Source: a virus. From it: 48,477 nt of DNA. Shown here piece by piece: positions 1 to 48,477 of the stretch (position 1 is the first letter of the stretch; the number at the start of each line of letters is the position of its first letter). The translations under genes and the position numbers were made by a program. Under the pieces are notes generated by a model that did not search any database, was not told where the DNA came from, and saw only the letters and a program-made list of their open reading frames with translations. The stretch is taken from the IMG/VR virus record IMGVR_UViG_3300017917_002003, positions 1 to 48,477 of that record. One strand, 5' to 3'.

Positions 1-215
1 ACAGAAATCATTGCAGAACTCAAGAAGTTAATTCGGCTATTTAATACCGAACTAACGCTAATCATTGTGCTGCTCAAAAAGTTTACACTATTAACCGCAT
101 ATGTTGAAAGTTCGTATAATTTTGTATCCAAATTTGAAAAACTTGTATTAAATGTTGAAAGAGTATTTCCTATGCATGTAGTTTTGGAAACAAGATCAGG
201 AATATAATAAGGCAT
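1..215 (-). CDS. Partial protein of unknown function (fibre-like?), cut by the left window edge
   Basis: The first 71 codons of a gene that runs off the left edge. The ATG lies at 215-213 and is preceded by CATAAATA at 228-221 with a 5-nt spacer, the same geometry seen before many genes of this window, and this decided the strand. The predicted N-terminus begins MPYYIPDLVSKTTCIGN and continues with a Ser/Thr/Asn-rich, evenly hydrophobic sequence without a recognisable motif. Such composition occurs in phage fibre or baseplate proteins, but too little is visible to assign a role. A plus-strand frame (1-207) is also open here; it has no visible start and no promoter box. Confidence 0.6.
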   Translation of the reverse strand, partial: MPYYIPDLVSKTTCIGNTLSTFNTSFSNLDTKLYELSTYAVNSVNFLSSTMISVSSVLNSRINFLSSAMIS

Positions 216-220
216 AAATG

Positions 221-228
221 TATTTATG
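221..228 (-). promoter_or_regulatory. Late-type promoter box CATAAATA
   Basis: CATAAATA reads on the minus strand and ends 5 nt before the ATG at 215. It follows directly after the terminator of the upstream minus-strand gene, so it would restart transcription for the leftmost gene. Confidence 0.6.
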
Positions 229-237
229 GTAAAAAAC

Positions 238-267
238 AAAAAGGTCTAGATTTCTCTAGACCTTTTT
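238..267. terminator. Bidirectional intrinsic terminator
   Basis: A perfect 13-bp stem (AAAAAGGTCTAGA / TCTAGACCTTTTT) around a TTTC loop, with A-run and T-run flanks, so it can stop RNA polymerase in both directions. It lies just after the stop codon of the minus-strand gene ending at 291. Confidence 0.9.
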
Positions 268-290
268 GTATTTAAGCTTTTAAGTTTGGA

Positions 291-1127
291 TTAGAAGTAG
301 TTTTTAGGCTTCTTACCGCTGCTGGTTTTGATTCCAGTGTTTGCTTTGCCAAAGTCTGCGTCACCATTTGCTTTTACGTGGCTGGTTGGAGCTTGTTTCT
401 TAGCCTTGCCATCATAATTACCTTGGTCACCCATGTGAGTACCTTCGGAACCTTCGGTGTCATCAGGATCATAACCTGTGTCTTGATCGCCAAAGTCTGC
501 GTCACCATTTGCTTTTACGTGGCTGGTTGGAGCTTGTTTCTTAGCCTTGCCATCATAATTACCTTGGTCACCCTTGTAATTACCTTCGCCACCAGTGAAA
601 CCATAAGATTCGGCTGGAATACCGTCTTCAAGTTCTTCACCATAGTCTTCACCTTCGTCATCGCCGCCTGCAAGAAGATTTGCAAGTTCGCCAAGACTCA
701 TGCTTCTAAGCTCAGAAAGAGTAAATGTCTCTTCTTCGCCACTGTCCATTTGTTCATCTGCATTGAATACGTTGTCGTCCATAGAAGATGAACCGAAGTT
801 TCCGCCGCCCATTTCGTCCATCTCACGAAGGATTTGGTCAAAAATGTTGCCGGAACGATTAAATGAATCACCGTATATTTCACCGGGATTAGGTTCTTTT
901 GATTTGTTTTTCATAGAATTTTTAGATTTTTTAGCTTTCTTCATTTTACGCTTTACAGCTTCATCATGAGTTTCATCTTCATCTTCATCCTTTTCGGAAT
1001 CTGAACTTTCACCTTTTCTTTCAGCGATTTTCTTTTTAATGAAATCGGGTAGTTCTTTTTTCTCCTCAACAACATTTTGCGGTTTGAGGAAATTGCTTTC
1101 GTAAATTGATACTAGATCGTTTGCCAT
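291..1127 (-). CDS. Acidic, repeat-containing tagged virion protein candidate
   Basis: A 278-aa protein I cannot assign to a named family. It begins MANDLVSIYESNFLKP, matching the short amphipathic N-terminal leader shared with the scaffold and other proteins of this window. A charged Lys/Glu/Asp-rich stretch follows (about residues 25-80), then an acidic Gly-rich middle. The C-terminal third holds two identical 28-residue units (GDQGNYDGKAKK...NGDADFG) encoded by an 85-bp perfect DNA repeat. No membrane segment or enzyme motif is visible. It diverges from terL across 55 bp and ends at a strong terminator, so it is a one-gene transcript. The leader and composition suggest a prohead core or internal head protein; this is inference. 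Confidence 0.75.
   Translation of the reverse strand: MANDLVSIYESNFLKPQNVVEEKKELPDFIKKKIAERKGESSDSEKDEDEDETHDEAVKRKMKKAKKSKNSMKNKSKEPNPGEIYGDSFNRSGNIFDQILREMDEMGGGNFGSSSMDDNVFNADEQMDSGEEETFTLSELRSMSLGELANLLAGGDDEGEDYGEELEDGIPAESYGFTGGEGNYKGDQGNYDGKAKKQAPTSHVKANGDADFGDQDTGYDPDDTEGSEGTHMGDQGNYDGKAKKQAPTSHVKANGDADFGKANTGIKTSSGKKPKNYF
348..573. repeat. 85-bp perfect direct repeat inside a CDS
   Basis: Copies at 348-432 and 489-573 appear identical by eye and are offset by 141 bp. They encode the duplicated 28-aa unit of the acidic tagged protein. The reading frame is kept through the spacer. Confidence 0.9.
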
Positions 1128-1133
1128 ATATGT

Positions 1134-1141
1134 TATTTACT
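1134..1141 (-). promoter_or_regulatory. Late-type promoter box AGTAAATA
   Basis: On the minus strand, ending 6 nt before the ATG at 1127. In the same divergent gap, terL has only a degenerate AATAAGTT at 1169-1176, 6 nt before its ATG. Confidence 0.55.
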
Positions 1142-1182
1142 TAATTTTTATATTTTTTTGTTATTTTGAATAAGTTTAATAT

Positions 1183-2895
1183 ATGGCAGTTAAAAAAGTA
1201 GACAAATATCTCAATAATAACGAATCTCTACCAGTTAACATCACAATAGATTATACACCAGAGCAGGCACTTGAATTTAAAAAGTGTGCGGAGGATATTA
1301 TATACTTCGCAGAAAACTATTTCTATATCGTTAACCTTGATGCAGGACGACAAACTATTAAATTGTTTGATGCTCAAAGAGAAGCAATTTTGGATATTTT
1401 AAAGAATAAAAGAACAATTATTTGTGCAAGTCGTCAGATTGGTAAATCAACTCTCATGACTATTGTATGTCTTTGGAATGTTATTTTCAAAAAAGACTAT
1501 CAAGTGGCGATTCTTGCGAACAAAGAAGATCAGGCAAAAGAAATTCTTGAACGTATTAAGTTAGCATATGAAGAACTTCCAAACTGGCTCAAGGCTGGTG
1601 TAAGCGAGTTCACAAAAGAAAATTTGAAACTTGTAAATGGAAGTAAAATCTTCGTTTCCACAACATCTGAAAGCGGTATTCGTGGTAAATCTGTTAACCT
1701 TCTTTTCGTTGACGAGTTTGCACACATTGCTGCACAGATTGCAGACCCCTTCTTCAAATCTGTGATGCCTACAATTTCATCCTCCAAATCTGCGAAGATT
1801 GTATTAATTTCTACTCCAAAAGGAGCAGAAGGTAAGTTTTATGAAATTTTCAGAGATGCAGAGAAAAGAAAAAATGGCTGGTGCTCAGTAAAAATTCACT
1901 ATTCCCAAGTTCCCGGTAGAGACTCTGCGTGGGTCAAAGAGCAACAAGCTGCTATTAACTATGACATGGATGCATGGCGTCAGGAATTTGAAATTGAATT
2001 CTTAGAAAACGGAACTGCGGCTCTTAACCAAGCTGTTATTGACCGAATGAAAAGTGAAGCACTTCCTGCGGAACTATCATTTGATGGGGGCGAATATTTT
2101 ATCTGGAAGCAGCCCGAAGTTAACCGAATATACACAATTGGTGTTGACGTTGCCGAAGGTGTTGGGCAAGACTTTACTGTTGCAACAGTATTAGATATTA
2201 CCGATCTTGATAATATTGAGCAGACTGCCATTTATGCAAGCAATAAAATACAACCTTGGAATTTTGCAGAAAAATTAAACCAAATTGCTCGTTCTTGGGG
2301 TAGACCTTTTCTTTGCATTGAAAGAAACAAAGAAGGCGGTCAAGTTATTGATGCACTCATAAACGTACATAACTACGATAACCTTGTAACTTTCTCAATG
2401 AAGAATGATAAGCGGGGTGTTTATCAAAGTCCTGGTATTTTTTGTCACCAAAACTCCAAATATACAGGTATTCAAAATATGAAGTATTTCATTGAAACTA
2501 AACAAAGTGTGAAGATTTATGACATGAACACTGTAAGAGAATTTGAAACCTTTATTCGTAAAGTTAATAAAACATGGGGTGCTAAAAAAGGATTTAATGA
2601 TGACCGTGTTATGGCACTTGTTTGGGCACTTGTGTTGCTTGAAAAAGACATTGCTGAAAAATACCTAGATATTATAGAATATGACGAATCTGGTAAGCCT
2701 TCTGTAATTCTTGATCCTAATCAACATTTAGCAAACTTAAGTTTCCATAATCTTTTAAAGGATAATAAACCTATTCGTGATGTTGGAGGAGGAAGAGAGT
2801 TTTCTGTTTTCTTTAATTATGAAGAAAACAGAAAAATGGATTTACCTGAGAAATATGCAGCTATGCTGTATGAGCCTACATGGGAATTCCTCTAA
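1183..2895 (+). CDS. terL: Large terminase subunit, T4 gp17-like
   Basis: The 570-aa packaging motor and nuclease, close to the 610 aa of T4 gp17. The N-terminal ATPase shows Walker A ASRQIGKST (82-90), Walker B LLFVDE (173-178) and the coupling motif STPKG (210-214). The C-terminal RNase H-fold nuclease shows the acidic GVDVAEG (Asp322), a central Glu380 in LCIERNKEG, and a distal Asp pair in FNDDRVMAL (473-474). The enzyme docks on the portal (29322), translocates DNA into the prohead and cuts concatemers. The small subunit is probably the gene at 7489. The ATG lacks a Shine-Dalgarno site; a weak AATAAGTT lies 6 nt upstream. The tail tube gene follows with 12 nt between stop and start. Confidence 0.97.
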   Translation: MAVKKVDKYLNNNESLPVNITIDYTPEQALEFKKCAEDIIYFAENYFYIVNLDAGRQTIKLFDAQREAILDILKNKRTIICASRQIGKSTLMTIVCLWNVIFKKDYQVAILANKEDQAKEILERIKLAYEELPNWLKAGVSEFTKENLKLVNGSKIFVSTTSESGIRGKSVNLLFVDEFAHIAAQIADPFFKSVMPTISSSKSAKIVLISTPKGAEGKFYEIFRDAEKRKNGWCSVKIHYSQVPGRDSAWVKEQQAAINYDMDAWRQEFEIEFLENGTAALNQAVIDRMKSEALPAELSFDGGEYFIWKQPEVNRIYTIGVDVAEGVGQDFTVATVLDITDLDNIEQTAIYASNKIQPWNFAEKLNQIARSWGRPFLCIERNKEGGQVIDALINVHNYDNLVTFSMKNDKRGVYQSPGIFCHQNSKYTGIQNMKYFIETKQSVKIYDMNTVREFETFIRKVNKTWGAKKGFNDDRVMALVWALVLLEKDIAEKYLDIIEYDESGKPSVILDPNQHLANLSFHNLLKDNKPIRDVGGGREFSVFFNYEENRKMDLPEKYAAMLYEPTWEFL

Positions 2896-2901
2896 TAAAT
2901 A
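2894..2901 (+). promoter_or_regulatory. Late-type promoter box AATAAATA
   Basis: Overlaps the terL stop codon and ends 6 nt before the tail tube ATG at 2908. Confidence 0.6.
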
Positions 2902-2907
2902 GACATA

Positions 2908-3546
2908 ATGGCTAATTCTCGTCCAGTTGCACCAAATCTTACTTGTCCCGTTCCTAAAGATGACCCAGCAGGGTATTTTACCACTCAGCAAAGTCAGTTG
3001 AATGTAACAAGACAGGATAAGTTTTTATTAATAATTGATATTCCTCCAATTCTTAAACCTCTTCTCCAAAAAGAAGATCGTGTTTGTCGCGGAGGAAGCT
3101 TAGATAGACTTCAAATGAGCATTTGGGGATTTGTTGTTCCGCAAATTTCTGTTAATAAAATGGAAGTTCCTTATGGTGGTCAAATATCAAAATTCTCAGG
3201 ATTGAGCAGACCATCATATGAACCTGTGACTATAAATTTTACAATAGATAATAGATTTGATAATTACTATATTCTTTATAAATGGTTAGACATTCAAAAC
3301 GATGATTCTACGTCATTTTTCGATCAAGATAAACTACGACCTTGTGCAACAGGAAAAGGTCCAGATTACAAAACTATAATAACTGTAATGGCATTAGACG
3401 AGTATGACCATCCAACTGCAAAATGGGATTATCTCGGTGCATTTGTTACAACTCTAGGTGCTATAAATGCATCATATAGAGATACAAAAGAATTAGAATC
3501 TACTTTCACTTTTGAATTTTCTCAATTAAAAATGTCATTGCTTTAA
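2908..3546 (+). CDS. gp19: Tail tube protein, T4 gp19-like
   Basis: A 212-aa protein directly before the sheath gene, the usual tube-sheath pairing. The central segment (SVNKMEVPYGGQISKFSGLS, then a PSYEPVTINFTIDNRF-type stretch and Y.LYKWLDIQ) follows the pattern of contractile-tail tube proteins, in which 'vPyGG' loops and a 'tinFtiDn.f.nY..iy.Wl' strand-helix element build the stacked hexameric rings. The C-terminus (ESTFTFEFSQLKMSLL) is the expected final beta strand. It is longer than T4 gp19 (163 aa), mainly through an N-terminal extension and an insertion near residues 130-150. The assignment rests on pattern and context; a tube-like baseplate protein (gp48/gp54 fold) is the alternative. 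Confidence 0.85.
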   Translation: MANSRPVAPNLTCPVPKDDPAGYFTTQQSQLNVTRQDKFLLIIDIPPILKPLLQKEDRVCRGGSLDRLQMSIWGFVVPQISVNKMEVPYGGQISKFSGLSRPSYEPVTINFTIDNRFDNYYILYKWLDIQNDDSTSFFDQDKLRPCATGKGPDYKTIITVMALDEYDHPTAKWDYLGAFVTTLGAINASYRDTKELESTFTFEFSQLKMSLL

Positions 3547-3557
3547 AAGATTTACAG

Positions 3558-3590
3558 TATAAATAAGATTTTTCCAAAATTTTATAAGTA
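3558..3590 (+). promoter_or_regulatory. Two late-type boxes before the sheath gene
   Basis: TATAAATA at 3558-3565 (33 nt before the ATG) and the variant TATAAGTA at 3583-3590 (8 nt before it). The first would give a leader of roughly 25 nt, the second an almost leaderless mRNA. The sheath gene is the only one here with the consensus box at a T4-like distance. Confidence 0.55.
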
Positions 3591-3598
3591 ATCTTATA

Positions 3599-6500
3599 AT
3601 GGCTACTAAACTAAATACACTCTTAGAAAGCCCCGGCATTTCCATTAACGAAAGGGATTTGTCCCAAGTTACAGTTAACGCTGTAGGGACAAACGTTTTC
3701 GTTCCCGGCTTCATGCCACAGGGTCCAACTGATGAACCTACTCCAATATCAACTCTTAGTGAGTTCGAAGAAATTTTCGGTCTTCCAACAACACCAGCAG
3801 AAAGATATTCACATAACGCTGTTAAACAACTATTAACAACCAGCAATGCAAACGTGACATTCACTCGTATGCCTTATGGTTCTGGTGGTGGTTACGGTTA
3901 TGCAGAAACATACAATGCTCTTGTTTTCCCTGTTGTTGGTCTTTCCGCAACAGAAGTTGATGCATGTTCTTTCTTCCAAAGCTTACCGCTTTCAACAATT
4001 CAAAGCGATTATCCTTGGCTTATTGACCAGTATGTTGCAACTGAACAATGTTACGGTTCTTTAAATATTAACTGCCCTCTTGCATCACAAGACGAATCAC
4101 CAAATATTGTCTACATTCATAATACTCCCGCAGCTTATGACACAATTTTACAAAGTGTGAAATTTGTAGGAGACTCTTCTGCAATTACAGATGATCTTGT
4201 AATTTATCAATTAAGACCTACAATTTCTGGAGATAATACAATTTTCTCTACAATAAACACCTTTGTTGCTTCATCACTCACTGTAAATGAAACTGCTGGA
4301 ACAAATGCTGGCGAAAGTCTATTTACAGTTGTTCTTACTGCTGCTCCTGCTGCAACAACATTTAATATCACACAAGGATTCCTTTCTGGTGAAAGTATTG
4401 TTGGTGTAGGTCTTTCAACAGGTGATGTTTTTGCGACAATTTCAGACGGAACTCCAGTTCTTAAATTCTTCTATGCAAGTCCTGATGTAGCAAATACATA
4501 CAACACAGGTCTAGCAACAGCAAGTTCTACATATATTGTAACAACATCTGCATTAGACGTAGCTACACAAGACTTCCTTATTCAATTCTGCGGTGTTCCT
4601 GTAGAAGCAGGTCTTACTTGCGCATCTATCACAGCAATGGGTCTTGAAGTTCCTGAACAGTACAGATATAATTTCTCCACTCCATTAGGCGATGCACAAC
4701 TTAATGATTGTAACTTCTATGCTCTTGGCGATCCTATCTCCAAGTCTCTTAATGCAACCGAATATCAACTTCTTCAAAACGCTCAGTTCAATTGGAAGTG
4801 TGGTTTCGCAATCAATGGCAATCCTGCCCTTGACATTATCGGAAACGACGTTCGTGCTGGTATCGTTGTAATTAATAAAATCAAGAGCGCACAGCTTGAT
4901 GACTTCTCCGGTTACTATCTTGCACTTAACGACAACTTGAACGTAAATCCTGCTACAAACTTTGACGACATTACTGGTGTTGCTGGTTATTACAACGAGC
5001 TTTGCCCCGGTGTTTCAGGTTCTTGGGTAGATGTTCCAGACGCAAGACTCAACTTCAAGGTTTCTTCAACATTTGATGAAAATGTAACTTCTATCACTGA
5101 ACTTGTTCACCAGAACGTAGGTGTAGAATTCGGAAATGCAACATACAACGATTCGTTGATTATGTCTCTCTTCAAAGTTCGTCCTGCTCGTCTCACTGAT
5201 ACAATCAATAAACTTGACCAAGTTCGTCTTGAACAATTTGTCGGTTCTCTCAACTCAACTCGTATGGTCGCAGACGACTTTGGTGGTCCAGATCGTTCCT
5301 TCTTCCTTGAGAAAACAGTTAACAACGGTAGTGCATATCTTGAAGTTTATGTTAACCCATATCTTTCACAGAACAACTGCTGGGTAGATGAACAAACAGG
5401 TCTTCCACGTAAAACAGTTCGTATGTTCCGTGAAAAAACCGCTGGTATGTTCACAGACTATGATCCTCAACTTGCACTTAAAGGTTTCGCTGATAAACTC
5501 TATGGAACAGGTTCTTACACACCAGAATGCTCTGATGCTGCATATAACCTTTGCCTTAAGAAGGATATTGGTAATCTTCCTGCAAAACTTGAAAGAGTTC
5601 TTCGCCAAGTTGAAAACCCTGTTGACTTCCCTATTGATATTACAATTGATAACGGTCTTTCAACAATTTGGGCAACTAAGGCAGCAGTAGCAGCAGATTC
5701 TTGCATCACTGATCCAAATATTTGCTACAACTATGACGATACCTACTATGTAAACACTGATTCACTCAGCCCATATGACGGTACTGTTATGAACTCTGCA
5801 CTCCAAGACAATTGGGAAACAATCTACAATATCTTCGATACATTCGCAAGATACACAAGAAAGTATGCTGGTGGTGTTCCAAACATTCACATTCAAGACC
5901 CTCTTCGTCAAATCTTTGTAAACGGTAAAGACTTTAAGGTAGTAAATCGTCAGAAAGGATTATACATTGATCCTAAGACAAATCAACCAACTGAGCAATA
6001 TGCAACATTTGGTCGTAACATTTACTCTTACCTTCGTAACCTTTATCAGGGTATTAATTCCTCATACAGCATTTCTTATGCAAACTGGATTAAGACATTT
6101 GATTCAAACGCAGATAGTTTCACATGGTTCGGTCCTTCCGCATATCAAGCTGCTCTTTACGCAAGAAATGAAGCTGCACAATATCCTTGGACAAGTCCTC
6201 TCGGAGTTTCTAACGGATTGCTTGCAAACGTAAACGACTTAGGTATCAATCCTAACCAACGTGAACGTGACCTCATCTCTCGTATTGGATTAAACCCAAT
6301 CGTAAGATTCCCAGAAGGAAATCTTAACTGGAACTCTACAACTCTTCTTAAGGAAAGTTCAGCATTGAAAGAAATTTCAGTTCGTCGTGGAGCACTCTGG
6401 CTTGCTAAGAGCATTCAGGCAAACCTCTTACAGTTCATTGGTCAACCAAACACTGTTACAACAAGAGGAAGAATCAATAATGTTCTTCGTCCAATTCTTG

Positions 6501-6691
6501 ACTTCATGAAAGACAACGGTGGTATCTATGATTACCTTCTTGTTTGCGACGACAGAAACAACACCGCAGCATCTATTGATCAAGGTGTTCTTAATGTTGC
6601 AGTTTATATCAAACCTACACGACCAGTCAAGTTCATCCTCGTTGACCTTGTAATCACTGGAACAGGTGTTGACTTTAACGAGCTTATCTAA
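3599..6691 (+). CDS. gp18: Tail sheath protein, T4 gp18-like
   Basis: The contractile sheath subunit. The N-terminus (ESPGISINERDLS, then VFVPGFMPQGPTDEPTPIST and FEEIFG) is the classic sheath start. The C-terminal third (RGRINNVLRPILDFMKDNGGI, YLLVCDDRNNT, INQGVLNV-like ASIDQGVLNVAVYIKPTRPVK) is the conserved domain whose strands mesh neighbouring subunits. At 1030 aa it is far longer than T4 gp18 (659 aa); the extra length is mostly in a variable insertion around residues 130-400, probably surface domains on the tail. The gene ends at a strong bidirectional terminator. The ATG is the first in frame after the two promoter boxes. Confidence 0.97.
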   Translation: MATKLNTLLESPGISINERDLSQVTVNAVGTNVFVPGFMPQGPTDEPTPISTLSEFEEIFGLPTTPAERYSHNAVKQLLTTSNANVTFTRMPYGSGGGYGYAETYNALVFPVVGLSATEVDACSFFQSLPLSTIQSDYPWLIDQYVATEQCYGSLNINCPLASQDESPNIVYIHNTPAAYDTILQSVKFVGDSSAITDDLVIYQLRPTISGDNTIFSTINTFVASSLTVNETAGTNAGESLFTVVLTAAPAATTFNITQGFLSGESIVGVGLSTGDVFATISDGTPVLKFFYASPDVANTYNTGLATASSTYIVTTSALDVATQDFLIQFCGVPVEAGLTCASITAMGLEVPEQYRYNFSTPLGDAQLNDCNFYALGDPISKSLNATEYQLLQNAQFNWKCGFAINGNPALDIIGNDVRAGIVVINKIKSAQLDDFSGYYLALNDNLNVNPATNFDDITGVAGYYNELCPGVSGSWVDVPDARLNFKVSSTFDENVTSITELVHQNVGVEFGNATYNDSLIMSLFKVRPARLTDTINKLDQVRLEQFVGSLNSTRMVADDFGGPDRSFFLEKTVNNGSAYLEVYVNPYLSQNNCWVDEQTGLPRKTVRMFREKTAGMFTDYDPQLALKGFADKLYGTGSYTPECSDAAYNLCLKKDIGNLPAKLERVLRQVENPVDFPIDITIDNGLSTIWATKAAVAADSCITDPNICYNYDDTYYVNTDSLSPYDGTVMNSALQDNWETIYNIFDTFARYTRKYAGGVPNIHIQDPLRQIFVNGKDFKVVNRQKGLYIDPKTNQPTEQYATFGRNIYSYLRNLYQGINSSYSISYANWIKTFDSNADSFTWFGPSAYQAALYARNEAAQYPWTSPLGVSNGLLANVNDLGINPNQRERDLISRIGLNPIVRFPEGNLNWNSTTLLKESSALKEISVRRGALWLAKSIQANLLQFIGQPNTVTTRGRINNVLRPILDFMKDNGGIYDYLLVCDDRNNTAASIDQGVLNVAVYIKPTRPVKFILVDLVITGTGVDFNELI

Positions 6692-6706
6692 AATAAGCTG
6701 AAAAAG

Positions 6707-6736
6707 AAAAACCCCGCTCGAAAGAGCGGGGTTTTT
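6707..6736. terminator. Bidirectional intrinsic terminator
   Basis: AAAAACCCCGCTC, loop GAAA, GAGCGGGGTTTTT: a perfect 13-bp stem with a GNRA tetraloop, between the convergent sheath gene and the minus-strand gene ending at 6739. Confidence 0.95.
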
Positions 6737-6738
6737 TA

Positions 6739-7221
6739 TTATCTTTGTTTTGCCTTTATATCTTTTAATATATAATCAAATTGGTGTAATGCATGGTCAA
6801 ATAAAGAAGATTGTAAATCATTTAATGTATTAATCATCTTCTCGTTGTTGTCATTTTCGTAAAAATTTCTTAAAACTTGTATGCATGTAACAGTTTGAGC
6901 GAATGCTTGGCTAATATCTGCCACAATCTGTATAGGTGTTGCAGTTCTTAAATATTCTTTAACTTCATCCTCAACGTCTGTACGTAAGTTGATTCTTGAG
7001 AATTCTCTAGATTTCTTCAACATTTTTAATATTGTTTCAACTATAGATACATATAAACCTTTTCTTTTTAAAACGGTTAATCCTTTATGAATTCTAATAA
7101 CAAATGTTTTTAATTTTATAAGTTCGTTTTCAACAGAATGATTGTAATCTTCATTTACAACTTTTATGTTATAATTTCTTGGAAAAACGCTTTCCATATA
7201 AATGTCTTCTAAATCTTTCAT
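6739..7221 (-). CDS. Tagged protein of unknown function, helical
   Basis: A 160-aa protein beginning MKDLEDIYMESVFPRNYN, an example of the shared amphipathic N-terminal leader. The rest is mostly helical and charged, with no motif I recognise. I chose the ATG at 7221 over one at 7245 because it forms an ATGA overlap with the stop of the lipoprotein gene, places the leader at the extreme N-terminus, and follows a strong AAGGAGG site (about 13 nt upstream, slightly far). Translation is thus probably coupled to the lipoprotein. Head packaging is inferred from the leader only. Confidence 0.8.
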   Translation of the reverse strand: MKDLEDIYMESVFPRNYNIKVVNEDYNHSVENELIKLKTFVIRIHKGLTVLKRKGLYVSIVETILKMLKKSREFSRINLRTDVEDEVKEYLRTATPIQIVADISQAFAQTVTCIQVLRNFYENDNNEKMINTLNDLQSSLFDHALHQFDYILKDIKAKQR

Positions 7222-7466
7222 CGGATGTTCTTTTCCTCCTTCCACTTCTCAAGTCTTTTATGATAATCAGTTAATAATACTGCGTTATTAACTAGTTCTT
7301 TTGTTACTAAATAGTCAGCGTCAACCTTTTTAAGAATCGGACCCTTATCATATTGTGCCAGTTTTGGTGTAACAGGTATTTCAAATAAAGTTTCGTCAAC
7401 GTGTGGTCGAGTACAACAACTAGTTAATAACAAACAACAAAGAGCGGTAATTTTTTGCATGTTCAT
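7218..7466 (-). CDS. Small phage lipoprotein
   Basis: An 82-aa protein starting MNMQKITALCCLLLTSCCTRP. The short Lys-containing n-region, hydrophobic core and LTSC lipobox (Cys17) indicate signal peptidase II processing and lipid attachment. The mature part is short, charged and without a known motif. Start choice: ATG 7466 lies 5 nt after TATAAATA on the minus strand; the upstream in-frame ATG at 7502 would lie beyond that box and inside the terS start. Phage lipoproteins of this size include outer spanins and superinfection-exclusion proteins; no spanin partner is visible, so the role is open. A lipobox favours a host with an outer membrane but does not prove it. Confidence 0.8.
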   Translation of the reverse strand: MNMQKITALCCLLLTSCCTRPHVDETLFEIPVTPKLAQYDKGPILKKVDADYLVTKELVNNAVLLTDYHKRLEKWKEEKNIR

Positions 7467-7471
7467 ACTTC

Positions 7472-7483
7472 TATTTATAAATA
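7472..7483. promoter_or_regulatory. Palindromic divergent late-type promoter
   Basis: TATTTATAAATA is a perfect 12-bp palindrome. It contains TATAAATA on both strands (minus 7479-7472, plus 7476-7483), each exactly 5 nt from an ATG (7466 minus, 7489 plus). The whole intergenic region is 22 bp. Confidence 0.7.
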
Positions 7484-7488
7484 TCTGT

Positions 7489-8013
7489 ATGAATAACGAC
7501 AATAATGATGTATATGACGACGTTTTGAGTGCATTAGCAGTCAGTAATATTATTTCACAAGTTCAACCAGAAGAAGAACCTGAAAAGAAAGAGTATGATG
7601 AAATGGATGAACTTTCTAAAACATTAAAAGATTTGGACGAACTTACAAAAATGAATGCGTCTGTTTTAGAAGAAGCAAAACGACTTGTTGAAACAACAGG
7701 AGATGCGGAATATTTAGAAGTTTATTCGAACGTAGCAAAAGCGCAAAGCGAAGCACTTAAAAACAAAGTAAAAATCTTAACTGAAAAAGAAAAGAATAAG
7801 ATTACAGAGCAGACAAAAAACCGCGAAATTGATATTAAAGAAAAGCTTGCAGAACACACAATCAACAAGAATAAACCTGATGCACTTCCAGCAGGAACTA
7901 CTCTTAATCAAACAAATGTTATCATGAGCGGTAGCCGTGAAGAAATGTTTGATATGATTATGAAAATGAAGGAGAAAGAACTTGAAGTAACCGAAATAAA
8001 AGAAACTAAGTAA
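7489..8013 (+). CDS. terS: Small terminase subunit candidate, T4 gp16-like
   Basis: A 174-aa acidic, helical protein. Its middle and end follow T4 gp16 closely in pattern: an acidic N-terminal region, a central helical hairpin (SVLEEAKRLVETTGDAEYLE, then VYSNVAKAQSEALKNKVKIL, compare the '[21 protein letters not shown]' region of gp16) and a C-terminal NQTNVIMSGSREEMFDMI matching the gp16 'NIQNATVFMGSPTELMDEI' segment. gp16 forms rings that recognise DNA and stimulate the gp17 ATPase and nuclease. Length matches the family (164 aa in T4). The ATG at 7489 is set by TATAAATA 5 nt upstream; an in-frame ATG at 7459 lies before that box. The gene sits 4.6 kb from terL. Confidence 0.8.
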   Translation: MNNDNNDVYDDVLSALAVSNIISQVQPEEEPEKKEYDEMDELSKTLKDLDELTKMNASVLEEAKRLVETTGDAEYLEVYSNVAKAQSEALKNKVKILTEKEKNKITEQTKNREIDIKEKLAEHTINKNKPDALPAGTTLNQTNVIMSGSREEMFDMIMKMKEKELEVTEIKETK

Positions 8014-8045
8014 TCTTTTATTTTTTATTTTAAATTTTAAAAAAG

Positions 8046-8075
8046 AAAAACCCGCTAGTTTCCTAGCGGGTTTTT
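8046..8075. terminator. Bidirectional intrinsic terminator
   Basis: AAAAACCCGCTAG, loop TTTC, CTAGCGGGTTTTT: a perfect 13-bp stem between the convergent terS and capsid genes. Confidence 0.95.
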
Positions 8076-8094
8076 AAATCTACTACTCTAGCGA

Positions 8095-9693
8095 TTAGCT
8101 AAGGTAGTTGTAGTTGATTGGATCAGGAGAGGTTACGCTTACTGGAGTACCGCAGGTTGTTAAGTGACCAGTGTTAAGGTCGCGTGCGATAATCAAGTGG
8201 TAGAAGTTACCAGAACCGAAGAGGTGGTCAATTACTCCGTAACGGGTCATCATACCTACGTTAGGTGTGAAGGTGTGTGGAGAAATTGTTCTCTGAACAA
8301 GAACAGGGATGTATGGGCAATACACGATACCTGTGTCCCAGAATTCGGAACCCTTATAACCAAGGAGAGCATATTCAACTGGCTCTGCGCGAACGCCTGC
8401 GAGGTATTGTGCCTCAGTGCGGGTATCACGATAGATGTTGAACTGACCTGCGAGTGTTCCTACGCGAGCAACACCATTTGGGTGAGCTTGAATTGCGGAA
8501 GCAATTTCAAATACGCGGAACTCAGGAAGGAGTTGAAGAATTGTGCAAACCTTTGGAGTTGCGATGATAAAGTTAGCAGGACCACGACGGTTACGAATTG
8601 CGATACGGTTAGCTTCTACAACGATTTTTGCATAGAAGTCAACACCACGCTCTGCGAACCAGCGACCATCTGCAAGTTGTGGCTTCCAGACAGAGTAACC
8701 AGCACCGAAACCAGCGTTGAGAGCAACTTGGATCATACGGATTACCATTTCACGGTCAATTTCAGCTTGGATTTCGTAGGACATTGCGTTTGTCATTTCT
8801 GCGTCAATGTCAATACCGTTCATGTTCATCAAGTCTTGCTCAAGTTCCATGCTCCAAGATGTTCCGAGACGACGAGTACCAGCTTCAACAGCTTGTTTCT
8901 CAATCTTAAGGGACATTGTAGGAATGTTGCTGCTTGCTTCGAAGTGAGCAAGAAGTTGTGCAACACCCATATCTTGAGGAGTGAAGTCAAAGCAAGAACC
9001 AGAAGTTGCTGTACCAGCGATACCAAGACCGGAAAGACCAGCAGCAGTGATACCTGTGTGAGCAGTGTAAAGCTTCTGATAACCAGCTTCGTCGGTGTTA
9101 GCACCTGTCCATACGCCGGGACCATTTGGGAAAGTATTTCCTGGGTTACATCCTTTGTCATTGTAAGGAGAACATGCAAGAGCGTCTTGGTCATAGAAAT
9201 AACGAAGAGCAAATGCAAGACCTACAGGACCGCTCATTGGCTGAACGCCTACGATTTCATGAGTGATAAGCTCAGGGAATGTACGACGGATCATAGGAAT
9301 GAGAGTCTTAGGAAGACGAGCATCGCCGGGTGCATACCAGTCAGTGTTACCACCAGTGCCGGGACCAGCGTTACCGTATTGACCAGAAGCATAGGAAGCT
9401 ACTCCGTCTCCACCACCCCATACAGTGTTGCTCATTGTACCACCATCTACGAGTCCTTCGCCAGATGTTTCTTGAATGAGTCTGCGAGGCATGTGACCGT
9501 TCTGACGAAGCCAAGTTTCTTGGTTTTCGCACATAAGAGCGGTTGCGAGTCTCTTTTGATAACCTTCGATAGGTTTAGTTTGATTGTCAGTAAAATCGAG
9601 AATTTTACTCCACTTTGAAATTAATGCTCTGCCTCTTTCCTTTGAAATGAGAGAGGGAGCCGAGTCAACGTAGTTTGAAGCTAGTGATTGCAT
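8095..9693 (-). CDS. gp23: Major capsid protein precursor, T4 gp23-like
   Basis: A 532-aa HK97-fold capsid protein (T4 gp23: 521 aa). Diagnostic are the segment IRRTFPELITHEIVGVQPMS followed by GPVGLAFALRYFYD (gp23: 'IPNLIAFDICGVQPMNSPTGQVFALR'), the GTSWSMELEQDLMNMNGIDI region with INREM-like EIDREMVIRMI, and the C-terminal YKGSEFWDTGIVYCPYIPV with TRYGVIDHLFG. The N-terminal 75 residues look like the cleaved propeptide; LIQE at 72-75 is a plausible gp21-type (I/L)xE site, leaving a mature start TSGEGLVDGG. It ends at a terminator shared with terS and is preceded by its own promoter box. The scaffold gene lies upstream, as in T4. Confidence 0.97.
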   Translation of the reverse strand: MQSLASNYVDSAPSLISKERGRALISKWSKILDFTDNQTKPIEGYQKRLATALMCENQETWLRQNGHMPRRLIQETSGEGLVDGGTMSNTVWGGGDGVASYASGQYGNAGPGTGGNTDWYAPGDARLPKTLIPMIRRTFPELITHEIVGVQPMSGPVGLAFALRYFYDQDALACSPYNDKGCNPGNTFPNGPGVWTGANTDEAGYQKLYTAHTGITAAGLSGLGIAGTATSGSCFDFTPQDMGVAQLLAHFEASSNIPTMSLKIEKQAVEAGTRRLGTSWSMELEQDLMNMNGIDIDAEMTNAMSYEIQAEIDREMVIRMIQVALNAGFGAGYSVWKPQLADGRWFAERGVDFYAKIVVEANRIAIRNRRGPANFIIATPKVCTILQLLPEFRVFEIASAIQAHPNGVARVGTLAGQFNIYRDTRTEAQYLAGVRAEPVEYALLGYKGSEFWDTGIVYCPYIPVLVQRTISPHTFTPNVGMMTRYGVIDHLFGSGNFYHLIIARDLNTGHLTTCGTPVSVTSPDPINYNYLS

Positions 9694-9699
9694 ATAGTT

Positions 9700-9707
9700 T
9701 ATTTATT
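9700..9707 (-). promoter_or_regulatory. Late-type promoter box AATAAATA
   Basis: Minus strand, ending 6 nt before the capsid ATG at 9693, in the 23-bp gap after the scaffold gene. It gives the capsid gene a promoter of its own, as gene 23 has in T4. Confidence 0.65.
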
Positions 9708-9716
9708 AGTTTTTTA

Positions 9717-10607
9717 TTATTTTCTGAAATTTAAGCCACTCATATACAAATCTTCCATTGGGTTGTTCGGATTGACTTGCTTTTGTGTCTTATTTTCTGA
9801 TTCTTTGATGAATTCATCGGCTACCCTGTTCCGATCAACGATAAATTGTTTGTTTTCATTGAGAAGTGCGGCTTTCTTAGCTTTTTGCTCTTGACGACCA
9901 TACATATCAATGACATATTCAAAATTCTCTTTAATGAATTCTGCGGTTTTACCTTCGAGGCGACCACGAACGAAACGTGCTACTTCAACAGGAAGATTTG
10001 CAGTCTTTTCAGCAAGAACCTTTTTGCTTTCTGCGATCATTTTTGCACGCTTAAGCTCTTGGTTTTCCTTGAGAAGAGAGTCCATCTTCTGCTTACCTTC
10101 TACAACAGCTTCTCTGATGTTGTTTTGAATATACTTCTCGTCAACACCAAGAATCTTACGAGCTTCTTCAATTGCCTTAAGAGCATATTGATTTCTTGCA
10201 GCTTCTTCGATTTCTTGTTTTGGAAGATTCTTCTCGATGTATAAATCAAGGAATTCGTCAACGCTTTCAACAAGACTGTCGCGGTGCTTAATTGCTGTTT
10301 CAGCAATGATTTTCTTATAACCTTCGTGTACGGTAAGAAGTTTGTTGTCGTAATCTTCCATGATTGCATTTACAACCATTTTGATTTTATTTGTGTGGTC
10401 AGCATCAATTGCTGCAACGGCTTTTTCAGAAACGACTTTGAATTTTTCGTATTGAGTCTTTACAGCACTCTCAACTTCCAAATCAACACGCTCCTGAACT
10501 TTGGCATTTACCTTTTCTTCTACAAGGGAAGAAATTGCCTCTAAAGTGTCTTCGGAAAGAATTTCCTTATCCACAGATTCAAAAATTGATTTAAGTTCTG
10601 TTAGCAT
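9717..10607 (-). CDS. gp22: Prohead scaffold (core) protein, T4 gp22-like
   Basis: A 296-aa, almost entirely helical and highly charged protein between protease-side genes and the capsid gene, the T4 gene 21-22-23 arrangement. Long coiled-coil stretches span about residues 15-215. The C-terminal NPNNPMEDLYMSGLNFRK is a tail like that of gp22 scaffolds. It would form the inner core around which the capsid assembles and then be degraded by the prohead protease. The start MLTELKSIFESVDKE carries the leader motif found on other proteins here, consistent with that motif marking prohead core entry. TATAAATA precedes the ATG by 8 nt. Confidence 0.9.
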   Translation of the reverse strand: MLTELKSIFESVDKEILSEDTLEAISSLVEEKVNAKVQERVDLEVESAVKTQYEKFKVVSEKAVAAIDADHTNKIKMVVNAIMEDYDNKLLTVHEGYKKIIAETAIKHRDSLVESVDEFLDLYIEKNLPKQEIEEAARNQYALKAIEEARKILGVDEKYIQNNIREAVVEGKQKMDSLLKENQELKRAKMIAESKKVLAEKTANLPVEVARFVRGRLEGKTAEFIKENFEYVIDMYGRQEQKAKKAALLNENKQFIVDRNRVADEFIKESENKTQKQVNPNNPMEDLYMSGLNFRK

Positions 10608-10615
10608 ATAATAGT

Positions 10616-10623
10616 TATTTATA
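10616..10623 (-). promoter_or_regulatory. Late-type promoter box TATAAATA
   Basis: Minus strand, 8 nt before the scaffold ATG at 10607, between the stop of the 56-aa gene (10628) and the scaffold. Confidence 0.6.
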
Positions 10624-10627
10624 TAAA

Positions 10628-10798
10628 TTAGGAATTTTCTTTGGAAAAAGAGGCTTTAACTTTTTGAAATTCTCTAGATAGTGCATTATCTACCTTCATT
10701 TTTATGATTTCTCTTAACTCACTATCAGCTTTAGCACGATTATCAGTTCCGAGATTGTATAGCATTTTTGCTACTTTCGACTTTATTTCGGGGTTCAT
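10628..10798 (-). CDS. 56-aa head-cluster protein of unknown function
   Basis: Small gene read directly from the sequence: it starts MNPEIKSKVAKMLYNLGTDN and ends VKASFSKENS. It is charged and predicted helical, with no recognisable domain. It fills the space between the scaffold promoter and the homing endonuclease and has its own TGTAAATA box 9 nt before the ATG. T4 encodes small prohead core proteins (gp67, gp68) next to its protease and scaffold genes; position and size allow a similar role, but I see no sequence match. Confidence 0.65.
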   Translation of the reverse strand: MNPEIKSKVAKMLYNLGTDNRAKADSELREIIKMKVDNALSREFQKVKASFSKENS

Positions 10799-10807
10799 AT
10801 GTAAACG

Positions 10808-10815
10808 TATTTACA
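10808..10815 (-). promoter_or_regulatory. Late-type promoter box TGTAAATA
   Basis: Minus strand, 9 nt before the ATG at 10798. It lies in an interrupted palindrome, ATGTAAA (10799-10805), CGTA, TTTACAT (10810-10816). Confidence 0.45.
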
Positions 10816-10867
10816 TTTTTTTGTTAAAAATTTGCTTTTCTTGTGCTTTTAGGTTAAGTTATCTTGT

Positions 10868-11530
10868 ATGGAACAATCCGTATATAGTGAAATACAAGCC
10901 CTACACCATTATATAGATTTTATCAAAAAATGTTCAAATAAAATATACACCGAAACCAAGTTAGAAAAACATCACATAGTTCCTAAGTTTGTATTATTAA
11001 AAATAAATCCAGAAGCTACAAAGAGAGAATTAGATGAAAATAATGTGGTGTCTCTTTCTAGAGACGATCACATTATCGCACATGATTTATTATCAAAATG
11101 CTACGAAGAAAGTTCTGAGAACTATGTTAAGAATATTTGGTCCATTCAAATATTATCAAAAAATAAACACAAAACCGATAGTATATCAAGGTGTGGAAAG
11201 AATAATCCTTTTTACGGAAAATACCATTCAAACGAAACTAAAAATAAACTCAGTAATTATACTAAACTTACCAGAACAAACGTATCATATAAAGAGTTAT
11301 ATAAAACAGAAGAACGAATCAGAGAAGAAATAAATAAAAGAAATATTACACGATCTGAGAAATTTAAATTAAATAGAGAAAACTTTATCAGGTTGAATGA
11401 AATAGAATTTATAGATGACGAACAAGTAAAAATAAAAGGCGTAATTTATAAAAATATTAAATCAGCCACCAGAATTTTAGGATGGCCTAAAAACAAACTA
11501 TATACATTAAAAAACTACTATGGAAAATAA
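10868..11530 (+). CDS. HNH homing endonuclease with NUMOD domains
   Basis: A 220-aa free-standing homing endonuclease. The HNH core is LEKHHIVPKF (residues 32-41), then NNVVSLSRDDHIIAHDLL (58-75) with the conserved Asn and His residues. A NUMOD3-like DNA-binding motif, NNPFYGKYHSNETKNKLS, follows at 111-128, and a NUMOD1-like element (VIYKNIKSATRILGW) lies near the C-terminus. Such enzymes spread by cutting phage genomes lacking the element. The gene is plus-strand amid minus-strand head genes and AT-richer than its neighbours, with Lys/Asn/Ile-rich codons, all signs of insertion. Its last 11 nt overlap the thioredoxin start. No promoter box or Shine-Dalgarno site is clear. Confidence 0.88.
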   Translation: MEQSVYSEIQALHHYIDFIKKCSNKIYTETKLEKHHIVPKFVLLKINPEATKRELDENNVVSLSRDDHIIAHDLLSKCYEESSENYVKNIWSIQILSKNKHKTDSISRCGKNNPFYGKYHSNETKNKLSNYTKLTRTNVSYKELYKTEERIREEINKRNITRSEKFKLNRENFIRLNEIEFIDDEQVKIKGVIYKNIKSATRILGWPKNKLYTLKNYYGK

Positions 11531-11801
11531 AAAAACACTAAAACTAACTAAATATGGGCATGAATTTTGCCAACCTTGCAAAACCATTAAACCTATTCTC
11601 ACTGAGATTGTAAAGAAATTTGGCGATAAGCTTGAGTTTGAAGATGTGGATACATATAATACTGAACCTCAGAGATTAATTGATTCACAAATTCGTGCTG
11701 TTCCAACTCTTATCCTAACAAAAGACGGAAATGAAGTTTGGCGTCAAGTGGGTTTAATAAGTCGGGACGCGATAGAGGCTAAAATTAGCGAAAATCTATA
11801 A
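11520..11801 (+). CDS. Thioredoxin-like protein
   Basis: A 93-aa thioredoxin-fold protein. The redox motif is CQPC at 17-20, in the usual place after the first strand-loop (TKYGHEFCQPCKTIKP); the conserved cis-proline is in AVPTL (60-64), and the EVWRQVGLISRDAIEAKI end matches the last strand and helix. Phage thioredoxins or glutaredoxins commonly act as electron donors for phage ribonucleotide reductase or modulate polymerases; neither partner is in this window. The ATG lies inside the end of the homing endonuclease gene (11-nt overlap), so translation may be coupled to it, or a promoter may lie within it. The gene ends at a bidirectional terminator. Confidence 0.9.
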   Translation: MENKKTLKLTKYGHEFCQPCKTIKPILTEIVKKFGDKLEFEDVDTYNTEPQRLIDSQIRAVPTLILTKDGNEVWRQVGLISRDAIEAKISENL

Positions 11802-11803
11802 AG

Positions 11804-11834
11804 AAAAAGAGGCAGATTATTTCTGCCTCTTTTT
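11804..11834. terminator. Bidirectional intrinsic terminator
   Basis: AAAAAGAGGCAGA, loop TTATT, TCTGCCTCTTTTT: a perfect 13-bp stem. Its right arm overlaps the last codons of the minus-strand gene ending at 11817, so terminator and coding sequence share bases. Confidence 0.93.
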
Positions 11835-12029
11835 TTGTTTTAATTTTTTCTCCATTTTTGGTAATTCCTTGTAATAATCTGGAAATTCTTTTAAATGGTC
11901 TTTTGCTATTTGAACTGTTTCTTCGGGAGATTTGTGATGTTCTTTCTCAGTCTCGTATCCTTTTTCTGCGGATTTTTCACCAAATTTATCAACTAAACTT
12001 TTATATAATTTATCAAATTCTTTTGTCAT
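11817..12029 (-). CDS. Small tagged protein resembling DUF5661
   Basis: A 70-aa protein. It begins MTKEFDKLYKSLVDKFG, the shared N-terminal leader type, and continues with EKEHHKSPEETVQIAKDHLK and EFPDYYKELPKME. The pattern 'a.iA.dHLkE.PdYY..L..mE' is that of small phage and bacterial proteins of the DUF5661 type; no function is established. The ATG overlaps the upstream stop in an ATGA arrangement, so translation is likely coupled. The end is very basic (KKLKQKKRQK). It may be an internal head protein, inferred from the leader and the head-operon position. Confidence 0.8.
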   Translation of the reverse strand: MTKEFDKLYKSLVDKFGEKSAEKGYETEKEHHKSPEETVQIAKDHLKEFPDYYKELPKMEKKLKQKKRQK

Positions 12030-12355
12030 ACATCATAACCGTGGTCTTCTATAATCTCATTAGCTAAATCACGAATTTTATCTGCGCAGCTTTCTATTTT
12101 TTTACGAAAACTCTTATACATTGCTTCTTTTGCAAGATCGTCTAAATCTGATACAATTGATAATATTTCTCTTGCAACTTCTACATGACTTTCGGCTACA
12201 TCATCTTCGCAGCCGCAATCTTCTTCCTCATTTTCTTCTTCTTCGCGTGTACCTTCAATCGCCTTTACAGGAGAAAGAGGCAAGGCTTGTCTAATAACAC
12301 CTAAAATGGATGGAGCTAACATATTTTCGTAAATTGTTTCTAAATCTTGTTTCAT
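12026..12355 (-). CDS. Tagged acidic head-operon protein of unknown function
   Basis: A 109-aa protein beginning MKQDLETIYENMLAPS, again the shared leader. A very acidic segment at about 54-72 (EGTREEEENEEEDCGCEDDV, with a CGC pair) separates the leader from a helical C-terminal half. No family is recognised. It starts inside the stop codon of the protease gene (TAATG overlap) and overlaps the next gene by ATGA, so protease, this protein and the DUF5661-like protein form one translationally coupled operon. Co-expression with the protease fits a prohead core role. Confidence 0.78.
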   Translation of the reverse strand: MKQDLETIYENMLAPSILGVIRQALPLSPVKAIEGTREEEENEEEDCGCEDDVAESHVEVAREILSIVSDLDDLAKEAMYKSFRKKIESCADKIRDLANEIIEDHGYDV

Positions 12356-13035
12356 TATAGTGCCTTGAGGAATTTTTCAAGAGACTCACGAATATACTCG
12401 TTGATTGCATCTCTGTGTTTGTTTGGATATTTAGCTAATTTCTTTTCTAAATTTGCATAATTTTCTGCAACACGACCATCATCAGAAATGATATATTCTT
12501 TGTTTTCAAGGATACCGTTTACAAATGCTGTGGCAACAGAAGGATCGAATACGTTGTCAACAAGAAGAACGATTGGACTTTTTACAACATTATAACCATC
12601 AGTGCTTTCAGAGATTTGACCAAGGCACTTTGTTGATTTACCAAATTTTACACCATCTTCGACTAAGGTTTCAAGCACTTTACCAGAAGGTGTTCGAAGA
12701 ATAAGCGATTTACCAATGTAGTAATCAGGATCATGCTTATCACGTTCAAGATGAACAATCTTATCGGCTAATTTTCCAAGATCAACATCAGGGCTAGAAG
12801 AGTGATTTAATTCGCCGCCGCCTCTGTTTTGTTGAACATACTCTTTAATGTATGTATCAACCGCAGGAATCATGTCTTCCTCCAAATACTTACGACGGTT
12901 CTTGTTGCCGCGATTCATCATTATGTATTGACCACGGATATAAATTCTTTTCTCGTTGTCTCGGTTAGTCTGTTCTGACAAAAATTCCAAATCATAATTT
13001 GGTTGCTCAACGATGAGTTTTCTGGATATAATCAT
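12355..13035 (-). CDS. gp21: Prohead core protease, T4 gp21-like
   Basis: A 226-aa serine protease of the phage head-maturation type (T4 gp21: 212 aa). Signature elements are YIRGQYIMMNRGNKN near residue 32, the catalytic-His motif GELNHSSSP (His78), the YYIGKSLILRTPSGK strand pair (105-119), and the nucleophile motif GKSTKCLG (Ser134), equivalent to 'GvSsRGlG' in relatives. It would be built into the prohead, activated on assembly, and cleave capsid, scaffold and internal proteins after (I/L)xE-type sites. The start follows TATAAATA by 5 nt. In this phage it is the likely processor of the N-terminal leaders described under findings. Confidence 0.95.
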   Translation of the reverse strand: MIISRKLIVEQPNYDLEFLSEQTNRDNEKRIYIRGQYIMMNRGNKNRRKYLEEDMIPAVDTYIKEYVQQNRGGGELNHSSSPDVDLGKLADKIVHLERDKHDPDYYIGKSLILRTPSGKVLETLVEDGVKFGKSTKCLGQISESTDGYNVVKSPIVLLVDNVFDPSVATAFVNGILENKEYIISDDGRVAENYANLEKKLAKYPNKHRDAINEYIRESLEKFLKAL

Positions 13036-13040
13036 ACACT

Positions 13041-13048
13041 TATTTATA
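13041..13048 (-). promoter_or_regulatory. Late-type promoter box TATAAATA
   Basis: Minus strand, exactly 5 nt before the protease ATG at 13035, within the 17-bp gap after the neck gene. Confidence 0.65.
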
Positions 13049-13052
13049 GGAA

Positions 13053-13829
13053 TTAATAGAATTTTCCATAAACTGAGTCATTTGGAGTGTCAAAATCTTC
13101 TTTTGCTTCCTCATCAGCAGTTGTAGGTGATTGATCTTCCACAACAATTGTATTATCAATGGAACTTTCGACTTTTCCATAGTCTCCAGAATCCACGGGT
13201 CCACCGAGGAATTTCTCTTGTGGAGCACCGGGTTCGTAAGAGTTGTCGTAGCGTTTTGCAGTTATTTTCCAAACAAAGTGACCACCCATAAAATCGGCAG
13301 GATTGATTGCGTCGTGCTTTTCAGTGATTTCAAAAACAATTGGTGATTGACCTAATGGACGATCACATGCGGAATCGTCAATAAGAAATAAATCTCCTGC
13401 AAGAGGAATAACTTCACCCCAAACCTCACGAAAACTCTGAATTGGAATATAAATCACAATATCAAGATCGCTCATAACACCAAATTTTGTTAAAAATGTG
13501 GTATAAGATTGAAAATCAATTACAGCTTTCATTTTTCTTGGACCACGATAACGAGCGGTTGGGTCTTCTCCGTAAATTTCGTTCTGGTTATTTAAACTAT
13601 ACCCTGTACTCCAATATGAAATAGTCATTCCAAAGTTAGATGCATAATTGGCAACCATTCCACGGTAATTATCCTTTACATTAGAAGTTACATCGTCACA
13701 TCTACTCACATACGGATTCTCATTTGTAGGAATTCCTGTATTTCCCAAATCAGTTACCTTACTTTGGGTTGAATTGAAAGTTGCAGCTTTCTTTAAAGGA
13801 TCAAAAACGAATGGAACATTATACGCCAT
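13053..13829 (-). CDS. gp14: Neck / head-closure protein, T4 gp14-like
   Basis: A 258-aa protein (T4 gp14: 256 aa). The recognisable core is DNA-end-of-head neck sequence: GMTISYWSTGYSLNNQNEIY, GEDPTARYRGPRKMKAVID, LTKFGVMSDLDIVIYI, then PLAGDLFLIDDS and IVFEITEKHDAI. The pattern 'yGeD....y..p...k.yi......FgkfGl...D.....i....f....  p..GDLiy.....lfEI..ve' is typical of gp14 neck proteins that, with gp13, seal the portal after packaging and bind the tail. The C-terminal 50 residues are acidic and low complexity. It heads the minus-strand head block, starting 5 nt after a TGTAAATA box. Confidence 0.85.
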   Translation of the reverse strand: MAYNVPFVFDPLKKAATFNSTQSKVTDLGNTGIPTNENPYVSRCDDVTSNVKDNYRGMVANYASNFGMTISYWSTGYSLNNQNEIYGEDPTARYRGPRKMKAVIDFQSYTTFLTKFGVMSDLDIVIYIPIQSFREVWGEVIPLAGDLFLIDDSACDRPLGQSPIVFEITEKHDAINPADFMGGHFVWKITAKRYDNSYEPGAPQEKFLGGPVDSGDYGKVESSIDNTIVVEDQSPTTADEEAKEDFDTPNDSVYGKFY

Positions 13830-13834
13830 ATAAT

Positions 13835-13848
13835 TATTTACATAAATA
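13835..13848. promoter_or_regulatory. Overlapping divergent late-type promoters
   Basis: TATTTACATAAATA holds TGTAAATA on the minus strand (13842-13835, 5 nt before ATG 13829) and CATAAATA on the plus strand (13841-13848, 6 nt before ATG 13855). The boxes overlap by 2 bp in a 25-bp intergenic region. Confidence 0.65.
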
Positions 13849-13854
13849 GTTCTA

Positions 13855-14955
13855 ATGGAGGATTACAACTATAATTTTGAAAAAAGAAATCTACTTTTAC
13901 ACTTCGTATCCGCATTTGACGGTGTGAAGATTAAAAGATTTGATGGGCAGAAATTTGCAAAAGAAGTTATAAAAGTTCCTTTTACATATGCTCCAAAAAG
14001 TCATATTTTATATGATGTCATTGGCGTTACTGACACAATTCGCCTTCCAGTCATGGCAGCGGAAATCAAATCAGAAAGTCGTGACAACGAAAGAATAAAA
14101 AATAAAATTGAGAAAATAGTTTATAAAAACAATGATGGAAACTACGTTGCTCTTCAAGCAATACCGTGGAATATTGAAATTGACTTAACAATTTTGACCA
14201 AGTATCAAGAGGACATGGATCAAATTATTCAGAATTTTTCAGTAAACACCAATCCTTATGCAATAGTATCTTGGCAAGAACCAAAGTCAGGAAGAGAAAT
14301 ACGAACAGAAATAATTTGGAACGGTGATGTTTCTTTTCAATATCCTGCAACAGCAAACTATAGTCCAAAAGAACCACCATTTCGTGTTACTGCAACAACC
14401 TCCTTTACTATTAAAGGGTATCTATTTAAAACATTTGTAGAAAACCCAAAACCTATTTGTTTAATAAACACTGATTACTCATTTACAGACACCTTTTTCT
14501 GTAATTATGCATCATTAACCGCATACGCCTCAGAAAGCACTACAGAATCATACACTATAACTGGACGACCTGTTATGAGATTTGTAGCACCTTATTATGT
14601 AAAAGATGGAACATCTCCATTTATTACTGTGACAGGATATAGTTTCCATGACACAATTGGAGTATATGTAAGTGGGTCAAATAGTGAAATGTATCCAGCT
14701 TCAACTTTCCAACCATTTTCAGGTTTAGATTCGTTCGATGCGTTCCCCGTGGAACAATTTAATAAATCCTCCAACAAACTTTCATTCTTTCTTCCTGCCC
14801 CAAATTCAAGTGGTTTTATTGACATTATTGCTGTAAATTCATGTGGATATGGTTCTTTAACAGAAGATTCCGCCACATACGCACCATATACAAGCGGATT
14901 AATATCTCTTGTGAACTATCCGCTTACATGTGCCTCCGCAGTTTCTTGCGTTTGA
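13855..14955 (+). CDS. gp15: Tail completion and sheath stabiliser, gp15-like, copy A
   Basis: A 366-aa protein, longer than T4 gp15 (272 aa). The N-terminal 200 residues follow gp15: FDGVKIKRFDG, EVIKVPFTYAPKSHI, TIRLPVMAAEI, IPWNIEIDLTILTKYQEDMD, QIIQNF, and a closing TATTSFTIKGYLFK strand. gp15 forms the hexameric ring that ends the tail and joins it to the neck. Residues about 235-345 are an added Ig-like domain of IPT/TIG appearance (APYYVKDGTSPFITVTGYSF, VYVSGSN, LSFFLPAPNSSGFIDIIAVN, CGYGSLTED). The gene is followed after 16 nt by a paralogue. The two probably share an ancestor by tandem duplication. Confidence 0.87.
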   Translation: MEDYNYNFEKRNLLLHFVSAFDGVKIKRFDGQKFAKEVIKVPFTYAPKSHILYDVIGVTDTIRLPVMAAEIKSESRDNERIKNKIEKIVYKNNDGNYVALQAIPWNIEIDLTILTKYQEDMDQIIQNFSVNTNPYAIVSWQEPKSGREIRTEIIWNGDVSFQYPATANYSPKEPPFRVTATTSFTIKGYLFKTFVENPKPICLINTDYSFTDTFFCNYASLTAYASESTTESYTITGRPVMRFVAPYYVKDGTSPFITVTGYSFHDTIGVYVSGSNSEMYPASTFQPFSGLDSFDAFPVEQFNKSSNKLSFFLPAPNSSGFIDIIAVNSCGYGSLTEDSATYAPYTSGLISLVNYPLTCASAVSCV

Positions 14956-14957
14956 CT

Positions 14958-14965
14958 TATAAATA
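14958..14965 (+). promoter_or_regulatory. Late-type promoter box TATAAATA
   Basis: In the 16-bp gap between the gp15 paralogues, 6 nt before the ATG at 14972. Confidence 0.65.
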
Positions 14966-14971
14966 TCAATA

Positions 14972-16237
14972 ATGGACGAATACAACTATAATTTCGAAAT
15001 TCGAAATCTTTTAACACATTTTGCTGCGGCATTTGATGGTGTAAAGATTAAAAGATTTGATGGTAAAAAGTACGCCAAAGAAATTGTAAAAGTTCCATTC
15101 ACATACGCACCAAAAAGTCACATTGTTTCGGATTTATTAGGTCCAACTGACACTGTTCGTCTTCCAATCATGGCTGTAGAAATCACTGGTCAGGGAAGAG
15201 ACAATGATCGTGTAAAAAATAAAATTGAAGATTTAAAATACCGAAATGAAGACGGAACTTACGTTAATTTAAAGGTTGTTCCTTGGAATATAAAGGTTCA
15301 ACTAACAATTCTTGCAAAGTTTCAAGAGGATATGGACCAAATTGTTCAAAACTTTGCAGTTAATACAAATCCATATATTATTGTTTCTTGGCAAGAGCCA
15401 AAATCAGGCAGAGAATTGAGAACCGAAATACTTTGGGACGGAAATGTTTCTTATGAATATCCCGGTAAAAACCAAGGACCAAAAGACCCTCCATTCCGAA
15501 TTACAGCAACTACTTCATTTACAATCAAAGGATATGTTTTTAAATCAAATATCGAAAACTCGGCACCTATTTGTTTTATAAACACAGATTACGTTTTTAC
15601 TGATAAATTTTATTGTAATTATGATACTCTTGTTTCTTATACAAGCTCAGGAACAACAGAGAATTATGCAATTACTGGAAGACCTGTTCTTCGCTATGTA
15701 TCACCTTATTATATTGTAGAAGGTCAGAGTCCAACAATAAAATTACAAGGCTATAGCTTTGGAGATGTAAATGGAGTATTCGTAAGTGGTTCAAATCCAA
15801 CGATGTATCCAATGTCAACATTCCAACCGTTCACTGCATTGGATGTTTTTAGTGCATATCCGGTAAATCAGTTCACAAAAGACGACACAACTATAACTTT
15901 TACACTTCCTGCCCCAAGTTCCAGCGGTTTTATTGATATTATTGCTGTAAACACTTGCGGTTATGGTTTATTAACAGAAGACGCCAATCGTTGCAACCGT
16001 GTTGAAAATCCTTATCCCGTAGATGATCCAAATCACTACACTTGGACAGTTTTACAGTTTCCTTATTTAAATGGTTTGATTGTTGCAGACTTTTTTGACC
16101 CATTATGCATAGACCATCATGATCGTCAAACTTATTATGTCGAAGGTGAGTGTGATAAAGATGCTGCAATTCAAGCAATCCTACAAATCATGTCTGGATG
16201 CAACATTTCGCTTGCAGAGTTGAGTTCCGTGATGTAG
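14972..16237 (+). CDS. gp15: Tail completion and sheath stabiliser, gp15-like, copy B
   Basis: A 421-aa paralogue of the preceding protein, clearly similar along its whole length (shared FDGVKIKRFDG, PFTYAPKSHI, FQEDMDQIVQNF, TATTSFTIKGY, and the IPT/TIG-like GVFVSGSN and PAPSSSGFIDIIAVNTCGYG). It adds about 75 C-terminal residues with a Cys/His-containing stretch (DPLCIDHHDRQTYYVEGECD) absent from copy A. One copy may have kept the classical tail-terminator role and the other become a collar or neck decoration; the sequence does not say which. The stop codon lies within a perfect 20-bp palindrome just before the AAA+ gene. Confidence 0.87.
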   Translation: MDEYNYNFEIRNLLTHFAAAFDGVKIKRFDGKKYAKEIVKVPFTYAPKSHIVSDLLGPTDTVRLPIMAVEITGQGRDNDRVKNKIEDLKYRNEDGTYVNLKVVPWNIKVQLTILAKFQEDMDQIVQNFAVNTNPYIIVSWQEPKSGRELRTEILWDGNVSYEYPGKNQGPKDPPFRITATTSFTIKGYVFKSNIENSAPICFINTDYVFTDKFYCNYDTLVSYTSSGTTENYAITGRPVLRYVSPYYIVEGQSPTIKLQGYSFGDVNGVFVSGSNPTMYPMSTFQPFTALDVFSAYPVNQFTKDDTTITFTLPAPSSSGFIDIIAVNTCGYGLLTEDANRCNRVENPYPVDDPNHYTWTVLQFPYLNGLIVADFFDPLCIDHHDRQTYYVEGECDKDAAIQAILQIMSGCNISLAELSSVM

Positions 16238-16250
16238 AGTACTCTACATC
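16231..16250. repeat. Perfect 20-bp palindrome
   Basis: GATGTAGAGTACTCTACATC has two 10-nt arms that are exact reverse complements with no spacer. It spans the stop codon of the second gp15 paralogue and ends 2 nt before the ATG of the AAA+ gene. No T-run follows, so it is not an ordinary terminator. It could be a protein-binding operator or an RNA hairpin limiting translation of the ATPase. Confidence 0.85.
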
Positions 16251-16252
16251 TT

Positions 16253-17857
16253 ATGGTTAAATTCAATAAATGCAAACTAAATCCAGAAATATTAGATCAA
16301 TGGGTAAAAACTGAGGTCAACGTCCTTCTCATAGGAGAAAAGGGGGTTGGTAAAAGTCACCAAATTATTGACACTTTCCGTCGAAATAATTTGAAATATG
16401 CTTACTTCTCTGGCGCAACTCTTGACCCTTGGATTCACCTTCTTGGTATTCCAAAAGCAAAGGTTATGAGTGACGGCAAAGAAAAAATGGAGTTTATTCT
16501 TCCTGAAAATCTTGACGACGATGTTGAGGCAATTTTCTGTGACGAATGGAACAGAACAAATAAAGTTGTTCGTAATGCTCTATTAGAATTGCAGCAGTTT
16601 AAAAGCATCAATGGTCGTAAATTCCCAAATCTTAAAATGGTTTGGGGTGCAGTTAACCCTCCAAAAGGAGAGGAAGAAGACGCAGCAGATTATGATGTTG
16701 ATGAACTTGACCCTGCACAGCTTGACCGTTTTCATATTGTTGTTGAACTACCAAATGAGCCTGACATCAAGTATTTTCGTCAAAAGTTTGGCGATTATCA
16801 TGGTAAAGTTCTTGTAGATTGGTGGAAAGAACAACCCAAAGACGCTCTTAAGATTCTTTCTCCAAGAAGACTCGACTATGTTGGTGAATGCTTTAAAAAA
16901 GGTCTTGATGTAAAGTTCTTGCTTCCTGTTTCTGCAAACGTGAAGGAACTTGTAAAGAAACTCTCACTTGACGAAAAAGAAGAACTCGTTAATCAGCTTC
17001 TCAGCAATCCTGATGAAGAAGGTATGAAAGTTTTCCTTTCCGACGAGAAGAACGTTCTCAAGTATAAGAAGAGACTCAAAGAGCATCGCATGTGGAATTA
17101 TTGGAAGTATGTGAAAAAGGAACTATTAGCAGAAGAAATTAAGACTGATGAGAACTTTGAAAACTTTGCAATCTATCAAACTCTTCTCAAAGAGCAAATC
17201 TATCGTGATGTTTTTGTAGAATTTGCCAAGAGCAATCCAAAGTCAACTCCTATCAAAATCTTAAAGGCTCTTATTGACCAGAATTATGTTCCTGAGAAGA
17301 ATGATCTTAAGAATTTTATTTCTGACACTCCAAACTTCTCAACACTAAAAGCAACACCAAATAATGTCACTGATAGTTTTTCTGGAAACAATTATAATTG
17401 GACAAATAATACCATGCCAAAAAGTTATAATCCTGAAAGCAATTTATTTAATATGACTACAAGTGACAGAAGAAGATGTATGTCGAATCTTGTAATTTGT
17501 TGGGATAAAGTACCTAATAAACACACTGTTGTAAACTTTATGGTTTCAAACTTAAGGTCCATGCAAAAAGGAACGATAGCATCAGATGAAAACTTTTTAT
17601 CATTATTTGGAACTGCTTGTGTTATAGCAAAAACCCTCTTGAAAAAGGAAGAAATTACAAGAATGGTCGAAACTATAAAGGCAAATTCAAATAAATTGTC
17701 ATCAAACAGAGTAAATGAATTCGTTAATTATCTCAATGGCACAATTGCCGAAAGTTCAGTTGTTCCTGAAAGCTTCTTGAAGAAATTAAAAGATATTCGC
17801 AGTGTATTAGCCTTATCAGATTCTAAAAATGATATTGTTGAACTCCTAAAACTATAA
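16253..17857 (+). CDS. MoxR-type AAA+ ATPase
   Basis: A 534-aa protein with an N-terminal AAA+ module: Walker A GEKGVGKS (28-35), Walker B AIFCDE (93-98), a sensor-1 Asn in WGAVNPP (131-137) and a likely arginine finger in LDPAQLDRFH (152-161). This is the MoxR/RavA/CbbQ-like arrangement, in which an ATPase hexamer works with a VWA-domain partner to remodel other proteins. The rest (about 220-534) is helical and unassigned. The next gene, 2 nt downstream, encodes exactly such a VWA partner. The location between tail completion and fibre genes suggests a role in virion assembly or host takeover; no substrate can be named. Confidence 0.92.
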   Translation: MVKFNKCKLNPEILDQWVKTEVNVLLIGEKGVGKSHQIIDTFRRNNLKYAYFSGATLDPWIHLLGIPKAKVMSDGKEKMEFILPENLDDDVEAIFCDEWNRTNKVVRNALLELQQFKSINGRKFPNLKMVWGAVNPPKGEEEDAADYDVDELDPAQLDRFHIVVELPNEPDIKYFRQKFGDYHGKVLVDWWKEQPKDALKILSPRRLDYVGECFKKGLDVKFLLPVSANVKELVKKLSLDEKEELVNQLLSNPDEEGMKVFLSDEKNVLKYKKRLKEHRMWNYWKYVKKELLAEEIKTDENFENFAIYQTLLKEQIYRDVFVEFAKSNPKSTPIKILKALIDQNYVPEKNDLKNFISDTPNFSTLKATPNNVTDSFSGNNYNWTNNTMPKSYNPESNLFNMTTSDRRRCMSNLVICWDKVPNKHTVVNFMVSNLRSMQKGTIASDENFLSLFGTACVIAKTLLKKEEITRMVETIKANSNKLSSNRVNEFVNYLNGTIAESSVVPESFLKKLKDIRSVLALSDSKNDIVELLKL

Positions 17858-17859
17858 AA

Positions 17860-19110
17860 ATGAACACAGAAGAAAAATTAGAAATAGCGCAAAAACTGCA
17901 ATCTCACCACTATTTCTTCCGTTCATTTTGGGATATAGGAGCACCAGTGGTAGGTAAGTTTGACGACTTACCCACTGCTGCAATATCTTTTGATGAGAAA
18001 GGAGAAGCCCTTAGTTTCTTGGTAAACGAAGATTTTTGGAACAGTTTAAATGAACCGAGCAAACTTTTCCTTGTTTGTCATGAAATGTGCCATATCGTTT
18101 TAGAACATGGTCGTCGTTTCTCTGAATATATTGGAACAAACGACATGGAACGAATGAATCGTGCTGCTGACGTTGTTATTAATGAAATGCTCTGTGAATC
18201 TTTTGGATTTGTTCGTGAAGAGCTTGACACTAGAATTAAAGATGAGGGTTGTTGGCTAAACACTGTGTTCAAAAAAGTGAAAGTCAATTCACATGAATCT
18301 ACAGAATATTATTTTAATAAACTAAAAGAGGAAGACCCTGATTCAGAAAAATCTTTCTTTTCTATGGATTCTCACGTTGTATTGTCTCCTGAACAACAGG
18401 AGCAACTACAAGATTTTCTAGAAAAAAACGGGGTTACAGATGCTATCGACTCTGAATTTATAGGTAAACTTCCAGAAAAAGAAAAAGAATCTTTGTCGCG
18501 TTCAGCTTATGGAACAGGAAGTTGGTTCACAGTAGAAATTAAAAAGAAAAAGAAAAAGAAATGGGAAAGTGTTATTAAGAAATGGGAAAACAGTATGAAA
18601 AAGGATACCATTGACGAAACCGAAAGATGGGAACGTGTTAATCCTCGTTATTCACAAATTATTTCTGATAAAATTCACTTACCTACAAACTGTAAAGTTC
18701 TTGACGAGTATAAAGAAAAGAATAAAATAGACGTTTTCTTCTTTCTTGATACTTCTGGTTCTTGTATAGGTTTAAAAGATCGTTTCTTTAATGCAGCAGG
18801 CAGTTTAGACCCTAAAAAGTTTAATATAAGACTTTTTTGCTTTGATACAAGAGTTCAAGAAACCACACTATCAAGCGGAAAGGTTTACGGAGGCGGCGGA
18901 ACAGCATTTGATATTATTGAACGTCACATTCAAAGCATCGTAAAAGCAGAAAAGAAAAAATATCCAAAAGCTGTATTCTTAATAACTGATGGTATGGGAA
19001 ACAATGTTCATCCAGAAAAACCTGAAAGATGGTATTGGTTCTTATCTTATAATTATAAGAACTGTATTCCAGCAAAAAGCAAAATCTTTATGCTTTCAGA
19101 TTACGAATAA
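17860..19110 (+). CDS. Putative metallopeptidase plus VWA-like protein (DUF2201-like)
   Basis: A 416-aa two-domain protein. The N-terminal part has a zinc-metallopeptidase motif, HEMCH at 74-78 (CHEMCHIVLEHGRR), followed by RAADVVINEML, which likely supplies the third metal ligand (Asp104). The C-terminal part is VWA-like, with the MIDAS motif DTSGS (297-301) after hydrophobic DVFFFL, the loop GGGGTAFD (344-351) and FLITDG (373-378). A Lys-rich linker lies at about 228-235. This domain pair next to a MoxR ATPase matches bacterial MoxR/VWA systems. The gene starts 2 nt after the ATPase stop, without its own promoter box or Shine-Dalgarno site, so the two are made together. Confidence 0.9.
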   Translation: MNTEEKLEIAQKLQSHHYFFRSFWDIGAPVVGKFDDLPTAAISFDEKGEALSFLVNEDFWNSLNEPSKLFLVCHEMCHIVLEHGRRFSEYIGTNDMERMNRAADVVINEMLCESFGFVREELDTRIKDEGCWLNTVFKKVKVNSHESTEYYFNKLKEEDPDSEKSFFSMDSHVVLSPEQQEQLQDFLEKNGVTDAIDSEFIGKLPEKEKESLSRSAYGTGSWFTVEIKKKKKKKWESVIKKWENSMKKDTIDETERWERVNPRYSQIISDKIHLPTNCKVLDEYKEKNKIDVFFFLDTSGSCIGLKDRFFNAAGSLDPKKFNIRLFCFDTRVQETTLSSGKVYGGGGTAFDIIERHIQSIVKAEKKKYPKAVFLITDGMGNNVHPEKPERWYWFLSYNYKNCIPAKSKIFMLSDYE

Positions 19111-19113
19111 AAA

Positions 19114-19311
19114 TTAAAAACGAAGTTTTTTATTAAGGTCGTCAATGTCGTCTTGTGCGCCATTTTCGACCTTTTTTTCTACCTCTTTTTCTAAATCTCT
19201 TTGATTTATGATTTCTTTTTGTCGTTTCTTTGTTTTTAAATATTTTTCTATTTTTATATAAACATCTTTTAAAACATTAAGAAGTTCTAATATTATTTTT
19301 AAATTACCCAT
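19114..19311 (-). CDS. Small helical protein of unknown function
   Basis: A 65-aa protein: an amphipathic or weakly hydrophobic N-terminal helix (MGNLKIILELLNVLKDVYIK) followed by a strongly charged coiled-coil-like region. No family is recognised, and the N-terminal helix is too polar for a sure membrane anchor. The gene is believable because AATAAATA lies exactly 5 nt before its ATG on the minus strand and it fills the space between the convergent VWA gene (3-nt gap) and the divergent fibre gene. Confidence 0.65.
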   Translation of the reverse strand: MGNLKIILELLNVLKDVYIKIEKYLKTKKRQKEIINQRDLEKEVEKKVENGAQDDIDDLNKKLRF

Positions 19312-19316
19312 ATCTT

Positions 19317-19341
19317 TATTTATTTTAGTAGAGTATAAATA
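19317..19341. promoter_or_regulatory. Divergent pair of late-type promoter boxes
   Basis: AATAAATA on the minus strand (19324-19317) is 5 nt before ATG 19311. TATAAATA on the plus strand (19334-19341) is 5 nt before GTG 19347. The intergenic region is 35 bp. Confidence 0.65.
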
Positions 19342-19346
19342 ATATT

Positions 19347-22300
19347 GTGTCCCTACAGTGCCAAAAAGTCGAAATCAAAAAAATACCATTCTTAGCGTCA
19401 GATATAACTAACTTCACATCTGCGGTTTGTGCAGTTGTGTTAGAAATGTCCAGTTATGGAGAGCCTATATTTGAAACTTGGGCAAACACATACTCAGCGG
19501 ACTTATATAGTTCATATACAACAGTTTATAGCTATTCTTCTGAATGGGGAAGTGCAGATTCGTCAGTTAACAGTTTTGTCTATAACACATCTGCAAATAT
19601 TTTGAGTGTAAACTCAATTGTAAACACTCATTCTGCAAATTGGGATTCAGTTTATTCTGAATTTAACAGCGTGAGTTCAAACTTAGTAACATTTGTTTCA
19701 GGTGATGCTCGTTATGTAAAACTTTCAGGAGATGTAATGTTTGGTGGACTCAGTGCGCCAAGTATTTCTGCAAATACACTATATGTAGGAAACAGCACAA
19801 TAAATTTCTTTGATGAAAACTTTCAAGTTGTTGAAAATCTTAAAGGTAGTGATGTAACAAAGTTTAAAAGTAATTACAACACTGTAAATTCTAAATCTGC
19901 ACTTTGGGATGATGTTTATAATGAATTTTCCTCTCAGAGTGCAGATAACACATCTGTTTACAATACTGTTCAAACATACTCATCTACAGAATGGAATTAT
20001 CAAGGTAACGACATTAAAGCTCTTACAGGAGATTGGGAAGATACATACAATTCTTTCTCTGTTCAGAGTGCAAACAATTTGTCTGTTTATAACACGGTAA
20101 ATTCTTATTCTGCAACAGAATGGAACTATCAAGGCAATGATATTAAAGCTCTTACAAGCAATTGGGAAGACACATATACAAAATTCTCTCAACAAAGTGC
20201 AAATAATATCGCTGTTTATAACACCGTAAACTCTTATTCCGCTACAACTTGGAATTATCAAGGAACAGATATTAAGGCATTGACAAGTAATTGGGAAAAC
20301 ACTTATAATGTTGTTTCCTCATCATCAGCAAATTGGAACAACGTATACTCTGTAGTTCAAACAAATTCATCACAATGGGCAATTGAAACTTCAATTGATA
20401 CTGGTGTTAGGGCATTAACTAGCAATTGGGAAAATACATACAATACCGTTAATACAAATTCAGGAAATTGGAATTATCAAGGAACGGATATTAAAGCTCT
20501 TACAAGTAATTGGGAAAATACCTACACTGGTTTTAGCACTCAAAGCGCAAATAATAATAATGTCTATTCTCAAGTTAATTCAAAAAGTGCAAATTGGGAT
20601 TCGACATATTCTATAGTTCAGACAAACTCTTCACAATGGGCTGTTGATAGTACTATTGATTCTGGTGTTCGTGCTTTAACAAGTAATTGGCAGGTCACAT
20701 ACACAAATTTTAGTCTTCAAAGTTCAAATAATATATCAGTTTACTCAACAGTTCAAAGTAATTCAGCTACAATTTGGAATTATCAAGGAACTGATGTTAA
20801 GATTCTTACTGCAAATTGGGAAAATACCTATACCGAATTTTCAACGCAGAGTGCAAATAACACATCAGTTTATACACAGGTTTATACTGAATCAGCTAAT
20901 TGGGCAAATGATCCTCCTCAAACGCTTTCGTTCAATGAAATTACATTACAATTATCTATTAGTGATGGCAATACAGTAAGTTTATCGTCTTTAAGTGGAG
21001 GAAATTCTTCATCAGGAGAATATCTTCCTTTAAGCGGAGGCACGTTAACAGGAGATTTGAATATTCAATCAAATATCTCAAGCGTGAACGCAATTCAATT
21101 CAACACAGCAACAGCAGTAACAGTTGGTGCTGGTCAAATGGCTTGGAATTCTGCGGAATCTACACTAGACCTTGGCGTTAGTAATAACGTTACATTACAA
21201 ATGGGTCAGGAAATTCTAGTTCAAGTTAAGAATTCATCAGGAGAAATAATTTATAACGGTGCTCCGGTTTATGCTGTAGGTGCTTCTGGAACAGGAAGTG
21301 GTAATATAACAGTCTCAGCATACAAAGCAGGTGTTAACGATCCTGATGAATTATATTTCTTAGGTGTAGCCACAGAACAAATAAATGTTAATGATTTTGG
21401 TTTTGTTACAACATTTGGTAAAGTGCGTGATGTTAAAGTATCCGAAGTTCAAGAGAGTTTAGATGTTAGTTCTTGGCCTATAGGAACTATTCTTTATCCA
21501 AGTGCTATAGAAAGAGGAAAACTTACATCAGTGCCTCCAAATGCACCAAACAAAGATTTGCCTATTGTAATAATAATTTCTGTAAATGGTTCAAATAGAG
21601 GATTTTTCGTAAGAGCAGAACACGGCTATCATTTAAATGAAATTCATGATGTAACAATAACAAATCCAATAAACTCACAAGTGTTATCTTATAATTCGGC
21701 ATCTGGAGTATGGACTAATGCTTCTGAAACTGATCCAGTTTTCACATCTTGGGCAAATAGTTATTCAGGAAATTATCAAAGTGTTTATAATACGGTAAAC
21801 ACATATTCTGCAACGCAATGGAATTATCAAGGAACAGACATCAAATCTCTCACAAGTAATTGGCAAGCATCTTACACAGCTTTAATAAGCACTAGTGGAG
21901 ATTGGAATGATACAAGAACCACTGTTAACACCTATTCTTCGACATGGGGTACAGGTGGCGGAACAATTGACACAGGAGTAAGAGCATTAACAAGTAATTG
22001 GCAAGATACATACACAGCATTTAGTACGCAAAGTGCAAATAACTCTTCTGTTTATACAAAAGTTAACTCATCTAGTGCTAATTGGGATTCCGTTTACACA
22101 AATGTAAACTCAAATTCTGCAAATGCATATGTAAGAGCAAGTATTGGTATAACAATTGACGGTGGTGGTTCTGCGATCACAACAGGTTCAAAAGGATTTA
22201 TTTCTATTCCTTATAGTTGCACAATTATAAACAATACTATTGTTTCAGATCAATCTGGAAGCATAGTCATTGATGTTAAAAAAGCTACATACGCAGGATT

Positions 22301-22487
22301 TCCAACAACAACTAGTATTTGTGCAGCCGCTAAACCAACATTATCATCTTCTCAAAAAAGCACAGATTCTACATTAACTGGATGGACAACAACAGTTAAC
22401 GCAGGAGATATTTTAGAATTTTATGTAGATTCTGCAAGCACAGTCACTAGAGTCACGCTCACATTAGGAGTAAATAAGTTTACATAA
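19347..22487 (+). CDS. Long tail fibre with 43-residue repeats
   Basis: A 1046-aa fibre protein starting at GTG, 5 nt after TATAAATA. Residues about 50-530 and 790-930 are built of repeats rich in Ser, Asn, Tyr and Trp; the fullest unit has VYNTVNSYSA, EWNYQGNDIKALTSNWE and a spacer, with a period of 43 residues (129 nt) in the first copies. In between lies a phage fibre motif, YLPLSGGTLTGDLNI. The last 110 residues (SIGITIDGGGSAITTGSKGF to VTLTLGVNKFT) match a widespread fibre C-terminal domain, likely the trimeric tip that contacts the receptor. This gene opens a tightly packed fibre operon (1-nt gaps to the next two genes). Confidence 0.9.
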   Translation: MSLQCQKVEIKKIPFLASDITNFTSAVCAVVLEMSSYGEPIFETWANTYSADLYSSYTTVYSYSSEWGSADSSVNSFVYNTSANILSVNSIVNTHSANWDSVYSEFNSVSSNLVTFVSGDARYVKLSGDVMFGGLSAPSISANTLYVGNSTINFFDENFQVVENLKGSDVTKFKSNYNTVNSKSALWDDVYNEFSSQSADNTSVYNTVQTYSSTEWNYQGNDIKALTGDWEDTYNSFSVQSANNLSVYNTVNSYSATEWNYQGNDIKALTSNWEDTYTKFSQQSANNIAVYNTVNSYSATTWNYQGTDIKALTSNWENTYNVVSSSSANWNNVYSVVQTNSSQWAIETSIDTGVRALTSNWENTYNTVNTNSGNWNYQGTDIKALTSNWENTYTGFSTQSANNNNVYSQVNSKSANWDSTYSIVQTNSSQWAVDSTIDSGVRALTSNWQVTYTNFSLQSSNNISVYSTVQSNSATIWNYQGTDVKILTANWENTYTEFSTQSANNTSVYTQVYTESANWANDPPQTLSFNEITLQLSISDGNTVSLSSLSGGNSSSGEYLPLSGGTLTGDLNIQSNISSVNAIQFNTATAVTVGAGQMAWNSAESTLDLGVSNNVTLQMGQEILVQVKNSSGEIIYNGAPVYAVGASGTGSGNITVSAYKAGVNDPDELYFLGVATEQINVNDFGFVTTFGKVRDVKVSEVQESLDVSSWPIGTILYPSAIERGKLTSVPPNAPNKDLPIVIIISVNGSNRGFFVRAEHGYHLNEIHDVTITNPINSQVLSYNSASGVWTNASETDPVFTSWANSYSGNYQSVYNTVNTYSATQWNYQGTDIKSLTSNWQASYTALISTSGDWNDTRTTVNTYSSTWGTGGGTIDTGVRALTSNWQDTYTAFSTQSANNSSVYTKVNSSSANWDSVYTNVNSNSANAYVRASIGITIDGGGSAITTGSKGFISIPYSCTIINNTIVSDQSGSIVIDVKKATYAGFPTTTSICAAAKPTLSSSQKSTDSTLTGWTTTVNAGDILEFYVDSASTVTRVTLTLGVNKFT
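19880..20915 (+). repeat. Degenerate 129-bp tandem repeats in fibre gene
   Basis: Repeat landmarks (codons for WNYQG) begin at 19992, 20121 and 20250, exactly 129 bp apart; later copies (near 20470, 20780 and again near 21819) have insertions of a shorter unit with SSQWA..TIDTGVRALTSNW. DNA identity is partial, so the repeats look old but still recombinogenic. Confidence 0.8.
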
Positions 22488-22488
22488 T

Positions 22489-22782
22489 ATGATTACTGAT
22501 AGAAGCGTTGTTTATTTTACTGCAAGAATTAGAAGTGTTGCTGAAAATGCAAGAGACTTATCTATTCTCATTTCAAAATTTCAAAATGAATGGAATAATA
22601 TAAGCGTAGTCTTACCTCCTGATGAGGAAATAGATGAAAAAAGAACAGATTATGTTTCCAACATAACCAGCACAGATTTAAACGATTTTTTAAATGTTTT
22701 AAACACTTTGAACAGTGATATTCAAAACGATATTACAAAAATCGAAAAATTGTGCGTAAGATCACCACTTTCTTTAGAATAA
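22489..22782 (+). CDS. Small protein between fibre genes, unknown function
   Basis: A 97-aa helical protein starting 1 nt after the fibre stop and ending 1 nt before the next ATG, so it is part of the fibre operon. No family is recognised. An internal AGTAAATA lies 12 nt before the ATG inside the fibre gene, outside the usual spacing. Small helical proteins beside fibre genes can be fibre assembly chaperones; nothing in the sequence proves that here. Confidence 0.7.
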   Translation: MITDRSVVYFTARIRSVAENARDLSILISKFQNEWNNISVVLPPDEEIDEKRTDYVSNITSTDLNDFLNVLNTLNSDIQNDITKIEKLCVRSPLSLE

Positions 22783-22783
22783 A

Positions 22784-24262
22784 ATGGCATACACAGAATT
22801 TTATGTAAATCCTAGCGCAACAGGTGCTAGTAACTTCAATGCTGGGAGCACAGATGGTGCTCCTGTATTTTCTGCTGATAACGGAAACTTTGTTTCAACA
22901 GGTACATATACAGTCGTTGGCGGTGCTTCTACTGCTGCTGTTCAAATTGGTATGTTCGCTAGTATTTATTTAAATACAACAACAGGAAACACTACAGTAG
23001 TAGCAAGAATTACTAACGTAACAGCAACAACCATAGTAGTAAGCACAACCTTCAGAGTAGGTGCAGCACTAACAACAGTAGCAGGAACAGGAAACGTCAA
23101 TATTCGTGTAGGTGGTGCATGGACAGGTCCATCTGGTGCAAGTGGGTTTCCATTCACTTATACTGGTACCACATTATTCTTTACAAGTTCGTTAAAAAAT
23201 ACGAACGGCGATTTTCCAAGATGTAATTTTAAAGATACAACTTATAATATAACAACTGGTATAACATGGACCCAAACTCTCGCAACTGGTACTCTCATGG
23301 AAGGTTATTCTTCAATCCCTGGAGATGGAGGAAGAGCCGTTATAAGTGGATCAGGTGTAACAGGAACATCTATAGTTCTGCTAACATTAGGTGCAGGTGT
23401 AGGTTCATATATAAAAAACTTTATTTTTGATAATAATGGTGATACAGGCACCAGTGATGGTGTTGTGGTAGGTGGAAGCGTTCATACATTGGAAAGAATA
23501 GGTTTTTACAACATAAGAGGAAGAGGTTTGTTCATAACCGGAACTAACGTAACTTGTATCGAATGCGAAGCATACAACTGCAACATAAGCAACACTGCAA
23601 ACTATTCAGGATTTTTAGCAACCACTACTGCAACCAGTGTAGGCTTTATAAGATGTATAGCTTGGAATAATGCAGGATCAAATACAAGCGGATTTATTGC
23701 AACTGGTGTTTCACCTACATTTTTAGGCTGCATAGCTTATAACAACGGCAACATCGGTTTTAAAATGGCAATAACAACAGCAGGTATTAATTCCAGAATA
23801 TCCAATTGTGTTGCTGATAAAAACACTAGCGACGGAATAGATTTTTCAAGTACATCTACAAGCGCTCTAACAAATTATGTAGAAAACTGCATATTAACAA
23901 GAAATGGTGGATTTGGGATAAATGCATCTGGTGCGTCTACTGTTCCACGAAATACAGGAATTTACAACTGTATGTTTGGAACAAATACTTCTGGAACAAT
24001 AGGCGGTTTACAAAGCTGGACAGAATCTAATTCTATATCATTGCCTGCTAACCAATCTCCATTTGTAAATGCAGATGCAGGTGATTTCGATTTGAATACA
24101 AGCGTTTCAGCAGGAACAAGTGCATTGAATGCTGGTAGAGGAACTTTCTTACAATCTGCATCAGCAGGATTTTCTGGAACATTAAGTTATAATGATATTG
24201 GTGCATCACAAGACTTTCAGAGTGCTAGTACTTCCTCAGAAAAAACATTTTTATTCTGTTAA
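22784..24262 (+). CDS. Right-handed beta-helix tail spike or adhesin
   Basis: A 492-aa virion protein. Residues about 200-410 have the short repeating pattern of right-handed parallel beta-helix (pectate-lyase-like) proteins, with periodic 'c.a.nn...gf......' turns such as CIECEAYNCNISN, FIRCIAWNNAGS, FLGCIAYNNGNIGF and ISNCVADKNTSDGI. The Ser/Thr/Gly-rich N-terminal 130 residues probably attach it to the tail. Beta-helix spikes often bind or cut cell-surface polysaccharides; no catalytic set can be identified by eye. Several Cys residues lie on the repeats, unusual for an exported-looking fibre. Confidence 0.8.
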   Translation: MAYTEFYVNPSATGASNFNAGSTDGAPVFSADNGNFVSTGTYTVVGGASTAAVQIGMFASIYLNTTTGNTTVVARITNVTATTIVVSTTFRVGAALTTVAGTGNVNIRVGGAWTGPSGASGFPFTYTGTTLFFTSSLKNTNGDFPRCNFKDTTYNITTGITWTQTLATGTLMEGYSSIPGDGGRAVISGSGVTGTSIVLLTLGAGVGSYIKNFIFDNNGDTGTSDGVVVGGSVHTLERIGFYNIRGRGLFITGTNVTCIECEAYNCNISNTANYSGFLATTTATSVGFIRCIAWNNAGSNTSGFIATGVSPTFLGCIAYNNGNIGFKMAITTAGINSRISNCVADKNTSDGIDFSSTSTSALTNYVENCILTRNGGFGINASGASTVPRNTGIYNCMFGTNTSGTIGGLQSWTESNSISLPANQSPFVNADAGDFDLNTSVSAGTSALNAGRGTFLQSASAGFSGTLSYNDIGASQDFQSASTSSEKTFLFC

Positions 24263-24272
24263 TACTTTCTCA

Positions 24273-24280
24273 AGTAAATA
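24273..24280 (+). promoter_or_regulatory. Late-type promoter box AGTAAATA
   Basis: Ends 6 nt before the ATG at 24287, in the 24-bp gap after the beta-helix gene. Confidence 0.55.
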
Positions 24281-24286
24281 TTTAGA

Positions 24287-25063
24287 ATGAACTCTTTGTA
24301 TCAAATTTTAACCCAACAATACTCAAATCAGGGTATTCAAGATTTGGACGTTTTTTACGATTCTTATATTTTTAACTTAAAAATAAAGGATTCTTCTAGT
24401 AATTACAACGTACTTTTGATCGAAAAGGTTCAATTTGATTACCAAAAAGAAAGTATTCAAAGAATTAAAAACGGAATTACTTTAAATTTCGGAGACACTG
24501 GAACAGACACGCCTTATTATTCAAACGGAAATTGTTTTATTAAAGGAATTTTAAACAAACAAACCAAGAGTGTTTATTTAATAGGAACACGATCTATGCA
24601 AAACGGCAACACAATTCCTGTTGTCTACCTTTATGATTTAAACGCACATGAAGTAAAAAATATATTTCCAAAACAGAGCGACATTGATAATTTTAACAGT
24701 TTTGATAACTACACTTTTAAAAGTGACAATCTTCCAATATGTAATATTTTAGATGATAAATTATACATTCTTTTTCAAACTCAAGATGGTTTTTTCAATT
24801 ATATTAACGTATTAGTTTTCCGTTTAAAAGGAGAAAAATGTGAACTTATCTCTTACGAGATTACAAAATACGATTATAATAAAAACATTCAATTTACAAA
24901 TATAAATCAAGATTTTTTAAATTATAAAATAGGAAATTATAGCGGTGTTTTAAAAAGAACAGGTGTAGATGCTTATGTCATACCAGCAGTAGGATTATTA
25001 TTAGATGATGACGTTACAGAATTAGGACTAGATAGTTCCGTAACTTTAGGAATTGATTTATAA
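24287..25063 (+). CDS. Tail-region protein of unknown function
   Basis: A 258-aa protein I do not recognise. It is rich in aromatic residues and predicted beta strands (VLLIEKVQFDY, SVYLIGTRSM, KLYILFQTQDGFFNYINVLVFRLKG), with no signal peptide or motif. The C-terminus (GLLLDDDVTELGLDSSVTLGIDL) is acidic. Its place between adhesin genes and its own promoter box suggest a late virion component or fibre-attachment protein. Its stop codon is part of the next gene's TATAAATA box. Confidence 0.75.
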   Translation: MNSLYQILTQQYSNQGIQDLDVFYDSYIFNLKIKDSSSNYNVLLIEKVQFDYQKESIQRIKNGITLNFGDTGTDTPYYSNGNCFIKGILNKQTKSVYLIGTRSMQNGNTIPVVYLYDLNAHEVKNIFPKQSDIDNFNSFDNYTFKSDNLPICNILDDKLYILFQTQDGFFNYINVLVFRLKGEKCELISYEITKYDYNKNIQFTNINQDFLNYKIGNYSGVLKRTGVDAYVIPAVGLLLDDDVTELGLDSSVTLGIDL

Positions 25064-25066
25064 ATA
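25059..25066 (+). promoter_or_regulatory. Late-type promoter box TATAAATA
   Basis: Overlaps the stop codon of the previous gene and ends 5 nt before ATG 25072. The 16-nt string TATAAATATCTGTATG is identical to the one before terS (7476-7491). Confidence 0.65.
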
Positions 25067-25071
25067 TCTGT

Positions 25072-26490
25072 ATGTCATCAGTTAATTTCTCAGAATTACA
25101 GTCCACAACCAATGCCTCAAGTGGTAGTCAATTATTTTTAAGATTAGATAATGGTCTTTCTGGCGCAGACGGTTTTAATAGAATAAATTTTGTTAATTTT
25201 GAAAAAAGTTTAAACATTTATCCTATAGTTAGTTCTTTTTCTGCAAATTGGAACAATGCTTCTTCTGTAATAGAAAATGGAGGAACAGTTGATGGTAATC
25301 TTGTTGTTAATGGTGAATTATCGGCTAATTTTATAAGAGCCGCTTCTGCAAATATAGATGTAATTAATATAACAAACTATGAATTATCAGGATTTAGTAT
25401 ATTAAGTGGCGGTTTAACAGTTCAAGGCACAATAAGCGCCAATAATATAATTTATGATGCAACAGGAAATAGCTCTAAATGGAATTCTGTTTATTCTACT
25501 GTTAATACTGCATCAGCTATTTGGGCAGGTATAAACACATTAAGTGCTGCGGCATGGGTAGATAAAAGCGGAAGTGACGTTTCTGGCGAAATAGGAAATA
25601 TTCATAAACCATATCTTACTATGCAAGCTGCTTTTAATGATGGTGCAAAAATATTTTATGTAGGAGCAGGAACTTTTGATGGAATAACTGCATCAGAATC
25701 TATTCAGATTTCTTATATGGGCGTTGGTCAGAATTTGACCACCATCTCTACTATTCAGGTTAATAATACAGTTTCTACGGCTTATACTGTTTCTTTACAA
25801 GACATAGGATGTCAAACCGCCACTATTGATACTATAAATTCTGTTGGTGCAAATAGTTCTGATCCTACAATCAATGCCGGAGATTCAGGAACAATTACAT
25901 TAATAAATGTAAAGGCCACATATCTAAATAATATTGGAGGTGACGGCTTCAACGGAACAATTGATAATCTCGATGGTTCAGATGGTGGAGATTCATCAAT
26001 TATTTATATTAAAGGTAACTGTTACATCTCGTCTGTTTCTAATTATGGAGGAGTTGGCGGAAATGGATACGACGACGGTATAAATGTCGGAAAGGGTGGA
26101 CGCGGAGGAAACTCTGGAGGAATATCTGGAGATTTTTTATACGTCACATTTGACATATCTTCATATGGTGGGGCAGCAGGAGGTAATGGCTCAGGTGTTG
26201 TAGATGCAGTTCTTGGCGGTGCAGGAGGAAATATAACATTAAGAAGCTTAGAGTGTGCAGGAACTTTAAATGTAGATGCTGGAAACGGTTCAGGTTTGAT
26301 TCCTCCTGATATTGCGGCTGGAAATTTAACTACTAGTAAGGCTAATATATCTGTATTAAATATAAATCCTGCTTCCGCAGGAGACTCAGGATCAATAAAT
26401 GGTCAATTTATCTATATAGGAATCTTGAACGGTTCTCCTACAATAAACGCACTCATCAGTAATATTAACGGCACGCCATACGGAACATAA
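25072..26490 (+). CDS. Tail fibre / adhesin with glycine-rich islands
   Basis: A 472-aa fibre protein. The N-terminal half shares the Ser/Asn/Ala style of the long fibre (SANWNNASSVIENGG, SKWNSVYSTVNTASAIW), suggesting a common attachment module. After residue 290 come glycine-rich islands (GGDGFNG, GGVGGNGYDDG, GKGGRGGNSGG, GGAAGGNGSG, GGAGGN) between beta-strand segments. Polyglycine islands separated by variable loops are the receptor-binding design of gp38-type adhesins of T-even phages, so this may be a tip adhesin; that is analogy, not homology. Confidence 0.8.
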   Translation: MSSVNFSELQSTTNASSGSQLFLRLDNGLSGADGFNRINFVNFEKSLNIYPIVSSFSANWNNASSVIENGGTVDGNLVVNGELSANFIRAASANIDVINITNYELSGFSILSGGLTVQGTISANNIIYDATGNSSKWNSVYSTVNTASAIWAGINTLSAAAWVDKSGSDVSGEIGNIHKPYLTMQAAFNDGAKIFYVGAGTFDGITASESIQISYMGVGQNLTTISTIQVNNTVSTAYTVSLQDIGCQTATIDTINSVGANSSDPTINAGDSGTITLINVKATYLNNIGGDGFNGTIDNLDGSDGGDSSIIYIKGNCYISSVSNYGGVGGNGYDDGINVGKGGRGGNSGGISGDFLYVTFDISSYGGAAGGNGSGVVDAVLGGAGGNITLRSLECAGTLNVDAGNGSGLIPPDIAAGNLTTSKANISVLNINPASAGDSGSINGQFIYIGILNGSPTINALISNINGTPYGT

Positions 26491-26513
26491 TATTTGTTTT
26501 AAATATTCTACGT

Positions 26514-26521
26514 CATAAATA
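26514..26521 (+). promoter_or_regulatory. Late-type promoter box CATAAATA
   Basis: Ends 6 nt before the ATG at 26528. Confidence 0.62.
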
Positions 26522-26527
26522 AAGATA

Positions 26528-29296
26528 ATGGCAATAACGCTTTCCACATTATCAGTTTTTACTCCATTTTTATCAGTTTATCAACCAGAAGAAATTAGTT
26601 TCTTAAATTCTGATAGAGGAATGAACATTGCTCTTTCTAGTATAAACGAAAATGATTTATATTTACAGTTTCCACAATTTTCAGAACATTTTGTAAATTC
26701 TTGGTTTTCTGAAAATTATTTCTTATTCTTAACAGATTTTACAAACTTGTCTAGTTTCTTTAACACAATGACACAGTTTTCTAGTGTGTCTTGTGGTTAC
26801 AACATGAATGAGTTTAACACCAAATATGATTGGGTTAAAAATAATTTCTCACAAAGCACAACAGCGTATAATACCACGCAGTTTTTAGGAATAGTTGATA
26901 AAGATTTAAAATTCAATATTCTTCCTCTTAAAACAAAAACATCTATCAACAATGAGGAATATTCATTAACAAACAATTACAAAGAGTATCAAAAAATCTA
27001 CGACATAGCAGATTCTTTGTTCTTACAGTTTAAAACTGATAAAATTCCTTTCACTCTTGAACCAGACAAATATTCTTTACTGTTCAATTCATACAATGTA
27101 GCAAGTTGTTACATCAATGATGCCGATTTTATTAATAACGGTGCAGTTGGTGGTGATTGTCCTTTAAATTCAGATGTTATTTTCTTTGAACAAAATGAAT
27201 ATGGTAGTTATACAAACAATGGACCTGAAAATGTAAACACTGTTAATAATGGCACACTTCTTTGCTTATGGCTTTCTTCGGAAACTGTAGAACCAAGCTC
27301 AAATAAAATTTGGGCAGAGAGATGGTATGATCCAAATACTGTTTCTCAAGGAGATGCATTCATTTCACAAAAGAACACACTCTCATCAAACTTTTCATAC
27401 ATTGTTGATCTTCCATCAAATAAAATTCTTTCTGAAAAAGAAAAACTAACCTATTTGCGTTATGGTCCAAAGAGAAACGAAACATTCTTAAATAGCTTTT
27501 CGGGAGATTTACAAATTTATTTCAAAAATTGGGACAAAGAGTTTGCATCCCAAACCAATAATGCTTCTGGTTACGTTGTAGGTTCATATCCATTAGCAAC
27601 CGATACATTAGTTCTTGATGGTTCTACACATGCACACATTCCACCAGAAGACGATCTTTATGTTGATAATAACATAACTGTTGGATTATGGGCATACACT
27701 GATGATTGGACTGTAAACAACGACTCACAATTCTTTGGTAACTTTTATAATGAGAGTGGATATGGAATTTTCTATAACACAGGAACCACAAACAACTTAA
27801 TTTCTATTCCTACAAGTTCTAACAATCTTTATGCTTTAAATTATAAAGGATATAAGGTTTTTGAAAAGAATTTAAAAGAAGATTTAGGATTGAGTGCAAT
27901 CGCAATTGATTATGTGAAAACTGATCTATTCGGAAATCGTTGGTTATACGACAGTCTCAATAATAATTTATACAAAATTGAAAATGACGACTTAGCAGTT
28001 AAAACTGTCCAACTTCCAAACAACGCCGTTATCACAAAAATAGATTGCGACTCTAATAACAATCTTTATTTCCTAGACAACACTTCAAAAACTATATCTT
28101 CTATAAATTCATTTGGTGAATACATTTCTAGTGGTTCAATAGCATCTTATCAGGATATTTTTGAAGTTGATTTAAACAATAATGTTGTTGTAGACTCTGC
28201 GGAATTTTTAACATTCAATAGTCTCAATCAACCAATTAAAATGATTGGTCCTACACTCTATGTTAATGGAGACAGAGTTTTACACTTAACTGATAAACCA
28301 CAAGCACTCCGACTTGATTCATACGATAATATTTGGATTTTATTTCAAAATCAAATTATCAAAACTGACCCAAAAGGAAAGCTATTAATTCAGAAAAATC
28401 TCAGACTATCTTTCTCAGATACCGATGGCGAAATGTGCTTTGTTAAAAATTTTGTTAACAACCAAGAAACTATTCAGTTGTGGATTGTTTTTAATAAAGG
28501 AAAACAAATTATCATTTTAAATTCGGATGCTGAAATTGTAAAAAGAATAGATTTAATTGATCTTTTCGTTGGTCGCTCATGTCAAGATATAAACTTGAAT
28601 GTAACAGGCGATTTCACCGGATTTGATTCAAAGAGAAAATACGAAAGAGTTGGAAATGAGCCTATCACAATTAAAAACCCAGCATTTTCTGTTCGTGCAG
28701 AACTAGTTTGCGGAAGTGATCGTCATCTTCTTCGTTTGGACACTCCTGCAATTTCCGCTAGAGGCTGGACTCACTTAGCATTCTCTATAGAAAATGAACA
28801 AGATTCTACAATTGCTAAGTTTTATATAAATGGAAGAATTGTTGATTCTCAAAGTTTCGCCAAAAACTATAAAATAGAACATCGCTATCGTTCATCTCCG
28901 TTTATTGTTGGTGGTATCAGCGGAAAACTTGGTGCAAAAAATGTTGAAAAGGCCATTGTTAAAAATGGTTACTTCATTGGCGAAGTGGATGAAATCCGAA
29001 TGTATAAAAAGGCACTTAATGATTATCAAATCTTGAATCTTTACCTAAACGATCATTACAACAAGTGGAGTCCAATATCTTTTTATATAAAAACACCAGA
29101 AATAACAATGTTGGAAGAAATAGACACTTTCCACATTAATCGTTACAAAGGTTTCAAATCAAATTACTTTAACATTCGAATTAAAAACTTCTCAGATGAT
29201 TCGGATTTAAGAACTTTGGTAGAAAACTACATTCGTGCGAATATTTCGTCATTTACACCCGCAAATACACAATTAAACGAAGTAATATTTGAATAA
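26528..29296 (+). CDS. Large tail protein with LamG lectin domain and inserted propeller
   Basis: A 922-aa virion protein. Residues 1-350 are unassigned. A concanavalin/LamG-type domain appears in two parts: its first half at about 358-425 (LVLDGSTHAHIPPEDDL, ITVGLWAY, SQFFGNF, GYGIFY) and its second at about 720-842 (ISARGWTHLAFSIEN, KFYINGRIVDSQSF, FIVGGI, GEVDEIRMYKKALNDYQI). Between them, about 430-690, lie repeats like NHL/SMP propeller blades (NRWLYDSLNNNLYKI, NNLYFLDNTSKTISSIN, DNIWILFQNQIIKTD). The design suggests carbohydrate binding at the cell surface. The stop lies 25 nt before the portal ATG. Confidence 0.82.
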   Translation: MAITLSTLSVFTPFLSVYQPEEISFLNSDRGMNIALSSINENDLYLQFPQFSEHFVNSWFSENYFLFLTDFTNLSSFFNTMTQFSSVSCGYNMNEFNTKYDWVKNNFSQSTTAYNTTQFLGIVDKDLKFNILPLKTKTSINNEEYSLTNNYKEYQKIYDIADSLFLQFKTDKIPFTLEPDKYSLLFNSYNVASCYINDADFINNGAVGGDCPLNSDVIFFEQNEYGSYTNNGPENVNTVNNGTLLCLWLSSETVEPSSNKIWAERWYDPNTVSQGDAFISQKNTLSSNFSYIVDLPSNKILSEKEKLTYLRYGPKRNETFLNSFSGDLQIYFKNWDKEFASQTNNASGYVVGSYPLATDTLVLDGSTHAHIPPEDDLYVDNNITVGLWAYTDDWTVNNDSQFFGNFYNESGYGIFYNTGTTNNLISIPTSSNNLYALNYKGYKVFEKNLKEDLGLSAIAIDYVKTDLFGNRWLYDSLNNNLYKIENDDLAVKTVQLPNNAVITKIDCDSNNNLYFLDNTSKTISSINSFGEYISSGSIASYQDIFEVDLNNNVVVDSAEFLTFNSLNQPIKMIGPTLYVNGDRVLHLTDKPQALRLDSYDNIWILFQNQIIKTDPKGKLLIQKNLRLSFSDTDGEMCFVKNFVNNQETIQLWIVFNKGKQIIILNSDAEIVKRIDLIDLFVGRSCQDINLNVTGDFTGFDSKRKYERVGNEPITIKNPAFSVRAELVCGSDRHLLRLDTPAISARGWTHLAFSIENEQDSTIAKFYINGRIVDSQSFAKNYKIEHRYRSSPFIVGGISGKLGAKNVEKAIVKNGYFIGEVDEIRMYKKALNDYQILNLYLNDHYNKWSPISFYIKTPEITMLEEIDTFHINRYKGFKSNYFNIRIKNFSDDSDLRTLVENYIRANISSFTPANTQLNEVIFE

Positions 29297-29308
29297 ACCA
29301 CTCAAAGG

Positions 29309-29316
29309 CATAAGTA
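29309..29316 (+). promoter_or_regulatory. Late-type promoter variant CATAAGTA
   Basis: Ends exactly 5 nt before ATG 29322. It supports that ATG as the portal start rather than the in-frame TTG at 29289. Confidence 0.5.
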
Positions 29317-29321
29317 ATTTT

Positions 29322-31565
29322 ATGAATCCGACAGATCGTTTACTAAAATCATTACCCCACATCAGAAGCTTATTCGGGGACGACGAATTTCAGAAAGTAA
29401 ATACAAGATACGAATTATTTGACAACTCTTCAATATCAAAGGATAAAAGAGTTCAAAGACTTTCCGTTACAAACGCATTTGATTATGACTTAGAATACAT
29501 TAACGGTGGTTCTCGCATTTCAAACATGTATTATCATCAGTTGATGTATAATTCTACATCTGATGACAAGAAACGTCGTCTTGATGACTATCGTTCAATG
29601 GCAAACTATCCAGAAGTTGAACGTGCATTAACAGAAATTGTAAACGAATTCTTTGAAAAAGACGATAAAGGACGATATGTTAAATTTGATCTTCGTGGTG
29701 ATTATAACGACGAAGTAAAAACTCTTATCGAAGAAGAATTTTTCCATTTTCTTGAAATATTCAAGTTTGATGAAAAAGGTTCGAGAACAATTCGTGACTG
29801 GTTAATCGAAGGTGAAGTTTTCTTTGAAAATATTGTTTCTATAAAGAAACCAGAACTCGGAATTATTGGTGTTACCAGAATATCATCAGATCGTTGTGAT
29901 CCTCTTTATTATGATTTAGACAACGAGTTGATTGACTGTTTCTTATTAAGAGCCAAATCGCCTGACATGTATCCTTTCCAGTGGGGAAAATTCACTGCAC
30001 AAGCATCATACGGAACAAATCACCAACATCAATTGTTATTCATGAATGATAAGCAAATAACTTACTTTGCAAATGACCAATGGAGTGATGGTAAAAAGTT
30101 TAAACTTCCTGTTTTACATTATGCACACCGTCCATATCGTCAATTATCTCTTATTGAAGATGCAACTGTTATATACATGCTTGTTCGTGCGCCAGAACGC
30201 CTTGTTTTTACTGTTGATGTTGGTAACATGCAACCTAGTAAGGCAGAACAATATATGAAGCGTCTTATGGGCCAATTCTGGAGCAAGAAAACAATGTCCA
30301 GAGATGGTCGTATCGAGAATGTTTATGATCCGCAAGGTATGCTTGAAAACTATTGGTTCCCTGTGCGCGAGGGCGGAAAAGGCAGTGATGTGAAATCTAT
30401 TGGTGGCGGTAAAGCAAGCCCTGATAACCTTGAAATCTTAAACTATTTCGTTCAGAAACTTTATCAAAGTCTTAAAGTTCCTCTTTCACGTTTAAATTCG
30501 GAAGCAGCTTTCTCTGATGGTGAAAATATTACAAGAGAAGAACTTGCATTCGCTGAATACATTATCAACATTCAAAAGCTTTGGGCAGCAGCACTTAAAA
30601 AATCCTTTATTGTTCACTTAAAATTAAAAGGCAAGAAAATCTTGGAATCTGCTAAGAAATTGAATATTGATAAAATCATGATTCGTGGTGGAAATATACC
30701 ACAAAACAGCTTTCAAGTTTCACAAGTTTTCAAAGACTCATTTACTAGTAAATGCTGGGACAACTATGATTTATTAGCAGAAGAAGTTTTTGATACTCTT
30801 GAAGTTCTTCGTGAAAATGTAGATTCTCAAAAAGAAAGATTTGAAAATGAAATTAAAGTTGTTGAAGAGTCTATTAGTAAACTTGATGAAGGGGTTATAC
30901 TTGAGACGGAAAATTTCAATAGAAATGTTTTAGAAAAATCTTTAGAAGGACTCTACGAAGAATTATCTATTATACAAGAACAACAGACAGATTTAGAGGA
31001 AATAAACTCTGATATGTTGTCATGGTGGGAACAATACGATTTAAGAGAAGAAGACATTCATGTTAAATTTGTTGAACCAAGCCAATTCTTCGCTCTTCGT
31101 GAACAACAATTATTCCAAATTAAATATGATAACTTTAACAACATGAGTCAGAATGATTTCGTATCAAATACTCTTGCATTAAAAATGTATCTTGGTTGGA
31201 CAGACAAAGAAATTTTAACAAACTTGGATATGCTTCGTAAGGATGCTGCATTCCGCTGGGAACTTTCTCAAATCGAACAAAATGGTCCTGACTTCCGTGA
31301 AAAAGCTCTTGAAGAAATTCAAGGAACTGCTATGGCAGGCGGTGAAGGTGGTGAAATCGGTCTTGGTGGATTGGGCGGTGGCGGAGGTCCACCTCCTCTT
31401 CCAAGTCCATCAGGCGGTGGCGGTGGTGAAGGAGGTGGTGGGGCAGAACCATTACCAGAATTCGGAGCACCTCTTCCAGCAGGAACCGAAGGAGGTCCAT
31501 CAGCAGAAGGTGGAGCAGAAGCAGCAGGCGGTGAAGAGGGTCCAACTCCTCCGCCAACAGCATAA
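29322..31565 (+). CDS. gp20: Portal protein, T4 gp20-like
   Basis: A 747-aa portal (T4 gp20: 524 aa), the dodecameric gate for DNA at the head vertex. Diagnostic segments are YRSMANYPEVERALTEIVNE, IRDWLIEGEVFFENIV, the crown/stem region RAPERLVFTVDVGNMQPSKAEQYM with the following LMGQFWSKK, and ENYWFPVREGGKGSDVKSIGGG with YFVQKLYQSLKVPLSRL. The last 80 residues are a low-complexity Gly/Pro/Glu/Ala tail. The start is ATG 29322, set by CATAAGTA 5 nt upstream; the frame stays open to a TTG at 29289 that overlaps the previous stop. It partners terL, gp13 and gp14. Confidence 0.96.
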   Translation: MNPTDRLLKSLPHIRSLFGDDEFQKVNTRYELFDNSSISKDKRVQRLSVTNAFDYDLEYINGGSRISNMYYHQLMYNSTSDDKKRRLDDYRSMANYPEVERALTEIVNEFFEKDDKGRYVKFDLRGDYNDEVKTLIEEEFFHFLEIFKFDEKGSRTIRDWLIEGEVFFENIVSIKKPELGIIGVTRISSDRCDPLYYDLDNELIDCFLLRAKSPDMYPFQWGKFTAQASYGTNHQHQLLFMNDKQITYFANDQWSDGKKFKLPVLHYAHRPYRQLSLIEDATVIYMLVRAPERLVFTVDVGNMQPSKAEQYMKRLMGQFWSKKTMSRDGRIENVYDPQGMLENYWFPVREGGKGSDVKSIGGGKASPDNLEILNYFVQKLYQSLKVPLSRLNSEAAFSDGENITREELAFAEYIINIQKLWAAALKKSFIVHLKLKGKKILESAKKLNIDKIMIRGGNIPQNSFQVSQVFKDSFTSKCWDNYDLLAEEVFDTLEVLRENVDSQKERFENEIKVVEESISKLDEGVILETENFNRNVLEKSLEGLYEELSIIQEQQTDLEEINSDMLSWWEQYDLREEDIHVKFVEPSQFFALREQQLFQIKYDNFNNMSQNDFVSNTLALKMYLGWTDKEILTNLDMLRKDAAFRWELSQIEQNGPDFREKALEEIQGTAMAGGEGGEIGLGGLGGGGGPPPLPSPSGGGGGEGGGGAEPLPEFGAPLPAGTEGGPSAEGGAEAAGGEEGPTPPPTA

Positions 31566-31568
31566 AAA

Positions 31569-31576
31569 TATAAGTA
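31569..31576 (+). promoter_or_regulatory. Late-type promoter variant TATAAGTA
   Basis: Just after the portal stop and 6 nt before the ATG at 31583. Confidence 0.5.
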
Positions 31577-31582
31577 AAAAAT

Positions 31583-33502
31583 ATGAGTAATGTTGCCCCC
31601 GAAGGTTTTGGTTCTACCTATCTTAATTCCCGAATAGAGTCTTACGCAGACTTGGTTTATCGTGTCAAATCTTTATTAGGTTGGCCTTCTGCACCCGTAG
31701 AAATAACTGATGAACAGTGGGGACATATCATTGATAAAGCCGTTGAGGACTTTACAGAATTTGAAGGAAATCGTGAAGAAGAATATCTTGTTTTTTGCGC
31801 AGATTCTTATAAAAGAAATTGTGGTGTAAAACTTGATGATTTGTTAAGTGTTGGTTGTAATGAACAATATTGCTACACCACAACTGTTGTACAAGAAGTC
31901 ACATCAACTCATCAAAGTTGTGATATTCTTGGCACATCAACAGCATTTCTTTCAACTGATCCTTTCTCTTATCCAACCCGATATAACTATCTTAATCCGA
32001 ATGCACTTCCTTTTTCAGGATTGAGTGGTCAAAACTTTTACTTGTATTTTGATCCTGACAATCCTTGGGATGCAACTGGAATTTGTGGTGCAAATTGCGT
32101 TACAATTAATCCATTAAATTCAAGATGGTATTTATTATCATCTAATCAAAGTTTATCATCTACAACATTCAACTTCTTAACAAATCCAATTCTATCCGCA
32201 GTATTATCCTCTGTGAGTTATGACGTTGAGGAATATGGTTTTACAAATGTTCCAATGTCTGCACTTGGAGATTCTGTTTCGGCAATTCCTGTAAAGTATT
32301 TCCCTCTTTCTGCATTCTATCCAGCAGACGGAATCTTTGGTCCAGAAGTTTCAGCATGTATTAACATTGGAATGGGTAAAGGTTATGTTTATCCCAACTG
32401 TGATCTTACTAAAATTAATTCGTGCTCTGCACTAACTGCACAATTTGGAATTTCTCCAAGCGTTACCGCAACTTGGCCCAACTCATCACTTGATTTTTCA
32501 AGTGCAACACACCTTCGCTTATACGGTGTTCCTTCTTGCACAACTGACGGTTCTATTCCATTAGACAGTAATGATGGAATTCTTGGAACATTTACTCTTT
32601 GCAACACTGCATTTTCCACAAATGGTCCTATGACTCTAAGAAGAGTTCAATTCTTCTACGATTATAAACCACCAGTTGAGATTCTTTACGATCAAAACTG
32701 CAATTGGGAAAATAATGGATTTACTTTCTCTTATTACAATTCATCTTACGCTGATTGTGTTCGTCACACTCCTGTTAAAGTTCCTGTTGATGTAACATTC
32801 TCAAACTGCACAACAATCACTGAGATTGGAACAGTTTCTTCTACACTAAGCAGCAACTATGACACTTATATTAATCGTAAGAGAAAAGTTTTAGGAGTAT
32901 TTAATGCTGACACCACATCTCAAGGTGGATATTTTGGTGGTGGCGGAGATTTATTATTCAACTTCGACTATGCACTTCTTGCGAATACTTTCGGTTACGA
33001 TTTACTTGGTAATAGGAATGTACTTGGTAAGCAAGGTTATGACTTATTAACTTACCACATGGCACGTTCTTTCGTTGAACACTCTAAAAAGATTCTTCGA
33101 TACGTTTCTTATCAATTCAATCCAAAAACACAATATTTAAAGATTATGCCAGAGCCAGCAGCAGCTAATAATCTTTCAAATTCTACATGCCCATCTGCAA
33201 CATGCTGTAACAATGCCATTATGAACCCTATGGCAACTCAATGCTATATTGTTGGTGTTTATCTTGAACCTCCTGTTGAACAAATCTTGAGTTCATATTT
33301 TATTAAGGAATATGTTCTCGCTCTTGCAATGATTACTCTTGGACGTATTCGTAGCACTTACGGTGGAGTTACACTTTATGGTGGCGCAACTCTTACTGGT
33401 CAAGATTTATTAGCGAAAGGTGAGGAGAAAGTTAAAGAACTTCTCGCAGAACTCCGCGATCAGATGAGATACTCAGCCCCTCCGAGCTTCTTCGTGGGCT
33501 GA
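31583..33502 (+). CDS. gp13: Neck protein, T4 gp13-like, with large insertion
   Basis: A 639-aa protein, twice T4 gp13 (309 aa). The N-terminus (SYADLVYRVKSLLGWPSAPVE, ITDEQWGHIIDKAVEDFTEF) and the C-terminus (YFIKEYVLALAMITLGRIRS, GGATLTGQDLLAKGEEKVKELL, SAPPSFFVG) follow gp13 neck proteins. Between them, residues about 85-430 form a Cys-containing, Thr/Ser/Asn-rich beta insertion not found in T4, probably a collar decoration. gp13 acts with gp14 to close the packaged head and receive the tail. It follows the portal by 17 nt with its own TATAAGTA box. Confidence 0.86.
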   Translation: MSNVAPEGFGSTYLNSRIESYADLVYRVKSLLGWPSAPVEITDEQWGHIIDKAVEDFTEFEGNREEEYLVFCADSYKRNCGVKLDDLLSVGCNEQYCYTTTVVQEVTSTHQSCDILGTSTAFLSTDPFSYPTRYNYLNPNALPFSGLSGQNFYLYFDPDNPWDATGICGANCVTINPLNSRWYLLSSNQSLSSTTFNFLTNPILSAVLSSVSYDVEEYGFTNVPMSALGDSVSAIPVKYFPLSAFYPADGIFGPEVSACINIGMGKGYVYPNCDLTKINSCSALTAQFGISPSVTATWPNSSLDFSSATHLRLYGVPSCTTDGSIPLDSNDGILGTFTLCNTAFSTNGPMTLRRVQFFYDYKPPVEILYDQNCNWENNGFTFSYYNSSYADCVRHTPVKVPVDVTFSNCTTITEIGTVSSTLSSNYDTYINRKRKVLGVFNADTTSQGGYFGGGGDLLFNFDYALLANTFGYDLLGNRNVLGKQGYDLLTYHMARSFVEHSKKILRYVSYQFNPKTQYLKIMPEPAAANNLSNSTCPSATCCNNAIMNPMATQCYIVGVYLEPPVEQILSSYFIKEYVLALAMITLGRIRSTYGGVTLYGGATLTGQDLLAKGEEKVKELLAELRDQMRYSAPPSFFVG

Positions 33503-33544
33503 TGCACCTCTTGCTTTTTTTATCGGTATATACTAAGTATATCT

Positions 33545-34435
33545 ATGAAGAAATGTATAAGTCGTACTTTAGATAAAGATTTTATTTTAAATCTTATAAA
33601 CAATGGATATTCGAGAAAGCAAATTGCAGAAACGTGTAACTGCTCGATACATATTATTAAACGATTCTTAAAAATAAATAGTTTAAAAATAATAAAATAT
33701 GAACCTAAAGAGCATAGAGAGAATCTTATCAGAGATAAAGATAAAATATTAGAGTTTTATCAAAAAACAAATAGTTTACAGAAAACTGCTCATTATTTTA
33801 AAACCTCTAGAAATGCATTAGCAGAATTTTTTAAAAAGATAAACTTTCAATACAAGTCGAATAATCATAAATGTTTATACTCAGAAATAGAGAATATAAA
33901 AATTTTATATTATGAGAAAAACAAAACTTTACAAGAAATAGGAGAAATATACAATTGTTCTTTTCCTAAAATTTCATCCCTATTAAAAAATAATGGCTGT
34001 TCTTTAAAAAATAAAACCGAATTACTAAAAGAAAGAAACAAATCAGAAAGTTTTCAGAGAAAATGTATATCCGGTTCAGGTAGAAAAAAAGATTATATTT
34101 TACCATCAGGAACCATTATAAAACTAAGAGGATATGAACCTAATTTTCTCGATTATGTTTTTGAAAATAATATTTTAATGGAATCTGATATTATTTTTAA
34201 TCCTCCTCGAATACAGTACAACTACGATAGTAAAGAACATTATTATTATCCCGATTTCTTCATACCTAAATTTAATTTAATCTTAGAAACTAAATCATCT
34301 TGGATTTTGAAAAAACAAGGACACGAAAAGAACTTACAGAAAGAAAAAGCAACTATTTCAAAAGGATATAACTTTATGTTAATAATAGACAACAATTTCG
34401 AAGAGATTACGAAGATACTAAATCTTTATAAATAA
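33545..34435 (+). CDS. Vsr-like (EDxHD) homing endonuclease with HTH repeats
   Basis: A 296-aa mobile endonuclease. The C-terminal catalytic domain carries the Vsr/EDxHD pattern: LRGYEPNFLD (194-203), an acidic SDII near 214, EHYYYPDFFIP (231-241) and LILETKSSW (245-253). The N-terminal 155 residues hold at least three helix-turn-helix-like units (YSRKQIAETCNCSIHIIKRF, LQKTAHYFKTSRNALAEFF, LQEIGEIYNCSFPKISSLL), likely for site recognition. Composition is AT- and Lys/Asn-rich compared with the neighbouring gp13, consistent with insertion. A degenerate CTAAGTA lies 5 nt before the ATG. It separates gp13 from the small tagged genes. Confidence 0.85.
   Translation: MKKCISRTLDKDFILNLINNGYSRKQIAETCNCSIHIIKRFLKINSLKIIKYEPKEHRENLIRDKDKILEFYQKTNSLQKTAHYFKTSRNALAEFFKKINFQYKSNNHKCLYSEIENIKILYYEKNKTLQEIGEIYNCSFPKISSLLKNNGCSLKNKTELLKERNKSESFQRKCISGSGRKKDYILPSGTIIKLRGYEPNFLDYVFENNILMESDIIFNPPRIQYNYDSKEHYYYPDFFIPKFNLILETKSSWILKKQGHEKNLQKEKATISKGYNFMLIIDNNFEEITKILNLYK
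34427..34434 (+). promoter_or_regulatory. Late-type promoter box TATAAATA
   Basis: Overlaps the end of the endonuclease gene and ends 5 nt before ATG 34440. Confidence 0.65.
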
Positions 34436-34439
34436 CTAT

Positions 34440-34838
34440 ATGACTAAAAACTTTGACATTTTTGTAGAAAAATTAATAAATTCTTTTGAAGAATTACCTA
34501 TTTCGCGGCCTTATGGTTTCTGGATAAGTCCAGAAGGCAGGATGTATTCTGTTTTCAATATGGACCATTTTGGGGAAGCACGTAATATAATAAATTTTTT
34601 TGAAACTCGTCTAAAAGATGTGCATGAAAAAGATAAGGGTAATATTAAAGATTTCTTAATAAGAAAAGGATTTCTAAGAACTGTATTCATGGGAGATGAA
34701 ATGTTAATTGATAATAACTATTACGATTATGAACAAGGTAAATATATAATAGTTCCCCCAAAACCTAAAGCAGATAAAACGGCGAAAGATATAGCTATTT
34801 TCTATAATTATCGTCCAGTTTACACAAGTATAGATTAA
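34440..34838 (+). CDS. Tagged protein of unknown function
   Basis: A 132-aa protein beginning MTKNFDIFVEKLINSFEEL, a clear member of the shared leader group. The remainder (PYGFWISPEGRMYSVFNMDH, then a helical segment and DYEQGKYIIVPPKPKAD) shows no family I recognise. It is the first of three consecutive plus-strand genes whose proteins carry nearly the same leader. Head packaging is inferred from the leader. Confidence 0.78.
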   Translation: MTKNFDIFVEKLINSFEELPISRPYGFWISPEGRMYSVFNMDHFGEARNIINFFETRLKDVHEKDKGNIKDFLIRKGFLRTVFMGDEMLIDNNYYDYEQGKYIIVPPKPKADKTAKDIAIFYNYRPVYTSID

Positions 34839-34850
34839 TCTAAAATTATT

Positions 34851-34858
34851 GATAAATA
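34851..34858 (+). promoter_or_regulatory. Late-type promoter box GATAAATA
   Basis: Ends 5 nt before ATG 34864, which it supports over the in-frame ATG at 34849. Confidence 0.62.
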
Positions 34859-34863
34859 CCTAT

Positions 34864-35178
34864 ATGACTGAAAAATTTGATTTATTTGTAGAGAGCCTAC
34901 TATTAGAACGTTACAAGCGTTGTAAAGCATCAACTCTTCCTGAACTTTCAGACAATCCTCGTTATATTTTCTCAAAGTGTGCTCCAAACCCTTATACTTC
35001 GGGTTTTAAAAGAATTTATTACCTAAGAAGAGGAGAACCACTTTCTCTTAAAAAGTGTAAAACAAATCCTCGCGTTGGAACAGCACGTTACGAAGAATGT
35101 CGTTTAGCTAAACTCGCATACATGAAAAGAATGAAGAAAAAAGCTATGACACAGAAAGAAAATATTCAGGGTAAGTAA
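34864..35178 (+). CDS. Tagged small basic protein
   Basis: A 104-aa very basic protein beginning MTEKFDLFVESLLLERYKR. After the leader it has a Cys-containing middle (ASTLPELSDNPRYIFSKCAP) and a Lys/Arg-rich C-terminal half (RRGEPLSLKKCKTNPR, KRMKKKAM), so it may bind nucleic acid. No named family is recognised. LLLE at 11-14 would be a possible gp21-type cleavage site. The start is set by the GATAAATA box 5 nt upstream. Confidence 0.78.
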   Translation: MTEKFDLFVESLLLERYKRCKASTLPELSDNPRYIFSKCAPNPYTSGFKRIYYLRRGEPLSLKKCKTNPRVGTARYEECRLAKLAYMKRMKKKAMTQKENIQGK

Positions 35179-35182
35179 TTTT

Positions 35183-35506
35183 ATGACTGAAAATTTTGAT
35201 ACTTTTGTAGAAAGCATTTTAACCGAAAAGAAATCTCCTGCATGGCAGAGAAAAGAAGGTAAAAATCCTTCTGGTGGTTTGAATGCAAAAGGCGTAGCGT
35301 CTTATAGAAGACAACACCCCGGTTCTAAGCTTAAAACAGCAGTTACTACAAAGCCTTCTAAACTCAAGAAAGGCAGCAAAGCAGCAAAACGCAGAAAATC
35401 ATTCTGTTCTCGTATGAAAGGCATGAAGAAGAAATTAACTTCTGCCAAAACTGCACGCGATCCAAACAGCCGTATTAATAAATCACTTCGTAAGTGGAAC
35501 TGCTAG
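35183..35506 (+). CDS. Tagged basic protein resembling DUF6321-type phage proteins
   Basis: A 107-aa protein: leader MTENFDTFVESILTEKK, then NPSGGLNAKGVASYRRQHPG and the C-terminal RRKSFCSRMKGMKKKLTSAK with DPNSRINKSLRKWNC. The last two segments match a small, very common phage protein type of unknown function (the 'NP.GGL.AKG...RRKSFC.RM.GMK...W.C' pattern). Relatives I know lack this leader, so it appears to have been added. The protein is strongly basic and might coat DNA inside the head. It starts 4 nt after the previous stop, with a weak GTAAGTA 5 nt before the ATG. Its stop overlaps that of the convergent PAS gene. Confidence 0.82.
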   Translation: MTENFDTFVESILTEKKSPAWQRKEGKNPSGGLNAKGVASYRRQHPGSKLKTAVTTKPSKLKKGSKAAKRRKSFCSRMKGMKKKLTSAKTARDPNSRINKSLRKWNC

Positions 35507-36150
35507 GAATTTATTTCTACAATAGTTCCATAATAGCCTAAAATAGGATTTTCCATTGAAGAGTCAATAGATTTGTGTGGAAATATTGTACATTTTACAT
35601 GCTTGGTAAGATTTGTAGTCTGGTTTTTGATGTTAAATTCAGACTCAAATGGAATATTACTCTCAATGGAGTGTCTCCATAATCCCCATACGTGCTCACG
35701 GTCATCTTCACTTATACAAACAATCCAACCATTCATTTTTAACTGGTCAAGATCAAGACCTGTAAAATTTATAAATGCCTTATTGGCCCATACCAAATTA
35801 CCAGTTTTATCAAACTCTACCATAGATGCTGATAAGAAATTTGATGCCATGAGTTTGCTACGCAATTCCGCTAAACGAGTATTATCATCAATTCTTAATA
35901 TGCGATCCATTATAGACTTGCCGCTGTTCTTAGAAAATTCTTTAGAGAGAGATTGAATCACTGGAAAAATTTCTTCGTGTATTATTTTGTTGTTATTTTT
36001 AGTGCTTTCCTCTATATAATCAATCTTTTTATAGATTTTCTTTATGGGTGTTATAATCATTTTCCAACCACCATAAAGAAAACCACCAAGACCTATGGTA
36101 TATGTGATAAATTCTAATACTTTATTAACACTTTCTAATTCAAACGTCAT
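35503..36150 (-). CDS. Membrane-anchored PAS-domain protein
   Basis: A 215-aa protein. Residues about 11-34 are a likely membrane segment (VLEFITYTIGLGGFLYGGW), followed by a charged helical linker (35-100). Residues 105-214 are a PAS domain: ASMVEFDKTGNLVWANKAFI, FTGLDLDQLKMNGWIVCI, SEDDREHVWGLWRHSIE and a closing ILGYYGTIVEI strand. PAS domains sense ligands or redox state or mediate dimerisation. No kinase, cyclase or other output domain is present, so it may act by binding a partner at the membrane, for example in lysis timing; that is speculation. It has its own TATAAATA box at exactly 5 nt. Confidence 0.85.
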   Translation of the reverse strand: MTFELESVNKVLEFITYTIGLGGFLYGGWKMIITPIKKIYKKIDYIEESTKNNNKIIHEEIFPVIQSLSKEFSKNSGKSIMDRILRIDDNTRLAELRSKLMASNFLSASMVEFDKTGNLVWANKAFINFTGLDLDQLKMNGWIVCISEDDREHVWGLWRHSIESNIPFESEFNIKNQTTNLTKHVKCTIFPHKSIDSSMENPILGYYGTIVEINS

Positions 36151-36155
36151 AGTAT

Positions 36156-36163
36156 TATTTATA
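36156..36163 (-). promoter_or_regulatory. Late-type promoter box TATAAATA
   Basis: Minus strand, 5 nt before ATG 36150, in the 21-bp gap after the 1309-aa baseplate gene. Confidence 0.65.
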
Positions 36164-36171
36164 GTTTAAAA

Positions 36172-39100
36172 TTATAAAGAAGATAAAGGATCGGCTAATG
36201 AAACGCTTATATTATTGTAGGTTGTTATCAAAGAACTCAAGGCAGTTGTGATGGTTTCTACCTTATTGTTTTGATATTTTATAAAAACAGTGTTGTATGA
36301 ACTTGGAGGCGAAGAATATGTTAAAGGATCAGAGTTTACTACGAAATAATTATTTCCATAAACATCAGTTTCCCAATTCCAAACATCTCCTGTTAATGAA
36401 AGTTGTGAAGAATACCAATCATTAGAGCAATTCACATTAAGTTGATTTCTGTAATTTTTATAAACTTGAGAACCATCCCATTCGCCTGTTTCATAATTCC
36501 AAGGACTAAATTGTAATGGTGTTTGATAAAGACCATAGTAGTCTTTTCCAAATTTCTCATTTTCGTTTGTGTATGGGATGAAAGTTTGTTTGCCTGCTGA
36601 CTTTATTCTTCCTTGATTTTTTCCTAATGAATAATCTGTAACATACTCAGAAGCATTACGACGTTTTCCATAAGGAGGATCAAAGTAATTGTCTTTTCTA
36701 TAAACATTTACACCAGAATTATTAGGAACAAATGTTGTTTCGCTGTCAAAAGTTTCATAACGATTCATTCCAACTTTCTTAGGAAGATAGAAATTTATTT
36801 CGCTCTTGGTTTTAAGATTGTTGACACTCTCTTCTACTACAAAGTTAGAACCATTTTGATTTAAAAGGTCACGCCAAGGAGTTTTTGGAGTTACATAATC
36901 ACCTGATACGATTGGAACGAGAAGACCTTTCTCTCCATTTGAGATGTCGTGTAAAGTTACACTAGCATTAAAAGAGTTTCTGGCATAATAATTAACAAAT
37001 ACTGGATTTCCACTTAATTCTGTATTAAAGATTATTGAGGAATCTAAGAATGTTGCTGTAAGTCCAGTTTTAGTAGGATTACAGAAATGTTCACATCCAC
37101 AAGTTCTTAATGAATCACAATCTGATATACAATTTGTTTTTTGAATGTAGCAGTTTGTCATCTCCCGGTTGAGATATGACAATATATCGCTTTCTACGCA
37201 TCCGTCAAATATTATCTCGTTCCATTTTCGCACAGGAGCGGAAACAGAGAAGGTAAAAGTGTCTTCCCAAACAAAACACTGATCTTGACAAAAGCCAAAT
37301 TTATATTCTATTACGTTTCGGTCAGAAAGAACTATTCGTGAAGGTTCGGGTTGGGTGATTTGGACGTAATCAAAAACAATTTTGAACTCACTTCCGTCAG
37401 CAAGGGTTTTATTTGTAATTGAAGGATCATCAGAAAGATTAACAGAACCCCAATAGTTCTTTGTTGCACTAATAGGAATTTTCATCAAGAAGTTTACTGA
37501 TGGAAGGGTATTAGAAAACTCGATGAATGATATGTTTGGATCATCACCAATGATTGTAACATAATTTCCGCTTGTTGAGGTTACTTCAACTCCGTTGTAT
37601 AAGAATCTTCTCTTGGTTTCTGTTGTGTTTTCACGATGAACGTAAGTTAAAAAGTCTCCAAAACGAAGTGTCATGTCAGAAATTACGCCTGCATCCACCC
37701 AAATTCCGTTTTCATCCTTGATTGCTTTATACCATTGTGGTAAGAAAGAGGTTTTAACACAATCTTCGATTGCGATGGTTCCGTCACTGTATTTTTGGTT
37801 TATTATAAAGAACGGAGACTCAAAATCACAACTATTAACATCAGAACGATAGTAGAAGTATGATTTACCCTTTTCTAAAACAAAGTTTTCACCTGTCTGA
37901 GCTTTCCAAACACCACTACCCCATCCAATATCTTTTTCAATTAGATTGTTTGGATAGAACTTTGCAGAATCTTTACTTTTTTCATAGTTTTTACCATCAG
38001 AACCGACCCAAGTTTTAGGATTAAACACACTTGGGAATCCTGTGTCTTTAACAAGAAAGTCAGGAGTGGTGTTGTAGTAGTTTAATGCTGTTTTGTCATG
38101 TCCAAACGGAGAATATTGAATTGCTTGGCAAGAACATTTTTTCCATTTTTCAAAAACTCCGCGATTTTGGTCATTTAAGAAATTTGTATCAACAATGGAC
38201 GTTGAAAAGTCTTCTCTTTTATAAGGACATGAATTGTCATGCTGGAATCCTGTGAATCCACGAACATTGTTTATATCAACTGAATCACCTGTCCATGTAA
38301 ATCGAGATATTTGACCTCCATCAACTTTAAATGACAAACCAACTTGAGCACCACCGCTTAAAAATTCCCAATCAGTAAAGTAAGTGGTCTGATTTGGTTT
38401 GCAACCGCAAAGGTCTTGTTCAGAACGGGAATAATATTTTAAAGGAACAGCTTTTAACCATGCCCCTTCAATCTCATTATTACAAATATTTGTATTACGA
38501 ATGATGAAGTCTGATTCTTCTACTGTAGTGCCTGCTATTGCCCCACAGAATGCGTCAGAAACGCTTACAGATGATAGGGGTATAGAAGCACCTTCCTCGT
38601 ATGTAAAGAAGAGTTCTGAGGCATCCTCGTAGCGTTGTAAGGGGAAGTAAATTTTGTTCTCTCCAACAGTGATAGGAATCTGAGTTTGACGAAAATCGTA
38701 CAACCATGCAACTTGTAAATCACCTGAATAAATTTGTTTATTATTTGATTCGAGACTCACATAAACTTTATCAGCATTGGTGTAATTGTTGCTTGGGAAA
38801 CCATTTTTTCCAAGAGTTGTCTCTTGAAGATAAATGCTATGAACAGTGGAAATTGAGGAGAATGAGTTCCAATAGGTTTTATTGATATTACTTTCTGTTT
38901 CTGTAAAGTCTTCTTCGGAAGGGAAGAAGCGTTTATCAGGAGGAAGAGTATCATTTAAACCGGGTCCACTCCATTCGCCACCAAATGCAGATGTTCCAAA
39001 GAAAGGGTATGGAAACTTGAATGTTTTACCATCAATCATTGTGGCACTCATTGCGCCAGTAACAGTTACAAAAGTTGTATCTTGTAACCATGCACCTTTT

Positions 39101-40101
39101 GTTTCTAGGTTTCCAACATTTACAAAAACAAGGTCCGAAACGTTCATAGAACTGCCACCAACTGCACCAGTCCAATCAACACCTTCAATCGGAACATCTT
39201 TATAAATTCCCTCTGGAATATCAAATACTGTTTTACCACTAAACCAGTAGAAGAAATTATTTCCATTCTCTAATCGAATGGTTAAATCCTTGTAATCTTC
39301 AACATAATAGCCACCAGAAACGTATCCTACATTTGTTGATAGGTATGTGTCGTATGCTTGTTGTAAAAGACCATCTACAGTTTCGTTAGAAGGATCACAA
39401 AGATAATTATTTTCTAATGGGTCTGCTTTTGCAGATGTTGGAGTTGTGAATAAGCTAAAGCAAAGGTTATTAAAAATACAAGTGAACGGATTAATGCTTT
39501 CTGTATCATTAAAGTAATCATTTGTATCATATAATTCAACAATCTCAATAGAAAAATCATCTTTAATTGCTGAAAACTCTGGTGACGAACTTACAAGTGG
39601 ATTTTCGTAAACAAAATTTGTTCTTTGATTTTTTGTAAATTTGGAAACAAGGTTTGAGTAAAGAATTTTCTCCAAACCATCATAAGAGCCTACAAGATTA
39701 TATTCAAGTTTCTTATCTTTGAGTTCTTGACGCTTTTTATTGTAGAAAAGTGCAATATCTTTGAGTTTTCGAGCATACGCAGGAATTGCGATACTCAAGT
39801 CTGTGCTTGATGTTACGTCAATATTCTTATAACGCTGGAATTCCTCGTCGTTTTCAAAAATAATTGCAAGACGCTTGATTAAATCAATGTAATCATTTTT
39901 TAATTTGTTTGCTTTTTCTTCGTTAACCCTTTCTGTTGTTTTGTAAAAAGATTGAAGATAATTACGATATTGAATTTCTGCCTCTGAGAATGCTATTCCA
40001 ACGTGACGATTGTTCCATTCTAAGAATGACATAGGAACACTCTGATTTTCTGGAGAAATATTACGAGGCTCAGAAACGTTATTTAAAATGATTGAAGGCA
40101 T
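36172..40101 (-). CDS. Very large baseplate wedge protein, gp7-like by position
   Basis: A 1309-aa protein directly downstream of the gp6-like gene, the place of gene 7 in T4 (gp7: 1032 aa). The N-terminal 150 residues are helical (VGIAFSEAEIQYRNYLQSFY, YARKLKDIALFYNKKRQELK), as expected for a wedge core that bundles with gp6. The rest is beta-rich with many Cys residues (CGCEHFCNP, DCVKTSF, CSCQAIQ) and domains I cannot name, likely peripheral. The call rests on gene order, size and the helical N-terminus, not on a clear sequence match. It begins 5 nt after GGTAAATA, embedded in the end of the gp6-like gene. Confidence 0.72.
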   Translation of the reverse strand: MPSIILNNVSEPRNISPENQSVPMSFLEWNNRHVGIAFSEAEIQYRNYLQSFYKTTERVNEEKANKLKNDYIDLIKRLAIIFENDEEFQRYKNIDVTSSTDLSIAIPAYARKLKDIALFYNKKRQELKDKKLEYNLVGSYDGLEKILYSNLVSKFTKNQRTNFVYENPLVSSSPEFSAIKDDFSIEIVELYDTNDYFNDTESINPFTCIFNNLCFSLFTTPTSAKADPLENNYLCDPSNETVDGLLQQAYDTYLSTNVGYVSGGYYVEDYKDLTIRLENGNNFFYWFSGKTVFDIPEGIYKDVPIEGVDWTGAVGGSSMNVSDLVFVNVGNLETKGAWLQDTTFVTVTGAMSATMIDGKTFKFPYPFFGTSAFGGEWSGPGLNDTLPPDKRFFPSEEDFTETESNINKTYWNSFSSISTVHSIYLQETTLGKNGFPSNNYTNADKVYVSLESNNKQIYSGDLQVAWLYDFRQTQIPITVGENKIYFPLQRYEDASELFFTYEEGASIPLSSVSVSDAFCGAIAGTTVEESDFIIRNTNICNNEIEGAWLKAVPLKYYSRSEQDLCGCKPNQTTYFTDWEFLSGGAQVGLSFKVDGGQISRFTWTGDSVDINNVRGFTGFQHDNSCPYKREDFSTSIVDTNFLNDQNRGVFEKWKKCSCQAIQYSPFGHDKTALNYYNTTPDFLVKDTGFPSVFNPKTWVGSDGKNYEKSKDSAKFYPNNLIEKDIGWGSGVWKAQTGENFVLEKGKSYFYYRSDVNSCDFESPFFIINQKYSDGTIAIEDCVKTSFLPQWYKAIKDENGIWVDAGVISDMTLRFGDFLTYVHRENTTETKRRFLYNGVEVTSTSGNYVTIIGDDPNISFIEFSNTLPSVNFLMKIPISATKNYWGSVNLSDDPSITNKTLADGSEFKIVFDYVQITQPEPSRIVLSDRNVIEYKFGFCQDQCFVWEDTFTFSVSAPVRKWNEIIFDGCVESDILSYLNREMTNCYIQKTNCISDCDSLRTCGCEHFCNPTKTGLTATFLDSSIIFNTELSGNPVFVNYYARNSFNASVTLHDISNGEKGLLVPIVSGDYVTPKTPWRDLLNQNGSNFVVEESVNNLKTKSEINFYLPKKVGMNRYETFDSETTFVPNNSGVNVYRKDNYFDPPYGKRRNASEYVTDYSLGKNQGRIKSAGKQTFIPYTNENEKFGKDYYGLYQTPLQFSPWNYETGEWDGSQVYKNYRNQLNVNCSNDWYSSQLSLTGDVWNWETDVYGNNYFVVNSDPLTYSSPPSSYNTVFIKYQNNKVETITTALSSLITTYNNISVSLADPLSSL

Positions 40102-40106
40102 TCTAA

Positions 40107-40114
40107 TATTTACC
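40107..40114 (-). promoter_or_regulatory. Late-type promoter box GGTAAATA
   Basis: Minus strand, 5 nt before ATG 40101. It overlaps the stop codon of the gp6-like gene. Confidence 0.55.
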
Positions 40115-41861
40115 CAATAGTTATTCTGTCTACAAAGGATTTATTGTTTAGGAACGGAAATTGGAAATTTTCGAGCTTTAATGTGGTTGGTGTTTGTGAA
40201 ACTGTAACATCAAAATACACAGGATTCCAATAAACCATTGATACACCCTCTAATAAGCTGTTTGTAACTTTATTACGAGTATAAACTTGGTTTACGCCAT
40301 CAATATCTAAAAGTGTGGTGTTTAATTGTTGCATGTTTATTGACTGACCAAGCGTGTTTTTGGTTACAGAGAAGAAATCAACAATCGCATTCTGAATGTC
40401 ATTCTTTATACTAGAATCGCTTCTACGATTATTGGCGTCTTTTATAATGTATAACTCAGAATCGTTAATATCAGTTTTAGTTATTGTATTTTCGCTCTGA
40501 ACACAAATGTCAAATGCAATATAAACAGGGTCCGCAACAATAGTTTCAGAAGTTAATACCTGCTCATCACGAATTGTATCAATTATAAGTATTTTCTGTG
40601 ATGGAGTGAGGTAAGAAAGAGCGTTTTGAATAGTTTTCGGAACACAGAAAAGATAAACATTATTGAAAGCACATGAATCAGAGAAGTTAACTTGATTATA
40701 AAGTGCTCGGCTTTCAAATTGGGGCTTTGTTAAACCAATATTGTAGTAATATTTTAAGTATGAATCAAGATATTCTGGATTGTTCATAACTACCACATCC
40801 TGAACGATGTTGGAAAAGTTACTTTTCACAAAAGTTTCGTATGCTTTTTTAGTTGAAACGTTGAATTGAGAACGGAAAACACCCGGTGCATTCTTTCTTA
40901 TAGATGAAATGCTTTCTGGCTCTGTGAAATATGTGCTCGGGAACTTGTTGTCAAAGCTCAAAAACTGTATTTGAGCGTTTGTTAAGTATGTTACATTCTC
41001 TTGATTTAAAATTGGCTGTAAATTACTAGAAACAAGTTGAATCATTTTACGTCCGGTTAATCCTCCACTACCTATTTCACCATTGCTACCATTTGATACA
41101 AGATAGTAAATTAAAACACGGTTACTAGAATTTAATTGTTTACCATTGATACCGTCACCAAATTTAATTTCATATACTTTGTTTTCATTGAAGCGCAATT
41201 CATAACTTTTATCTTCTGAATTATTCAAATATAGAGATTGTGTCTTATCCCATTTCTCCCAAACATTATCGGTTTGAACGTAAACATCAATTGTAAAGTT
41301 ATCAACAAAAAGCGTGTCATCTACAGTTAGGTAAACAATCTCGTTTGGAGTTCCAGCAGGAGTGAAAATTGGAAATTCTGTAAAAGTACCTTGATAAAGA
41401 ACTGAATCATTTTCAATTCCATTTATTTTCTCAAGCGTTCCATTTGAAGCCTTTGTAAAAGATAAATCACTGCGTAAACTATAGTTTATTCCACCAACGG
41501 TGATGTTAGAATATCTTGGAATTGTATAAAATCCTGCATCCAAGTTATTAGCAGACATTGAAAATGAAACACTTGCTGTTTGATAACCAATTGGATTGTA
41601 ATTAAGCTCTTTAACAATTCTGTTCATGTTTTCATAAACGGTTGTTTCAGAGAATTGACCGTTTACAGAGTTTTGGTTGAGATAGTAAAGAAGAAGAGAG
41701 AAACTCATGGCAATAGAATCATTGATTGCTGCTAAGTTTGACCCTTCATAGTTTTGGTCTGTGAAAATTCCAGTCTGGTCTAATCTATCTTTTATTTTTT
41801 CTTTGATAGTTAAACCGTCAAATGCTACATATGCGTCTTTTGGTACTGGAAAATCGTTCAT
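40110..41861 (-). CDS. gp6: Baseplate wedge protein, T4 gp6-like (baseplate J family)
   Basis: A 583-aa protein (T4 gp6: 660 aa). The N-terminus follows the family: FDGLTIKEKIKDRLDQTGIF, DQNYEGSNLAAINDSIAMSF, LLLYYLNQNSVNGQFSETTV and VKELNYNPIGYQTASVSF. The middle has the baseplate-J type GDGINGKQL turn and ends in a region with VVMNNPEYLD and SVTKNTLGQSINMQQLNTTL, matching the C-terminal 'G.si....l...l..i.GV..v' element. gp6 dimers make the inner ring of the baseplate and control sheath contraction with gp25. ACTAAATA ends 5 nt before its ATG. Confidence 0.9.
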   Translation of the reverse strand: MNDFPVPKDAYVAFDGLTIKEKIKDRLDQTGIFTDQNYEGSNLAAINDSIAMSFSLLLYYLNQNSVNGQFSETTVYENMNRIVKELNYNPIGYQTASVSFSMSANNLDAGFYTIPRYSNITVGGINYSLRSDLSFTKASNGTLEKINGIENDSVLYQGTFTEFPIFTPAGTPNEIVYLTVDDTLFVDNFTIDVYVQTDNVWEKWDKTQSLYLNNSEDKSYELRFNENKVYEIKFGDGINGKQLNSSNRVLIYYLVSNGSNGEIGSGGLTGRKMIQLVSSNLQPILNQENVTYLTNAQIQFLSFDNKFPSTYFTEPESISSIRKNAPGVFRSQFNVSTKKAYETFVKSNFSNIVQDVVVMNNPEYLDSYLKYYYNIGLTKPQFESRALYNQVNFSDSCAFNNVYLFCVPKTIQNALSYLTPSQKILIIDTIRDEQVLTSETIVADPVYIAFDICVQSENTITKTDINDSELYIIKDANNRRSDSSIKNDIQNAIVDFFSVTKNTLGQSINMQQLNTTLLDIDGVNQVYTRNKVTNSLLEGVSMVYWNPVYFDVTVSQTPTTLKLENFQFPFLNNKSFVDRITIG

Positions 41862-41866
41862 AATAC

Positions 41867-41874
41867 TATTTAGT
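41867..41874 (-). promoter_or_regulatory. Late-type promoter box ACTAAATA
   Basis: Minus strand, 5 nt before ATG 41861, in the 13-bp gap after the ADP-ribosyltransferase-like gene. Confidence 0.55.
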
Positions 41875-42339
41875 TTACAATTTATTTATAACTTTGTCAG
41901 AATTCCAGATTACTATTTCTCTTAGGGTGTTATTGTTATAATAAAAAATGCCATCATAACCTTGAGGTATAGCACGGGAACTTATTTCCTTTCCTAAATA
42001 TCCTTTATTCTCTTCAACTCGTTCAACTAATTGCATTGCTTTTTCTTTTGACAGTCCTAGAATTTCTAATGCTTGAACACAAGGATGAACACGGGTATCA
42101 TGATACGAATTTATTTTTATCGGATTTTTAACGTCCAAATAAACCTCCGCTACACTGGCACCTGACTCAGTTGCATATCTCCATGCAAGTTCTTTATTTG
42201 GTGTGAAATAGGCACCTGTTCCTAAAGCTCCTCTTCCCATTTTTATAGGAGAAAAGCCATCCCATTTACCACCATGATAAACAGGACCGACTAATTCTCT
42301 ATTTTCAAAAAATAGTTTGTAGAAGCTACTAAAATTCAT
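41875..42339 (-). CDS. Tagged ADP-ribosyltransferase-like protein
   Basis: A 154-aa protein. After a leader MNFSSFYKLFFENRE it has a compact ART-fold pattern: YHGG (21-24), GALGTGAYFTPN (37-48), AWRYATESGASVAEVYLDVK (52-71), GYDGIFYY (127-134) and REIVIWN (140-146). The His of YHG, the Tyr of GAYFTP and Glu141 could form an H-Y-E type NAD-binding triad. T4 packages its ART, Alt, in the head and injects it to modify host RNA polymerase; the leader here suggests the same delivery. It sits between a virion protein and gp6 in a baseplate operon, starting within the previous stop region. Catalytic activity is untested. Confidence 0.8.
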   Translation of the reverse strand: MNFSSFYKLFFENRELVGPVYHGGKWDGFSPIKMGRGALGTGAYFTPNKELAWRYATESGASVAEVYLDVKNPIKINSYHDTRVHPCVQALEILGLSKEKAMQLVERVEENKGYLGKEISSRAIPQGYDGIFYYNNNTLREIVIWNSDKVINKL

Positions 42340-42857
42340 TAGTTATTTCCGCCTTTTGTTCTTGTTCCTTTTGGTTGTTCACCTTTATTATATTCGTTTT
42401 CTAACTTTTCGTCTTTAACGATTTTATTTTGCTGAACAATAGAAGGATCAATTGGTTGCTGCATCACATACATTGGTTCAACAGTCATTGTTAAAATGCT
42501 TGTAGGAACAGTGATAGGAGCATAGTAAAGACCGGGAACCTTATGAGAAACAAGGTCAGCTTCCTCAAAGTTATTAGGAGCGGTTTCAGAAATATATGCA
42601 GAAGTAGGTTTTACGATTTTAAGAGCGGAAACGTAAAAAACTGTTTCATTTTTTGACATAAGAACCAACTGATTATAGAAAGGTTCGCCTCTCTTCATAA
42701 TTAATTCTCTTTTAATGTCAGGATTTTTAATAGCTTTAGGACAAATGACTACAAAACTGCCTCCACGAATGGAAGTTGGGTTGTAATGTTCTAATACAGG
42801 CTGAAAAAGTTCCTCTGGATTGTATTTTTCTAAAAGTTCTTGGGTTTTACTATTCAT
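42339..42857 (-). CDS. Probable virion-associated protein, unknown function
   Basis: A 172-aa protein I do not recognise. It has an N-terminal helix (NSKTQELLEKYNPEELFQPV), beta-rich middle (GGSFVVICPKAI, NETVFYVSALKIV, YYAPITVPTSILTMTVEPMY) and a Lys/Gly-rich, probably disordered end (EYNKGEQPKGTRTKGGNN). The leader common to other small proteins here is absent. It starts 5 nt after AGTAAATA and its stop shares a base with the ART-like ATG. Its position at the head of the gp6 operon suggests a baseplate or tail-assembly role. Confidence 0.72.
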   Translation of the reverse strand: MNSKTQELLEKYNPEELFQPVLEHYNPTSIRGGSFVVICPKAIKNPDIKRELIMKRGEPFYNQLVLMSKNETVFYVSALKIVKPTSAYISETAPNNFEEADLVSHKVPGLYYAPITVPTSILTMTVEPMYVMQQPIDPSIVQQNKIVKDEKLENEYNKGEQPKGTRTKGGNN

Positions 42858-42862
42858 AGTTA

Positions 42863-42892
42863 TATTTACTTATTTTTCTGTCAGGATAAATA
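42863..42892. promoter_or_regulatory. Divergent pair of late-type promoter boxes
   Basis: AGTAAATA on the minus strand (42870-42863) is 5 nt before ATG 42857. GATAAATA on the plus strand (42885-42892) is 6 nt before ATG 42899. The intergenic region is 41 bp. Confidence 0.6.
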
Positions 42893-42898
42893 GATTTT

Positions 42899-43366
42899 AT
42901 GATTAATGTTACAAATTTGACAAGCAAAAGTGCGGGAAGAAATTATGTCTTTTCAGATTTGGATTTAAATTTTCAACAAAAGCAAATATCTGGAAATCGT
43001 AAAAATAACGATATAGCCAGTGGAATTGATGTAGTGGTTAGTTTGGATTCCGAAGCTGTTAAAAATTCCATTCGTAATATTCTGTTTCAAAAAAGATACC
43101 TTACAAATTTTGATATAAATTTAAAAAGTTACATTGGTCAGAACATCTCTACATTAAGAGGACAGCTTCTAGGAGAACAAATTGAAAAAGGAATGGCATT
43201 ATATGAACCAAGAGCCAAAGTTGAAAAAATATTCGTAGCTACAAACGAAGATCAAAATTCATATTATATTTCTATGATTTTACGACTTATTAATTTTGAA
43301 AATAAACTTCTTTTATTAAATTCTACTCTTGATAGAAATGGCACATTTACTTTTATAAATAACTAA
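42899..43366 (+). CDS. gp25: Baseplate wedge protein, T4 gp25-like
   Basis: A 155-aa protein (T4 gp25: 132 aa) of the gpW/gp25 family. The pattern YVFSDLDLNFQQ, DIASGIDVVVSLDSEAVKNS, IRNILFQKRYLTNFDINLKS, then LYEPRAKVEKIFV and YYISMILRL is typical: 'DlDl.F.......d......aVkqsIrnlL.t..gerlf.p.fGs' and 'yEPRv.v..v'. gp25 sits at the junction of the baseplate inner ring and the sheath and starts sheath assembly. Its terminal codons contain the TATAAATA box of the next gene. Confidence 0.9.
   Translation: MINVTNLTSKSAGRNYVFSDLDLNFQQKQISGNRKNNDIASGIDVVVSLDSEAVKNSIRNILFQKRYLTNFDINLKSYIGQNISTLRGQLLGEQIEKGMALYEPRAKVEKIFVATNEDQNSYYISMILRLINFENKLLLLNSTLDRNGTFTFINN
43354..43361 (+). promoter_or_regulatory. 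Late-type promoter box TATAAATA
   Basis: Embedded in the last codons of the gp25 gene, 7 nt before ATG 43369. Confidence 0.55.
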
Positions 43367-43368
43367 AA

Positions 43369-45243
43369 ATGATTCAAATCACTCCATTATCCGGTTATAA
43401 GAATGTCACTACATTTAGCTTTGTAGTTTCTCCAACAGCAGAAGATGCTTTTGTTAATTGGGGTGATGGAAATTTCGATTACGGGTCTACTGCATCACAC
43501 GTTTTCTCTTCTATTAGACTTTTCAACTCTTATGGTGGAAGTTGCGGTTCAACATCAGCATTTTCTCTTAGTGTATACGATGGAGAGTTTTTCAAAGACA
43601 AAATTTCTGTTGAAAGAAATGCAATTTCGTCAATAGTTTCATGTCCTTTCTCATTTACAATAAATTTATCATCTGTTAATGAGAGAAATACTGTTATTCT
43701 TTATGCTAGTGGAAGTCAATCCTCTCCGTATATTTCCGAAAGAAACTTTTGGAGCCATTTAAATCCTGAATGGGAATTCCGAGTAAATGGAAATCCTGTT
43801 TCTGAAATAGAATTGGTTGGAACGCCTGTTTATTCGGGAACAAATTTATTGGGATACTCCTCATCATCTGCTGTTGAATTTTTAGACGACATGCCCGGTA
43901 ATCCTGTTTTATTCTTTACAGTGGTAAAGAAAGAAGGAGACATTCCAATCAATTCTCGCGTTTATTCTGCATTCTCACATTCGATTTGTGCTGTAACTCC
44001 TGATACTTTGTATATCACATCTGATGGTATTAATCCTCTCAACGAAATACAATGGGCTGATAAAGATATTCCGTATGTTATAAGTGTTGGTAGTTCACAA
44101 AATTCTTGTACAAACATTTTACATTATCTTTCTGGTAACATAACAGGAATAAATTTCCGTGCAGATTGTGTTGGATTAGAAACGAGCGCATTTCAATATA
44201 ATGTAGCCTCAATAAATCTCAAAGATGAAAACTGTTTTCCAACAGGAGGTTATATACTATCATCTTTTTACTATCCCGGTTCTTCATTACCTCCCATCAC
44301 AGTAACTAATAACTTGGACGCTTGTGAAAACAATTATGATAAGTTGGAGTTTTATAAAACACGCTATACACCACAAGGAGTTACGCTTTCTGCAAGTGGA
44401 ACCTTCTCTTATGATGGAAACACTTATGTTTTAAGTGGAGTTTCAGATAAATTTGACATCCTAGCATTTGAAAATCGTCACGCTTTTTATAGAAAAGGTG
44501 AAGATTATAATGTTTATGAAGTTTTGAAAACTGCTCTTCCATTTGACTTAGAACAGTATCAGAATTTTAACGCTTATCTCTCTGCAATTGCTGGTGAAGG
44601 TGATTCTTTAGGTGTTGCATATGACAAAATTTCTAATTTTGTAAAAGATCATAGTGATGTTGATGTTTGCACATATGATGCACTAATAAACAAATCAAAA
44701 ATGCTTGATTCTGGAATAGAAGATTTTGGTCTTCAAATGCCAGAGGAGTTAAAAAGAATTTTTAATTTCGCTACAATTCCTCTTCAAAAATTAATCGGAA
44801 GTAGATGTGTATGTAATACAAATTTTGTTGCTTGTAATGGTTGTGCAGGTAGTAACATTTGTACAATTTGTAAATTTGATAAAAGAAGCAACATTGGCTC
44901 TCAAATAACATTAACAGACTATATATCAGCAGGAGAAACAATTCTTTACAGAGAAGCTGGAGGCGAATTATACAATTTTTACAATGTTCAGGCTCAGAAT
45001 TCAAGTGTTTATTCACTACAGACTCTTTCTGCTGAACCATTCTACACCAACGGAATAACAAACTACTGCTTTTTCAAATGGGATTCAACTCCTCAAAACA
45101 ATCCAGTTCAAAGTGTTGTTAATTATAAAGACGAACGAAACTTACTAAATCCATCTTTATCTTCTAATGAAGACTGGTACGCAGACAATGGCGTTGTTGA
45201 AGAAATGTTTAATTATATTTTAACCAAAAATCTCTTGGATTAA
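43369..45243 (+). CDS. Baseplate-region protein with PKD-like N-terminus
   Basis: A 624-aa protein next to gp25. The first 60 residues resemble a PKD/Ig-like fold (TFSFVVSPTAEDAFVNWGDG, then a HVFSS end), a module often used for binding. Residues about 390-500 are helical (FDLEQYQNFNAYLSAIAGEG, FVKDHSDVDVCTYDALINKS). A Cys-rich cluster follows (CVCNTNFVACNGC, NICTICKF; about 483-505), which may bind zinc or form disulphides. The C-terminus (VVEEMFNYILTKNLL) is helical. It probably belongs to the baseplate by position; a gp53-type wedge role is possible, but I see no clear match. It overlaps the convergent next gene at the stop codons. Confidence 0.72.
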   Translation: MIQITPLSGYKNVTTFSFVVSPTAEDAFVNWGDGNFDYGSTASHVFSSIRLFNSYGGSCGSTSAFSLSVYDGEFFKDKISVERNAISSIVSCPFSFTINLSSVNERNTVILYASGSQSSPYISERNFWSHLNPEWEFRVNGNPVSEIELVGTPVYSGTNLLGYSSSSAVEFLDDMPGNPVLFFTVVKKEGDIPINSRVYSAFSHSICAVTPDTLYITSDGINPLNEIQWADKDIPYVISVGSSQNSCTNILHYLSGNITGINFRADCVGLETSAFQYNVASINLKDENCFPTGGYILSSFYYPGSSLPPITVTNNLDACENNYDKLEFYKTRYTPQGVTLSASGTFSYDGNTYVLSGVSDKFDILAFENRHAFYRKGEDYNVYEVLKTALPFDLEQYQNFNAYLSAIAGEGDSLGVAYDKISNFVKDHSDVDVCTYDALINKSKMLDSGIEDFGLQMPEELKRIFNFATIPLQKLIGSRCVCNTNFVACNGCAGSNICTICKFDKRSNIGSQITLTDYISAGETILYREAGGELYNFYNVQAQNSSVYSLQTLSAEPFYTNGITNYCFFKWDSTPQNNPVQSVVNYKDERNLLNPSLSSNEDWYADNGVVEEMFNYILTKNLLD

Positions 45244-45626
45244 TTTATAATTTTATTAGCTTCTTCATGAGTTCCTACCCAATTAACATAGAATGTATCG
45301 TTTTCAATAAATCCGAGTGCTCTTGGGGCTGTTCTACCTCTTAATTTAAGAATAACATCAGACCGAACGCCTTTTCTTCTGGTATAGCCTTGATATGTAT
45401 CTTTTTCGTAAATTCTTTGGGTTTTGTAGGTATCCCAATCTCTTATAGCCATTCGTAATGCATCAGCAGGATCAAATCTTCCCGGTCTATTTTTTGCTAA
45501 AATTTTCTCTGCATCAGAATTAGGAATTACAACAATCTTACTTGGCGGTCTTGCTAAAACTGCATAATTTTCAGAGAGAATGTTTTCTAATAATTGTTCA
45601 ACTATACTGTCGAATTGTTGTGTCAT
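45240..45626 (-). CDS. Tagged small protein with HigB-like C-terminus
   Basis: A 128-aa basic protein beginning MTQQFDSIVEQLLENILSEN, a strong match to the shared leader. The C-terminal segment ALGFIENDTFYVNWVGTHEE with ANKI (104-126) recalls the closing strand of HigB/RelE-type mRNA interferases, 'v.fi....vyi.wvGTH.eYdki', and the basic middle (YTRRKGVRSDVILKLRGRTA) would suit RNA binding. If real, this would be a packaged nuclease-like effector, but the resemblance covers only a short stretch. LSE at 17-19 is a candidate cleavage site. The start lies 5 nt after AATAAATA. Confidence 0.72.
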   Translation of the reverse strand: MTQQFDSIVEQLLENILSENYAVLARPPSKIVVIPNSDAEKILAKNRPGRFDPADALRMAIRDWDTYKTQRIYEKDTYQGYTRRKGVRSDVILKLRGRTAPRALGFIENDTFYVNWVGTHEEANKIIN

Positions 45627-45631
45627 ACATG

Positions 45632-45649
45632 TATTTATTGTAATAAATA
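45632..45649. promoter_or_regulatory. Divergent pair of late-type promoter boxes
   Basis: AATAAATA on the minus strand (45639-45632) and on the plus strand (45642-45649), separated by 2 bp and each exactly 5 nt from its start codon (ATG 45626 minus, ATG 45655 plus). The intergenic region is 28 bp. Confidence 0.68.
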
Positions 45650-45654
45650 AAAGT

Positions 45655-46194
45655 ATGAAATTTCAACAATTATACGATGTAGTAAAAGAAGATTTTGATA
45701 GTTCTGATGAAAGCGTAGAAAGTATCTTAACTATTTTAAGTAATCACCCGAAAGAAAAAATAGCATTTTTAGACGGTCCAGTTATAATAAAATCTACAAA
45801 ATATGAACAAAATCCCGAATCTTTTACATTTGATAAACCAAAAGGATTTTGGTATGCGCAAGGCGGTGCATGGGCAGAGTATATGAAAAGATTTGAACAA
45901 GAAAGATTTGAAGATTATCACTACATCGCCTCACTAAACATAAATTATTCAAATGTTTTAAAAATTGATACTCAAAGAAAATTCCAAGATTTTCACGACA
46001 CCTATCTTGTAAAAAGAAAGTTTGGACCCGCTATAGACTGGAAACGTGTATCAAATGAATATAAAGGAATTGAAATAATTCCATACTTTCCAGAATTTCG
46101 ACGTACTCATCTTTGGTACAATATGTGGGATTTGGCAAGCGGTTGTATTTGGGATTTGAGCGCAATCAAAGGATACGAAATAATCCATAAATAA
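45655..46194 (+). CDS. Tagged protein of the KPKGFWYA...SGCIWD type, possible ART-like
   Basis: A 179-aa protein beginning MKFQQLYDVVKEDFD. The body has KPKGFWYAQGGAWAEYMKRF (61-80), YHYIASLNINYSNVLKIDT (88-106), IDWKRVSNEYKGIEIIPY (127-144) and WDLASGCIWDLSAIKG (158-173). I recognise this pattern from uncharacterised proteins of bacteria, viruses and plants; its layout (GFWYa turn, 'vL.i', final SGCIWD) recalls ADP-ribosyltransferase folds, but this is not certain. It starts 5 nt after AATAAATA; an ATG at 45580 is in frame but lies inside the divergent gene. It leads a plus-strand run of tagged genes to the window edge. Confidence 0.8.
   Translation: MKFQQLYDVVKEDFDSSDESVESILTILSNHPKEKIAFLDGPVIIKSTKYEQNPESFTFDKPKGFWYAQGGAWAEYMKRFEQERFEDYHYIASLNINYSNVLKIDTQRKFQDFHDTYLVKRKFGPAIDWKRVSNEYKGIEIIPYFPEFRRTHLWYNMWDLASGCIWDLSAIKGYEIIHK
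46186..46193 (+). promoter_or_regulatory. Late-type promoter box CATAAATA
   Basis: Embedded in the last codons of the previous gene and ending exactly 5 nt before ATG 46199. Confidence 0.62.
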
Positions 46195-46198
46195 CTTT

Positions 46199-47215
46199 AT
46201 GAAGTTTTCAAAGTATTATAGTTTAGTTTCTGAAATGATTTTCCGTCACAATAATAGTGATGGAAAATACATTATAGCATGGAAAGATGGCATTTGGAGA
46301 ATATCTGATGAGGAAGATGAGGAAACGTATAAAAAATTATGCGAAGATTTAAAATTTGATGAAAAAATAGACAATATCTTCGGCATAATAGAATATATCG
46401 AAAACGATAGACCTGATATTTTTGTTGGAACAGTTCAAGGAAAGGAGGAGCTACATCCGTATTTTAAAAGCTCATTTACATATGGTCCAGATTCACCACT
46501 AATAAGAAAGATTATGAAGATTCTTGGTCTTTCTCTTTATGTAGATACCAGTGGAGACGAAGAAAGTACAGATGTAACTTATGTTGATAAAGAAATACCA
46601 CATTATCCACAATTTGCATATCACGGAACAACTGTTTCCGCAGCATTAAAAATAATTAAATTTGGTCTTAGACCCGACAATGACATTGAAAATTGGAAGT
46701 TTAAATTTTATGATAGAGTGTTTCTTACAACACGTAAAATTGATGCGATATTTCATGCTAATAATGCAGCAAACAAACAAAAATCTCTTCCAATAATATT
46801 TCGTTTCAAAATACCCGATCCGAGATTAATCGCATTAGATTATGACGTAGCAGTTTCTTTTGGCGAATTAGATAAAGAACCGTCTTATAAACAGATAAGA
46901 TCATTGTACCCACACAATCACCTCGAAGTTGTAAAAGGAAGTATCGTCAAAAAAATGTCTCCAAAAACAGATTTTACAAGAGCAACAGGAACATTTTCTT
47001 ATAGAGGAAGAATTCCTGCATCATTTATAGATGAGATGGGCTACAGAAACGGAGAATTTGATATAATGGATACCGAATCATATTTAACAACAGAAAATAT
47101 GATTAATGTTTACGATTTAAATGACATGAGAGAGGTGTTGGAAAAATTAGAAGAATTTAATTTTTATGATCCAACAATGGATTATGATGAATATTCAGAA
47201 CAATGGGAGGATTAA
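46199..47215 (+). CDS. Tagged ADP-ribosyltransferase-like protein (PARP/KptA-like)
   Basis: A 338-aa protein with leader MKFSKYYSLVSEMIF. The catalytic-looking region is FAYHGTTVSAALKIIKFGLR (139-158), VFLTTRKIDAIFHA (174-187), PIIFRFKIP (198-206) and SYRGRIPASFI (267-277). 'YHGT....a..I...GL', a downstream 'vfLt....a..ya' turn and a closing 'G.IP..fI' strand are the pattern of KptA/PARP-like NAD-using enzymes. The N-terminal 130 residues and acidic C-terminus are unassigned. With T4 Alt as a guide, it may be an injected modifier of host proteins or RNA. It ends 2 nt before the Nudix ATG. Confidence 0.82.
   Translation: MKFSKYYSLVSEMIFRHNNSDGKYIIAWKDGIWRISDEEDEETYKKLCEDLKFDEKIDNIFGIIEYIENDRPDIFVGTVQGKEELHPYFKSSFTYGPDSPLIRKIMKILGLSLYVDTSGDEESTDVTYVDKEIPHYPQFAYHGTTVSAALKIIKFGLRPDNDIENWKFKFYDRVFLTTRKIDAIFHANNAANKQKSLPIIFRFKIPDPRLIALDYDVAVSFGELDKEPSYKQIRSLYPHNHLEVVKGSIVKKMSPKTDFTRATGTFSYRGRIPASFIDEMGYRNGEFDIMDTESYLTTENMINVYDLNDMREVLEKLEEFNFYDPTMDYDEYSEQWED
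47205..47210 (+). promoter_or_regulatory. Shine-Dalgarno site deciding the Nudix start
   Basis: GGGAGG inside the final codons of the upstream ART-like gene, 7 nt before ATG 47218. It is one of the few clear ribosome binding sites in the window and belongs to an operon-internal gene that lacks a promoter box. Confidence 0.7.
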
Positions 47216-47217
47216 AT

Positions 47218-47724
47218 ATGACATTTAAAAAATTTTACAGATTAAAACTAGAATCCATTGAGGACGAAATACGTTCTCAAAATGGTGAATATCATTTGGG
47301 TAGTGGTGAAAACCCCATGTTTTTTGGAAACAAAGGTGCAGGAGTTTTAGTTTATTGTCAAAAAACTAACCGATTTCTTTTAGGATTACGCTCTAATCTT
47401 GTTAATGAACCCGGTACATGGGGAACTTTTGGCGGAAAAATAGAAGGAGATATTGATCCTAAAGCCGCAGCATTAAGAGAATTAACAGAAGAAACAGATT
47501 ATAGCGGACCTATAAATTTAATTCATTTTGATACATTCAAAAGTGGAAGTTTTCATTTTTTTAATTTTTTAGGAGTTGTAGACGAAGAATTTACTCCAAG
47601 ATTAGATTGGGAAAACGAAGATGCACAATGGTTTTCATCCGATGAATTTCCAAGAAACTTACACTTTGGATTGCGCAGATTGATTCCTCATTTAGGAGTT
47701 GTAATTTCAAGATTAAATAGTTAA
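47218..47724 (+). CDS. Tagged Nudix hydrolase
   Basis: A 168-aa Nudix-fold enzyme. The leader MTFKKFYRLKLESIEDE precedes a Nudix domain from about residue 38 (GNKGAGVLVYCQKTNRFLLG, WGTFGGKIE). The Nudix box at 72-93 keeps the metal-binding RELTEE core (87-92), but the usual Glu at the E-x7-R position is Ile, so activity may be altered. Such enzymes cleave nucleoside diphosphates linked to another group, including ADP-ribose, NAD or RNA caps. Being next to ART-like genes suggests handling of NAD or ADP-ribose products. I chose ATG 47218, 7 nt after GGGAGG, over 47203, which lies inside the previous gene and would bury the leader. Confidence 0.88.
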   Translation: MTFKKFYRLKLESIEDEIRSQNGEYHLGSGENPMFFGNKGAGVLVYCQKTNRFLLGLRSNLVNEPGTWGTFGGKIEGDIDPKAAALRELTEETDYSGPINLIHFDTFKSGSFHFFNFLGVVDEEFTPRLDWENEDAQWFSSDEFPRNLHFGLRRLIPHLGVVISRLNS

Positions 47725-47725
47725 A

Positions 47726-48477
47726 ATGCGTTTTAAAGAATATTATAATTTATACCTTGAGAGTTTAGAAAATTGGAGCGGTGAATGGGTTCATTATACA
47801 GACTCTCCATATCTATCATTTAGACCAAATGCATTTCACTCTGATCCCACAGGTCTTTATTTCTTTCCAAAAGAATTTAAACCTGTAAGCTCTTACACTT
47901 CCAAAAACTATAAATTCACTGCAAAATTAAAGCCTGATGCAAGAGTTTTAGATTTATCAAAAGTAACAAGAGAGGAAATGACTCGTTTGGCAGATTTGGC
48001 AGGAGTTGAAAAGTTTATCGAAATTGATGATTTATATAATTCTCTTCAAAGAGTTTTTCGTATGACCGATGGACCTAATAAAAAGGCAGGAGCATTTAAT
48101 CGTTTTTTCTTTAATGCAGGCTATGATGCTATTTTTGATGATATTGCTGTCATTTACGGTAAAACCGAAACCCAACTCATTGTATTAAATCCAAGATGTT
48201 TAATGGATGTGGAAATGCACATTAACAAATATCCAATATTCAAAGAATTAAATCTTGCAAATGAAGAAATAATTGACCGTTTAACTCCTTACTCTGATAA
48301 TGTTGAAACTTCTAAAGTAAGAAAAGAAAGAGAAGGTTGGTATAGAGATGACAGAGGAGAATTAATTCCTGATTATGCCATTAAAAAATATACAACTTTT
48401 AAAAAAGGTGAAAATAGCGTTACAATTTTAGCATACAGTAATAGGGGTAGCAGAAGAAGTAATGAAATAAGTTTTTC
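47726..48477 (+). CDS. Tagged ADP-ribosyltransferase-like protein, cut by the right window edge
   Basis: At least 250 residues, open at the window end. The leader MRFKEYYNLYLESLENW is followed by WVHYTDSPYLSFRPNAFHSD, TGLYFFPKEF (42-51), YKFTAKLKPDARVLDLSKV and later AGYDAIFDDIAVIYGK with QLIVLNPRCL. The pattern (HYT/HG strand, 'tGlYFfp', 'v.l.pdarvldl', 'gYDai.dd', 'q.vvlnp') is that of small ART-fold domains often attached to phage and mobile-element proteins. It starts 1 nt after the Nudix stop, without a promoter box, so it is in one operon with it. The predicted C-terminus is missing. Confidence 0.78.
   Translation, partial: MRFKEYYNLYLESLENWSGEWVHYTDSPYLSFRPNAFHSDPTGLYFFPKEFKPVSSYTSKNYKFTAKLKPDARVLDLSKVTREEMTRLADLAGVEKFIEIDDLYNSLQRVFRMTDGPNKKAGAFNRFFFNAGYDAIFDDIAVIYGKTETQLIVLNPRCLMDVEMHINKYPIFKELNLANEEIIDRLTPYSDNVETSKVRKEREGWYRDDRGELIPDYAIKKYTTFKKGENSVTILAYSNRGSRRSNEISF

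Follow-up and report, generated by a model that had tools for sequence, protein, structure and literature searches.

The window analysed here, i.e., the entire 48.5-kb stretch of IMGVR_UViG_3300017917_002003, is a fragment on record as a virus contig and derives from an uncultured T4-like phage. It encodes a major capsid protein, a prohead protease, and a portal protein of the T4 type (Table 1), and family scans likewise identified a terminase and a gp15-type sheath stabiliser. The presence of a gp21-like protease, as claimed in the initial annotation, was borne out by matches to PF03420 and phrog_207 and by alignment with T4 gp21; the two S77 proteases align around LNH, S, and D. Among the matches listed for isolated phages, those of cyanophages are the closest to the capsid protein (approximately 31-32% identity), and 54-96% matches are present at 35 loci of uncultured relatives. 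Two neighbouring ORFs (13855-14955 and 14972-16237), the first of which encodes the sheath stabiliser, begin alike and possibly reflect a duplication.

Table 1. Head genes, N-terminal leaders, and associated domains in the window.
Feature	Position	Strand	Support or remark
Major capsid protein, gp23-like	8095..9693	-	PF07068 9e-87; [LIMV]QE site conserved near T4 processing position (alignment)
Prohead protease, gp21-like	12355..13035	-	PF03420 3.4e-19; phrog_207 9.6e-35
T4-type portal protein gp20	29322..31562	+	PF07230 1.4e-84
Candidate head scaffold	9717..10607	-	Position between protease and capsid genes; alignment
Class A leader MTKNFDIFVEKLINSFEE, 132-aa predicted cargo protein	34440..34493	+	Late-promoter core upstream
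Class A leader MTEKFDLFVESLLLE, 104-aa predicted cargo protein (ERYKRC module)	34864..34908	+	
Class A leader MTENFDTFVESILTE, immediately 5' of DUF6321 domain	35183..35227	+	
DUF6321 domain, predicted cargo	35228..35506	+	PF19846 4.5e-20; bare homologs in Pelagibacter podophages
Class A leader MTQQFDSIVEQLLE, 128-aa protein	45585..45626	-	Late-promoter core
Class A leader without cleavage Glu MTKEFDKLYKSLVD, 70-aa DUF5661 protein	11988..12029	-	PF18905 2.3e-9
Class B leader MNFSSFYKLFFE, ADP-ribosyltransferase	42304..42339	-	ART-PolyVal PF18760 1.4e-13 (ORF 41875-42339)
Class B leader MKFQQLYDVVKE, 179-aa protein	45655..45690	+	phrog_8582 7e-12
Class B leader MKFSKYYSLVSE, 338-aa protein	46199..46234	+	phrog_11974; relatives in Vibrio T4-like phages
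Class B leader MTFKKFYRLKLE, NUDIX hydrolase	47218..47253	+	NUDIX 1.6e-15
Class B leader MRFKEYYNLYLE, protein cut by contig end	47726..47761	+	ORF start
Class C leader MANDLVSIYE, 278-aa acidic repetitive protein	1098..1127	-	
Class C leader MKDLEDIYME, 160-aa protein	7192..7221	-	
Class C leader MKQDLETIYE, 109-aa acidic protein, T4 gp67/gp68 neighbourhood	12326..12355	-	
Class C motif MLTELKSIFE, scaffold N-terminus	10578..10607	-	

The initial annotation had listed 14 proteins that share a short amphipathic leader. All 14 N-termini were found as in-frame ORF starts, with a correction to the position of the MKFQQLYDVVKED ORF, which begins at 45655. The proteins are indeed unrelated, given that BLASTP assigns each body to a family of its own (14 in total) when the first 22 residues are removed. 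While the recurrence of the starts is real, they form three classes rather than one shared leader, with the consensus sequences MTxxFDxFVxxIL.E (class A), M[KNRT]FxxYYxLxxE (class B), and MxxDLxxIYE or MLTELKSIFE (class C). A hydrophobic pair at i,i+3 occurs in 14/14 leaders, a count that carries no null rate. Among individual proteins, the class A leader is retained in all relatives found of the 34864 protein and also in G003_22342, the homolog of the 34440 protein. The last ORF, from 47726, extends past the contig end and its product had no match in family scans. Searches of viral contigs with the 41875 and 46199 bodies recovered no relatives, sequence searches of the PDB returned matches at chance level only, and AlphaFold2 predictions made without alignment were unusable for the 45655 and 46199 proteins (pLDDT 34.5 and 32.8, respectively). 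The tagged cluster at 34440 is adjoined by a gene for a HTH/DUF7487 protein (33545-34435) that has the look of a homing-endonuclease-type insertion.

We used regular expressions written from the window to compare N-termini with internal-methionine segments in held-out contigs of relatives. The class A expression MTxxF[DN]x[FLIVY] matched 25/944 N-termini compared to 1/3587 internal methionines (Fisher, p = 1.5e-16), with corresponding counts of 9 and 0 for class B (p = 7e-7) and 14 and 5 for class C (p = 1e-6); since the matches are partly orthologs of window genes, there are fewer independent events than these counts. A genome-wide motif search, as called for in the initial annotation, yielded 85 proteins from 41 BLASTP body families across the window and eight related contigs, a regex-defined set that may include chance matches. 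No class A or B leaders were present among the 684 ORFs of phage contigs with a bare DUF6321 domain. The helical hydrophobic moment was 0.40 for tagged starts and 0.26 for other starts (p = 1e-15). Different codons encoded identical class A residues in 920 of 2125 comparisons, and the DNA upstream of tagged genes was 0.37 identical compared to 0.33 when shuffled, with only a promoter core in common. These differences in codons and upstream DNA indicate that the leader is conserved at the protein level.

The shared promoter core, TAAATA, belongs to the consensus of T4 late promoters. Of the tagged genes, 55/85 have this core no more than 40 nt 5' of the ATG, mostly at a distance of 11-14 nt, compared to 3.4% expected by density; among untagged genes it occurs within the same 40 nt in 211/561. 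By region, TAAATA precedes 43-58% of genes in structural regions and 3-16% of genes in most other regions, with values of 21-27% in parts of contigs G011 and G010. The full TATAAATA was not enriched in tagged genes compared to other genes (p = 0.34), in contrast to TAAATA. This distribution upstream of structural and tagged genes is consistent with TAAATA serving as a T4-like late promoter in the lineage of the window. The common TAAATA, together with the side-by-side arrangement of three class A genes (34440, 34864, 35183), is what would be expected if the leaders reflected recent gene duplication or a translation-initiation element shared at the DNA level, with no targeting peptide involved. 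However, the bodies are unrelated and late genes that lack a leader have the promoter core too; we rejected duplication on the basis of the codon and upstream comparisons, and an origin at the DNA level is scarcely credible.

Class A leaders usually terminate in a hydrophobic-x-Glu motif. The motif [LIVMF]xE was found within residues 9-20 of 18/25 class A proteins compared to 145/576 other starts (p = 2e-6), with the Glu concentrated at positions 14-15, and was not found in this interval in the other 7/25. We rejected Glu10 of the FVE motif, the cleavage site originally proposed, because its conservation does not extend beyond the window; the conserved Glu of class A is that at position 14/15. 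The DUF5661 leader (11817-12029) lacks a cleavage Glu in all five orthologs. As the class C expression itself demands a Glu, this class provides no independent test of the processing site. The tag is probably removable by protease.

The strongest evidence for capsid targeting comes from a natural experiment involving DUF6321. This domain starts bare in Pelagibacter podophages that lack the protease, gp23, and T4 portal. In contrast, T4-like records contain a leader or Glu junction ahead of the domain (slashes marking the junction), e.g., ILTE/KKSPAWQ in the window and INE/AAW in Sf-CH11, and the same pattern is seen in P-TIM68, ACG-2014f, three contigs, and two relatives of the window. A leader or junction was present in 9/9 T4-like records compared to 0/7 records of at least 30 kb that lack T4 head genes; inclusion of two more large fragments without T4 head genes, both with a junction, shifts this to 9/9 compared to 2/9 (p = 0.001, uncorrected for kinship). 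We also compared entire contigs using a rule for T4-type leaders fixed earlier, namely the adjusted rule for cyanophage S-CREM2 described below. Such leaders were found in 19/179 ORFs of contigs with Glu junctions and 1/684 ORFs of bare contigs (p = 8e-13, uncorrected for kinship; p = 9e-12 after removing one duplicate contig). In these records and contigs, leaders and Glu junctions are associated with T4-like genomes.

Some relatives encode several modules in one protein. In G007_45618, the leader is followed by ILE/SCWKGY and then PVQE/SSTPAWQRKEG, i.e., a capsid-like VQE site separates the two modules. A multi-module protein of marine virus AG-345-E15 contains VDEA at the boundaries before its CWKGY and DUF6321 modules. 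Moreover, the leader ahead of the ART-PolyVal domain is of class B in the window and of class A in contig G003. These pairings, together with the junction proteins, support exchange of leaders between modules, and the Glu residues at the boundaries suggest that the protease may cleave at the inter-module junctions.

We compared these leaders with the virion proteins of S-CREM2, as given in Table 3 of PMC10665884. Leaders are present on the virion-detected SAM hydrolase (MKDFDSFLEE), kinase (VKRFDAFLTEE), and cytidylyltransferase (MKNFSSFLTEA), and also on gp13 and gp136. The virion Cas9 (L179:7704-10313) contains LRFASFMAEA at residues 17-26, which suggests that its true start may lie downstream of the annotated one. 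A first regular expression, which predates sight of the proteome-labelled N-termini, matched 4/26 non-structural virion proteins and 4/167 undetected proteins, a modest enrichment (p = 0.013); a second expression, adjusted afterwards and hence post hoc, matched 5/26 and 2/167, respectively (p = 5e-4). A broad expression was not specific when applied to all listed virion proteins (p = 0.17). The authors of the proteome state that contamination of virions cannot be excluded (PMC10665884). In S-SZBM1, the virion cytidylyltransferase begins MRFRQFIIEA; one of three ORFs selected by the strict rule was detected and two were undetected in a shallow list of 30 virion proteins. The enzymes of both phages, which were detected in purified virions, share the leader geometry of the window, but their MKxFxxFLTE sequence is unlike that of classes A and B. 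There is no mention of a leader in the available parts of either paper.

The amphipathic nature of the starts would also suit a general anchor to another site, e.g., the inner membrane or tail. We nevertheless consider such an anchor very improbable, since the leader or Glu junction of DUF6321 tracks T4-like head genes, a protease-like site closes class A leaders, and tagged cyanophage proteins occur in virions.

T4 is the main source of known injected effectors of T4-like phages. Its internal proteins IPI-IPIII and Alt resemble the tagged proteins of the window in several respects: a short N-terminal propeptide on unrelated bodies, a hydrophobic or aromatic residue pair three apart, a hydrophobic-x-Glu motif, an S77 protease encoded in the same phage, and an ADP-ribosyltransferase among the cargo. 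The comparison originally drawn with the T4 leader holds, as ipII and ipIII begin MKTYQEFIAEA and match the window in pair spacing (Y4/F7) and hydrophobic-x-Glu. Residues 4 and 7 of IPIII are mainly responsible for targeting, and residues 8 and 10 for processing (PMC9026906). In contrast to the 10 residues of T4, class A and B leaders span 12-15 residues and set the Glu at a greater distance from the hydrophobic pair; the window also differs in its lineage-specific leader sequence and in having many more tagged proteins. None of the window bodies matched the IPI-III or Alt families in Pfam or PHROGs.

It is very likely that the leaders are lineage-specific capsid-targeting propeptides of the T4 kind, with docking, cleavage, and ejection with the DNA predicted here from sequence comparison. 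Late in infection, each tagged protein would be synthesised with a short N-terminal amphipathic helix, through which the hydrophobic pair would dock it onto the growing scaffold core. The docked protein would become enclosed as the capsid shell forms, and the gp21-like protease would then cut after hydrophobic-x-Glu to free the cargo inside the head, including the ADP-ribosyltransferase, NUDIX hydrolase, DUF6321, and others. By analogy with T4, this cargo would be ejected together with the DNA and delivered into the host. The idea of a modular capsid-address label is well supported, albeit indirectly, by comparison and by related virion proteomes, but not for all 14 proteins as one class. The best reading is that about nine cargo proteins, i.e., those of classes A and B except 11817, carry such a propeptide.

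Several known systems share elements of this arrangement. Polyvalent proteins with ART-PolyVal domains are predicted to be injected with DNA (Iyer et al. 2017, PMC5512222), and the window encodes the same domain. Whereas polyvalent proteins have two or more domains, the window cargo is single-domain in family scans and each protein has its own leader; relatives do have multi-module forms with Glu junctions. In phiKZ and SPN3US, propeptides of ejection proteins are cut by the prohead protease after x-x-Glu, and gp53 and gp54 have a common N-terminus (PMC5694885); these propeptides mostly exceed 100 residues and belong to another head lineage. Given that a capsid-targeting tag was proposed earlier as a general device of T4-like phages (PMC9026906), the advance lies in the scale, the lineage-specific variants, and the inter-module junctions, which appear to be new judging by the open-access literature that was searched. 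We regard as evenly balanced the case for a broader model, in which T4-like phages draw on a common repertoire of effector modules, among them DUF6321, ADP-ribosyltransferases, and the CWKGY module. Each lineage would re-address these modules with its own leader or link several through prohead-protease sites into one polyprotein, with the effectors released inside the capsid; the leader would then predict injected effectors, including virion-packaged Cas9. With a readable address tag, sequence would be enough to list what uncultured and environmental phages carry as cargo. Such a tag would also help account for the enzymes in cyanophage virions, and it makes targeting testable by simple fusions.

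Class C motifs likely sit mostly on head-core proteins, including the scaffold, and would mostly label the core proteins themselves. The scaffold, the acidic gp67-like protein (12026-12355), and the DUF5661 protein (11817-12029) all look like core proteins, the last being a candidate. The acidic 291-1127 protein, which occurs in 7/9 clustered contigs, is probably also a head-core protein rather than injected cargo. The candidate scaffold had no match in family scans and its alignment with T4 gp22 was not significant, but its SIFESV is identical by eye to a stretch inside gp22; its motif may therefore be ordinary scaffold sequence. This tempers the claim that the scaffold has the leader, even though MLTELKSIFE does form its N-terminus. 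The proposal that all 14 proteins form an injected set likewise stands in part, since class A and B proteins are cargo-like and at least four others resemble head-core proteins. The occurrence of class C on the scaffold and its neighbours, and of a 70-aa class A protein without the cleavage Glu, would fit leaders that act as assembly motifs fixing permanent proteins of the head core or shell, with the tagged proteins structural and never injected. This is unlikely, as class A and B bodies include an ADP-ribosyltransferase, NUDIX hydrolase, and DUF6321 and differ among close relatives, and the tagged virion proteins of S-CREM2 are mainly enzymes.

Two further features were observed among these genes. 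The acidic 291-1127 protein contains the internal repeat GNYDGKAKKQAPTSHVKANGDADFG. Between the scaffold and core genes (10868-11801), the opposite strand carries a 220-aa ORF along with a gene for thioredoxin, and a similar thioredoxin-like ORF is found at the same place in several relatives.
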